The notes under the pieces were generated by a model. That model was not told the origin of the DNA. It saw only the letters and a program-made list of their open reading frames with translations, and searched no databases. Below, piece after piece: positions 1 through 64,000 of a DNA stretch of 64,000 nt (position 1 is its first letter; the number at the start of each line of letters is the position of its first letter). Source of the DNA: Ectocarpus siliculosus (taxonomy: Eukaryota; Sar; Phaeophyceae; Ectocarpales; Ectocarpaceae); contig FN648905.1 in NCBI GenBank assembly GCA_000310025.1, positions 490,317 to 554,316 of the forward strand, written 5' to 3'. A program made the position numbers and the translations under genes.

Positions 1-105
1 CTTTGCTCGGACCAATCCACACTGGTGGCGAATAGCAGAACATTCGGCAGCGACTACAGCACCCAGTATTCGACCCGCCGCGCGTGCTGCTGTCACTACG
101 CTTGC

Positions 106-132
106 TTGTTGTTGTTGTTGTTGTTGTTGTTG
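106..132. repeat. (TTG)9 microsatellite
   Basis: Nine uninterrupted TTG units, read directly. Confidence 0.95.
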
Positions 133-221
133 TATTGGTTTCAGTTTCGTGACATGGCAGGGAGTAGCCGCGAAGAGGGTCCAATTCCCCGGGCGTTTTT
201 TATGTTTTATTTTGCGTCACG

Positions 222-1000
222 GTCCACCGTGCCCAAGGACAAACGCTTGACCGTACTGGCTTGGACCTCACGCTGGATCCTTTCGCGCACGGTCATTTGT
301 ACGTCGGTCTTTCCCGAGTGCGTACGTCGAACTACATGATTATTTTGACTACCCTGAGGACAGAATTAATCGTAATGATGGGTACGCCATCGTCAACAAC
401 GTTGTATTCAAGTCGTTGCTACCTATAGAGAACGTCTAGACCACGGTCACGTCATATTTCGTGGGGAATACCGTACTTGCGTTCATGTCGAGGACACGTG
501 GCAAAGCTCACCGTCTCTCCCGTGTTGTTTTTTATATTGGGTTTGCTTGCATGGCAAGGATTGGTACGCTGGATTCTTTCGCGCACGGTCATTTGTTGGT
601 CGACCCTTTCCCGAGGGCGTACATAGGTCAAATCGTATGATTATTTTGACCAGGACTCCATTAGTCGTGATGAGTCGCCAACGTGACCAACAACGTCGTC
701 TTCTACACGCTGCTACATATAGAGCACGCCTGGACCACGTCATATTTAGATACTACTGTACTTGCGTCCATGTCGAAGACACGTAGCAAAGCTCACCGTC
801 GTGTGTCTTCGTGTTTTCTATTTATTGGTTTTGGTTGCATGGCAAGGGTTATTGGCACGCTGGATCCTAACGCACGGTCGTTTGTACGTCGGCTTTCTGC
901 ACTCTTCGTGGTGAAGTCTGCACCTGCTGTTTCTTTTCATTTCTTGTTCTCGTTGTCCGCCTGATCGGCCTTCAATGCTTCTCGGCAGTTTTTCATATCG
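222..1000. repeat. Three degenerate ~290-bp tandem units
   Basis: The landmark CGCTGGATYCTTTCGCGCAC recurs near 271, 567 and 858 (spacing about 296 and 291), each time followed by GGTCATTTGT and a shared tail with ATTATTTTGAC and a GTACTTGCGT..CATGTCGA block. The units have diverged by substitutions and small indels. Confidence 0.75.
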
Positions 1001-1683
1001 TATCTCTTCAACGGGGGCCTCTCGTGTGAGTATGGATGGCATTTTCCGATTTCTTCCGTTCCATCAACATTCGACGTCGTTTCATACCGGAGGGGAACTA
1101 CCCCTTCGCCTATCGTCACAACTCACATTGCCGTATTTCAACTTGGACTTGCGCGTGTACCGTACGTCCTGGGTCCAACGGACGACGGCGAAGCGACAGA
1201 TACCTCACTTGCGCTTCACGTTCGTCTTCATTACCTACCAACTACATCTACGTTGTTGTTCATCCTTCGTTCCTGTCATTACGTGCACCACAAGCTCACA
1301 ATGACCATCATGCCCGTCTCAATGGACTATACCATCCTTCGCCGGTACCGACCTCCCCATGTCCGGAGGTTGTTTCCATCGCTTATCTCCTTGCCTTCAT
1401 CATTCCGACACATACCTCCGGTTTGCGCCTTCCTATTTCCAATCAACCTACACATCCTTCAGAATGAGCCGCGGACAGTCACCGCGACCGACTTTCTTTT
1501 ATTTTACATCAGCCTCTTCCAACCATCTCCCTGTACACTCGCCCTTCCGCACAACCCACGCTGTTCCCACCTCATCTCCTCATGTCTTCGTCTAGCTTGC
1601 CACTGTGGCCCCCATGCCATGCACGCCGGGTTACCCCATTTAGTTAACTCCTCGAAAAATAATACTCCGGAGTACTTCGTATA

Positions 1684-1960
1684 CCACATGGACTCTCGGA
1701 GGTGGGAGGTCGCGGGGGGCACAAGTGGGAGTCGTCTCGGATCAAGCTTGTCAAGGGATACCTTCGAAAAAATCAGGTGAAGAAGCTGTCGATGTTTGCT
1801 GCTGTTGGGTATATAGTCTATACCCATTTAGTCCATTTCCCCAAAATATACATCACATGGACTCGGGGGTGCGAGGTCGCGGGGGCACAAGGTGGGCACC
1901 GTCTCGATCAAGCTTCTCAAGGGATATCTTCGAGAAAGTCAGGTGAAGAACCTGTAGATG
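1684..1960. repeat. 169-bp tandem duplication
   Basis: ACATGGACTC, GAGGTCGCGGGGGCACAA, ATCAAGCTT.TCAAGGGATA and TCGARAAARTCAGGTGAAGAA occur in the same order from 1686 and again from 1855. A central TATATAGTCTATACCC segment separates the copies. Confidence 0.8.
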
Positions 1961-2440
1961 TTTCATGCTCTTGTTGTAGCAGTCAATGCAGTTGCTGAAC
2001 CCGAATTCGTCCAGTTGTGTGGTGTGCGGACGCTGAGCAGGAAAGGTCTTAAGATATCTCCGCAGTATCGCGTTGCCCCCCTTTGATTGGCTCTTTGCTC
2101 GATGGCCGTAGTCCTCGCAAACACACAACCCGCTCGAACAATTAACGCCATTAGTTCCTATGATCAATATCACACGGTGGCAGCAAAACTCAACCCATTG
2201 CGTGTTTTATGCACACATAAATAGCAGGCACGCAACTGTCAAAGAGAACGATCACTTGTAAGGCAGCAGCGGTAAATCAGCTGCGCTCGCGTTCTCTGAG
2301 GAAATACATTCACAGAGGTCAACACGCATTGACATGGTGGAAATCGTCGACGACATCAAAAGACAACCTGATCGCCGTGGGTTATTCTCCACCAGTACCC
2401 TATCATTTTGCCCCGATCCCGTATTTCGGGTTAGTCACAA

Positions 2441-2611
2441 TCAAGCAAGATGCATCTCCTGGCCCTCCACACGGGCACTGTCGGTCAAAATATCCTCAAT
2501 GGCCCAACGCTTGTCCTGATCGAACGCGAACACCTCGCGAGGGTCTGTCACATAACCCGTGATGGCCGATGCCGCAGCCGTGTAGGGTGATGCCAGGTAG
2601 ATGCCAGCGTC
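2441..2611 (-). CDS. leuC: leuC exon 11 (C-terminus)
   Basis: 56 codons plus TGA, residues 495-550: [27 protein letters not shown], then a roughly 30-residue acidic tail ending EMHLA. The acceptor is TGCCTAG. The tail after DPREV is longer than in many bacterial LeuC proteins; the frame is open and ends at 2441. Confidence 0.94.
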   Translation of the reverse strand, partial: DAGIYLASPYTAAASAITGYVTDPREVFAFDQDKRWAIEDILTDSARVEGQEMHLA

Positions 2612-5600
2612 CTAGGCAGGCATACACGATTCAACGGGGAGATAAGGAATGTGAAACATTGCGTCTGCGAGTTGAGCCTGGAGTAAAAAAAGAAGAGTGA
2701 CGCAAATCAACAACACGCATCGTGTGACAACCCCATGTGGAAGAGAGTGCCGGTGGCGGCAATACACAAATAGCCGGCATGGGTGTGTTGTTAAGTCCGA
2801 AGAAGGCGCAACTGAAGGTTCCATTCCGTTGTCTTCATTCAACAGTAGGGCGCCGGGCGCTGTGGATTGGTGCATCCGAGGGCCAGGCACAAACAATTCA
2901 GACCGAGGCGTTCAAAACACATGGACGGCATGTACGGAAGCCCGAATAAACAGCAGCCCCAAAACCCCGATCATGTCCATCAGGACTTGGAGCGCGGAGG
3001 CCGATCGTCCCAACAACTGGTGAAACAAGTTGTTTTCCTTTTCCGTTCAACGCATGTAGTTCCATATATATTCCCAACCTAATAACAACTCCCGACCTCA
3101 GCAACTGGGCGCGCGGAATGTGCCTCAACGCAACGTCCCGATGGGTATAGCGTTAACATCCGAGTTTGCATGCTCTTCGAACGAGTTTTGGCTGGAAACG
3201 TTACGTTGTAAATTATCAAGATTTTGCCCACCGGGATGTTTGTTTTTCGAAGGCACTAGAGACACCTACAATTATGTTTTGAGTCATGACGCCGGTCTTG
3301 GCCCATTTGGGCGCGTCAATCTCTCTATTACAACTCCCCTGTCGCGAGCTCGAGACTCAAACGGCGAGTAGAGTTACAGCACCGTGAATGCGCACAACCA
3401 TTATTTCAGTCATTTAGCTAGACGTTGGGGTGTGGTGAATCGGCTTGAAATGGTGTTCAAGCATTTGTTTCGGCTGTCTTCCAGACCTGAGCGTGCTAAT
3501 CTTACGATCACAACGCCCCTTGTCGCGAGTGCGAGACTCCAAGGGCGAGGCGAGTTACCGCACCGTGATCCCCGCCTAAATCTCCTGCACCACGGTACTG
3601 TCGACTCGAAAGAATCGCTAAGCTCGTTGGACAAGGTTTTGTTGGAGAACGCCAACTCAAACAATGACTACTTACTACTAGATGAGCTCACTATACTGTA
3701 GATAGCATAGCTCGCGGCTCGCCCATGTTCTGTTCTGCTGCTGTAGACTACTCTACCGCAAGAAAGCTAACTAACTGCAAGATTCCATTATCTACTCAAA
3801 TATAGAAAATGATTCAATTTTGTTTCAATGCAACCTCCAAGTAGGCATAGCGAGGTAGGTAGGATTATGGTCAAGGCATGGGAGGATTGACTGTGGCACG
3901 CCATGCTTGCTTGTGTTCAAATTCTTCTTTCGGTGATGACCATATTTTTGAGGTGACATAGTCTCCCTGAAAGCTTTTCCTGCGAATGCTAGATGATGTA
4001 CGTTATACCAGATGTGTGTGGCTACAACACTCAGTGTGATCAACGCGACAGGCACGCGACTTTATTGTGTATTTTGCTTGCTACGGCTCTGCCTCGCATC
4101 GGATACACCCGCCTACCATCGTATACCCCTACCGGAACAAAACTCGAGGCTGCCCTGTAGTCCAACAAAACATTTAACCATTCACCCGCCTTTGAGTCAC
4201 ACCACCGCTGTATGGGAAGTTGGAACGACAATGGTTGACGTCGTCCTTCCAAGTAGATATAGAACTGTCAACCGACCAAAGGGTTGAATGAAAACCCGAG
4301 CCCGGAGATTTTGTATGAATATGGAGCATTTCGTCTGTTCGGCTGCTCGCCTTCGGTTTCCTCCGCTGGGACAGCGTTATTTCTCGCACTTTCTTCTGCA
4401 TGGCACGCAGAGGACCCGTCGGTACGTTACCGGTTACGTGCGGGTCTCGCGAGACACCGTTGGTGCGCGTTAGGGCCGCCTAGAGTCGCCGGGACTAGCT
4501 CTTTTTTCAGGGGTTGGGAATCCGAACCATAACAGCCTTCTCTGATGGGAAGAAAACTGAAAACAGAACATTTGGTTTGCCCCGCGCCACGCGTCACGCG
4601 CCCACACAGCTGCTGCGACTGTTGTACACACCCACCACACAGCAACTGGCGCATGCGTACCCGCAGCGGGACCAAGACTCTTGGCGCTGCTCATGGCAAC
4701 ATACCACGTGACACAGAAGTCCTCTCGCACAACTCTGGCAACGATCATTTGAATTTCAATTCCGAAAAATCGAAAATTCGAATACAGAAGTTGTGGTACG
4801 GTAGCAGTCTACATCTGTGACTGTTCTTGGGTAAGTTGAGCACCTCTTCGATCCGTTGTTGGTGTTTGTTTGCGTGAAAAAATCCCACAGACCATGGGAA
4901 ACATGATCACAAAAGAAGAGTAAGTGACCAAACACAGTGGATTACAGCAGTAGGACCTACCTGCAGCAAAGACGCCGCTAGCCTAACAGCAAACACTCGT
5001 GCACAAGCGAAAAGTCACGGCTGGAGAAAACAAAATACCCCGCACGTGATGCAATTTCCAGGCAAATTAGTATGCAGGTTGCGCGCACACCGGCACTACC
5101 GAACGTCGTGCCGACCAACCATGCGACAGCGATGACATTGATTGGCCATGTCCTCTTGCGTCGCCCCCGGGAGGCAAATCAATTAACTTCCGCCTGTTTT
5201 CGTGCTTCAGACATCTTTCGCTGGCGGAAGCGAGTCGCTTCTCACGCTCCCTTCTCAGGGGCACGCAAGGATGTCGTCGGTACCTTACCACGCCGAGGGA
5301 GATGAACACAACAAATAAAAACAATCGAAAACCCTACGGCGTGTCATCTGGATGTGGTTCATCGACCCAGATTCGGAGATTTCTACCTTGTGTCCCATGC
5401 GTCCAGGGAAGTTGCGGTTGGTGGTGGAGACGCATTGGAAAGGCTGGTTCATGCGGGCGTACGTGTCAGCTGGCCCCCCTAGGCATGCAGCGCAGGAAGG
5501 AGAAGCAGGTTCCAAGCACCCGGCCTCGCGGAAAATTGATGCCAGCGTTCGTCCACCGATCTGGCTCGCGAAGACGAGATGGGGGGGGGGGGGGGAGGGG

Positions 5601-8600
5601 TGTCAGTCGGGACTACGTTTCACCTGTATCAGAAGTTTGCCAACTGGTGCATCCAGTCGTGAACTGCCCATATTTTCGTAAAGCTCGACGCCACGTGGTT
5701 TTCATACTTGTACCTGACAAGAACGCTTACATCGAGAAAGAGCGACGTGTCGTTTGCTAGATGCACGTTCGAGAAGGTCGAATTGGCGGTTTCAACAAAG
5801 AAAGAAAGAAGAAAGAAAACACGGCTTGCGACGTTGTATTCGGGTGCGCCAATAATGAACTTCCACCCAAAAGGTGTAGGAGTTTATTACTCAATATGAG
5901 TCAGAAGTTATGGGCGCCACTCAACACAGCGGGCAGTTTCCGGCCAACCTCCGCTGACAAGGCTCTCGGCTTGCTTGCGCGCGGACCCTGACCGATTTTC
6001 TGTTCACGGCGACGACAAGGGGAACACTCTCTCCTTCTCTCCTTCGCAACCCCGCTGTCGCGGGCTCGATACCCCGAAACGGGAGCAGAGATGTTGTGCA
6101 GCACCGTGAGCACGCTCCAATCGCCAGCTTCGCTATCCACTGCACTGTTGCATGTACGATTCGGACGTCCGAACTTTTTTTCTTTTTTTTCCATCGGTGT
6201 TGTGGAGGAGAGGGTTTTTCAACACTAGACTACTGCTGTGTGTGTACAAGCCACCCACAGGGACACGATAAAGGAAATTAGTAAGGTGATGGTTTGCATC
6301 ATGGTATGGACTAACGCCGCCACCGGCAACGGGCATACGGGCAAACATGTCCTACTGTATTCTAAAAAAAACTGGGAAAAAGACAACGTTGCCCGATTCT
6401 AAGAATCAACCTGGCTCTTTGAGCATCGAAGTATTCTCCGTATGCTGTCGCCTTCTCTCACGGAGCTTAACGACCATTGCGCGAAATACTTTGGATGTAG
6501 TCCCAGCTACCATATGTTTGCCTAAAGTAACACAACCGGTAGGCACCAACGCACATAAGTCGGGATGGTGTGTGCATGTGTGCGCCAGGGTTCAACCCTA
6601 CTCAACGATAACGATTTCTTGCCGATTTACAGCAGCACGACCCACGGTTCAACCTTCGACTTTTCGAACCTGCCTCTACATGTGGCATACCATCTCGCAA
6701 AAGGATCCTTCGCGGGGTGCAGCACGGACACAGGGCTTACTCCATGGAGTTCTACGTGCTGGACAAAAGAGGCGTCCGACAAACCGCCAGGAAAAAATCA
6801 AGGCCAGACAACAAGTTCCCATGATGTAACATAGCTCCGGCCTCAAGAAGTTGCAGTGAATAGACATCAGTCCTTCCCACAAGTATACCGCGCGCGGCTA
6901 CGTACACGTACGCATCGACTTCAAACGAACAATGAGCTTATGATGCAATTTGCAACGTACCTTCAACGTCTGGATATCGTTGTACACCTTCTGAGTAGCA
7001 GGCACCAGAAAAGTCGGTACCCGAACCTGGTGAGTAGTGACAGACATTGGACACACAATATGAAGTGGGTGCGGCGACCCGAAACCAGGGTTGTCTCTGA
7101 ATGTACCCCACGCACATGACACCGTCCGTAAGGGATAACAAAGACATGCGCATATGCATTTCCGAGGGGTTGACCCCGTCTTAGGAAGAGGTGGGGAGCA
7201 GTTTGGCGGGTCAGATAAAGAAAATGTTCGCCTGGTGCTGTGGGTAACCGACTTGTGGTTAAATTACGCGATATTAACCTACTCCGTTTCGAATGCGAAT
7301 CCACACCTATTGCTACGCACCGCTACACTTGGCGTTGACCATACCGTCTGGCCTTGCGAGCAAAACAGTTCCAAACAAGCCGACTATGTCTGGAACATGA
7401 TGACGTCTTTCTCTCCGGAGCCGGTTTGTCAATTCCACTTCCACCAAATGATGATTGAGAGTATCCAGCGGGCGTTTCCACACTTCGAGAGATCAACAAG
7501 ATTTTTCGTGAGCAACCACCCGGCCACCATTAGTGTTAACCCGAAACATTATCCTAACCAACATCACCAACGGGACCAGGCACCAACCGCGCATTACTCG
7601 CATCTCGCATTGCGCCCCTCCTTGTCCGATTGTCGCACATAGACAGAAAACGGCACGTCGTGATGACTCGTTCGTTCGGTTGGCAAAACTTTTGAGAAGG
7701 CTTGAAATCGATAAGGTCTCACAATCTTGCAGAACAATTACAGCTGTATTCGATAGTATGTTTTCCGGGATCGCAGCTAATTTTTTCCTGTCGCGCGCAC
7801 CGAAGGCAAGCATGTGCGCTGCTATATTTTTCACCTCGCACACAATCACACAGTCCGCAGCATGTGCAGGCGCTCAAGATATGGTCGCTGGGTGCAATGC
7901 TTGGTCGTCAACTGTTCGTGCAACGAAGTACGCACGCAACCGCGGGCGCAAAATGTGCACAGTCACCGAAGCCAAGATCCAGGGCATAATATCCTCCCAC
8001 GCGACCCCATGTCGTGCGTCGGGTTCCGTTCATGTTACATGCTCAAACAGGGTCTATACGTTCGAGCAATTTGTCAAGATTTTCGAGTGGTATGAACACC
8101 ACACCGGAGCCGCACATTTCTGGCGAGTCAGAATGGCCGACTGGGACCCAAACCACATTCCTTTCTCTACCAGTACATTTGAGCCCTGTTTGGTACAGCT
8201 CCAATGCGTTCATCTTGTTTCACCCGTGCCCAAGTATCCTAAGAACCGGAGTGATATTGCAATCATATGTTTCGTCGAATTAGCAAACGGACGCGGACCG
8301 TAAACTCCAGTTCTTACCTTTTGGTTTTGGAGTATCCGCGCTGCAGCAGCAAAATCCTCGGTCTTCCCTCCAGTGCAAGAGCCAATGTAGACGCGGTCGA
8401 TTTTAGTACCGCGGCAGTCCTTGGCCAAAGCCTTGTTGTCTGGAGAGTGGGGCTTGGCCACAACAGGCTCAAGGTTGCTCATGTCGTACCTTTTCTTCGA
8501 GAAGTACTTGGCCTGTGGAAGCAGTCACGCAGAACGCAGCTTGTTGTGCCCCTGAAGCAGGCCTTGCTTCTGTATCACAGCTGTATGAAGAAAATGTGTA

Positions 8601-11600
8601 CCAGGTTGTAGGCCAACAAGAGTAACATTTTTCAAAGCCGAACATTGCGTCGCGATACCGCTGACTAAATAGTAACGGTGCGTGAGAGGAATGAAAGACC
8701 GCGAGCTGGTGGAACAAAAGACAGCAAAAGGAGCTAAGCCTGAACACGAAACGGCAGCAGCAGCTTTCACCAGACTCGTAAGCAACATGTGTAACACAAA
8801 GAACAAACAGCTCCTGCTCACGTTGGGATCGGCCTTGAATATTTCGTATGGCTTATTCCCTGCGTTCCTGGCGTTCACGTACGCCGTAGTGACGTCATCT
8901 GCAGGAATCACTCCATTTTTCCCTCCGGCTTCGATTGCCATGTTGCACCTGGCCCCGTAGGGTAGACAGGCCGGAGTCGCAACCAAACAGCGCTCGGTTT
9001 CACCAGATGCACCATGTCGTTGACGAAGCTGCGGAGGCACACTATAAAACGCAATGGTGGCCTATCGGCGAGAGCAACCGACCTAGTCGCCACTAGACGT
9101 ATTCGGGCAGATGTACACACTCCTCTGCCTCATCATCTCATGATCAAAACAGGCGGTATTTCGGGTCACACTAATCTTGACACCCGACATCGATACAACA
9201 CTACTACATGCCGCATGTATGGACAAACAACAAGGTACAGCAGATGCACTACGTTAGAGAATCACGTCCAGCCGCGGGAAACTCACAGAGTTTGCCGTTC
9301 TTCCATGGAGAGTTGGCCCAAAGCTGAACCTGCGAACTCCATGGAGCGGTAAGTAGCGCCCGCCACACCAATATCGCCAATAATTTGGAGAATGATATCC
9401 TGCATGTCGACGTCCGGGTTGAACAAGTCGTCAGCGGAACCGCACACGAAATAGGCAAGTCGAGGAAGTGTACTCGGCCATGTTTGAGATATCGCGTGGC
9501 AAGGAGGAACGCTTTCTGACGCTGCCGGATGTGAACAGCGTAGAACGGCACCGCTGTGCCGTTATATAATTCTTGACATGATCACGGTTCGGTGTGGTGC
9601 GATGTGGTGCGGTGCGGTGCGATGCGTCAAGTACACATCTCACGGTTACAAATATGGCAGATTTTTCCGGTCCTTGATCGAAAACCGCCCGCGGCCTTGG
9701 TGGCGGTACCCCGTCGAAGAAAACCACTCAAATATTAAGGTCATCCGTGACAAAACAACGGGAGTATATCCACAAGTTATCGTGAAATACATTTGGTCTA
9801 GTCTTGTGGTCCATCGAAAGTAGATTTGTAAGCACCTTCAGCTGTGCATGGAGGCCGCCAATGACAACCTCCGCCGCCTGGCGGCCAGAGAACCCGATAC
9901 GAAAAAAAAAAGTACAAACCATTTTGGCTGCACCAGGCGGCTCATGTCAACACTCGCTACTAATTGTGCATAACTCAGACAGAGCTGACGTTGACAACAA
10001 TTTGCTCTCCCGCACGGGCAGCGTGGACACATGAAGCTTTGCCTTTCCTGGTGTGCGTCTGCATGGAAACAACGCGACTTGACTACGGTTTTTACCGCGG
10101 TTTGGCCACGGAGAGGGACAAATGGCACCGCGATAAACCGCATCTTGGTTCCTTTAGAATCCCCGCGACGCGGTGCGGTTTTGTTCATCTCAGAACGTGA
10201 TGTGCGAAGCGAACCGCACACCCAAAAAAAAACGCAGCGTATGAACATCGCTAGTCATTGCCGAGAGCTGTAAAATCATGACCGTCGTGGCTCGGCGAGC
10301 AAAAAGTAGCGGTATCATGTACACATCGACAGCGTGAATGTCCAGTCCACTCCATCGACTCTCCCTACATCCGCGCGCTGAAAGCATGGAGCAACCACTG
10401 TTTTCCCCAATCGTACAAGCAGTATGACTACGGATGTAACTCAGTTTGTGTCTGTCCATCGAGTCAGCCCCGCGGGGCCCTTGCCGAGGTTTATCTTTAC
10501 GCGTTGGCGAGAGCTATTCGAAAAATGCGTTCCACATAAGAAACGATTTCACACAAACGAGTGAAAATCCGTTTTTCAGATATTTGAGACTTCAATGCAT
10601 CCCTCCGGAGTGGGGTAAAGAGTGCAAGGCGGCAAGGGGTGACGTAAATGCAAAAAGCAGAGAGAGGAAGAAAAACATATGTTGGATGCATACGGAGAAT
10701 ACATATTGCATATCAATACACTTCAAAAAAGGGGTTTGTTCCATAGTCGGGGAGCTAGCTCGGCGAGGTGTTCCTTCGATACATGTGACGATCCTTCTGT
10801 AGTCTATAGTTCAATTTTCTGGATTTTAGTTGGTTGAAAGCCCGTCGTCGTCATCACGCGGCGGTGTTCTCCAAGCAAACGCACACCCACCACCCAGCGT
10901 GCGAACGTGACCGTAGCACCATAGCATGTCTTAAAATCCCGGTGGGGATGATGAAGATAAGACAGTAGCAGTCTACAACGTCTCCTTCGTATTCAGGACT
11001 CAAGTGAACTGAAAACAAACAACACAAAACTGCGACTTGAATCCTGTCGACACAGGGGGGGGTTCCTCAAACCGACCGTGTTTTCTGTTCCAAAAAAGAT
11101 AAATCGCCGTTGTGGGGTATGCATACGTTACAGTAGTACAGTGTGTGACCTGATCTCTCTTCTGACGTTGTGGCTAATAACTTTGTTGGTACGTGCCAGA
11201 AACAGCTTGTCACCGCTTACATTTTTGGTTGCAGCTGTGCACAGCTGTTGTGGAAGTTACGTCTCACGGGGGACTGTTCAAACTGATCTCTCTCCTCGAC
11301 ACGTTATGTATGATTGCTCCAATATTTTTTTGGGGTACACAATCTCAACACACCATGATGCTTCGATCACCGCCTTGCAGTATATACGCTGGGAACACTA
11401 ACGTATGCTCTTCCCCTCTCGTGCCCCGCCCACACGTAAACGCTCGCCCCCCAGCCGCTCTGACAGCTGCCGGGCGAACCCTCAGCTGTTGTTGGCATGC
11501 TGACACATGGTTAAACATCAGATCAGAAACAGCTGCACCGCGTACGTATAGGTTTGTTGAAGCTGACGTCTTCTGCCGGGCTGTTTGACACGACAGGCGA

Positions 11601-14600
11601 CGACTGGCCCTACAGCTGGAGAAATCAGTGAAGAGTCTTCTTACAGCCAAAGGCAATTCCTGACGCCTTGAGGAAAGAAATACTGTACGTCTTACAAGCA
11701 AAGGACACAGGAAACGAACTACTGTACGTCCAGAGTTACACCTCGAAATACAGCCAATCACTTGATTGCTGGGCTTACTGAGTTACGTGAGGACTGAACG
11801 CACCACACTTATCTGCGAGACGACGCATACAACTACGATATGCCGAAAGGACAAATAACTAAATCACCAGCTATTACGCACACGCATATCGAGCTACAGC
11901 ACAAGCATAGTATCCTACGGTGTCAGCAAAACTTGGTTCGAACAAAAAAAAAGAGACATTTGGCTTGAAAATGCCCTACGGTTTGGTACTTCAAAGTTTG
12001 CGCCGTGATTGCTTGGGTGGCAACAAAAGGCCACGGGATCTCGAAACTTTGCACGGTAGTTGGTTGGGTGCGAACAACAGGATATGATATCCTTGTTAAC
12101 TACTGGTATAAAGCTCGGGAATTTCATTTTGTGGCATCGAACCTGCCGATAATTGACAATGCTTTGTGGCAGATCGCAGTAAACGTGTGTCATCTCTTTA
12201 CCCCGAAGCAAACATGAATCATCGACGACAAATTGTACCTACTATTATAGTAGCCGTGCCCTCTCGTGAGCCCATTTTCTTTTCGGGGTCGCCGTTTATA
12301 CCGATTCCTGTCGTTCTTGCGGCTCAAGGTCGGGAAGAACTCAGCACGTCCCGAGCGTATCGCGCCATGCAGAGAGCTGTGTCAAGAGCTACCCCCGCTG
12401 GACCGTCGGCACATTGATCTCGATATCAGGCTTTTTTCGTTCTCTTTGAGTTCTTTCAGCAAGATGATATTTGGGTTCGTTCTTTCAAGTGACGATCAAT
12501 AAAACAAACGGTAAATCGCCACTTGCCAACAAAGGTCGCTATCAGCAGCAGGACACCTCTTCCTCCTCGACCGGTCCCCAGACAGAGGCAAGGCAATTAT
12601 CGGCGTAGGCGGAACCCGATATTCTCGAATGTTACGAACTCAAATGTTGGGCTTCCTATCAACTTGCTGCATCAAACAAGCAACACACGAGAGGCCCAAT
12701 AGGCCGCTACGGGGGGTGGCTTCGTCGTTGCTGTTGCTTCTTTCTCTGGAGAGGTATCGCCGAGAGACTCAACACGTGGTGGAACTTCATTTTTGAGCAC
12801 ATGTCCACCTCGCCAACTATTTTTCTGAGCCTCTCAGTGCGTCACCGTCTCTACCGACGAATACACGGAAGGCACCTACCCCAGCTAAGGTCAAGTAGTT
12901 ATATCATCGTTGTTGCTTCAGCCAGCGGAGAGAAATCGCCGAAAAACCAAAGCGAGTGGTGATCCGGGCCAAAAGTTGTTGTCCACGCGGCCGGGCAATG
13001 TCTTTCTAGAGCAAATGTCTACTGTGCTGTATGTCAGCAGATTGCTCCCGTACAGTAGTACAAGGTCTCCCTTCGGGACGTGGGTGTCTACCCTCCCTCA
13101 GGTGACGCAAGACCACATGCGCATTGCCCGAAGAGGGACTGTATGGCTTACAACGCTTGTATTTCCGCACAAAACATCGCGCACGTTGCTATTCTACATT
13201 GAAGCCAGCTCGAGCGGACAATATTTTGGCAGCGAAAACTCAGACTTCCATGATGTCTTTGATTGATGATGGCAGATTTCCGATGAGAACCGGATTTGAA
13301 GCCGAAACAACACCACAAATGAGACATGTTCAACACTGCAGCTGGATGCATGCTCTCAGACTTGTCTACACTTGGCCAGCTGCGAAGTGTAGTAGACGTA
13401 GGTACTGTTGTTGGACAACGCGATGACACGAAGAGTCACAGCCATGAATCATCGAATAAATGAATGAAAGAACGAAATGAAAGTGGAGAGGCAAGAGGCA
13501 AATATTTCAAACCGTCGTATTTGATGGGTTTGATAGGTTTCAGAATTGATTCGCCAGGCTTTTTCAGCGCGGAACGCGTCCCCGGGGTTTTGAGCAAGTT
13601 TTCGCAACTTTGGCGGTCAACCACACGCGCCACGGAGGCCTACCGAGCTTCAGGAACGGGCGTTAATGTACCGCCAAGCCTCCTGCGTGCCCCTGAGAAG
13701 GAATTGCGATAAAAGGCTCGCTGCCGCGAGAGAAAGAAACGCCGAACCATGAAAAGTGACCAAATCTTACATGTACATATAGTGTAGAGGCTTTTCTACT
13801 ACACCACGCTCAGACTCCCAAAATCTAAAACCCGTACAGCAGTAAGAGGTTTTGTATAGGTTTGTGCATCTAGCTATACTAACTCCTATATACAATGTAG
13901 AACACACAGGATACAAGGTCTCGCTTCGGGACGTTGTCAGAACTCTCCTCCCCAAATCTTAATTTGGGTCTCCTAGCGGCTCGTCGTGTCTAAGGCGGTC
14001 ACACGGGAGGCAGCATACACACAGCTACGGGGGGATGGCTTTGTCATTGCTGTTGCTACAGACTGTGGAAAGAAATCAGGCGTGTCTGTAATGTGCACGA
14101 TACGTTTAACATTGAACATATTTGCATGGCACCATGAAGAGTGGTACAGCAGTAGATCATCACGCCATCGTGTGGTTTGATAAGCGCGCGTCCTCGTTTT
14201 TACTGTCGCGAAACAGACAGGCGTGTTGTTTTTTCTCGTATACATTTATACTTCGTATACATCATGGTGTCATACGTCGCATACGGCTATCCCTTGTAGC
14301 GCGCACCTCATGTCGATTAGACAGATCGAAAAAACCCACGAAAGCTCCCAGCAGTCGGAGCAATCAGGACGCATAGACTGCTGTCTATCCTACATGCTCT
14401 CGCCGCGTGTACAGGAAGTGGGAGAAGGAACGGAAGGCCGCGGCGTCTACCCAAGCATCGCATCGTTCTTTGGGCGTTCGCAAGCACGTAAGCCCGAGAA
14501 GCCCGACGTGGACACGGTCCAACAGACCGGCACCCGCGTGTACTGTGGTACTCTCGGACGATTAGAGTGGACCTGCGAGTGATCCCGCCGCCGGCGACGG

Positions 14601-17600
14601 TGCGGGAGAGCACGGGGGCGGCTGTGTGGGAGATGGCGGCAGCGATGCGGGAGAGTATGTCGGCGACAGTGCGGGAGAGAATGGAGGCGACGGTGCCGAA
14701 GAGCAAGGCGGTACGGTGGACGAGATGGAGCAAGGCAGCTACGGCGGGGGTGGCAGCGTCGACGATGTAGACGACGGCCAACTCCCCCCATGCCCAGGAG
14801 TCTTGTATGTTCTGCCCGACTCCAATCGGCTGCCCGTCGCAGACTACCCTTTCTGCCTGCATGGCAAGGGGCAAACGCCATCGCCGTGGTCCTGCACTAT
14901 CCTTGAAGGTACCGTCTCGCTGCATGCAGTGGCGGACCCAAAGACGGGGAATTGGGCGTGCGAGGGAGCGGCGTCTGCGTACGGTGGGCCGTGCAAGTCA
15001 TGCCAGTTGCTTTCGGACAATAGGCAACTGAAAGGTGAGCTAACGCAGTGATCAGAGTTGTCAGGCTGTAGAATATTGGCGAATGGTCAGGTGTGAGGGA
15101 TGCGCACTACGTTCCTGTGTTTCCGAGAAGTCCTTTCCCCCTCCGTTGCAGTAATACTCAATTTTTCCCTGTGGTCTTGATTTGTCGATTCAGGCGTTAT
15201 CGAACGAGCGAAGGAGGACGCCCTGGTAGTTCGTGACCGTGGGAGGAAGCATGGCGAGCTGACGGCGCACCAGCTGACTGAGCGGGCGAACCTCCATAAA
15301 GATCGTACCCAGCAACAGCGTCTACTGTGGTTCAACTCCAGCAAGCACGCGGGGAAACTGACGGAGAACATCGACACCCACAAGCGCATCACCCTGCTCC
15401 TTGGATCCAAGAACATCCCCGGTTTAGGGCTAACCCGTGCACGAACGTGCCCATGGAGTGCCCGGCTTGTCGCTTGCGAACCCAAACGGTAGTCGTGTGG
15501 AAGTACTGCATGCCGGTGCACGGAATGCACGCGCACGGTGGCCCAGACAGCCCCGGAATTCTCCCGCACAAGGAGTTCGTAATATCGTATCAGTTGAGCG
15601 AAGAAGAGGTTAAAGCGGTGAAAGAGTTGACCGAGGGCACGGATCGCCCCGCGAGGCTGGGTCCAAGAAAAAAAAATCTAGGACAGGGGCGGGATCCAGC
15701 AGTTCGACTCGTTCTTCGCCGTCGCCGCCCCCTTCAGCTGCTGCTTCTGGGGCTGTTGCTGTCTAGTTTTTTCGCGTGGGTGGCATGGGTATTGCTGGGG
15801 GAGTAGATCAAGAGGGACGCCGGAGTATCTCCCGTCCATACCAACAATTGTTGCCTGTTCGGTTATTTTTTTTCTCCTTTTTGTTGTGGGTCGGTTTGTG
15901 TCGGACAATACTAACCCTAACCCTCGATCAACGGTTAGAAAACGTGCGTGCTTCAAGTGTTTGTGTCGTTACTGGGTTGAGAACACGGTCATCTTGTCAC
16001 GGTGGCGATCTACGATACCAGCTTGTCTTGGCGGACTGTAACTTTTTGAGCCTACTTGAATGATTGCCGATGCCGTTCACAGCGGATGGGTATTGTCGTG
16101 CCGAAACCAAAGGTTTGAAACGATAATAACAGCACAATGCACATCAAAACTCGAGAGTAGAAGCGCGTCAAACTTCTTTGGAGGTGCTCTCAACTCAAGA
16201 CAACTCTTTTTGATCCTGTTCTCACACGTTGTTTAACAAATAAATACTTCAACCCGTGGATGGATGGGTCCCTCTATGTTGCTCACCGAATTTCGTAACC
16301 CTGCGTGTCGTGCGCGACCCTCAACAGGTTGCACTGTCCTTGGGTTTGTATTTTGTGTGACCAACCGCTGGCGAGACAATCAAAACAAATGAACACATCA
16401 CGGATATCCGATTTATCGACAAGATTGTGTTCCCACAAGAGATAGGTCTTATATCCAAAAAATCCTCCCTCCAAGCATGTTGGTCGGGTAGATGAGACTG
16501 GTACACAAATATGTACAGCAGTTAGGGGGGCGACTGTGCCAACACTCTCCCAAAAGATGTGCCCAACGTGTTGCTGTGTGTTCACTCCACCGTAGTTGAC
16601 CGCCTGACTTCGTCAGGTCGACGCTCTGCTTGCACACGGCGCCAAAATTGCCGTGTGCAAGCGTGCAGCCTCAACCCCCTATATTGCCCTGCAATCTTGG
16701 ACTGGGGGTGGGGGAGGGGGGGCTGGAGTGTTCCACGGTTTCCATATGGAGGGCCCCTTGGTGCCGCTGAAGTTCTGCCTTATCACTGTTGGCATCACAA
16801 TGAATGACATTGGAAACATTTTGAAAACATCGAAAAATCTAAGCTGGCTCCTATTTAATGCCCTCTTGACCTGCAATACGCATAGGATACAAAACAAACG
16901 CTCATTCATTTGGAAACAACAGTAGAACGCCCGCAGAGCATCAACTGCATGGATTGTATTGCTACGGAAAACCTCAACAGCACTGAAGTTGTGTGCGTGT
17001 ATTTTTTGGATCAGCATGGACCGCCCTAACCGGCTGACCGATGAAAATATGTCATATGGGTGTACTGCGGCAGCCCGCTCCACATACTGATGTTGGTAGC
17101 ATGGTGTCGTTCGTACCCGACCCGCTCTTTCGGTGAAGATGCGCCCATATACCCGCCGACAGACGCTCACACCCGCCCGGCCAGCTGCGTGCCCGATTTT
17201 TCGGCGGTGGCCACTCGATGACCCAATCAAAGAAGGCCAAAACCGACCGGAAGGCCAAACGTAAATATGCAAGTGCAAAATCCACGTTTTTGAGTACTTG
17301 TACCTATTGCTGAAGAACGCGACACAGCACTGAAGGTGGTGTGTGAATACTCTGCTGTCCGGCCGCGGTGACTGTGTGCCTGCTCTCCTATGGCTGGCTG
17401 GGGCTCGCACATCCACTCACTCTTTGTCAAACTCTCAGGGAGAGATGCATTCTGACACCACCCACGCTCATCCGCTGGAGCTGCAAAACGATTCTTTGGC
17501 GGTGGCATCCGTCCAACGTCCGAGCCTGCCTCAAGCGTTTCTCTGCATTGCTCTGCATCTCTCCTGACAGCGCGACGACACGGCTAGACTACTGTGGTCA

Positions 17601-20600
17601 TGACATCAATGGATGTATGAACGAGGTTTCATCTGGTAAAAATACAGTGGAACAGTGGGTTCTAACCGTTTCGTTCGTGGTGACCTGGTCACTGAGCAGA
17701 TTGGGGAGGTGTCATCCAGTCACCCGCAACACGCCGTAGTTCTCCGACACGGCGAGCGCAGATCTCCGAAAAAGAGCGAAGCAAGTCGACCAGCCTGCTC
17801 GTGCGTTTTATGTTTTGTCCAAGCACGGAACCCAGACATGACGGACGTCCACGAGACTTCGGGAGGATGCGTGCTATGTATGGGCTCACCTGACCGCGCC
17901 CGAGCACAGGTCTCTCGCCTTCGCCGTTGGCGAGCACGCCCCAGAAAAAAAAGTCAAGGACTCTTTTATGGACCCTCCCCGCGAGTCTTTACTACAAAGG
18001 GCAAAAGTTCATTGCGTAGATTGTGTAGATCAAGGGGGACTCGTAGATAGCTTCAGGAGCTTACATAGAAAATGGTGTCGAAGAACCCTATCGTCCTCAG
18101 TCGGTCGTTTACTAGAACCAAAAACTCAATCCCCTTTAGGAGCATGGGAACTCGTGAAAAAGCAGGTACCGGTACTATCTCCTAAATCCAATATACTCTA
18201 CGAGCTGTCCGTGACAAACACATACGCATCCCATCGTTCGCCTTATCTTTCTCATGACTGTGCTTAACTTCCGAGGTCAAACAACGAGGACAAATCGACT
18301 TCACACCCGGTCAAGAGAAGAAACGCAAGCGCCTTAGAACAAGAAAGGGTGTGGCGAGAACGTACACCCACAACCTCATCAACTCTGCCTGTCTGTTGTG
18401 CGGTATTCCTCCTGTATATGTTGCTGCATGTGGGTGGCCCCGGTTGGTGCGTCGAAAACAACATACGAAGTACTACTATGCTACGCCAAACGGAAGATAT
18501 TGCTCATATTGCACGAACAATCGTTCTGAGGAGAAATATGGTCAACAATATCCGATGCAGGTTGCCGAGTAGTGTGTTTGGTGGAGGAAGAGGCAACACT
18601 TGGATAGTGCAGGGCGTGACATTCGCAGGCAGGCAGGCCTGTAAACACAGATTACCGTGTACCCACGGCTGCTTCACCGTTTTGATTTTCTTTTTCTTGG
18701 AATAAATTTCGTGTTGATTGAATGATCACAGAGCTCTTGTTCCGTTACAATGACGTCGCGGAGCTGCGTGGAACGCTGTGTGCCTGCTGTGTTAATTGCT
18801 GTTTTGCCTTAACAAAAACAAAAAAGCGAGAAAAAAAACATTATCGCGGGTCAAATTGGTAGGTGTTGAACAGCTACAGCAGCAGTAGACTTGATTTCGA
18901 TGATACGAATCACTCCATCTAAAAGAGTTCACTTCGATCACACGAATCGCGTGCCCTCTCTATCCAGTGTGGGACCAGCAGCAGTGTGCACACAGCAGCG
19001 TGAGACACACATAATAGTATACGACACAGGAGCACACAGCAGTGTCGAACTCGGTCAGGACATACATGTAACACGAAAGAACGAACCACGAACGCATAAA
19101 AGTCATGTTGGCGCAGACCAAAAAAACGTTGTTGGATCGGTAGACAATGAATAGAAGGAAGAAGGGTGGAGAACTTCTGCTACTTCATCCAAGCACCCAA
19201 CACATGAATCCAATGACATTCTTCATTAGATCAAAGTTGAACTGTGATCACTCAGAAGCTCTTTACTTGGCCAACACTGAACGGGGGGAGTAGTAGTATC
19301 GGTTCGTTTGGTGTAGATTCGGCTAGCTGCCATCAACACCAAAATTCAAACCGATGAGGGTTTGAACTCAACTCCCCGAGTGTTGGCAATATGAAGGGTT
19401 TCCGAGAACCAGGATGAGCAGAGCTAGCCGCACATGCCATCAGCATCGGGGCCCGAAGCTTACGGGTGGTGGAGAGGATGTGTGAGACCGACATTTCAAA
19501 GAGAGGAGCAGCAGCAGCGAGAGCGGAAATTTTTGTTGCTGACGTTTGAAGACTGACTGACTGAGGTATTCCGCTGCTCTCCGTTCTGTTCTTCCCCGTG
19601 ATTTTGTCGGCCTGTGACCCGTAGTGTACAGTGCATGTATGCCATGTGTGGGACACAGCACAGCAGTGTGTACACACAGCAGTGAGTGTGCGTGGGACGA
19701 CATTAGTAGCAAAGTCGGCTACTGATGTGCGACTGGTATCCCGCTGCTGCTCCGTTCATTGACGTGTGCTTCTACTGCTGCTGCTGTTCCCCATGGTTGT
19801 GTCCGTCTGTGACCCGTGATGGTGTACAGTGGGTGTATGCTATGTGTGGGACAGAACAGTAGTGTGTACACAGCGGTGTGGGGCACACAGCAGTGTGGGA
19901 TTACGAACTCACGAACGGGTTTTTTACAACAGTGTGCTTGCTCGTTGCTGTTGCACAGCTGTGCCGTGTCGCTATGCAATGTGTACACCGCAGTGACGGG
20001 GCACACCGCCGTGTGGGAGCACACAGCAGTGGAGTGTGGGAGGCAGTCAGTGTGGGAAGTTCTTGTCGGAATCTGTGTGCATGCATGGTTTGAAAATATT
20101 GGGGCGGCGGCGGAATTTTTTCTATTGCCCACAAATCACCCGGGGGTTCTTTTTGAGGGTTTTCACGAAAAATCACAACTTTGTGACACTGGCTCGGAAT
20201 GAAAAAAAACAAAAAGGTCCGGGTACCTCATGAGCTGGAGGAAAATAGATTCAAGCTATACACATTTCGGAGAGGGCAGTAGGATGTGTGTGCAGTGTAA
20301 TTTCTTGTTTCGCCCGGGAAAAAACGCGAAAAAAGACCGATTCGCGATGGTCAAACGACATGGTGAGATTTGGATTGTTCTTTTTGTCTTTCCTTCAAAT
20401 CAGCCCTCACAAAATTTCTGCCGTTTACTCCAACCCGTGGTCACACAGGGTTTTTCCCGAGCCCCCCCTTCCTGCGGCATTTTGCCTTCGATTTGCGACA
20501 AGAGTGCAGCAATCTCTTCCCTCTGTGTACACACCAACTAGAGCTTTCCACCGAGGCGAGGAACGGAAGCTAGAGAAAAACTCACTTTGCAACAAAGCTC

Positions 20601-23600
20601 GGTTACGCCGGGATACGAATCCCTGGCTCTGACTCTGACATGTTGAAAACATCAATGTACGCGAAACCAACTGGAGCAACCAAGTTGAAAACGCGGAACA
20701 CTCCCCCCTCCGGCGCATCGTTCCCAACCGTCACAAACAATAATTTGCACCAACAGGCGTCCAACCAATGCCGTGACACTGGATTGGGTAAAGGCTCTGA
20801 TGTCCAACTACCGTGCCGGTCTAGCGGCATGTGCTGCGAAGAATCCCATCTTTGCCTCACGGAGGAAATGCCCGGCCTTGCTCGCCAATGCCACACAGCT
20901 CCGCGTACTCTTCTAGAGGACCAAAAAGCGCAGACAGCTCCGCGAACGACGGCGGCGCCTTCATCCCCCCATCCCCCCTCACTCTCAGAATCTTCGGTGT
21001 TGTCTATTATAGCTCTAAATAGTTCGCGCATGCCAGCATGATACGTGTAGCGTGGCGACCGCGGCTGTGAGTGTCGTGTGCGTGTTTTTATAATTAGCAT
21101 CGCCCGCGCTAACCGGCTGACCAATGAAAAGACGTCAGCCTCAGTGCGGTTGAAAACACAAAACACTTCTAAGTGCCATTAACTGGGACCCCGTGAGGGA
21201 GCGGCATGGAGGAGGCGAAGCTATTTTCCGTATGAAAGACAGAAATGGTAGCAACAGAAGAAAACTGCACGCGTCTTCCAAGGCTGCTACCTTGCAGTCG
21301 ATTGTGTGTGAGGTGCGTGCGGTGAAATACAGGAGGGGGGCGACCTTTTGAATTGCCTCTATTGGGGGGATGAGATGCCCAAAATGCCACCATTGAGGGC
21401 CCCGTCCTCAATAGTCCTCAATAGTGGTCCAATGCCACTATATCGGGTTGAGATTGTAACAAGAAATTTGGGTGCCACTATCTCGGGCAATTCACTATTC
21501 AGGGTGCCCCTATGTCGGGACCACTACCGTAGTCGGTTTAAACGGCGAACCCCAAAGTCGGACGCACCACAGTGCAGTACGCGTGAATCGCCAAAGACAA
21601 TGCTATAACATAGAAACACGAGGCAGGAATACATAAAAGAGTTTTGTCCGTGACATAAAACTGTTGTTGCGAGGGTCTCCTACCGCAAACCTTCGCATGC
21701 TTGCCCTTTTGACTCATTTTGTTGATGGTTTTTGCATCGTGCACAAAACAAACGCATTCCCAGTGGAACCCGTTGGCAGTGGAAAGAGAATTCTTTCTTG
21801 CCTACCTTGGCCTCGAAAGTTATGTACGGTACCTTGACGAAGAGAGATCCTGCCGGATCACCTCTACATCGACCATCCGTGGAGAAGCAGCGACCGCCCA
21901 CAATGCCTTCCAAAACAGTTCTGGAATACACGGGTTAGCTCGCTATCACGGAAAGTTCTTTTTACCAGGTGCACTTCGCGTATAGAAATTTGGCGAGATA
22001 TTATTAACGTGAAGACAACACTATCAATTGCACCGGCTGGTCGTGGCCAGAATATCCCTGCCGCGATGAAGTCATGGAAGCAGTGTAGGTGGTAATAAGA
22101 ACCCGTTGCCCCCCAATACAACGGTCTGGCCATTTGTTCGAACCCCGTGTGATGCTGTTGTCTTATGTCAAAGCCACGGTTAGACGCGAGTTGACAAGAG
22201 AAACGAGACGGAACCCATATGCGCGATGAAGGTCCAATTGAAAGGAAAGAGACAAAACCTGTCCGGACTCTGTCAGGCTGATCAGGGCGAAAAATTAAAC
22301 ATGCGCGCCCCCTGCAAATGTCACCTGCAAAGGGTCACTATCGAAAACTGAACTCGCTCAGACAAAGTGGATACATGACTTGCCCAGATAAATTTAGTTT
22401 GCGTCTCTCTTCCTGCACCCAACGTCCGACGTTTTCCATAATCGCATTATGCCCAAACACGCCATCTTACCTTGGCTAGAAGGTGGTCTGGTATCTCCCC
22501 CTCAAGCGCAAATTGCATGGAGGCCGGGCTCTTGATCAGCAGCTTCCCGGTACCCATGACAAACGACGCATCTGTATTGCCGATGCCCGTCGCGAACTGC
22601 CCGAATGCACCCGCGTTGCACGTGTGCGAGTCCGTCCCAAACAATACCTTTATCAGGCAGGGGGGTGAAGCACAGACACATGAAATGTTGGCAGGGTTTC
22701 TTTCGGCGGCATACGCCGCCACATGCGTGACGCGAGCCCTAAGATGAATGGCAATTGGCGTTGGGCTTGTTGAATTGGTATTCTGGCGGTCATGTGTTTC
22801 CTGACGAAAAACAAAACACGAAAGCGCGACCGATGGCGTACTTCAACCATACAAAAATACGCCAATAACCAGAACTTCATGGCGCGAAGTACTGCTGCTG
22901 CATTGCTCTCCACACGCCACCTAGTGCGCCAAGCTGCTTGTGTACTCCCGTGGTCTGCACTGCTCAACAGAGTGAAAACCCGGTTGCATGCAGTTCGGTG
23001 GGCAGGCGAAGGAAGGATCTTCACGACAGTACCATGCGGAACCCTTGCGGTGTCAAACATACACCAACGCGGAGCAACAGAGACACAAACACAGACGCAC
23101 AACCGCCAAACGCTCGGCACTTCACAGTACTGCCGCCGGCGAAAATGAACAACGGTTGCGGGAAACGCAAACAATAGACCCCATCGGGCAGCACCCGTAG
23201 CGTGCAAAGGGTCGGGATCGTTGCGCAAGCAGCCCCCTAATTCTCTCGAGAAGATCATCGGTCCAGCCAAATCAGACCATTGGAGAGGCTGTACAGTCCC
23301 GATGGACGAAAGGCTGACTTGGTTTTAGACAAAGAAGTGTCCCCATTTGTACTCCCCAAACCTGAAAATAACAAACACCCAAAACACAAACGCAGCCAGC
23401 ACAAGAAATTAATACATGGGGACAATTTCCGTACTTCAGCCAAGCCAGAAGTTTTCTTCTATGGCCAACAAGGGGAAAAGCGGCTTGGGAGATATTTTTA
23501 CAGCAAGTAAAGAGGCCGAGGAAGAGGCATAACACAGTATATCACAGAGCGTACTAGCTTACACAAGCACGGTAGACCGAGGTTTCCCACGCGAATTTCA

Positions 23601-26600
23601 CACCAGCGGAGTCTAGTGACGACTACGGTGCGGTAAACGGACGTTCGAATGCTGTATCCCCGAAGTGTCCCCACTTGGCGTCCGGCACTCGTGCAGATTT
23701 CATAAAATTATCGACGATAAGGTTGCCTGAAGCCTACACGGCCTCGGTACTCTGACGGATTTTTGGGGACAAAATAGTTGATTGATAGGGCATGGCCCTT
23801 GACAATCTTGACCCAAGATGTGACGCAAAATCTTTCCCTGAAAAGAGTTGAGGCAAAACAAAATCCTGTCAAGACTTGACGCCAAAGCATCATCTCGAGA
23901 TCTCTTCGTGGCCTCAAACACAGGCAACAACACACACACAACTACTTGGCCGGGGAGTAGGGCACCGAGTCGTCCTACGGCGTTGAGAGATAACTCTCCC
24001 CGAGGAAAAAATGTCATGTCCTACAATGCAACAACCTTAACCATGCTGCAGAGTGGTGGAAACAGTGATAAAGATCGACGTCGACTGTTCGAACGCGCCC
24101 TGCGCACTACAAAAAAGTAACACACGGTTCGCGTTTGAAAGGACAAACGCAAGACCTGTGCACCATGGTGACTGGAGGTCTAGTCTATTCATCCAGCTGT
24201 CGTCCGGCCACGGTGGGGGAGAATTGAGAGGCCTACCAAAAGAGGTACATACACCTGTTTGGCGAGCGGTGGTGTGCTTGAGGTTTGTTTCTCTACTTTA
24301 AGGCCGAACGAAGAAATGCCTTCAGCGTGGTCTTTACAAGGAAGGTTTCAGTCCTGCCGCTTACCTCCGGTCGGTATGCAGACGGGTTCAGCTCAAGATG
24401 GGGTCAGAGCACACCAGTCAACAATTTACATGTACAGGAGTGAAGAACTCGCAACACTCTGGTGCATCAAAGTGACGGCCATTCAGCCGGTTATTGCACC
24501 GTGCCATCCTTTATCACATCCCTCATGCTTTGGGGGTTAATTTTGCACTGATGGCAAAACGATGATCACGATGCGGGAAGCCAGTCGGACCATGGTGGCT
24601 TTGCTGATTCTGCCATGCAGACTTGAGGTGCATAAGCTACTCTTACACTCAGCAACGGGATATCCTGGTGCAACAATAAACCGCACATGGCGACCACATG
24701 ACACAAACGTTGAACTAGTCCGCCAGCTGCGTTCACTTATCAAATGAATCTGTCAAGATTGACATTCGTGGGTTGGGGCCGCCCGCTCGAAGCTATGACC
24801 AATGACTACACACAGCAGGGACGCACGACCCTACGGCAAGTGGTTCAAGTTGAAAAACAATAAATCATGCCTGCTGAAGGGGTGTATGATATGCACGTCA
24901 CCCCGTGGCAGGTGGCAACATCGAAACTTTTTTGCGCTATTTAGATTGCTGATTCGAATCTCTCTGGACTGAAAAATGGTTATTAAGAGGCGAAAAACGC
25001 GCGGTTGTGAGTGCACACAAAGAGAGCGAAGGAGATGCTAAGGCGTAAAAAATTGAAGGCAAGCCCCGCAGGGGAAAACGTGGAGAAACAAAAAACTCCA
25101 GGTTTTTACTTTCCTACTCGGTAACCCGTAGTACGTCCAACGTGTACCGATACGTGCGCAGACTGGCAACCATACTGGATGGGGCGATATTTAACACATC
25201 GCATGGTTTACGTCAAATACTCAGCACAGCTCCGGCAACAGTCATATTGCGTGTGTTTCTTACCTCTCCAGGCCTAGTGTGGCCCTCCTGGGCGAGAGCA
25301 ACGTGGCAAACGCCTTTGTAGTCCGGGTTTGCCTTGAAGTTGCCGCGGTCGGTGATGTCGTAAAAGTACTTGATATCCTAATTTAAGCGAGAGGAGTACC
25401 CGGAAAACCGAATGGTTCGCACGAGTCGTTGTTTGGTAAAGGGGAAATTTGCAAGCATGGCGCGGACGGCTACGAGAAGGCGTCAGAGAGGAGGATGGTA
25501 GCTGGGGTGGTCCGGTCGTGCGATGATGCACTGATTCGCTCGTGATTTTCGCTCTGCACTACGAGCAAGGCACGTTTCCTTCGTTGTCGGAAATGCCGAA
25601 GGAATACCAAAATCTTCGAGCCTCCCGTCATGCACCATGTCGCCACATGCTCTGACGAGCGAGCCTCATCTCTCTCAGTTATTGTAATACAAACCTTTCG
25701 TTATTAGCCGTGAGAGACGGTTTCAGTCATGATTGGCTTTTTGTTTGAGCAACCCATTGCGCTGGACCGAAAAAAGACGAACTGTACAGGTCGGCGAGAG
25801 CGCACGCCCCAAAAATGCCTCCAACGACCACTTCGAGAAAAGACGATCGACTCGAGAATCATTCGACATTGCGTTTAGTAAGGGGGAATACAATGCACCC
25901 CAGTTCGCGCATTCCGCTCAGGCATCGCCCACATCTCAGGCTTTGGTAACTTTTGTTTCGATATATGTCACTGTACCCAACACCCAACAACTTCGGCAAG
26001 ATTACATTGTTTTTGCCCCACCCCATACTTCGGTATCAGTTTGGGGGCAGTGTGCAATGAATACTCGATCCTCGACTACATCCTGGTAGATAGGGGGGAG
26101 CACACAGATCCCAGAGCTGCACGTAAGTGCGATAGATATAGGTTCGACCGACCATTTCCTCATATGGGCAAACATCGACCGATCTAGAAAGACGGAGAGT
26201 AAGAAACAGAGGAAAGTGTTCCGGTGGAAAATAGAGCGTTTGGGAGACGAGGGGACGCGGGATGAATTCCAGAAAGGACTGGCTGGTAGTGTAGAACCCT
26301 TCAGGAAACTGCTGAGAAGCGTCGAAGACGAACAGGTAGACGTACAAGCAGCAGGGGACAGGGTGATTGAAGGATGGGAGTCCATAGTGAACATAACGGC
26401 AGAGAGAGTAGTGAGAAAGAAGGTGGTACGATGTGGGGTATCGGTTAAGTGGTGGGATGACGAGCTGAAAGAAGACATAGGGGACCGTAGAGAAGTCTTC
26501 AAGCAGTACCTGAGTGAGGGATCTGAGGAGAGTTGGGAAAAGTACAGGGCCAAGAGGAAACAGGTGAAGGACTAGTGAAAAAGAAGAAAAAAGTGCACAC

Positions 26601-29600
26601 CCTGTACAACTACTTTAGGTGGTAGTTGTTTGCCAGACAACTACTCTTCCAGGAGGGTGCGCACCTAGTTGGCTGCAGACACCTACTCTTCCAGGAGTGT
26701 GCGCACCTAGTTGGCTGTAGATGACTACTCTTTCAGGAGCGCGCGCACCTAGTTGGCTGCAGACACCTACTCTTTCAGGAGAGTGCGCACCTAGTTGGCT
26801 CTAGATGACTACTCTTTCAGGAGCGCGCGCACCTAGTTGGCTGCAGACACCTACTCTTTCAGGGGCGTAAGCACCTAGTTGGCTGCAGACACCTACTGGT
26901 TCAGATTTGTGCGCACCTAGTTGGCTGTAGATGACTACTATTCCAGAATCGTGCGCACCTAGGTGTTTACGAACAACTAGCCGGTGGTTGTCTGTCTAAC
27001 AACTAACTTAGCTGGCTTATTAGTTAGAGTTGATAGTCTGTCCTGGAGTTACAAAGAGAACGCATTAACAGTGGTAGTAGCAGTGAGAGGTCGTTTCTGC
27101 GCAGAAAGGGGTGCAGACGAGGAAGATCAGCCAAACCTTACACCTTGTGAACCTTTATCGATCTATTCCTGGTGAAACGAACCACAATACACGCAAGCAT
27201 GCTGTGTGATGATCCGCGAGCATGACACGCCAACCTAGCCAGATGACCAGGAGCTCTCTCCTATGCGAGGGAGACCTGCCAAACAACATCCGCTTATTAT
27301 GCTGGGTCGTGAAAAAAACTAATTGAACATGCATCATCGACCGTCACTGCCTCTTTTTCCGACGAACCAATCCCTCCGTCTGTTTGCTGGCCACCATCTG
27401 CTGGTGGTGCTGGTGTAGGGTCGGCTGGTGGAACAGCCGCCGCCATGTGGTGCGCTTGTTCGCTCGTTGGGTGGTGTGTGAGAGAGTGCGTGGTGTGCGG
27501 TGGTAGTGTACTGCGCCGGCAGCTGTTCTGTATTGACTGTTGACACCTACCCGTCCGTGTGTATCTGTGGGTGCGACTGCGTGGTCTGCAGTAGTAGTCC
27601 CCTGCTGCGCCGGCAGCTAACTGTTCTATATTGACACCTGCCCGTTCGTGTGTATCTGTGAGTGCGACTGCGTGGTCTGCAGTAGTAGTCCCCTGCTGCG
27701 CCGGCAGCTAACTGTTCTATATTGACACCTGCCCGTTCGTGTGTATCTGTGAGTGCGACTGCGTGGTCTGCAGTAGTAGTCCCCTGCTGCGCCGGCAGCT
27801 AACTGTTCTATATTGACACCTGCCCGTTCGTGTGTATCTGTGAGTGCGAGTACGTGGGGTGCGGTAGTGCCCTGCTGTACCGACAGCAACAAATTGTTCT
27901 TTATTTACACCTGGGTAGTGAGCCTGTCTGTTTGTGTGTGCGTGACGCATGCGGTATTGTAGTGCGGTAGTCCACCTGTGGCGCAACTAATACTAATGTT
28001 CTATTTTGACATCTGCCCGTGTCTGTCTCTGTTTGGGTGTTAGTGTGTGCGATTCTGTGGTTGACAATTGCCCGGGCAACAAACAACGTGAACATGTTCT
28101 ATATTGACAACAGCCCGGGCACCTAGTTGGCTGCAGACACCTACTCTTCCAGGAGGGTCCGCACCTAGTTGGCTGCGGACACCTACTCTTCCAGGAGGGT
28201 GCGCACCTAGTTGCCTGTAGACACCTACTCTTCTTGGAGGGTGCGCACCTATTTGGCTGCAGACACCTACTCTTCCAGGAGGGTGCGCACCTAGTTGGCT
28301 GCAGACACCTACTCTTTCAGGAGGGTGCGCACCTAGTTGGCTGTAGATGACTACTCTTTCAGGAGCGTGCGCACCTAAATAGTTGGCTGTAGATGACTAC
28401 TATTCCAGGAGCGTGCGCACCTAGTTGGCTGTAGATGACTACTCTTCCAGGAGCGCGCGCACCTAGGTGTTTACGAACAACTAGGCGATAGTTGTCTGGC
28501 AAACAACTAACTTTAGTCAGTTATTAGTTAAAGTTGTACAAGGTGTGAAAAAGTGCACTTGGGACGAAGTAGTGCACAAGGCCAACGGAGGCCTGGAGGG
28601 GAACGCCAAGCAGATGTGGGAAGGGATTAGTGGGATGGTAAAAAAGACCGCGCAAGGGGGGGATACAGGGGTAGCAACTTTGCGACGTGTGAAAGGTGGA
28701 CTAGTCAGCAGTGGGAAGGGAACAAAAGAAAGTTCTAGCAGGACACTACAAGAGACTTGGAGTGCCTTCGGAGAATGAAGCTTTTGACCAAGTGTTTAAG
28801 AAGGAGGTGGACGCTTGGGCCCAGAAAGAAGCAGAGACATCGAAGGCAGACGTTGGGAACGTAGAACTAGAAGAGGAGTTCACTGAGGACGAGGTTGAGG
28901 CGTGTGTGAACAAGCTGCACTGCCACAAAGCAGCAGGGGCGGATGGGATAGTCAACGAGTTCATGAAGTTTGGGGGGAAGGGGATGATCCAGTTGATGGT
29001 ACTGCTGTACAACTGGGTGTGGAAAAACGAGTATATGCCAAGTAGATGGAGGGAAGGAGTGGTTGTGAACTTGTTTAAGAAAGGAGACAAGACTGACCCA
29101 GGAAACTACAGGGGTATCACACTGTTAAACACAGTAGGAAAGTGTTTTGTAAGTTGCTGAACGATAGGATAGTGGGAGTATTGGAGAAGGAACGTAGCAT
29201 TAGTGAGGGCCACGCAGGTTTCCGACAGAAGAGGGGGTGCGTAGACCACGCATTCACGGTAGGGAGAATCATCCAAGGTAGAAAGAGGGCGGTAGCGCCG
29301 ACGTACTGCTTCTTCCTGGACGTGAAAAAGGCATACGATACCGTATGGTGAAATGGGCGGTGGAAACAATTGTCCCAAGTACGGGATCAAGGGGAAAATG
29401 TTGAGGGTGCTGAAGAAGATGACAGAGTGTACGAAAAGCGCGGTCATGCTAGACGGAGAACTGTCTAAGTTCTTCGACATTGAGCAGGGGGCCCCACAAG
29501 GTTGCACGCTGTCCCCAACATTGTTCCAGGTGTTCAACGATCTGTCGGAAGTCGTAGAGGCAGTCCGGAAGGGAGTAAAAGCAGGGGACACGGAAACTTC

Positions 29601-32600
29601 GGTGTCAGGAATGCTGTTTGCGGATGATTTCGTTGTCCGACACCCCTGAGGGACTGCAACTGCAAATTGACGCGGCGAAGAAGTTTACTGATAAATGGAG
29701 ATTGTTTGCCAACGTTAAGAAGAGTGCCGTCATGGTGTGCAACGAGGTCAGGGAGGAACCAGTAGAACATACATGGAAGTGGGGGATCGAGGAGGTTGCA
29801 GTAGTGGACCAGTACACATACCTCGGAGTAGAGATTGCAAACGACTGCTCGCGGAATGCACACATGTCCAAGGTAGCGGAAAAGGGCAAAGCACGAGCAG
29901 GGAAGCTGCACCCAATACTCGCAAACCGGCACCTCGATACACGCATCAAATTGGCGATTTTGAAGAGCGCAATCGTTCCGCCGTTAGAGTACGCGGAGAA
30001 GTATGGGAAGGAAATAAGAACTAGAGGCGGCGCAGATGAAAGCAGCGAAAATCATCCTAGGATGCTCCAAGCGCACAAGCAATGCAGCCGTAAGGGCAGA
30101 ATTGGGGATCCAATCCCTACGGTCGGGAAGAGACGCAAGGAAGCTGACATGGCAGTATCGCATGTGCGGGATGGGAGAGGAGAGGTTGCCGAAAATAGTA
30201 TGGGAGGCGAAGTGGACAAACAAAAAAGAGGGGTAAACTCACGGAATGGGTCAAGGTTGTAGAGGACGTATGGAAGGGGTTAGACATCTACGAAGATGAA
30301 ACGCTGGAAACGGAGGGTCTACAGGGGTTCAAGGAGAAGATATCTGTTGCTTGTGCCGAGAGAGAAGAACAGAATCTAAGGAAAGAAACCAAGGATAAGG
30401 AGGGTCTAGAAGTGTACGGAATGTTGAAAGAAGGAATAGGGTTCAAGGATTACCTACATGGACCAATGGATGCAGGGATTAAAGCTGAAGGTCAAATTCA
30501 GGACCGGGGACATAGGCCTTCGAGAACGTCGACGAAGACATAGGACGGTAGACGACGAAGACAAGTTCAAATGTGATTGCGGCTTCGAATGCGAAGACCG
30601 TGTTCATGTAGTCGCGGAATGTCCGTGGTACGAAGAGGAGAGGGAAGTGTACATGGCTGAGCTGGGAAAAATACAAGGGACGTACAGGGAGATGTTTGAG
30701 GCATGGAATAGCGAGGAGAGGACGGTAGCTGTACTGGGGGGTAGGAAGTGGTTTGAAAAGGCGGGAAGGGATATCGTTAGGATAGACAGACTAGGGAAGA
30801 CATTTTTCAGCCACCTTTGGCAACGTAGGAAGGAACGATTGGCCATCGGTGATCGGTCCTGTGGGAACAATGCTCCGTCCTCTTGAGGACGCGTGGTCAA
30901 TGGTCTAACCGCTAAGGCATGCAAAACATAAGAGTACGCCCCCCACACTTCGGTATCAGCCACGAAGTACCCCGGCGGGGTTGGGTAATTTCGGCGAGAT
31001 TTCATAGCCTACCCGCCACTAGAAACTGTGGAATACATTCCATACCTTATGTAACACATGGGGTAGCTTTTTCACCATTTCAAAACACGAGGGTACCCAC
31101 TGCCTAAGCGCCTCCTGCGAAGCAAACAACATCCTCCCGGAGGAACACTGCGGGTTCCGACCTAGGCGATCCACCGTCGACATGCTGTTCGTCGGGCGCC
31201 GACTCCAGGAGCTGGGGCTAATAAGAAAAATACCGCTCTGCATGTGCTGCATCGACCTTCAGAATTATGACTCGGTGAATCGACAGCTGCTGTGGAAGGT
31301 CCTGGCCAGGGCCGGTATCCCCGCGGAGATGATCACCGTCATCCGCCAAATCCACGATGGAATGCGAGCCCGGGTGCGCATGGACGACGGAGAGCTATCG
31401 GACTCGTTTTGGGTCACACAGGGCTTGCGACAAGGGTGTGTGCTGTTCCCACTGTTGTTCCAAGATCTTCTTCGCCGCAGCTCCCGAGGTCTTTGTCACT
31501 CGATTCAGTAAGGAGATGTTAAGCGAAACCTGGCGCACCTGGCGGAGGAGACAGGGGCGGGGCCAGGAACACCACTTGATCAATTGTGGAAGGCGGTACG
31601 GGGGATGATGTATGCCGATGACGCCGGCGTTGTATCGAAGTGTTGTATCGAAGTCCGCCAACGGACTGGCGAGAATGATGACCGTCATCGTTGATGTGTT
31701 CGGGGAGTTCGGGCTGACGGTGTCGTACAACAAGACGGAGACGATCCTGGTGCGCGCAAAGGAGGACGACCAGACACCGCAGACCCCGCCGTCACCGCTG
31801 ATCATCGAAGCCGCGGGACAGAGGTACGTCCAGACGACTGAGTTCCGGTACCTAGGTGGCCTCGTCAACCAACATGGCGGCCTCAACCGTGAGATCGACC
31901 ACAGGAGCAAAGGAGCGTGGATATGCGTCCGGGGATATGGCTAGCTCTTCGACAGACCGAAAGCACCGTTTCGAGACCCGCCTGCTCCACGCAGAGGCGA
32001 TGGAGGCGCTGCTGTACGGTTGCATGACATGGGCCCCACGTCGTGATCGCTATACCGGCTGCTGCGGTCAATACACCACCGGCTTCTCCTGAAATCGGGT
32101 ACCAGCGTACAAAGGGCACCTCCAGGCAACTCTCCTACGCCCAGACCCTGAGTAGAGTCGGGTGCCAGAGCGTGGAAGCCACTGTCCGGCAACAGCGCCT
32201 ACTGTTCGCGGGGGCATTGACAAGGCAGCCCGACGGGCGACTCCTTAAATGGCTGATTTTCGGCGAACAAGAGGGGTGGGGGGGGGCAGACAGGAGAAAA
32301 CTGGAGCAGAACTAGCTGACGTGCCTCAAGGGACGATTTCAAGGGGTTCAGGCCTATACCCGGATCCACGGACCACGAACCCTGTGTATCGGGAGTCCCG
32401 AAATGAGTTTAGACGGAAGCAGCGAGGGTGGAGCGGAGTGTACCATGGCATGCGGGGGTACCGCAGGGAGCTGAGACGTTTGGCACAAGGACGAAGTCGA
32501 GGATAGTCGACGACGAGAGCTGAAACAAGACAAGGGAACCCGCAACAGTAATAGCAACAACCGACGGACGAGACAGCGAGGGAAGGACGTGGACGAAAAG

Positions 32601-35600
32601 AGGCAGACCGCGTGAAGCGATAAACGCCGATTGCGCTCCTTCGCTGACCCCCCCTCCCCCTCCCCATGATTGCACCATTGCATCAACCCCCCACGAGTAA
32701 TAACATGCCGAGGCTGTTGCTGGTGGCCCTGATTTTTGTGATTGTGGCGTGTGTCTTATTTGTGGGTCTATATTGTTTTTCCTGCCTCACTTCCTTTTTC
32801 TTTTACGATCTCTTTTGTCCTTTTCGTTTCTTCCCCGAATGGCCTTCGCTCTTTCTCTGCAGTAGCAAGATTCAATCAGGGGCTGTACCTCTCTCTCTGG
32901 CCTGTGATGTTGAATTCCAGTGCATTTCTGCCCCACATAGAGTGTGTGTAGAGGGGAGCGGAGGCCCCCAGGCTATCTCTCCATGATGAAAAAAAAAAAT
33001 CCGCTCATCTCTGAAATTTGTGCCCAGGCGCAACGACTCTGCCTCCCGCGGTACTGTTACACCTCGAGACAACATATTTTTGGCCAATAAAGTGACAGTG
33101 GTCGGTAGCCCAACAGACTAGAGCCAGTCCAAAGTAACAATCAACGATCCCAATAACAGGTGCGTACGTCACCCAAGCGTTCAAAAACACGACTCCACTT
33201 GTACATTTTGTCAACAATCCCAAAGCGAAAAACATGCACTGCAAACAATACACACAGCCACCCGACCATCAGCACAGGATCATGTGCACTACCCTAGCGG
33301 GTCAGGCGAACTGGAAGACCTCACCAGCTGGAGCAGTAGCGCATGCGTATGTGTGCATTCACAGCAGCAGCAAAGCCGGAGATGAGACGAGACCGGAGGG
33401 AAAAAAACGACAAAAAAATGGTGCCATCAGAGGAAGTTTCAGGCGCGGTTTCTATCCGTCCTGACGCCGCCAACAAGCTACCACAGGCGATCCTGAGCAT
33501 ATGCGCCGCTAGCCCTCCACACACTGATTCTCGGAAGCTATCAACTTTGCTCGTGCTCGATGCGACCCGATATGTGCGTGAACGTGTTTCCGAAAAAGTT
33601 TTTTAAGTTGGAGACTGCGGCCAGTACTTCAGCCGAGTCAGACGCAAATCTCTTGTTTTCACCAACACACGCTCAAGCACATTTTGAGACCAATTCTTCG
33701 AGGACGAGCTAAATAAGAGCTTCCGAGAATCAGTATGAGTAGGGCTTGCGGTGCATGCGCTCAGGATCACGTGTCGCAACTTGCGGACGGTGGGAGCACG
33801 GGCAAAGAAAAGCTCCGCGATTTTTCGGTACCCTTTTTTTCGTGTGGATTTTCAGGATTCGTCATGTGCCCCGCGATTTCCAAGCACAACAAATAGTGAC
33901 AGGCTTCGCCGCGGCTGCCTTTTCTGTCTCTGAGCGTGTGCTTCGCACGCTTACCTGCGAGGCAAGGTGGTCGTTGTCCTCGAGAAGTGCGCATGTCCAA
34001 TCGTGTCTCCGGTGCCCTCCAAAAAGGCGTCGTGGACGAACAAATGCTGGAAAACAGCTATCGTTTTTGGTATATCTCTAGAACTTTTCCCCATGAGAGC
34101 CCAAACGGGCGCAAGTGCCCCTCAACGGCAACGCCTCGGATCGGGACGCGGTTTTTTGTGCTGTGTGCGCAGAAAACAAAGCTACAAATCAACAGGATAG
34201 ATTTTCGAAATCAAGGGAGGAAAATCGAGCACTCGACAAAATCACTCACAAAGCCATATTTTCGCGAGCTTCCACAGTGTGGAGAGAAAATGTGGTCCTG
34301 TTGATTCATAGAGTGGTCTGTAGACATGTGTCGTAGAGTAAGAAGAGTCAACTCTCCACCTGGAGTCGGTATTTGCGCCCGTGTTTGAGTCCAAATCAGA
34401 GTATCCACTGGGGGCGGGGGGGGCCGAATCGCAAGCGAGAGTAGTCGAGGACGGTGAAAAGTGGATGGAAGGGATGACGTCGTTGGGAAGCAACATGTCC
34501 CGTGGGTGAGAGTTGGAAGGCGAGGCACGGCGTGATGCGTCATGTCTGCATGGGCACATGTGAAGGCGATGAAGGGCGGGGCCAAACAAGGGACTATTCT
34601 CGTGGAAATGCTGTTAACTAACCATCCGTGATGATGTGTGGTGTTGTGGATATCGTTCTCTAGGCTGCAGGATCCGAAAAAAACAAGCAGAAGGAAGCTG
34701 ACAAAAACAATGAAGAATGACTGAAATGTCTACAACGCCGAACAGTGCCTGCCGCAAAACCACCGGAAAGGCGAAAAACCACGTGCCTTACCCGCTTTTT
34801 TGTTCAACGATACTCGTGTCTGCACTGATGCAATACACAACTTCGAGAAGAGAGACATGACTCGAGGGAAACCTACGTAATTAAGCAAGAAGAATTGGAA
34901 CCCGACTTTCAACTCTGATCGAAGGGGGTGTAGATTAAAGATCAGAATGCAAGGATCCCACAGTGCATTCGACAAAACTACTGATTGATTGGAACGAACA
35001 CAGCACGAGCTCAACGGATGGAAGGTATTGCACGTATGATATAGCTCTACTGATGCCCAAGGGTGCAACCCGACCCAAAACGACCCAAAACGACAGTAAA
35101 CGCGAGTCAATTACAATGTGATATCAAAGCGGACGTCTTAACGTCTGTTTGAAACAAAACACTTTTGGTCCCTCTTTTCAAGTTAAACCCCAACACTATA
35201 TGCGTCTACATAGTTTACGGAGGCAACTAAAGGCTTCCCCGCCCATTGAAGCCCGAATGACACAAAAGGTGGAAAGCACAATAACGGCGACATTGATGGT
35301 GCAGGGCAGGGCAAAGTTGACTTATAATATGTCTATATGAGTGGGGCGAAACCGCATGAATAAATGTTCGTGAAGGTGGGACCGCCCACACTGAGGCAAC
35401 GAAAGGCGCAATGTAGTCTATGCGCCTTGGCGTTGCCGCAACAACCTACATAATATATCTTGGTTAAAATAACCGTGTCATCAGACTTACTTACGTACCC
35501 GCGAGTTCCAGAATACAAATGGGCCCATGGAGTGAAGGGATCCAACGTCAAATCGAAACGAGTACGGTCCAGCGTTTGTTTCCTTGGACAGGTTGAACAA

Positions 35601-38600
35601 CAGCAGCAGTCACACCGAACGAAAGCCTTTTCGGCAACTGGGTTCCCTTGGCATTAACGCCCTCGTCAGTGACGTTGAAAGGACAGGTGATACACGCGGC
35701 AATCACAATATACAGTTCTCTGACTGTCTCAAGTTGGAAGTGAGGAATGTGTGGCTTGGCGTCGAGTACAACATATTCACAGTAGACACGTTACAACACA
35801 TTATTGAGGCTCCGTGTGAAGAAAATTCTTGAAAAAATCTGCGCGGCTGCGCTGAGCAAGCCGCTTGCGCACAGCACACCCCGGCTTAGAGTAAAACGTG
35901 CGTCACGTTCGGTGTGGCGTGCGTCGAAGGAAGTTGACGAATGCAAAATGTAGCTGTTGTAGGCATTTTGCGTTGAAGCGGAAAGGCGAGGCACGGCGTA
36001 TTGCGCGATGACCCGCCCTCGGTGTTGTATGCACACTGCTGTTGACATGTAGCAATTTCTCTCCGCTACATACAGCAGTGTTGCAGACGATGTGTGTACT
36101 TCTTCACGGCTTGATGGCCTTACGCGTAAAATGGCTTGATTAACGGCATCCTGGAATCGTGTGGTGACCACATGCAGAACCCATACATACAAGACGTGTT
36201 GAGCGTGTTGGATGCTGTTTACACTGCGGAGACAACAGCAGTTCTCTGTGCTGCCAACTCTAAGCTCCTCCTGTGCTACGGTGCTGATGTGCACACGCGG
36301 CTGTCGTGCATGTTCCACGGATTGACCAAGCGCCATGCTCGAGAACTCGCAAACGCGCGACCCAACGTCCACACTGATGTGCCGCGAACCCAGCCCACAG
36401 AAGATGTGTCTGCTGTACAGCGGCTTTCACTCTGTGGACGTAAATCATGCGCTGCTCAAGAGACCGCAAGTTTGTCTACAATTCCTCACCACACTCATCC
36501 GATCACGATCATTGCTCAAGTGTGAGAGTACATGTACGTTCCGTTGGTCAAACGTTTTGGCAGTCGGGGGCAGTCCACGGCCGTCGCATTCAGTCTCACA
36601 CAACAACAAAGGTGTGCGGCGTGCGCAAGAAGAAAAAAACGAAAATCAAATCTCCACCTACTCTATTTTCAAGTAGTGCGACGTAACCCACTTCTTCGAG
36701 TATTTAACTTGGGGTGATGAAAAATTCGGCCACCGAGTCAAGAAAAAAATACAATTTTGGTGGTCCGTCCGCTCTTTTTTTGCCGTTACGGCGTAATCTC
36801 GAGGTCTAACTGTAGCTTCTGCGACCGTTTCTGCGCCATGAGTGGCAGTGACTACCCGACCCTCAATGCGATTTCCCTGCCCCTGCGGCCCCAAAACCGG
36901 GTTGAAACTAGGGCGGCTACAACAGAAACACTTCGTCGTCATCTAAAAAAAGACACACACACACACCACAGCCAATGTTCAGTCTATTCGCTTGCGAAAC
37001 GGACGTGGCTGTCAAACATGCGGGGATTGATTGGCCCCGACGGATTGAAAAAATAAAAAATAAATGCTGTTTGATACAAGGGTCTGTTTGACACAATGTC
37101 GGTCCACAATGAGGGTCAGGCGCAACCTAACCGTTGCAACTTCACAATAATATTCCATGGCGATTTCGCGGGGAGGGCCTAAATCTCGTGCCTAATGATA
37201 TTTTCTAGGATGCAAGACCGCTTGAGGCACTCGGCCGTCCGCCATATTTGACATGAAGCCTTTGCAGCCCTTTTTTCACCATGTTATGAGCACGAAATGC
37301 TGTCTCCCGGTAAGGACAGGGGCTGCGTCCAAAACCTGTCTGCCGATCATAATCTATCAAATCAAACGGAAGACCGACAACATGTCCTGGTAGTTGTTAA
37401 GGGAATTAACCCATTGCTCGTTTTTGAGCCAGTCAACTCGAAAAAATGAACAGTGTCATCGCTTCCATTGGGTTTTGTGCACACAACGCAACAGACGGCA
37501 TCCCGATCCAAGCTGTTGCCGTTGTAAGGCCGGTGACGCCGTATCAGCACTCTTGACAAGCTTTTGAATTGCAAACAGAATGCCGCCACAACAACAAGTG
37601 CGGCGCGTGGAAAGAAAGAATAAGATGTTCACACAAAGGCACACACAACGCACGCAGCCGCCGCTGTGCCTGGTAGATACTCCATTCATGCACGATTCGC
37701 CAGCACGGACACAACCACGGCGGTGAATCAGAGTACCGGCCCGGTTAGTGGCGGCCCGGATCCCCGATAGAGAGAACAGCAGACCCGAGCGGCGGAACAT
37801 CAGAACCAAACAGCGCGTGTCTGCCTTTCCACAGAGCTCTCAGTTTGACCTTTCTCACACACCGCACTAGGGTTGCATAGACTCCTTTCAAAATTGGCGA
37901 ACAGTCACAAGTGAATCCGTTACGGCGGTTAGGGTTGGGATGCTAGGCACAAACATCACGCACGAGCGCTCTGCGCCCACGGCGAAATCGCCATGGCATT
38001 TGGTGCTTCAGTTACCATGACGGGAGAGCCAAAAAGTCGAGCGTTTTGGGATTTTCTCAGACGAGTTCTCGCCCCCGTCTGCCCGTCAAGGGGGAGACGG
38101 CATTTTGCCTGACATTGCAATTCGATGTCTGAAGTGTCTGATGTACGATTCGCCTCTCGCTTGAAATTCAACGTAGGAAAATATTTGTATCAAGCATAGG
38201 GACGGATGGTAGCGTGCTTGTTGCGGTTTTATCCATGCGCTGCCCGGTGCTCCTGGCATTATAGATGAGCAGTCGGGTAACAAAATATCAGGGTTGTTCG
38301 CGGAGCTTTTTGTTTCCACGGAGAACCGGTCCATGAGATTTGAGAAAAATAAAAGCTCAGCTCCGTGACATGAGCAAAAAGAGAGCCCCGCGCCGTGAGA
38401 ATTTTTACCCTCGGAAAGACCGCTCCGCTCCGTTTCGTGAGGTTTCTCAACAATCACTTCAAGCGGTTGTTCACGTGTTCACGGGGCTGCACGCCGCACA
38501 AAGTCGGCGGTTAAATACCACAAAATCCGTGGTACACAACGCAATGCAGCCTCGCTTTTTCTATGACGTCACGGTGTTTGCACGGCGCGAGGCTTACATT

Positions 38601-41600
38601 CGACATCATGTGTGTGCGTGGGCTGACGCACAACAACCGTGCATCTGCATACCGCCCCTTTCCACACACTACTGCTGCTGCCGCTGCTGCTGCTGTAGTC
38701 TAGCGACCGCTTCGTTTTCCCTGTGGAGGCTTGGCTAAAGACGCATAATAAGTTCCTGGGACAAATGTGTGCACTGGTGTGCAAGAAAACAGGAGTCGTA
38801 TTGCGGATGTATCTGCGTACATCTTCTTCGATACATATCCGCGCCGGAGCAGGATAGGTTTTACAATACAATGAAATATCCAGCAGCAGTGTCGACACGA
38901 GTATAAAGAGCGATCTGTTCCAGTCGACCGGCCAGAAGGACTATACGGCTCTGTTGTGGGCGCGGGTCGTCCTGTTGGATATCGCAAAATGCAAGGAAGA
39001 CCACAGGCAGTTCGGTGCATGCATTCGCACCAACCACAGCGGTCAGGTCGAGAACGGGTGCTGTGTGCCATGTGCGATGGGAGGAAAACCTTTTTTTTTT
39101 TAAGTTTCATCGACCACGGAGAGAGTCCAAACAACAACTTGCTGGTGTGCTATGCATGGGAAAAGTTACTTGTGTACAGAGTGCCGTCAAATGGAGACTA
39201 CCCGACACGTACCAACAAAGAGGACGTCCCGCACACAGGCACGCTAGAGCTGAATCAATCACAGCCGACACTCAATGTGCAACATAGATGTAAGGGAGGA
39301 CTGCTGTATCGCAACATGAGTGCTTGGGCAAGGCTGGTGACGTGGAGACAACATGCGTTCTATGGTGCGCAAAACGCCGCGAAAAGCAAACACAGGCGGA
39401 AAAATTAACTCGTTCCTGCTGTACTTCGACACATCTGTTTTCGGACCTTACAAGCGTCAACAGCTCAATGTGATGGGGTGCGCACGAAGCCCTTTCGATG
39501 CTTATTGTCGGGAGCTGCTTACTTTGGCCAATTGACAGCGAAATGATGCCGAAAGGCCCGTTGCAGCGTTTGGCGAGGTGCACATGGGGCAAGAACCAAA
39601 CAGCCGACAGCCGCTTCTGGGGGCGCACGTGATGGGAATATTTTGTACGGAATAGTATACCCACCCCTTTCTCAGACAAAAGGGGTACTCGAAAATTTGC
39701 TTTGCGGGGACCGAACGTGACAGGGCATAACCACTCAAAATATCATTCTGATGCATGCAAAACATGGGCAGGGCCCATCCATGCTCAGCATGAACATCAA
39801 CGTTTCTTTACTTTCGGGCACGTCTTCACCCTACACACAGCCGCGGCGCCCAAGGCCTTAACAGGTTGCCCGATTTCGTCCGAAATTCCGGTGGGTATAC
39901 CCACCGGAATCTACCAACTTTTTTTGATATACCCACCTTTGTCTGCTGTGTGACCCACTTATTCCCGAAATGTATCCACCTTTGTCCAATTTTTATATTC
40001 AAAAAGTTCCCCCGTGCGGTGACGTGGAGGTCGATTATCAAAAGACTAATCTGACAAAAGTGGATCAAACAGCTCACNNNNNNNNNNNNNNNNNNNNNNN
40101 NNNNNNNNNNNNNNNNNNNNNNNNNNNNNNNNNNNNNNNNNNNNNNNNNNNNNNNNNNNNNNNNNNNNNNNNNNNNNTGGACCAATAAAAAGGAGCCAGG
40201 ATTGATGGCACGTTCGGGCAAAGTCGGCATTTTCAGTCAGGAATACATATCCTGGGTGAATAGCCTGCGCGCCTGGATAGGCTGGTGCTTTGAAAAGTTT
40301 CCCCGTGCGGTGACGTGGAGGTCGATTTTCGAATGAAAAATCGGACAAAAGTGGGTCACACAGCAGACAAAGGTGGGTACATGAAAAAACTTCGCATACC
40401 CACCGGAATTGCGGACGAAATCGGGCAACCTGTCGAGGCCTTGGGCGCCGCGGCTGTGTGTGGGGTGAACACGTGCCCGAAAGTAAAGAAACGTTGATGT
40501 CCATGCTGTGCATGGATGGGCCCTGCTCACGTTTTGCATGCATCAGAATGATATTTTGAGTGGTTGTGCGCCCTGTCACGAGCGGTCTCCGCAAAGCACA
40601 TCTTCGAATACCCACCATTGTCTGAGAAAGGGGTGGGTGGGTATACCCACTGTTGTCTACAATTGTATTTCCCTATTTATACCCCCGGGTTCCACAACAA
40701 GTAATATATAGACTTTCCTATACTATACTAAATCCTACACAATAAGCGCCTTGAACAAACTGGATCAAGCGCCCGAAAACATGGGGGGGTAGCAGTATCT
40801 CCATAATTTGGCTCCACGAGCCCTCTTGCAAACCTTGCTGGAACATAGCAATCCGCTCAGGAAGAAGCACCAAAGACATGGGCATCGAAAACAGTGAAGT
40901 TCTAGCTCCGCATCGACGACATCGATGCACGATTTGTGTCGAAGGAAGGAATACGTTTTCAAGAAGGGTTTCTGATTACGTATGATTGTTGCTGACATGG
41001 GGGGGTAGCAGTACCTCCATAATTTGGCTCCACGAGCCCTCTTGCAAACCTTGCTGGAACATAGCAATCCGCTCAGGAAGAAGCACCAAAGACATGGGCA
41101 TCGAAAACAGTGAAGTTCTAGCTCCGCATCGACGACATCGATGCACGATTTGTGTCGAAGGAAGGAATACGTTTTCAAGAAGGGTTTCTGATTACGTATG
41201 ATTGTTGCTGGCAGCCGAGGTCGGCCGCTGCGAGGCGAAATGTGCTGTCACACGGCGTGTAGATCGGCTGGCTTTAAAACTTGGCACAGAGTTGTGTCTT
41301 CTGGGTCATCGTTGACCCTCACAGAGTTGGTGGATGCAGATGAGCAGGCTGAGAAATTTTCCATACGGAAAAAAATGGTGGCGTCCGACGCTCGCGGCAG
41401 AACATAGCAGGCGGATTTGGTCCAACCGCTATTGTAAGTGTGCTCGCTTTGCTCGCCACCAGCGTGCCCGAGACCGCGGGGCATCTCTATTCTGCCCTGG
41501 AGGGTTGAATAATGGCGCGGGGGTAGCCCCGGCCTCATCTGAAGCCCTTTGGCTTGTTTCCCAGGGAGGGTATGAATGTGTGGGGTCGAGGATGATGTAG

Positions 41601-44600
41601 TTGGGGGCGGTGATGAAGATGATGGATGAGTCCATCCATGCATGTGCAATGAAAGAAGCAAAGGAAAGGAACACCATTTCTCCCCGTTTTCGACTTAAAC
41701 CCCACGGGCATGAGTACGAAATAGAGCGGGCAAAAAGACAGGGCGCCGTCGGCAGTGACCATGGTATCAATAGTCGGCAATAACGGTAAGGTCAACATTA
41801 GACGGGTACATGCATGGGGAACGGTTACCCGCCGAAATTACCCCGGTGGACAAATACGGGAGAGAATGATCGAGGGGAGCCCCGATGGGTTCACCGGCTA
41901 AAGGACATTTATATGTAAACTACCAGTGGGAGGTGTCGGTGAGGGTTTAGGAGGAAGTGAAGCATATAACATGTGATATGGTGTGTGTAGTGTGGGCGGC
42001 GAACATTGTAAATCGTCGCACGGAGATGAAATAATCTTCACTACATGCCGCACCGACTTTGCCATCATTTAGTTGTCGGTGATTTGGTGGGCTGTAAAAA
42101 GAAATATAAATACACAGAACGACTACCCATTCGAGATATTACCAGAGTCGAACTGTAATGCAAACTTGGTGTTCAGGTATTGCTTTTTCGTGGAAGTACT
42201 ACTCTGTATGTATACATGTATACAATAGTGAAGTAGACGACATAATCTCTGAACATACATATGTATGCATATAGACACACAAGATACACCTCGTGGCGCG
42301 TTGAACAGTGGTCGTGGTGGTGTCTTGCACGACGTCGCCCGCACGGTGAGATCCTTCTTTGGAGTGCTTGGCTCTCTTGTTCGCCCTCTGCTGAGGTAAG
42401 TTGAGGGCGTTGGCACGCGCAGAGGCGGTTTTGTTCGTACGCATTGCGGAACGACTTGCCCGCGCAGCTGCTAGCCCGGCCTGACGCGTGCCACCTCCCA
42501 GGGGTAAAACGGAGTCGTTAGGGAGAGGATTGCCGCCGGAGTCCGTTCCGGACGCAAAGAAGTGGGTCGTTGCTGGGGTGGATGCATCATGTTGTCGTGC
42601 CGGCAATGCCTTGTCAGGAGGCTTCCTCTCCAAAACCGGACTCAACGCGAACAGGAAAAGGAGAGCCGCGAAGGCGACAAGCCGGGGGTACATGATCCCT
42701 GCAGTCTTGGGTGTGTGCGACAAGACAGACGGGAAGTCAAGGCGTATGACCCGTACACCCACCATGGTTGGCAGTCGAATGACGTACAGTAGGTGGCCCG
42801 ATATAGTGGCAACCTGATTAGTAAAGTGCCCGATATAGTGGCATGAAAATCTCCTGGCAAAATCTCAACCCGATATAGTGGCACTTTGCCACTCTTGAGG
42901 ACGGGGCCCTCAATAGTGGCATTTCGGGCATCACACACACCCAATAGTGGCAGTTCCAACTAGTGGGCCCCCACTACTGCTGTGCCACCCCACACCTGCC
43001 CACACACACTCTCAGCAGTGGGCGCCACACGTATCATGCTAGTCTGCGCGGACCAAGAACTGTGTAAACTCCCAAACCGACCACTGGGAGAGAAAGATGG
43101 GCACGAGTGTCGCCTTGGCTGCGGTGGCAGGCTTCATGGGATACCGTAGGTTGAATAAGATATCACACCCCCTGGACCAATATTGAAAGCTCGGTATCTC
43201 GGCAGGAAAAACAATGACTGTACCGAAAATGGCTGCGTTAGAACCGTCTCGTCGAGAGCTTTCCGAAAACTCTTTTTTCAGTATCGGTATCCTCTTCGTC
43301 GTGGAGTAATCAAGCTTTGTAAATCGGTCCAGGGGGTGTGATACCTTATGCAACCTACGGTATGTGGTGAACCAGAGGAGGAGGGCGGCCACGAAATACA
43401 CCGCGTCTGCAACCCGTGCATCGCCAAGAAGCAGAAGACATTAGAGTGTTTGCCGACTCGTAGTGCAATCAGTCGGCTGACGCGTACAGTTGCAGAGCAT
43501 CGTGGTGGTTGGATTGATGCGCCGGGGTGGGGATGTTTGATTTTTCTAGTGCTGTATGTAGGGCTGTTTCAGTTAGTTTCGCGTCTCTACGTTGCTGTTT
43601 TCATGCGTTCTACACGTAGTGTTGAACCCCGTGTTACACTGCCTGCCGGACAAAAAAAAATGATGTGCCACCTATGATACAATGCGTTTGGACGTGGTGT
43701 GGTCTGCCTGCACAGAAAAAACAGGTCTTGACCACAGAAGGCTCGGTAACCGTTGGATAATCAACGGCCATTTCATGTGTTTCATGCGGATACTGCTGCA
43801 CACAAATAAACCACGAGGAGTGGAACAGTATACACGGTTTTACAGCGCATAATGAGTGTACAGCGTGAACATCGAAGCTCTTTATTCGATATAGTGGCAC
43901 TATTGCCACTATCGACTGTCTAATAGTGGCAATTGTGCCACTATATCGAATAGTGGCACTGCCCTGAATAGTGGCACAATTCTGTCTGGCCACTATATGC
44001 CACTATATCGGGCCACCTACTGTATCTATCTACAGAAGTCCAATAGTTGGCATTGCGCATCTAGAGAAGTCCCATGGTTGGCCATTGGCTGCGCATGTAT
44101 GCCGTACAAATACATGTAGTACCACCGTAGGTCCTGCCCAGAAAAAAGTGCAGGGAAGACACGCACTCACAAGAGATTCGATGCCACTGTGTGCCGACTA
44201 CTCTGTGGTCCTCAGTCAGTCTGGGAGACCAAATAAACATTTGTGCAACCTCACTACAGCAGAATAGCAGTAGCTCAGCAAGCTGGGTGGTGCACATCCT
44301 GATGAGGTTGACCTCTTGCGAGATGTGCGGCCTGTATACTTAGGGCAAGAGGAGCAAAACATTTATGTGCCTATCGGGTTCATGTACATGTATGTATGTT
44401 GAAATTTTGAGAAGAGACTTTCATGCCACTTCATGCAGTAGATGGTGGGATTGACCATGGTGACTCGTCACAATCAGCACAATCAGTCTGGAACAATGCT
44501 GACTACTGTATATTGCTGTGGTCCACAGTCAGTCTGGAAGGGTGCTGGTGAGATGTGCTCTGCCTTCGAGCACTGCATTGTCGGACACAGCAGTGGTTAT

Positions 44601-47600
44601 CGGCGAAAGTTTCAGGCATCGTTCAGGCATTGTTGACTGGGCTGTGTCCACAGTCGTCGACTTTCGTGCATGATTCTGACCCAACCGTGGACGCGCATCC
44701 TTCCTGTCGTGGGTGCGGCGGTACTCGCGACCAGTGGGGGTAAAACTGGGGGTAATGATGAGGGAGGGTGGTTCGTTCGGTTGTTCGCGCACCGGGGAGA
44801 AGGTCTGAGAATTTCCGCGACAGAAACTGAATCCCTATCGGGCTACAGAACCGTGGCTAGCATAGCGTTGTAGAACGACGTGGCGAACAAACGCGTGGAT
44901 TGGAGCTCCAGTCGGGGAGCTCCCGTGAGGTGGTTGTTTGTACTTTTCCGCTGCTTTGACTGCGATGCGAGGTGAATCGTTAACGTTAGCTGCGTTGGGG
45001 AGGACTAGCGTGAGCGGAGGCAGCGCCGTGAACCTTGTCGTCGTAAAATTTTTGAGCGCGGGGAATTCAGTCGCGGCGAAAAAAAGAGAAACACAGACAC
45101 AAAAAAAGATGTCAAAAGGATGCTGGTGTGGGCAGAAGAAAGACAAAATGCTTGCGTTTAGCACCGGTGTCACCTCGATTGAAATTCCTTGGACATTTTT
45201 TCGAGGCATAAATTTAGGTAGCGCGAAGGCACCTCCGTTGTCTCGTGCTCGTAGCTTTCGCGAGCTGAGAGAAACCGGCCGCGGTCAAAAGATCGCGATA
45301 GAAAACGCGGTGCCAAATTTTCTTTTAGTTTTTGTTCCGTACCAGAAACAAATTCTATGCGGATTGGAATACATTCCGTGCGGCGAAGGAAGCCATACGA
45401 TACACATTCATATCATGTCGTAAGAAACTTGCAGGCTATTTGGGGCCGCTGCCCAATGTTAATAATGTTTTCCATCTCCTCCGCTACAAGCCCATGCTCC
45501 AATATCTTGAGACTCCGTTCGGGGCCGCGGGCCTTGAAAACAGCTTCGTCGCACGTGACGTTGCGTTCTCGAGAAATATGGCGGTATCCACAATTTGTGG
45601 TCTACAAAATGTAGCCGCACTACGGATACACGATATTGAAAGGGTTCGTCCTTCTCGCTTGCAAAAATCACTGTGAGCAAAAATAAAGCAGGTTGCAATA
45701 GTCACACCCTTTCCCGTCCCAAACGCTTGTCTTTCTCCATTGGACAGTCGACTTCACGAACGACTTTGTACCACTTGGTCGGTCTTTGACAAAAGTTGCT
45801 GTCATCACCGTGCATGCATATCACCTTCCTATGCTGTTTCATGGAAAAATATTAACAAATATCGCACAATTTCTTCCATAGCCAGCTTCTTGGTCCAAGA
45901 GGTGTCTGACACACATTAAGTTCGTGCAAACCTTTTGCCATTTTTGACAATCTCGGGTTCAACTCGACACTGGCCCTTCCAAACCAGATGCCCGGAGTAT
46001 CTGCAAGACACCTTCATGACGGATGCAGCTGTCTCTGAGGCGATACAACTGTGAGTGGGTAGTACTTGTTCACGAGACAGACTGCTCAAAATATCGACAA
46101 TGACCACACACTTTTGGATCTGCAGTCTTGAAGCGGTCACAAATGTGTTCGCTATCGAGCCTCAGCAGTGGACTTGGCGGCGAAGATTCTTCGTGAGGCC
46201 GGCGCTTGAGCTAATCAACTTGATGCTAAACTCGCGTGGGCAAAACCAAAGCTTGTGGATCCTTCCGTGCTTGAGCTAGCTTTCTTCCAATTCCAACCTG
46301 CGTTTGCAAATGCTGCGTGTGCCCGCTACTGGTGCACATGGGCAACACAGATGCGAAATTCGGTTTGGAGCGATCAAATACGTGATCAAAATACTGCATG
46401 TGAGTGTGCAAGGTGGAAGTAACATGACGAGCCTTTCGTCTCATCAACATTTTGGGACACTGCGGCACGGACCAATTATTTTGTTTCACAGATTTGTTAT
46501 TAAATATTGGGGAGTGTCACGCCTGAAGGAATCATGGTAAAAATTGTCTCTCAAAACCCCGTTTGCAACCAGCACATCCCGATGAGCGTGCTACACCTAC
46601 ACTTTCGGGATAGTTCTGCCAACAAGAAAACTATCATTATCAACCTCCCACACCCGAAGCAATGTTCGAGAGGAGAGATGACATAAATGCTGCACATGTC
46701 TCGATATTCTCGAGAACTGAAACACTCTTGGTCACCACACCGTGAGGCATTGGGACTACTGGATGAACCAGGTGCGATTCAAGTCAAGAGGCGAAACATG
46801 TGGCCCATGTATGTGCCAACAGTCATAGGGAAGTGCCAGCATTGCCCTGGTGATTAGGCTAATTCGCGGGTACAAGCATCTCTTACACCCAAATACCATA
46901 TATTCCTAACCTGTTGGTTGACGAAGTCCCGAAGGATGTCAACATTGCGATTAGCACGGGGGTCTGCTGTAAAGATATAGTGGTCCGGGATTATGACGAC
47001 GCCTTCTGGATCCCACACCTGCAGCAGAAAATGGGCAAAGCGACGTACGCACACATTGTGCGAAAGGTTCAGAGGGAAATAATTACTTCCTCGTCCTGTA
47101 TCATGCCAATGACCCAGTTTTACGGCGCAGTATGTTCCGGTATCAACTTCCGACAATTCATAGTACCAGCCATACCCGCCAATATTGCACCCAGGGCGCG
47201 GAGCACGCACATGCTGTGAACACTTCTCTTGCGAAATACCTAAACGACATTATCAACGCTCTCAAGCGAAAGAAGCAGCACTGAAAGGATCTATCAGCGT
47301 GTTTGGCTTGTCACACATCATACACCAACTCAAGTGCGAAAATCACAAAGAGAAAACAAAAATCTTGGGGGTGGGTAATTTATCTAACTTGAACACAATG
47401 TTCGCCTAGATGTCGGCAGTGCCAGGCTGATGCGATATTGCTCTCGCTGGGACTGTTCATGGCTATAGTGTTTCTGATGAGTGTTACGCAATCTCATTCC
47501 AGCCAGGAGGGGAAACGGCACACCTTTTTCACACATTCAAATGTCGAGCTTGCCAGGTTTTGGTCATCAAACATAATGTCAACAACGCACACAACGCAAA

Positions 47601-50600
47601 ACTAGTTTTTCAGAACTTCTGTGCCCCCAGAAGAAGTCCTCACAATCTTCAAAACAGACCAATCGACCAATCCCCGCCCCTCCAACCGTATCCGCACGAG
47701 CTTCGTCTACCATCGAACAGTTGCCTCCAAGGCATCAGAGGGCGCATAATTCAACAACGTGCTTAACGTTCACCTTGGCCTTGGGACCAAACTCTTTGTA
47801 GAAGTTCCCGATGGTGCCAGGGCCGCAGACGTCGTGTGTCATCAACACGTCCGTTTTGACCCACACGTTGTCGTTCGGTGCCACGCTTTGCCGATCGCAC
47901 GCTTTCGCGATGATCTTTTCAGTTAGAGTCATCGGCTCAGAAACCTGCCATGGTCAATATTAGTCATCAAATAAACGATCGTTTGTGCACGAATGGTGAT
48001 AGAAAAATTCAGTGTTTCTCCAGCTGCCCCTTTGCACATTCTTGACATCATTCTGATGCACACAAATGTACCCTAGTAATGCTGTACGAAGAAGACCGAT
48101 TTGGAACCTTTATAACTCATGGCGTCATGCGAAAAAGGGTAATTAGCAACAGGCGCAAGCAAAAATTATCCCATCTGTGTTTATAGTCACCATGTGCGCT
48201 GGAGGCGACACAACAGGTGTTGTGTCTCAGCGCGGAATGCCACACCAGGCGAGGACTCCTGCCCGGCGCACGAGGCCTCATACAATACAACACTTTCAAC
48301 ATTCAATGTTCCAGCACACCGTGTACGGCCTGGATGCGGGAGCGACTTCTGAATGACTGCCTTATTGCACTACAAGGGCGAAGGACGACGTGTTTTCGTT
48401 TTATTTCCAATACGTGTTTGTCCCCCCCCACCGCGATTGCCATCGGGATTGGATTTTCGTCGCATGGCAACGATGTTGTTAAACAAGCGAATCGCTTCGC
48501 GAGCTCGGCAACCAGATTACCGGGGGTTTTTTAACTTCTTTTTTTTTTGCGGTAAGGCCGAGTCTTACGGCTTGATTATTTCGGAGTTTTTTTTTCTCTC
48601 GATCGGGCGGGGGTGGCCTGAAGGGAAAAAAATATCAAGATCCGAACGACCGTCTTACGGTTCCTCGAGGTATACTTTTTTCCCTTAGGAAAAAAGAGGC
48701 TGATTCATGTTCTTGTGGGTCACAACATGCTTCAGTACACGGTTTTGGCTCGTGTGCGACCAACAAGACACCGAGCGCCCTGCTTATGGGTCGCCTGCAG
48801 AGGGCATGTCTATCATCGCACGCTATCGGCTGCAGTTTGTGGATGTCGTCGGCCAAAGGCCTCTCTCTGATGGCATGCGTTGTACACTGATCACACCGGA
48901 GCGAGCAGCATAAAAAAGAGGCAAGGTCCAAAAAAGGCAACACTGAATCACACCTCGGTTCACGTTTGCACGCCGTGTGCAATCAAAACTGCACAAAACG
49001 CTCTGTTTCTGGTACGCGAGCAGAGGGTACGAGTATGACCACACGCCATTGGCTGCAGTTTGTGGATGTCGACGGGTTAAGGCCTCTCTCTGGCGTGCCT
49101 TTTCAACTGGTCACACATGCAGCAGGCGCAAAAACGGCTCTTTTCGGCCGAAAGGCAAGAACGTCAGCAGAGCAGTAGCAGGGTTGACGTTTTCGGCTCA
49201 TGTGCGGCCAACACGACGCAGAACGCCCTGAATTAAAAAAACCTGCAGAGGTTTGTGCATGACCTCATGATACTGGCCTCTGTTTGGCCAGCAGACGGTG
49301 CAGTTCCTCGTTCTGGCACGATCGGGGTGTGACCACGGGGTACCCCCCCCATTTCTAACAGCGATATTCCAATAGGATCGCTGTTAGAAAAAGGCCCCAA
49401 CTTTGTAACAGGCCGGCCGGAATCGCTGTTGGAAATTGCGCTGTTGGATTTTGGGCTGTTGGAATTGGCCAAATTCCTACCCGTAAGACGCCCAAATGAT
49501 TTTTTGGGCTCAGAAAAGGGCCCCCCCCCGCAAATCCAACCCGGAAAAAAACAAGCCGTATGAGTCGACCTAACCATCAGAATGGTGGTCGAGTACATTA
49601 GGTTGTGCAGGGTCGGGAACCCTCACTCCGCGCAAACGGGATGATTGCACCACGTTGAGTTAAAAACGGTCAAGCACCCTCGAGGCAGTTACACAGTGCC
49701 TACAACTGTCTATGAAAGTGGAAGCACCAGAAAATATATTAAGCCATGCGCAGCTGTCATCCGTGCGCAAGGAAGTAAGCACATATGCCGAACACCCTTA
49801 GCAGGATGCAGCGCGCCCTTCATGCGACTCGCCGACCACCTCACGGTGCTTCGCGCTTGGTGATGTGAGAGCCTGGTCCGGTGAGAACCCGGCGCGCTCC
49901 GTCCCGGCTTTGTAGGGATGCGAGGTCATGCACGACTTTGAGTACACCCTCCCCCCCCCTTATCTGGACATAAGTGGTTTGGCGCTGTTGGCAAAGCGCC
50001 GTAAAACATGCCACCCCAACTATAGCCCCTATATAGTGTGCGCTACCAAACACGCGCTACACATGGACGCATGGACGAGTGGAGTGAGGATAGCTGCTAA
50101 CTGAAACCTCACGGGTTGAGTAATGTATGAGATTGCCGGACACATAGACGTGTTGAGTGAGCATAGCTGTACACTGAAACCTCAAGGGTTGAGTGAGGTT
50201 TGAAATTGCCGGACACATAAACGCGTGAAGTGAGGATATCTGCACTCTGCAACCTCACAGGCTGATTGGTATTGGAGATTGCCGGGCACATAGACGCGTT
50301 GCGTGAGGATAGCTGAATATTGAAACCTCACGGGTTTAGTTAAGTTTGAGATTGCTGGACACATTGACGCGTTGAGTGGGGATAGCTAGCTGCATACTGA
50401 AACCTCACGGGTTGAGTGTGGCGAGTGTCGGACACATCGACGCATTGAGTGAGGATAGGTGCATACTGAAACCTCCCAGGTGATTTGTATTGGAGATTGC
50501 CAGGCACATAGACCTGTTGGTGAGCATTGCTGCATACTGAAACCTCACAGATGGATTGTTTTTTGAGATTGCCAGACGCGTAGACGCGTTGAGTGAGGAC

Positions 50601-53600
50601 AGCTGCATAGTGAAACCTCACGGGTTGGGTGATATTTGACACTGCCGGATACACATAGACGCGTTGAGTGAGGATGGCTCCATACTGAAACCTCAAGAAC
50701 GGCGTTGTTGGTACACAGACGAATGGCGACGAATGTGACTAGGAACGGGCAGAAAAAGTTAGTGTGCGACACGGCACACAAGAACGATATTCCTATTCCC
50801 TTGAGGCCAAGAAACATCACCCCGACGACAATATGCAGCAACCACCGCTGGAACTAGTCCACCATGCTGTAACACACTACTGCTGTAGAGCGCGAACGGC
50901 TTTTGTGACGTTCCCTTCGATTCAATCCAACCGCCATCCGCATGCTGATTGGGATGACGCCGTTGCAGTTGGTCTGGGCATGGGGCAACGTCTGGTTGCT
51001 GTTGACCTGTGCTTCTGAGAGAAGAGATGAGTGTGCTGTGTGGGGCGAGAGTCAGAGTGTGTGGAGTGCGGCTGTGGAGCGCGTGATGTGGGAGGCACAA
51101 AGCGAGGACAAGTTGTGCATATACATACGTGCTGGGCATTACATACGTGCACAGCAACCCGGAGAAAGATATACACCCCGAAAGAAGTGTAGTCTGAGTC
51201 AAACTTTAACGAACGGGAGAAATGGCGGCTCCTGGGCCCGAAAATTCTGAATGCTGGGAGGCCTGTCAGTAGCCGACGGATATCTGGCACTTGAAGGAAC
51301 AAACAGTTGGTGGCGGATGCGCTTCGCGGTAACGAAGAGAAAGGACGGAAATAAATCGGCGGTGGTAGCAGGTAGCAGGAGGAGCCGAATGCTGCTGACG
51401 GAAGAGACGAGGGTGCTGTGCGAGACGAGCGTGGGAGTGTGTGGAGCGCGTGGTGTGAGCGTGGCGATACATCCATGTTATCTGGCACTTGAAGAAACGA
51501 ACAGCTTTTTGCGGATGCCAATGCAACGCGGCAGAAGGAGAGGCGTTGAAGATGTTGCGCGAAGACATGGATTTTGCCGGGTCAGCAGGAGGAGCAGAGT
51601 GCCGCTGAGAGAAGAGATAAGGGCACTGTGTGGGGCGATAATCAAAGGGTGTGGAGTGGGGTTGTGGAGCGCGTGGTGTGGGAGGCACGCAGCGAGGAGA
51701 GAACTGCGGACTAATAGTGGGCACGTTGTGCGTAAACTGCGAACGATTTGATGGGCATGCACATACCCCGGAGAGAAGAGTAGTATAAATGGCGGCTCTT
51801 GCGACCGAAAAAACTGGATACTGGGAGGTCTGTCAGCAGGCGACGGATATCTGACGCTTCAAGAAAGAGGCATAGCAGGAGGAGCTGAGTGCTGTTGACA
51901 GAAGAGACGAGTGTGGTGCGCGGCGAGCGTGGGAGTGTGTGGAGCGCGTGGTGTGAGAAAGGAGAGAACGTCGAGAGAAAATAAATCCTTGAGAAATGCA
52001 GGAGAGAGAACGGACGGAAAGAAAACCCGACACCTCTATGTCCAAGTAGAGAGGACGGGAGAAATGGCGGCCTGTGAGACCCAAAATGGGTATGCTGGGC
52101 TGTCGGCGACCCACGCGAAAATCCAAAATTATTGAACGGCAGAAAGTTAGAAGAACGATGACGACAAATTTTCTAAGTATGAACATCGAATGGGTTTATT
52201 GTGATCACATATTTGATGTGATTCAAGTGTGCAAATTTCGGACAAGATTTTTTATTTAGTGCTTTTTTCGGGATAGCGCTCACTGAAACCTCAAAATGCA
52301 AATGGAGAATTTGGGTGAGGCTCATTTCAATGCGGACCTGGGTCTATGGTCACAAGAAGAATGGAAATATACGGAAGGTTGGGCGGGGCCACCGACCGTT
52401 GCAGGGGGCTTCACCAAGTCCACTACATACATAAAATGATCCACTTCCGAGGAAAAGGATGCCGTGTATAGAAAACGATCCATTCGTGAGTAACGAAAGG
52501 ATGCAAGAGAACGTACGGTTCGGTGATATGGCATGTACCGGTGATATCGCACCCCCGTGCGATACAAAACCAGAACGAAATCACTATTCGATTTTCGCAC
52601 CGTATTGCACTGGGGTGCGGAATGTATCGGGGGTGCGATATCACCGACACTAAATGCCCCGAGTGGTTCCAGGGACACTCAGTGCGATGGAGGTACCTCA
52701 TGGTTTCGTCGCGTATCATGTATCGCAACACCTGTGTCTGTAGTACGGACGTGACGTGTTGGGTACATGTACTGCACCTCAGAATTTTCGCACAGGCATG
52801 TGCGTCGAAAGTACCCAGTACTGCTGCAGGGGGTTGTTGATATGCAGTGTCGCACGTATCGGGGTTATCGCAGCCCCTGTGCGATACAAGTTCAGGGTCG
52901 AAATGATATACTTCGATTATCGCACGGGGATCGGTGATATCGCACGAATCGAAGAAACTGTGCGATAAGAAAACGAGTTCATTTAGAAATCGGTCGCACC
53001 CCCCTGCGTTCTCTCGCATCAATAACGCACACACACTGTTCGGCTTCGCGGTCCACGAGGGAAAGGGATGTATGAATCCGTCTCGTGGTCAAGCTAAGGC
53101 GAGCACCGCAGGAGGAAAGGTGGGACAAAAAAAAAAAACTCCCGGGTGACCTATAACTTTGTGTGACTTCGGCTGGCCCTTTAAACACATACAGGTAGGT
53201 GTGTAGACTGGCGTCAGATTAGATGGGACGAACACACATTGTCGCACTATACTTCGGGGGTACCTCTCTCCAGTACATACGGTGTCATGCATGGCTGCCC
53301 TCGTTCTTACAGACAAAAGGATGAAGAGCATAAAGCGTGGAGCCACCGTTGGAGACCGACACATTGCAGCCTGAACGGTGTGTACCGAATCCACCTCGAC
53401 CGTAGTGTCCGTGTCCATAGCAATGGCGCAGATCGTGCGTGCTTGTGTGTACAAGGCGTGTCTCATCATGTGGCAAGTGTGGTGCGCGCGGACCCGTGGG
53501 TAATAATTCGATCAACTTTGGGATGTTGCCCTTGTGTAACCGTGCGATAAAGTGGCGAGTTCGTCGAGATTCAAAAATGGCATTGTACAGCTTCTCTACA

Positions 53601-54643
53601 CAGGGTGTGGTACACAATGTCACCTACCATACAAACCGTAAGGGAGTGAAAAACAAGGTAGATGAGTTGAACTTGGGTAGATGAGTTGAACTTGGGTAAC
53701 ATTGCCACGCGGACGTGGTGCGCCCATTACAAAACGTGAAGCAAATTCTCTCTTTTCAGTTGGAATAGGAAGTCGCCGGTGAGTTCTCGGAAAATTGGTG
53801 AGCAACGGGGCAGCTACACCATTGCCCGGGCGCAGGGCAGCACAACAACGGCGGTGTGTTTGTTGTGCAGGCAGTGAAAGGTGAGGTACGAATGCCTAAT
53901 ACCTCCTACGGGGTGCTTTAAAGTAAGCTGGGAAAACCGTTACATCGGGCCGCAAAATACTAGTGGTATTTAATACCGGGTACGGTCTCTTCAGATTTCG
54001 GGAAGAGGGGCCAAGGGAGACACGGATACAACCAGCTGTGCCCAGTTGTTTCTGACGTCCTCTTCGCGAGTCGTGTGCCTCAAGCACATGCAAAATCCAA
54101 ACTCTTGATCTACCTGAAACGTAATTGTGAACATATCTGAGGAGTGAGAAACAAACAGCGGTAGCTGCAGCAAATCAATCGTTGTCACATTGCTTATAGT
54201 TCTAGGCGACATGGAAATATTAATATTCCTCGCGTGAGGGGTTCTAGTGACTTGAACGCAGCCGTCTATGATCGGTTCAATATCTAGCCACAGATATATT
54301 GTGTGACGTTCTTGTTCGCCGCTCCGTTTTCAATGGTCATTGTCTTGAAAGTGAGTGATAAGAAATTGAATCGATACTTGTGTGCCCTCGAATGCAAACA
54401 TCTTGCCTGTACGGAGGTGGCCATGGTTGCCGCGCCCTTCCTTGTCGCCTCGTTTGGTTTGCCTTCTCGACGCTGTCGTCCCGCAGGCGGGCAAGCATGC
54501 AGGTACCGCCCTGCCGTGGGTGTCACCCTTAGGCTTTGTCGCAAAACGAAGGATGTTGTCGTCCCGCACAGGCTGAGTGCTCCAAGCGATGCATACGCCA
54601 CGCAAATGTAGCTGGGGACACATTTCCTTCCCTTTCGCGCCAT
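2441..54643 (-). CDS. leuC: 3-isopropylmalate dehydratase large subunit, plastid precursor (11 exons)
   Basis: Isomerises 2-isopropylmalate to 3-isopropylmalate in leucine synthesis, with a small LeuD subunit not seen here. Exons, in order of transcription: 54643-54407, 47944-47774, 47018-46911, 25377-25264, 22647-22471, 9399-9287, 8948-8822, 8512-8318, 7026-6961, 5560-5387, 2611-2441. Together they give 1653 nt, 550 residues plus TGA, with no internal stop. Residues 1-79 are a bipartite plastid pre-sequence; about 84-550 match plant and bacterial LeuC end to end. Visible motifs are THDVCGP (115-121), PDHYIFTAD (147-155), GTDSHT (214-219), GSCTGGK (Cys395) and SPSCAAC (Cys459, Cys462). The three cysteines are the expected iron-sulfur ligands. 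All introns are phase 0 except intron 6 (phase 2). Length agrees with plastid LeuC (about 500 residues plus a leader). Homoaconitase is the main alternative, but the motif set fits plant-type isopropylmalate isomerase better. The family call is very secure; exon 1 is the least certain part. Confidence 0.95.
2612..5386 (-). other. leuC: leuC intron 10
   Basis: 2775 bases, GTAGAA..CCTAG. Contains two copies of a SINE-like repeat at 3290-3580. The rest shows no coding similarity. Confidence 0.85.
3290..3580. repeat. Two tandem copies of a dispersed SINE-like repeat
   Basis: Both copies share a core: a CAC/CAA-rich lead, CTGTCGCGAG, a CGAGACTC-like box, GGCGAG..GAGTTAC and GCACCGTGA. A third relative lies at 5990-6115. 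On the minus strand the core resembles a tRNA B box (GGTATCGAGCC in the third copy). Origin from a tRNA-derived SINE is an inference. Confidence 0.4.
5387..5560 (-). CDS. leuC: leuC exon 10 (second and third Fe-S cysteines)
   Basis: 58 codons, residues 437-494. Contains [20 protein letters not shown] with Cys459 and Cys462, the CxxC ligands, then [14 protein letters not shown]. The acceptor GAGCCAG lies about 20 bases downstream of a 15-base C tract on this strand. The donor is AAG|GTAGAA. The join to exon 9 is slightly shorter than in plant enzymes in a variable loop, so the acceptor could be a few codons off. Confidence 0.92.
5581..5595. repeat. G15 homopolymer (polypyrimidine tract of intron 9 on the minus strand)
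   Basis: Fifteen consecutive G on the plus strand, reading as C15 on the transcribed strand, about 20 bases from the exon 10 acceptor. Confidence 0.85.
5990..6115 (-). repeat. SINE-like dispersed repeat, third copy
   Basis: Contains CGCTGTCGCGGGCTCGATAC and GCAGCACCGTGAGC, matching the 3290-3580 copies. On the minus strand the GGTATCGAGCCCGCGAC box resembles a Pol III B box. Only partial similarity is seen. Confidence 0.35.
6961..7026 (-). CDS. leuC: leuC exon 9 (22-codon microexon)
   Basis: 22 codons, residues 415-436: [20 protein letters not shown] then LK. The core [11 protein letters not shown] is diagnostic of LeuC. The acceptor is CTCACCAG and the donor is AAG|GTACGT. Confidence 0.94.
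7027..8317 (-). other. leuC: leuC intron 8
   Basis: 1291 bases, GTAAGA..CACCAG. It has a long antisense open frame on the plus strand but no recognisable domain or coding signal. Confidence 0.85.
8318..8512 (-). CDS. leuC: leuC exon 8 (first Fe-S cysteine)
   Basis: 65 codons, residues 350-414. Contains [16 protein letters not shown] and [14 protein letters not shown]. Cys395 in this motif is the first iron-sulfur ligand of the family. The acceptor is CTTCCACAG and the donor is AAG|GTAAGA. Confidence 0.96.
8513..8821 (-). other. leuC: leuC intron 7
   Basis: 309 bases, GTGAGC..CCACAG. The shortest intron of the gene, with nothing else seen inside. Confidence 0.9.
8822..8948 (-). CDS. leuC: leuC exon 7
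   Basis: One base plus 42 codons, residues 307-349: [20 protein letters not shown] and the variable insert ending KADPN. The acceptor is GGGGCCAG and the donor is AAC|GTGAGC. Confidence 0.95.
8949..9286 (-). other. leuC: leuC intron 6
   Basis: 338 bases, GTGAGT..GCCAG, the single phase-2 intron. Nothing else seen inside. Confidence 0.9.
9287..9399 (-). CDS. leuC: leuC exon 6
   Basis: 37 codons plus two bases, residues 270-306 and part of 307: [20 protein letters not shown], then [17 protein letters not shown]. The acceptor is GACATGCAG and the donor is CT|GTGAGT. This is the only exon that ends inside a codon (phase 2). Leu307 is completed by the first base of exon 7. Confidence 0.94.
14562..15829 (+). 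pseudogene. Degenerate spliced gene with CxxC/His cluster, nested antisense in leuC intron 5
   Basis: Exon A (about 14562-15034) reads a Gly/Asp/Glu-rich stretch, then [20 protein letters not shown] and [21 protein letters not shown] donor G|GTGAGC at 15034/15035 and acceptor CAG at 15193 define a 159-bp intron. Exon B reads [53 protein letters not shown]. The frame then shifts by one base at a C run near 15420 into [20 protein letters not shown] and [18 protein letters not shown], a CxxC with His residues that could bind zinc. A second shift at the A run near 15668 leads to a Ser/Pro-rich tail. The pattern GPC-x2-C, LN..RKL-like helix and N-IPR-x resembles uncharacterised proteins repeated in fungal and algal genomes (from memory, unverified). 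The 5' end is unclear. Probably a decayed element-borne or host gene; the indels could also be assembly errors. Confidence 0.5.
16930..17290. repeat. Dispersed repeat, copy 1
   Basis: Shares GTGTGCGTGTATTTTTTGGATCAGCATGG..CCCTAACCGGCTGACCGATGAAAA-like order with 21040-21150. On the minus strand both read a peptide of the form SRL(G/A)R(S/A)MLI.K. Function unknown. Confidence 0.5.
19570..20060. repeat. Tandem duplication rich in CACAGCAGTGTG words
   Basis: A block with CCGCTGCTCTCCGTTC, CTGTGACCCGT, GTACAGTG.RTGTATGC and ATGTGTGGGACA occurs at 19570-19675 and again at 19741-19872. It is followed by repeated GTGTACAC and GCACACAGCAGTG words up to about 20050. A weaker related patch lies at 18960-19050. 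Confidence 0.65.
21040..21150. repeat. Dispersed repeat, copy 2
   Basis: Contains GTGTGCGTGTTTTTATAATT and GCTAACCGGCTGACCAATGA, matching the 16930-17290 copy in the same orientation. Confidence 0.5.
21345..21535. mobile_element. Fragment of the CAGTAGG pogo/mariner-like family
   Basis: About 190 bases match, in inverse orientation, the 42787-42960 end of the complete element: CTATTGGG, TGAGGGCCCCGTCCTCAA, GCCACTATATCGGGTTGAGA and CACTA..TCGGG words occur in the same order. It ends in CCACTACCGTA, a mutated terminus. The other end is missing. Confidence 0.7.
22471..22647 (-). CDS. leuC: leuC exon 5
   Basis: 59 codons, residues 211-269. Starts [20 protein letters not shown], holding the conserved Asp and His of the aconitase active-site region, and ends DHLLAK. 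The acceptor is GATAAAG and the donor is AAG|GTAAGA. It is followed by the 13-kb intron 5. Confidence 0.96.
22648..25263 (-). other. leuC: leuC intron 4
   Basis: 2616 bases, GTAAGA..GATAAAG. No repeat family or coding similarity was recognised in it. Confidence 0.85.
25264..25377 (-). CDS. leuC: leuC exon 4
   Basis: 38 codons, residues 173-210: [20 protein letters not shown], then [18 protein letters not shown], a nearly invariant stretch of plant-type LeuC. The acceptor is CTTAAATTAG and the donor is GAG|GTAAGA. Confidence 0.96.
26021..26039. repeat. Left target site duplication of LINE 1
   Basis: CCCCATACTTCGGTATCAG, matching 30941-30959 at 18 of 19 positions (T versus C). Confidence 0.75.
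26050..26578 (+). pseudogene. LINE 1 endonuclease C-terminus and linker
   Basis: Reads [13 protein letters not shown], then after a frameshift near 26115 [18 protein letters not shown] and a 110-codon stretch with [20 protein letters not shown], the linker that precedes the reverse transcriptase in such elements. A TAG at about 26573 ends the frame shortly before the inserted DNA element; the same frame resumes on the other side. Confidence 0.8.
26588..26595. repeat. Left 8-bp target duplication of nested TIR element
   Basis: AAAAAGTG, identical to 28548-28555. Confidence 0.85.
26642..26965. repeat. 42-bp satellite array, left block (7 units)
   Basis: Unit: TCTTCCAGGAGGGTGCGCAC followed by CTAGTTGGCTGCAGACACCT and AC. 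Two alternating variants occur (GCAGACACCTAC and GTAGATGACTAC). Ends with CACCTAGGTG. Confidence 0.9.
27535..27905. repeat. 91-bp minisatellite inside the nested TIR element
   Basis: Copies begin GTTCTATATTGACACCTGCC at 27623, 27714 and 27805 (exact 91-bp spacing). A divergent copy precedes them and decayed copies follow to about 28117. The first intervals are almost identical, so amplification is recent. Confidence 0.9.
28118..28468. repeat. 42-bp satellite array, right block (about 8 units)
   Basis: Same unit and same orientation as the left block, again terminated by CACCTAGGTG. One unit carries a 4-base insertion (CACCTAAATAGTTGG). Confidence 0.9.
28548..28555. repeat. Right 8-bp target duplication of nested TIR element
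   Basis: AAAAAGTG, identical to 26588-26595. Confidence 0.85.
28556..30889 (+). pseudogene. LINE 1 reverse transcriptase and C-terminal zinc motif, frameshifted
   Basis: Motifs in order: [22 protein letters not shown] near 29100; [13 protein letters not shown] (motif A) near 29311-29350; [10 protein letters not shown] (motif B) near 29491-29520; LFADDF (motif C, FADD at 29617-29628); then a thumb-like region, YTYLGVEI, and [20 protein letters not shown] (CxC..H..C) at about 30572-30634. Frame changes occur near 28735, 29150, 29345, 29632, 30000, 30235 and 30500, so no functional protein can be made. RNA-templated DNA synthesis is the family's function. Confidence 0.88.
30941..30959. repeat. 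Right target site duplication of LINE 1
   Basis: CCCCACACTTCGGTATCAG; one mismatch to 26021-26039. Confidence 0.75.
31080..32505 (+). mobile_element. Second LINE fragment, different family, reverse transcriptase to C-terminus
   Basis: Reads [37 protein letters not shown] (motif A region with Asp), [15 protein letters not shown] (motif B), a frameshift, then [12 protein letters not shown] (YADD at 31611-31622), [39 protein letters not shown] and [16 protein letters not shown]. The motif C sequence and overall wording differ from LINE 1, so it is another family. Frames are broken near 31500, 31600, 31945 and 32080. No endonuclease and no target duplication were found. Confidence 0.82.
34100..34225 (+). 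other. Coding-like fragment with CxxC, copy 1
   Basis: Reads [20 protein letters not shown]; the related [20 protein letters not shown] lies on the minus strand at 37420-37545. Shared wording suggests two remnants of one repeated coding element. Identity unknown. Confidence 0.4.
37420..37545 (-). other. Coding-like fragment with CxxC, copy 2
   Basis: Reads [20 protein letters not shown], related to 34100-34225 on the opposite strand. Both are too short and decayed for a family assignment. Confidence 0.4.
38855..39103 (+). other. Coding-looking open segment, unknown
   Basis: About 80 open codons with C/G-rich third positions: [20 protein letters not shown], then [20 protein letters not shown] and CCVPCAMGG. 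Preceded by GATAG, which could be an acceptor, and followed by a frame break in a T run. No family recognised; could be an exon remnant or chance. Confidence 0.2.
39655..40646. mobile_element. Palindromic (foldback or long-TIR) element spanning the gap
   Basis: Outer ends are GTATACCCACCCCTTTCTCA at 39655 and, inverted, GTATACCCACCCACCCCTTT ending at 40646. Long inverted stretches match inward: TCATTCTGATGCATGCAAAA, CGTTTCTTTACTTTCGGGCA, GGTTGCCCGATTTCGTCCG, CCGGTGGGTAT and CACCTTTGTCTGCTGTGTGA. A GTGCGGTGACGTGGAGGTCG block also occurs on both sides in direct orientation (about 40015 and 40307). No transposase was seen. The scaffold gap lies in the middle. Confidence 0.75.
40078..40177. other. 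Assembly gap (100 N)
   Basis: Exactly 100 N, the usual placeholder for a gap of unknown size, located at the centre of the palindromic element. Confidence 0.99.
40781..41212. repeat. Near-perfect 216-bp tandem duplication
   Basis: Copy 1 40781-40996 and copy 2 40997-41212, each starting ATGGGGGGGTAGCAGTA and ending in GATTGTTGCTG. The copies differ at a T/C near the start and otherwise read the same. 216 is a multiple of three, so a minus-strand frame stays open through both. That frame has no recognised domain. Confidence 0.92.
42787..44022. mobile_element. Pogo/mariner-like non-autonomous element (CAGTAGG ends, TA duplication)
   Basis: 25-bp perfect terminal inverted repeat CAGTAGGTGGCCCGATATAG followed by TGGCA, flanked by TA on both sides (42785-42786 and 44023-44024). 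Both ends are crowded with further GATATAGTGGCA and AATAGTGGCA words in both orientations. No transposase frame is visible. TA duplication and CAGT-type ends are established traits of Tc1/mariner (pogo) elements. A MITE is nested at 43141-43363 and a fragmentary relative lies at 21345-21535. Confidence 0.85.
43141..43363. mobile_element. 223-bp MITE nested in the pogo-like element
   Basis: Ends are ATACCGTAGGTTGAATAAGA and, inverted, ATACCGTAGGTTGCATAAGG, extending about 50 bp with TATCACACCCCCTGGACC in both arms. No coding capacity. A relative with GATATCACAC..TTTTCAAAGCTCGATTACTCC wording sits at 56312-56518. Confidence 0.8.
46911..47018 (-). CDS. leuC: leuC exon 3
   Basis: 36 codons, residues 137-172. 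Begins [19 protein letters not shown], the second conserved LeuC block (PDHYIFTAD), and ends in DFVNQQ. The acceptor is CTGCTGCAG and the donor is CAG|GTTAGG. It is followed by the largest intron of the gene (21.5 kb as assembled). Confidence 0.95.
47019..47773 (-). other. leuC: leuC intron 2
   Basis: 755 bases, GTGAAC..CTGCAG, phase 0. Nothing else seen inside. Confidence 0.9.
47774..47944 (-). CDS. leuC: leuC exon 2
   Basis: 57 codons, residues 80-136, starting [11 protein letters not shown] and containing [19 protein letters not shown], the first conserved block of the mature enzyme. The acceptor is CATGGCAG, with a CTAAT branch-like site about 15-20 bases upstream. The donor is AAG|GTGAAC. 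Confidence 0.93.
48745..49300. repeat. Degenerate ~225-bp tandem repeats
   Basis: GGCTGCAGTTTGTGGATGTC followed by GGCCTCTCTCTG occurs near 48828 and 49053. The flanking GGCTCRTGTGCGRCCAACA block occurs near 48748 and 49195, about two periods apart. Two to three units. Confidence 0.7.
49351..49475. repeat. Hairpin with repeated CGCTGTTRGAAA words
   Basis: TTTCTAACAGCGAT and its exact inverse ATCGCTGTTAGAAA flank a short loop. The words ATCGCTGTTGGAAATTG, GCGCTGTTGGATTTTG and GGCTGTTGGAATTGG follow. The layout resembles the word-rich end of the pogo-like element at 42.8 kb, but no opposite end was found. Confidence 0.5.
50060..50700. repeat. 73-bp minisatellite (about 9 units)
   Basis: Unit contains ACGCGTTGAGTGAGGATAGC, TGCATACTGAAACCTCACGG and GTTGAGTGAGGTTTGAGATT followed by GCCGGACACATAG. 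Units vary by substitutions and small deletions. The non-multiple-of-three period means the minus-strand open frames here are by-products. Confidence 0.9.
50990..52100. repeat. Degenerate tandem blocks with GAGAAGAGAYRAGKG and GTGTGTGGAGCGCGTGGTGTG
   Basis: Four blocks (near 51010, 51391, 51600 and 51891) repeat the order AGAAGAGAC/TGAG..GTGCTGTG, GTGTGTGGAGTGCG, GTGGAGCGCGTGRTGTG. Between them a GGGAGGCCTGTCAG..CGACGGATATCTGGCACTTGAAG block recurs. Spacing is irregular (about 200-380). No real protein is implied. Confidence 0.7.
52535..52970. repeat. Inverted and direct repeats of TCGCAC/GTGCGATA words
   Basis: GGTGATATCGCACCCCCGTG followed by CGATACAA..CAGAACGAAAT..TTCGATTTTCGCAC is repeated near 52868-52945 as TATCGCAGCCCCTGTGCGAT..TCGATTATCGCACGG. 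The inverse GGGGGTGCGATATCACCG lies at about 52636. A further GTGCGATAAAGTGGCGAG occurs near 53541. Resembles ends of a decayed transposon; boundaries unclear. Confidence 0.55.
53658..53697. repeat. 19-bp tandem duplication
   Basis: AGATGAGTTGAACTTGGGT occurs twice in a row. Confidence 0.9.
54407..54643 (-). CDS. leuC: leuC exon 1: bipartite plastid targeting peptide
   Basis: 79 codons from the ATG at 54643. Residues 1-7 are basic (MARKGRK), 12-28 are hydrophobic, and Thr30-Ser31-Phe32 resembles the heterokont signal cleavage site with Phe at +1. The following 45 residues are rich in Arg, Ser, Thr and Ala, with almost no acidic residues before position 60, as expected of a transit peptide. 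The exon ends in MATSVQ, followed by GCAAGA, a GC-type donor. Joining it to exon 2 in phase 0 reads through cleanly. No GT donor nearby gives an open frame into exon 2. The exon was inferred from position, targeting features and phase, not homology, so it is less certain than the others. Confidence 0.65.
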
Positions 54644-56311
54644 GGCCCCACCTCTGCGGGAAACATAACGAGCGGGCACATTAGGCTTGGCTACAAAGGA
54701 ACAGCGAAGGGCCTGTCGGGGAGCGGTTTTGAGTCGACATCATAATCGAGAAGACATGTCGGGAGCCCAAAATGCAATTGAAACAGGGTGTTTTCTTTGG
54801 ATAAAAAAAAATGCCCTGCTGAGGAAGGGTGGCCTCCAATCCGAGGTCCGCCTTCATTTGAATCGCTTTCCTTTAAACGTGGGTGCGTGGCGCTCGGTTA
54901 CGACGAACGAACGAGGTGTTCTCGAAACCAAACGGCAGAAGGTTGCATTGCGTGAACGGTCGGCGCGCGGCTTTTGGTATTGCCGAGGCTTTCGCCGAAT
55001 TATTTGCGGAATTTGCCGACACTCCAATAGTGGTCATCGTGCTTCTCAGCACTTTACACACCCACCCACCCACTTGATTATCCACTGCAGCGTCGGCCTT
55101 TGCCTGTATGCCAATTTCGGCTACGCATGTACCATATGTAGTCTTGGTATGCACGTTGAACGACGGTGTCAAGAAAGAAAGGTACATAATACTGCTGTCT
55201 TCGATTGTTGAAAGCAAGCCGACGAATTTCGTCCGCGATGCGAGTCTGGGACTATTATTTCAGGCTTGAGAACGGAAGCGGGGGACGGACTCACTCACCA
55301 CGTACCTCTCATGTACGCAATTCATGAAGAGCCGACAGGCGTACCGTTACTTGACGCTGTGGCATTTCGATAATCGCAAAAAAAACGAACACTGCCTGTT
55401 AGAAGAAGCCAGAATGCACTCATCATGTGTTTTGCAACGGCAACCTGCTCATCATCACACACAAGCGGTTTTGATGCCGTGTCCGTTGTGCCGCGGCCTA
55501 GCAGTTGAAGCACGATCGTATGCGGAATCTACTGGTTTGTGCAACCATCACCATTGATGGATACAAGATGGCGACGGGCACCGCATCTCAAAAAATTTCG
55601 GAACTCCTCTTCGAGGCAAATGCTTTGTGCTCGCAAGGGCCCCAACCACAAGCTTCAAGGAGAAAATAAGAAATCCATGGTGTTAATTCAATCACAGAGT
55701 CAAATAGTTCCAGAGGGCAGGACCAGTCAGAACGTGCTTCTTTCATTTTCAACACCAAGAAGGCGCTTTCACTTTCACGTCGCACCGCGAAAAAAACGGC
55801 CAGAGCGTGCGGGAGAGGGTAGATGCAACCTTTTTTCTCCGCGCTCCCGATATCACAAGGCATCTAACCTGGTACCAGAAAGATGCTGGGTAGAGCTAGC
55901 TTCCTCGGGGTGGCATTGCTATTGCTGCTGCCTCCTTCGAAAAGTTATCGCTGGAAAACCAAACCATGAGCACACCATCCTCGCGAACATATACCAACCC
56001 CTCTCTGACGTGGGTATTTTGGGGTCAATTAAAACTTTTCTCCCGGCGCGCACGAAACCCCACGGCACCAAACCTTGGGCATGAAAGATGGAGCAGAGAG
56101 TACCTCCCGCCGAGTGGCCTTGCTATTTCTGTTGCTCCCTCCTTCGGAAAAGTTATCGGTGGATGACCAAATTGTGATAGCAACTCGACAAGTATCGTCG
56201 CGTTGCCTGTCTGAAGCTTTCCAGTTTTTTAGCCGTTAATGAAGTCGAGGGCGCACGCCGCGACACGCTCGCCCACCGAACACGACAAAGAGTAAGAGTT
56301 CTATACACAGA

Positions 56312-56518
56312 GTAGATGACATAAGATATCACACGTCCTTAACAATTTTTAATTTTCAAAGCTCGATTACTCCACAGCAGAAATCGTGGCCGGGAGGCGT
56401 TGGCACCTACCGATAGCTTTCCGAAACAAACCTACCTATCGTTTGACATCCTCGTCGTCGTGGACTACTAACATTATTTGCTGTGAATATTGATGATGCG
56501 ATATATTATGTCACCTAC
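56312..56518. mobile_element. ~207-bp MITE related to the one at 43.1 kb
   Basis: Left end GTAGATGACATAAGATATCAC; right end inverted GTAGGTGACATAATATATCGC. Interior wording AAAGCTCGATTACTCC and TCCTCGTCGTCGTGGACTAC parallels the 43141-43363 element. No coding capacity. Confidence 0.65.
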
Positions 56519-57555
56519 TACTACTGCCGGTACAAGCCATGCATAAGAACAACGAGCGCCCTCCATACTCCGTAGGTACTGCTGTATGTAGTAGTTGAAT
56601 TGAAACCTCTCATTACCCATCCATGAAGAAGTTGTTTTATACACAAATAGTTAAAAAAAAAATGCTGCAAAAACTATCCATGGACGAACCCAGCAGTGCC
56701 GTTGTTGTTGTCTTCACAATTAATCACAAAAAAACCGTTCGTTCTGTTCTCTCTACCCAGTACCTTATTGTATCTTCTTCGTCTGTTCGTACTATTATGT
56801 ATGATAGTCTGACACTTGACGCGGTCGATTCCCGCCGTGGTCACAGGCTAACTTACCCAAAAAGTTATACGAAAATAAAATCGACCCGAAAAAGGGTCCG
56901 CAAGTCAACGACAGATTAGTCACCCTCCGCTCGCTTCAATACGCTATGCGAGGTAGTAACTGTAGACTGGACAATAGAGCAAACAATGAGCAAGCGAATG
57001 TTAGAGGCCACCTCACGCGCACCCGAAAAAATCGTCAGCCTTCGACCGGCATATCTCACTACGCCCATCCATGCGCATGCACTTTTTTGTGGCGAGGGAC
57101 TCCATGCTTTCAAGAACCATCTCGTTGATCTGTTTTTTTCGTTTACATCCATGTAGTGCGCACGTCACACCCGAATGAAAAGGAGACCACAACCAGAACG
57201 CGCTCTTCCGCACGCTGGAAAAGAATCCGGGACTAAATGAATGCGGACCCCAGTAGATACGCTTTTCACAGTAGGTTTCCTCTCCGAAATGAAAGAACCG
57301 GACGGGAGAGAGGGAAAAAAGAAAGGAGAAGAGGCGTAGGACGCGTTCCCCGTCATGGGCATTTCATAAGAGTCGTATTGTGGTATTAATAGTGGCAGGA
57401 ACCTCTCTCTGCGATCAGGTCAGAAGACCACCAGTCCCCGGAGCTCTTCTGCTGTTGCACCCACCCATGGACGCAGTAGTAGTAGTAGCGCATGTCCTGT
57501 AGTAGACAACTACTACTGCTGAAAATATTGGAGACCACGAATGAATCATACCGAC

Positions 57556-60500
57556 AGGTGGGTCGTGGGTGGGCGGGGACCCTAAGAAACAGTCAGACTC
57601 AGCCATTTTACATCCTCCCAGTTTCTTGAAAGCAAGAACGAAGCGAGAACAAAAGAGAGACCGCCAGCGACAGGAAACAAAGAAGAAGAAGTGGAGGAGA
57701 GCAGAGCTAAGAAACAAGTGAAGAAACAAGACCCCCTTGCCGCTCTTACCCACTGGAAGCTTTCCATGTGCCGCAGCAAACAGCAGGGGCAGCACCCACT
57801 ACCTCACATGCAGTAGCCGGATACATGCACGGACTGGTACGCAGTAGAAGTTTAGTCTCTTTCTCCGGCAAGAACAAAAACGCCCGGGCGAACTTGAACT
57901 ACTTGTAGTCACAAGAAATAGGGTCATGATGACGTCATCCATGCTGCTTGCCGTGGGAGATGCGCATCGTTACGCGAGGAAGGCGTTAACTGTTTGCATA
58001 GAACATGCTGCCGTAGACCCTATATCTCTCAAGCTCAACCACAGCTATACCCGATACATGGTAGCATCATATATATCGAGCTGTAGAAGAATCGAAAAAA
58101 AAAATGTTTTCTTGGTGGCGAAGCGGACCCTCTTTATTGTGACTCTCCAACTGCTGTTCGTGGATGGCGACGGCATGGCGACACAGACAGATAAAATCTA
58201 GGGTTTGACGTCGGTCTTCTCCGCCGCAGGAGGTGGAAACTATACTCAAAGTCGGGGAGGGGTCGTGGTTTGCAATTCCCCACGGAACCGTACTTGAGGC
58301 GCCATGAGATTTGCACTGCCGTAGCCGGGGTTATTTGTCGGCAGGGAAACATAAAAACAAAATCTTCGGCGGACCGGACCCTCTTTTTTCAACTGGCCAC
58401 CAACTGTTGTTTGGATGGCGAGACAATTTCCGGTCTTCTTGTCCGTCACAGGAGGCCGAAGCTGATGCTCAAACTCGGGGAGGGGTCATGGTTTGCGAGT
58501 CCCTACCGAACCATAATCGCTCGGGGCACCACGTCATGGACATGACAAGAAAAACATCCCCCAAACGAAAACTGCTAAAATTCATGGATGGGTGGGTGAG
58601 TGGGGGACCCCAAAACCATGAAACAGTCGCGGGGTTCGCGTTGTTCTGGGGCTCTACGGGCGAAAAACACCGTCAACGCTCTGAACCGCTGGAAGCTGTC
58701 ACACAGCACTGCATGTGCGGCGAAACGCAGGGGCCATGCGCATTGCTTGACGGAAAGATGCGGCGCCCATTGCCTCACATGCAGCAGCCGGGTACACGGA
58801 CGGGTAGGCTCCTACTCAGCAAGACGCAAGACGATTGCCGTTGACGTTCGATGTTATTGGGGACCCCAACGGCGAAAACGAAACAGAGAGAGAGAGGCAG
58901 ACTAAAGGAAAAGAGACTCGAGAAGACAAGGCATGAACTCTCGAGAAGACACCCACTCTCATCCCTCTGGTCCACCGCAGGCTTGAACACGTGTAACGAA
59001 CGGCGACATCCGATGTGCGCTCAGCAACAACAAACACGACAAAAGAAAAATAGTCGTCGTTTCCGAACTGCTGTGGAGATCATGTGGAGATACTGTAAGT
59101 TGGTGGAGACTTTCTTTTTTTTTCTGGTATCAAGTGGCAACAAAGAAGAACACGACAATCTGTCTGTGTAGACTAGAAGCACGACGGACGAACTATCATC
59201 TCAATGCGCTTGCCGTCGCGATAGATGCGCACTGCTGCCGCTATACGAACGAGCCGACTGTTGTCAAACCTGACTACGATAACCGTACGACCATTGCAGC
59301 ACATTCCGAGCATAACAGCAGAAACCACAGCAGCAGCCGCATGTGTACAATGGTCACTCAAGAACAAACGCAAAAAAAACAAATTGTGGCGCGCAGCACG
59401 CAGGACCCTTTTTCGCTGTTCAACCGGCCGTTCCCATGGCGAAACAGGCAAGGTACAGTCAAGGCCGACTCTTGCCGGCCACAGGAGGCGGAAGCTGCTC
59501 AAACTCGGGGACGGCTCATGGTTTGCGATTCCACACCGAACCATACTCGAGGCGCCACGAGATTTGCACTGTAACTCGAGATCAGCATTTTAGACCCCCG
59601 GGTCGGGCAAGGGGTGGGGGATGCGAATGAAACTTCCACGGATATCGAACGATGAGACTGAAGCTAAAGCTTCAAAATTCCTCAAGCCTTGGACGTGTCG
59701 GTGGGCATGGTACAATAGGATATGGTCGTGTGTTGACAAGTGGACGGGGTGCGAGTAAAAAGTCCGGGGCCCAGTCATGAACATGGCAAGTAAACACCCC
59801 TCCCAACAAAAATTAATGGTGGGCGGGTGGATGGGGGACCCCAACAAACAAAGCATGAAAAAAGAAAAAAAATATCAAAGACAAGTGAGACAGGCGCGAC
59901 AGGCTTGAGGGAGGAGGCAAAAAAATAAGCATAGAAAACCCACCGTGGTCGTCGCTCGCTCTGGGCCGCTGGAACATGTCACATAGCACTGCATGTCCAG
60001 CATTAGAACAAGTCCATTGCTTGACATAAAACAGGTAGCGCATATCGCCTTTCATGCAGCAGCCCGGTGCACGGGTATTAGGAGTCTCTTACTCAGCAAG
60101 ATGCGAAACCACTGCGGTTGACGTAGTTCGATATTGTTGGGACCCCACCGGCGAAAGGCGAGAGAGAGACAGGTAGACTAAAAGAAGAGAGCGGAGAGAA
60201 GACAAGGCATTCACTCTCGAGAAGACACTCACTCACTCTCGTCCCTTTTTGGCCCACCGCAGGCTGTCAGACATCTGTACCGAACGGCGGTATCCGAAGT
60301 GGGCTCAGCAACAACAAACACAACAACCACAAGTCGCCGAGTTGACAACTAGACTAGAGTAGTGCGGACTTTCATCCTTCTGTGACGAAGTGAGAACAAA
60401 AAACATGACTACACGGACGAACTAGTCCATCCGCGATAGATGTGCACCGCTGCACGGAGCAGCAGACTATTGGTTGTCATTCCTCACTTTCTGTTGTAAA

Positions 60501-61170
60501 CAAGATTGTGCTGCCACCACCCTATCGCTCAAGTTACGACTGACTACGCAGCAGACTCAACAAGCACCAACACCCTTATTCGATGTATGCCACCCATGCA
60601 TACGCCGCTTAGACTAATACGATGCATACCACCCATGCAATATGCAGCAAGAGAGCAAAAAAGGTCTGTTGTTGTCTGTCTCAACTGTTGTGCTGCAGTT
60701 GCTGTTCACGTATAACGACACAACAGGCGACAAAGTAAGCGACGCGCATCGCCAACTACGCGACGCGTGCACCCCAAAGCGACAGACACGATAGCCTTCA
60801 ACCTTGTCTGAAGCAATTCAGCAACAGCAGCATGGTCACTCAGGAAAAAAAAATAAAGATTTTGGCGCGCAGCACACAGGACCCTCTTTCGCTGTTCAAC
60901 CGGCCGTTTCCATGGCGAAACAGACAAGGAACAATCAAGGCCGAGTCGTGTCGGCCACAGGAAGTGGAAGCTGCTGAAAATCGGGGAGGGGTCATGGTTT
61001 GCGATCGCCTACCGAACCATACTTGGGGCGCCACGACATTTGCACTGTAGGTCGAGATCAGCAGTTGAGACCGGGTCGGGCAAGGGGTGGGGCATGCGAA
61101 TAAAAGTTCCACCCACGGATATTGAAATATGAGACTGAAGCTAAAGCTTCAGAATCCGTGGCGGTCAAAA
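57556..61170. repeat. Three tandem kilobase-scale repeat units
   Basis: Units begin with a GGTGGGYGGGTG..GGGACCC block near 57556, 58584 and 59817. They continue with CTGGAAGCTKTC..CATGCAGYAGCCGG (57750, 58690, 59975) and, in units 2 and 3, CTCGAGAAGACA and GCTCAGCAACAACAAACAC (59020, 60305). They end with CGGGGAGGGGTCATGGTTTG and CCGAACCATACT..GCGCCACGAGATTTGCACTG (58255-58320, 58475-58540, 59503-59572, 60985-61048). Unit 1 is shorter and has the end block twice. Confidence 0.8.
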
Positions 61171-61239
61171 ACACCGAACTTGAACTAACCGCTCGCGGTC
61201 GTTGACGCACAAACTTTTTTTCCCGGCGCATTCGGCACC

Positions 61240-61570
61240 TCACGGCCCCAAACCTTGGCATTGCCCAACAGCCCATGGCATCACCTCTTCCCAGATACCA
61301 TTCATGAGGTAACTCGTTAAGTATTCGTCGAGATATCGGTGATTACAGCCTTCCCACAATCGAAGCTGGAGAGGGTCTACGTGTGTGGTAGGGGTAGCAG
61401 CTTGGCGTCGATTGGCGGAAGTTGCGCCGCGCAACTGTTGTTCGACACCTTCGTCGCGAAAACGTTGCAGAGCTTTTCCTCCAGATTGCAACCTTGAGCT
61501 CCTGAGAGAAAGTTCCAAAACGTTTTGCGCAATTCTTTGCTCCCGTACTAAGCGTACATTAGAAAAGTTG
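61240..61570 (-). other. Coding-looking fragment, unknown
   Basis: About 105 open codons ending in TGA at 61240: EGVEQQLRGATSANRRQAAT, PTTHVDPLQLRLWEGCNHRY, LDEYLTSYLMNGIWEEVMPW. Composition looks protein-like rather than random, but no family was recognised. The final bases overlap a dispersed repeat seen also near 56036-56085. Possibly a transposon-gene remnant. Confidence 0.3.
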
Positions 61571-62315
61571 CAAGGGTGTGTTAAGTAAAGATGGTGCGAA
61601 GTATGATAATGTAGTAGGGAAACAAAGATGGTATGATAACGTATTAGGGAGAGGAAATGGTGTGAACAATAAATTAAATGTGAAAAGTAAATTAATTATC
61701 TAATTCATTTATTCATCATTGGTGTTCTGCGGGGCCCCCACCTTCGACAGCAATCGGTCGGGTGAATGGACGTAGTTATTTAGCCGACTCATCATCCCGC
61801 GTTGATTTTTTTTTGTAGAGCCAGCCAGCCGCTGCCATCCGACCTGACGAGCATTGGGACTCCCCCTCGAACCATTCCCACTGACCTCGGGGAATAGGTA
61901 CCCCTGACGCATCCCCCAACCCTTGCACCGTTCGCACCGCACACTGCCTGTCTCGTTTGACAACTACACTGCGTACGAGTAAGATCTGCAAAGTGTCTTG
62001 CCAAAATGAAGATTGAAAATCATCCTTTGTCCGTCGGGAAAGGCGCAACAACACTTGCATTTTGCGCTGGTACAGTAGTAGTGCGAATGCCAAATCAACC
62101 CTCTTCGCATCATGTGGAACGCGACGACAAACAAACGCCGCGACTTCTCATTACTACTACTGCGCGAGTACTCGCTCTCCCACGTCTGTGACGGGCCCGC
62201 GTGCGGTATTCTTGCGCATGTGCCGTACGAGGCGCAAGAGGAGAGGGAGGTGGCGTGGGAAAAGGGTTGATGTGAACTGCTGTGGTGCTGCGAGTGGGGT
62301 CGTGCGCACACAAGA

Positions 62316-62426
62316 GCCGGAACCCGGGAACCCGGGAGGATTTCATACTCTATTTGTCCGATCTGTTGACGGATAGCTACGTTTTATATCGGACAAATAG
62401 TAACATATCCTCCCGCGGGTCCCGGC
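62316..62426. repeat. 111-bp hairpin (foldback MITE-like)
   Basis: Left arm GCCGGAACCCGGGAACCCGG..GAGGATTTCATACTCTATTTGTCCGAT; right arm inverted GCCGGGACCCGCGGGAGGAT..ACTATTTGTCCGAT. A half copy with the same GCCGGGACCCGCGGGAGGAT start lies at 62488-62556. Confidence 0.75.
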
Positions 62427-62895
62427 TGTTGTCGGCAGGACGACGACCCCACTGGACCCCACGCACGTACTCGTGCTGCGAACAATCGCCGGGACCCGCG
62501 GGAGGATTTCACTTCTTCTTCTGCTTATTGTCCGATCTGTTTTTTTGTCGGATGGCTGTCTTGTCTAGACTTACGTTTGAAGTTGGACCCATTTCCTCCG
62601 ATGTCGGGCATCAACAACGAGGATGGAACCTCCTGCGTGGCATCTACCACGAACGTTCCTCGTGAACTTTCCTCCTGATTCACGGGACTATATAAAAGTT
62701 CCAATCATCCAAACATCCAATCATGTAGGCGAAAGGGGACACTACTGATTACTGATGATGAGCAGCCCGCACGTGATGATCGTCGATCGTCTCCGCTGCG
62801 CACTGCAGCTTTGTCGCCACGGCGGCGTATTTTGCCTTTGTGAACGAGCTGACTGAGTCGTTCTTCGGTGCAATACTGTAGGATACATCTGAAGG

Positions 62896-63260
62896 CTGAG
62901 TAAAATATTCGAGTACCTGAGTACGCGGGAAGTAGGTTTGAAATACTTACTCAACCTCCTGAGTATCGATGAGTATTCTTGAACTACTTGCTCAACAATC
63001 CGAGTACGGATGAGTATTTTTGAAATACATACTCAAGGATATTGAAGGTTGAGTAAAATACTCAAGTCTGGGTACGCATGAGTAGGTTTCAAAAACTTAC
63101 TGAACCTCCGGAGTATCGATGAGTATTTTTGAAACACTTACTCAACCTCCTGAGTATGGTTGTATCCCTGAAGTACTTACACCTCCTCAGCATGGTTGGG
63201 TATCCCTGGAGTACTTGCTCAACCTCTCAGTGTGGTATCCCTGAACCACTTACTCAATGT
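62896..63260. repeat. GAGTA/TACTC-rich tandem array
   Basis: Repeating pattern CTCCTGAGTATCGATGAGTA, TTTTTGAAATACTTACTCAA with drifted copies, about 55-65 bp apart. Each unit is a small hairpin because GAGTA and TACTC alternate. Confidence 0.75.
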
Positions 63261-64000
63261 TCTACGTGTATGGTTGATTACTGCCGTACCCCCGGAAAAT
63301 ATTCATCACGTCCAGTGCATACCCCCGGAGCCTAAAATATGACTAAACTGACGTCAGATATGCGGCGCATTTTCTGCGGGCCTTGCGTGCACCACCGCCA
63401 CACACTGCTGCTGCACATCATCACTCGCTACTCGCGACTAAGTAAAGCGTACTCAATACTCGAGTACTACTCCTCGTCGGGTAGGGGTAGCACACGTGAG
63501 TTGTCGACCGGTTGCCAACGGGAAGGGGGGGGGGCAACGACAGTTACAGTTGTGTAGTATTTTTTTTTTCCTCACCACCCCCTGAAGTCTGAGCAATGTG
63601 CACGGGCGGTGGTCGAAGCAGTAAGTGATTGCACCTGCATTTTAGGTCTTCTTTATCCAATAGTAGGAGCACCGCATAGCCGAGGGAACTTTCGCGTCGC
63701 ACATAGCAGTAGCTGCTGACTGTTGATTCATTCGTCGGTCAGCGATATGAACATGAATGCTTCATGATGGGTTTTACAAGGGCGCTTCGCGGCGTACCGC
63801 TTCGCGGTCGCCGCTACGCTCGTAGGGTGAATGGCGATGGCAAGTATGTGCGGGTGGAGTTTTGAAATGAGAGATACGAAGAAGAAATGCTGCGAAGAGG
63901 GAAAGTCGTTTGTTTGTTCGAAGAGACGCAAATCACACAGAATAAAATCATACCATATTATGTTATGCGACGGCCGGAGGACAGAGTAAATAAGTAGTCG

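Follow-up and report, generated by a model that had tools for sequence, protein, structure and literature searches.

A LeuC-type gene of Ectocarpus siliculosus spread over about 52 kb, probably within the male (V) sex-determining region

The window analysed here, a 64,000-nucleotide stretch of the Ectocarpus siliculosus genome (C340:490317-554316, where C340 is contig FN648905.1), carries an intact nuclear gene with spliceosomal introns, apparently single-copy, whose product we read as the large subunit of isopropylmalate isomerase (IPMI), LeuC. With a probability of about 0.8, we consider that this gene lies in the non-recombining V sex-determining region (SDR) and that its introns have been swollen by repeats to a total span of about 52 kb. 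A preliminary description of the window had noted the stretched gene and overlooked the probable cause, namely its location in the V-SDR. The kind of place and the enzyme itself are familiar; what is new is the particular gene, together with where it lies and its reading as LeuC, and the value of the result lies in the linkage and the re-annotation.

The gene model in the preliminary description, 11 minus-strand exons totalling 1653 nt (550 codons and a stop), was reproduced exactly, including AG at all ten acceptors, GT at nine donors and GC at the exon 1 donor. Exon 1 (54407-54643), tentatively placed from its frame and splice sites, encodes a putative presequence that is signal-peptide-like and then reads TTTSF. 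The enzyme follows in exons 2 (47774-47944), 3 (46911-47018), 4 (25264-25377), 5 (22471-22647), 6 (9287-9399), 7 (8822-8948), 8 (8318-8512, with IGSCTGG and the first Fe-S cysteine), 9 (6961-7026), 10 (5387-5560, with SCAAC and the other Fe-S cysteines) and 11 (2441-2611, including the stop codon). All ten were recovered by spliced alignment, and exons 5-8, 10 and 11 by family search as well. From the first to the tenth, the introns measure 6462, 755, 21533, 2616, 13071, 338, 309, 1291, 1400 and 2775 bp, the two longest being intron 3 (25378-46910) and intron 5 (9400-22470, placed by the spliced alignment).

For this alignment, 21 prokaryotic proteins of the LeuC group were combined into a profile, which was spliced onto the minus strand. 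Between 47932 and 2534 it placed ten exons, all with GT-AG introns, covered the whole enzyme and scored 1130. Eight unrelated controls scored 33.1-39.9: the other strand gave 39.9, the two strands of 60 kb of other C340 DNA 36.5 and 38.1, shuffled profile columns 33.1-36.1 in four runs, and 40 kb from other contigs 34.9. The related aconitase locus on contig C54 reached 190 with the same profile. A chance joining of open frames was rejected for exons 2-11 on these scores, and the claim of a single intact LeuC-type frame is backed over the same exons. Of the span of about 52 kb, the part from exon 2 to exon 11 stands; the upstream end depends on exon 1, which is plausible, and the 21,533 bp of intron 3 are nominal because a run of exactly 100 N, which looks like an assembly gap, lies within it at 40078-40177.

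On sequence grounds the protein is read as LeuC, within the IPMI-homoaconitase group, and a homoaconitase would be compatible with the same sequence. It covers the whole of PRK00402 (aconitase/3-isopropylmalate dehydratase large subunit family) at 451.7 bits against a cut-off of 385, and the whole of TIGR01343 (homoaconitate hydratase family) at 417.3 bits against 385.7. Scores for the strict leuC, LEU2 and archaeal IPMI models fall below their cut-offs (TIGR00170, 206 of 560 bits; TIGR02083, 395 of 611; TIGR02086, 374 of 410), and by these models, which were built for prokaryotes, the substrate may be isopropylmalate or homoaconitate. The three cysteines of IGSCTGG and SCAAC, which we take to be the Fe-S ligands, align with those of solved archaeal isopropylmalate isomerases. 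Identity to the 11 closest prokaryotic loci (PRK00402 group; Nitrospinota, Chlorobi and Lentisphaerae) is 53-58% in the best segment of a 331-residue query. Unlike these prokaryotic genes, the algal gene has introns and a putative eukaryotic presequence, and its protein carries a short insertion in the DRGNFKA region that is absent from the first prokaryotic reference. Two other identities were rejected. Every equivalog model for the TCA-cycle aconitase scored far below its cut-off, the fused C-terminal domain of that enzyme is absent and PF00330 stands alone in the protein; a bacterial or plasmid origin was set aside on the ten introns and on window positions 1-24000, which gave no plasmid match.

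Four family searches of the genome, in which weak exons and N stretches can be missed, matched only the LeuC locus and the C54 aconitase, and a second LeuC copy was neither found nor retained as a candidate. The small-subunit domain PF00694 was matched on C54 (the aconitase) and on contig C26 (E 1.2e-4, with a second weak piece at E 0.4), where LeuD-like exons can be read. In Arabidopsis, the accessible text of PMC7308503 describes a single large subunit, the small subunits being separate. The gene here resembles this plant-type IPMI in its full-length domain, its conserved Fe-S cysteines and the small-subunit-like matches elsewhere in the genome, and differs from it in introns of up to 21.5 kb and in a contig with sex-region markers. 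Calling it a plastid gene, as the preliminary description did, is loose: LeuC is nuclear with spliceosomal introns, and any plastid targeting would depend on exon 1.

The SDR reading comes from the neighbours of LeuC on C340, which at 683,462 bases makes up 0.36% of an assembly of 189 Mb in 492 contigs. Ancestral V-SDR genes named in PMC12592211 include MIN (HMG), STE20, a MEMO-like gene, a casein kinase and a GTPase-activating protein; the HMG gene is Ec-13_001750, and the partner of Ec-13_001810 is SJ13722 (PMC5463336), a Memo-like gene (PMC8278619); Ec-13_001910 is STE20-like and Ec-13_001980 is a ubiquitin C-terminal hydrolase (PMC6027523). Four kinds of published SDR gene served as our markers: HMG, Memo, STE20-type kinase and ubiquitin hydrolase. 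On C340, one of the genome's 11 HMG-box matches lies at 107 kb (E 9e-5, weak alone; the box's first half can be read in the adjoining frame), and the sole Memo match from the genome search lies at 214 kb. A kinase exon at 425 kb, one among 138 matches listed after 120 of 678 candidates were scored, has OSR1 and SPAK as its closest solved relatives and is of STE20/OSR1 type. A UCHL5-type hydrolase occupies 612-624 kb (UCH_C, PF18031, E 4e-10; UCHL5 structure match, E 2e-9). The genome search with hydrolase family PF00443 gave 48 matches, none of them on C340; UCHL5 belongs to the other hydrolase family.

All four markers are found on one contig and on both sides of LeuC, orthology being judged by similarity rather than by trees, and their order (HMG, Memo, STE20, hydrolase) is the numerical order of Ec-13_001750, 001810, 001910 and 001980. 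We predict that they correspond, as orthologues, to the four published V-SDR genes. LeuC, at 493-545 kb, sits between the kinase exon and the hydrolase, and would fall inside the V-SDR because it lies between the last two markers, provided that locus numbers follow the chromosome and that gene order is conserved. The weakness of the HMG match when taken alone, the abundance of kinases (at least 138 matches) and the lack of a PF00443 match on C340 count against this reading. As far as the accessible literature describes the V-SDR of Ectocarpus sp. 7 and Saccharina japonica, C340 is like it in having the HMG, Memo-like, STE20 and ubiquitin-hydrolase genes on one contig, in being repeat-rich with long introns, and in bearing an aconitase-family member, a kind of gene found among the Saccharina male-specific ones. 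Sex linkage and suppressed recombination of LeuC are predicted on this reading.

The composition of the contig is consistent with this. Ectocarpus SDRs are described as having more repeats, fewer genes per length, larger introns and lower GC (PMC12477816), with repeats and larger introns also noted in PMC8278619. Of the 64,000 window bases, 23,831 resemble other parts of the window or other C340 DNA compared. Per 10-kb piece, the repeat-like share is 14-59% in six window pieces and 10-67% in 22 other C340 pieces, against 0, 0, 4, 0 and 21% in five pieces with genes taken from other contigs. C340 supplied the majority of the pieces, which tilts this comparison in its favour. The window has a GC content of 0.508; the 22 C340 pieces range over 0.491-0.534 (mean 0.506), and six pieces from other contigs over 0.514-0.537. 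C340 thus appears repeat-rich, with longer introns and lower GC, as judged against a sample of other contigs that is small and biased and whose GC range overlaps its own. One repeat could be named within the gene. A Pfam scan of nine intronic and flanking open reading frames of the window returned no family for eight and a reverse-transcriptase fragment for the other, at 31023-31511 on the plus strand (PF00078, E 6e-9), in intron 3 and antisense to LeuC. Three further plus-strand frames in intron 3 (26090-26575, 28705-29160 and 29579-30262), for which Pfam gives no family, look LINE-like by eye. Window positions 29100-30944 are 85% like C340 DNA at 430-440 kb, and the neighbourhood of the intronic reverse transcriptase resembles both that stretch and 470-480 kb, where another reverse transcriptase lies.

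The mechanism we favour would run as follows. Once LeuC resided in the male SDR without recombination, insertions into its introns would have been purged poorly; retrotransposons and other repeats could then have piled up in a number of the introns, with the exons preserved by selection, so that 1.65 kb of coding sequence came to cover about 52 kb. LeuC is a length outlier in its genome, and the claim that its introns are unusually long held up against control genes. Exons 2-11 take up 97 bp per residue, and the ten introns (intron 1 included) have a median of 2008 bp and a mean of 5055 bp. By comparison, ten CCT loci (one of them seen in part) need 9-21 bp per model position, and the gaps between their adjacent pieces are 515 bp in the median and 2561 bp at most (n=33); the C54 aconitase takes 18 bp per residue. 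In published work, mean intron length is 530-740 bp in three brown algae (PMC6418280), and Ectocarpus introns have a median of 524 bp for autosomes and 765 bp for the sex chromosome (PMC12477816). Long genes do occur outside C340. The branched-chain amino-acid gene ilvD (C9:5867207-5888380) has large introns, spans 21 kb over most of the gene and takes 44 bp per residue. LeuC could accordingly be an ordinary autosomal or pseudoautosomal gene in the tail of widely varying brown-algal introns, with the sex-gene neighbours incidental, and pseudoautosomal regions are themselves repeat-rich, at 39% transposable elements in Ectocarpus against 22% for autosomes and 51% for the male SDR (PMC12477816). 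We regard this as unlikely, given that LeuC needs more than twice the length per residue of ilvD, that markers flank it on both sides on the same contig, and that an aconitase-family gene is male-specific in Saccharina (PMC8278619).

The two other alternatives concern the gene model itself. Exon 1 could be a chance open frame, with the true start in exon 2 or in another first exon and a span of about 45 kb, and we give this a substantial though minority chance. Homology does not reach exon 1, and its codon usage is background-like: it scores -0.185, against -0.25 for non-exon open stretches, 27.8% of 1266 of which score as high, and 0.12-0.40 for exons 2-11, its training set. Candidates of its type also arise by chance, at 0.15 per 16 kb of random sequence (at least one in 12.5% of runs) and at 2, 1, 0 and 2 in further stretches of the window (the fourth of these is its entire plus strand), and exon 2 has a methionine at the start position of bacterial LeuC. 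Against this, the 16 kb upstream within the window hold no other candidate of this kind, and exon 1 combines a basic start, a hydrophobic stretch, the SF of TTTSF and an in-phase GCAAG donor. A GT donor that would equally preserve the frame lies 6 bases upstream of the GC donor. Complex-plastid presequences of heterokonts are bipartite, with a phenylalanine at the cleavage site, and exon 1 is plausible as such a presequence, from which plastid targeting may be proposed. Far less probable is a misjoin, in which exons 1-3 and exons 4-11 would be two loci of different origin wrongly scaffolded together, the outcome that the preliminary description said would refute its model. The two sets of exons are indeed joined across the apparent assembly gap in intron 3, and other N runs are present on C340. 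However, the protein runs from exon 3 into exon 4 in phase, without gap or overlap, the two parts are complementary, on one strand and in the correct order, and genome searches found no other LeuC-type exons. The run of N is intronic, with exon 3 about 6.7 kb away and exon 4 about 14.7 kb away. A 216-bp unit occurs twice at 99% identity at window positions 40779-41210, some 600 bases from it, through recent duplication or an assembly effect, and elsewhere a 4,301-base N run (C340:486016-490316), perhaps a gap, ends exactly at the start of the window.

A LeuC gene in the V-SDR may also bear on published SDR genes. In the accessible text of PMC8278619, three 'aconitase family' genes of Saccharina japonica are male-specific, and one of the three, the putative conserved SDR gene SJ10505, is discussed as a TCA aconitase. 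The gene described here differs from that published aconitase in being LeuC-type and intact over about 52 kb, and its sex linkage is predicted from markers. If the Saccharina genes are orthologous to it, their function would be re-read as leucine synthesis, as would the role of the gene in males, and the three annotations could be fragments of a single long gene, a splitting that the preliminary description's remark that gene finders would fragment such a gene would predict. At a little under even odds, we propose that the male-region 'aconitase' of brown algae is LeuC, an indispensable enzyme of leucine synthesis present in sex-linked, non-recombining copies (V in males, and a diverged U in females) and in no autosomal one, and that its grown introns split the annotation so that three kelp models represent one gene. 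Because exon-wise searches gave no second LeuC, females should then carry a U copy of their own, which is a simple prediction. Our literature search, with supplementary tables outside its reach, found no paper naming an SDR gene as isopropylmalate isomerase. Ahmed et al. reportedly listed a 'homoaconitate hydratase' among Ectocarpus SDR genes in 2014; the search found no paper with that name for such a gene. If the SDR reading is right, LeuC is a tangible example of introns growing in a haploid (U/V) sex region while the exons stay intact, with its length measured against genes elsewhere in the genome.

Several minor features of the region were also observed. Tandem arrays lie in intron 3 at window positions 26634-28466, with 42-bp units (twice) and a 91/182-bp unit, and in intron 1 at 50065-50695, where a 73-bp unit is repeated about 8.6 times. 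Two coding-like open frames of no firm family lie on the plus strand at C340:621555-622509, flanked by the two parts of the UCHL5-type gene; the second, which matches Plant_tran below threshold (E 0.03), is possibly a DNA-transposon remnant. About 14 kb downstream of the LeuC stop and on the same strand, a DUF4442 exon (C340:478692-478862, minus strand, E 4e-11) possibly belongs to the next gene of the region.
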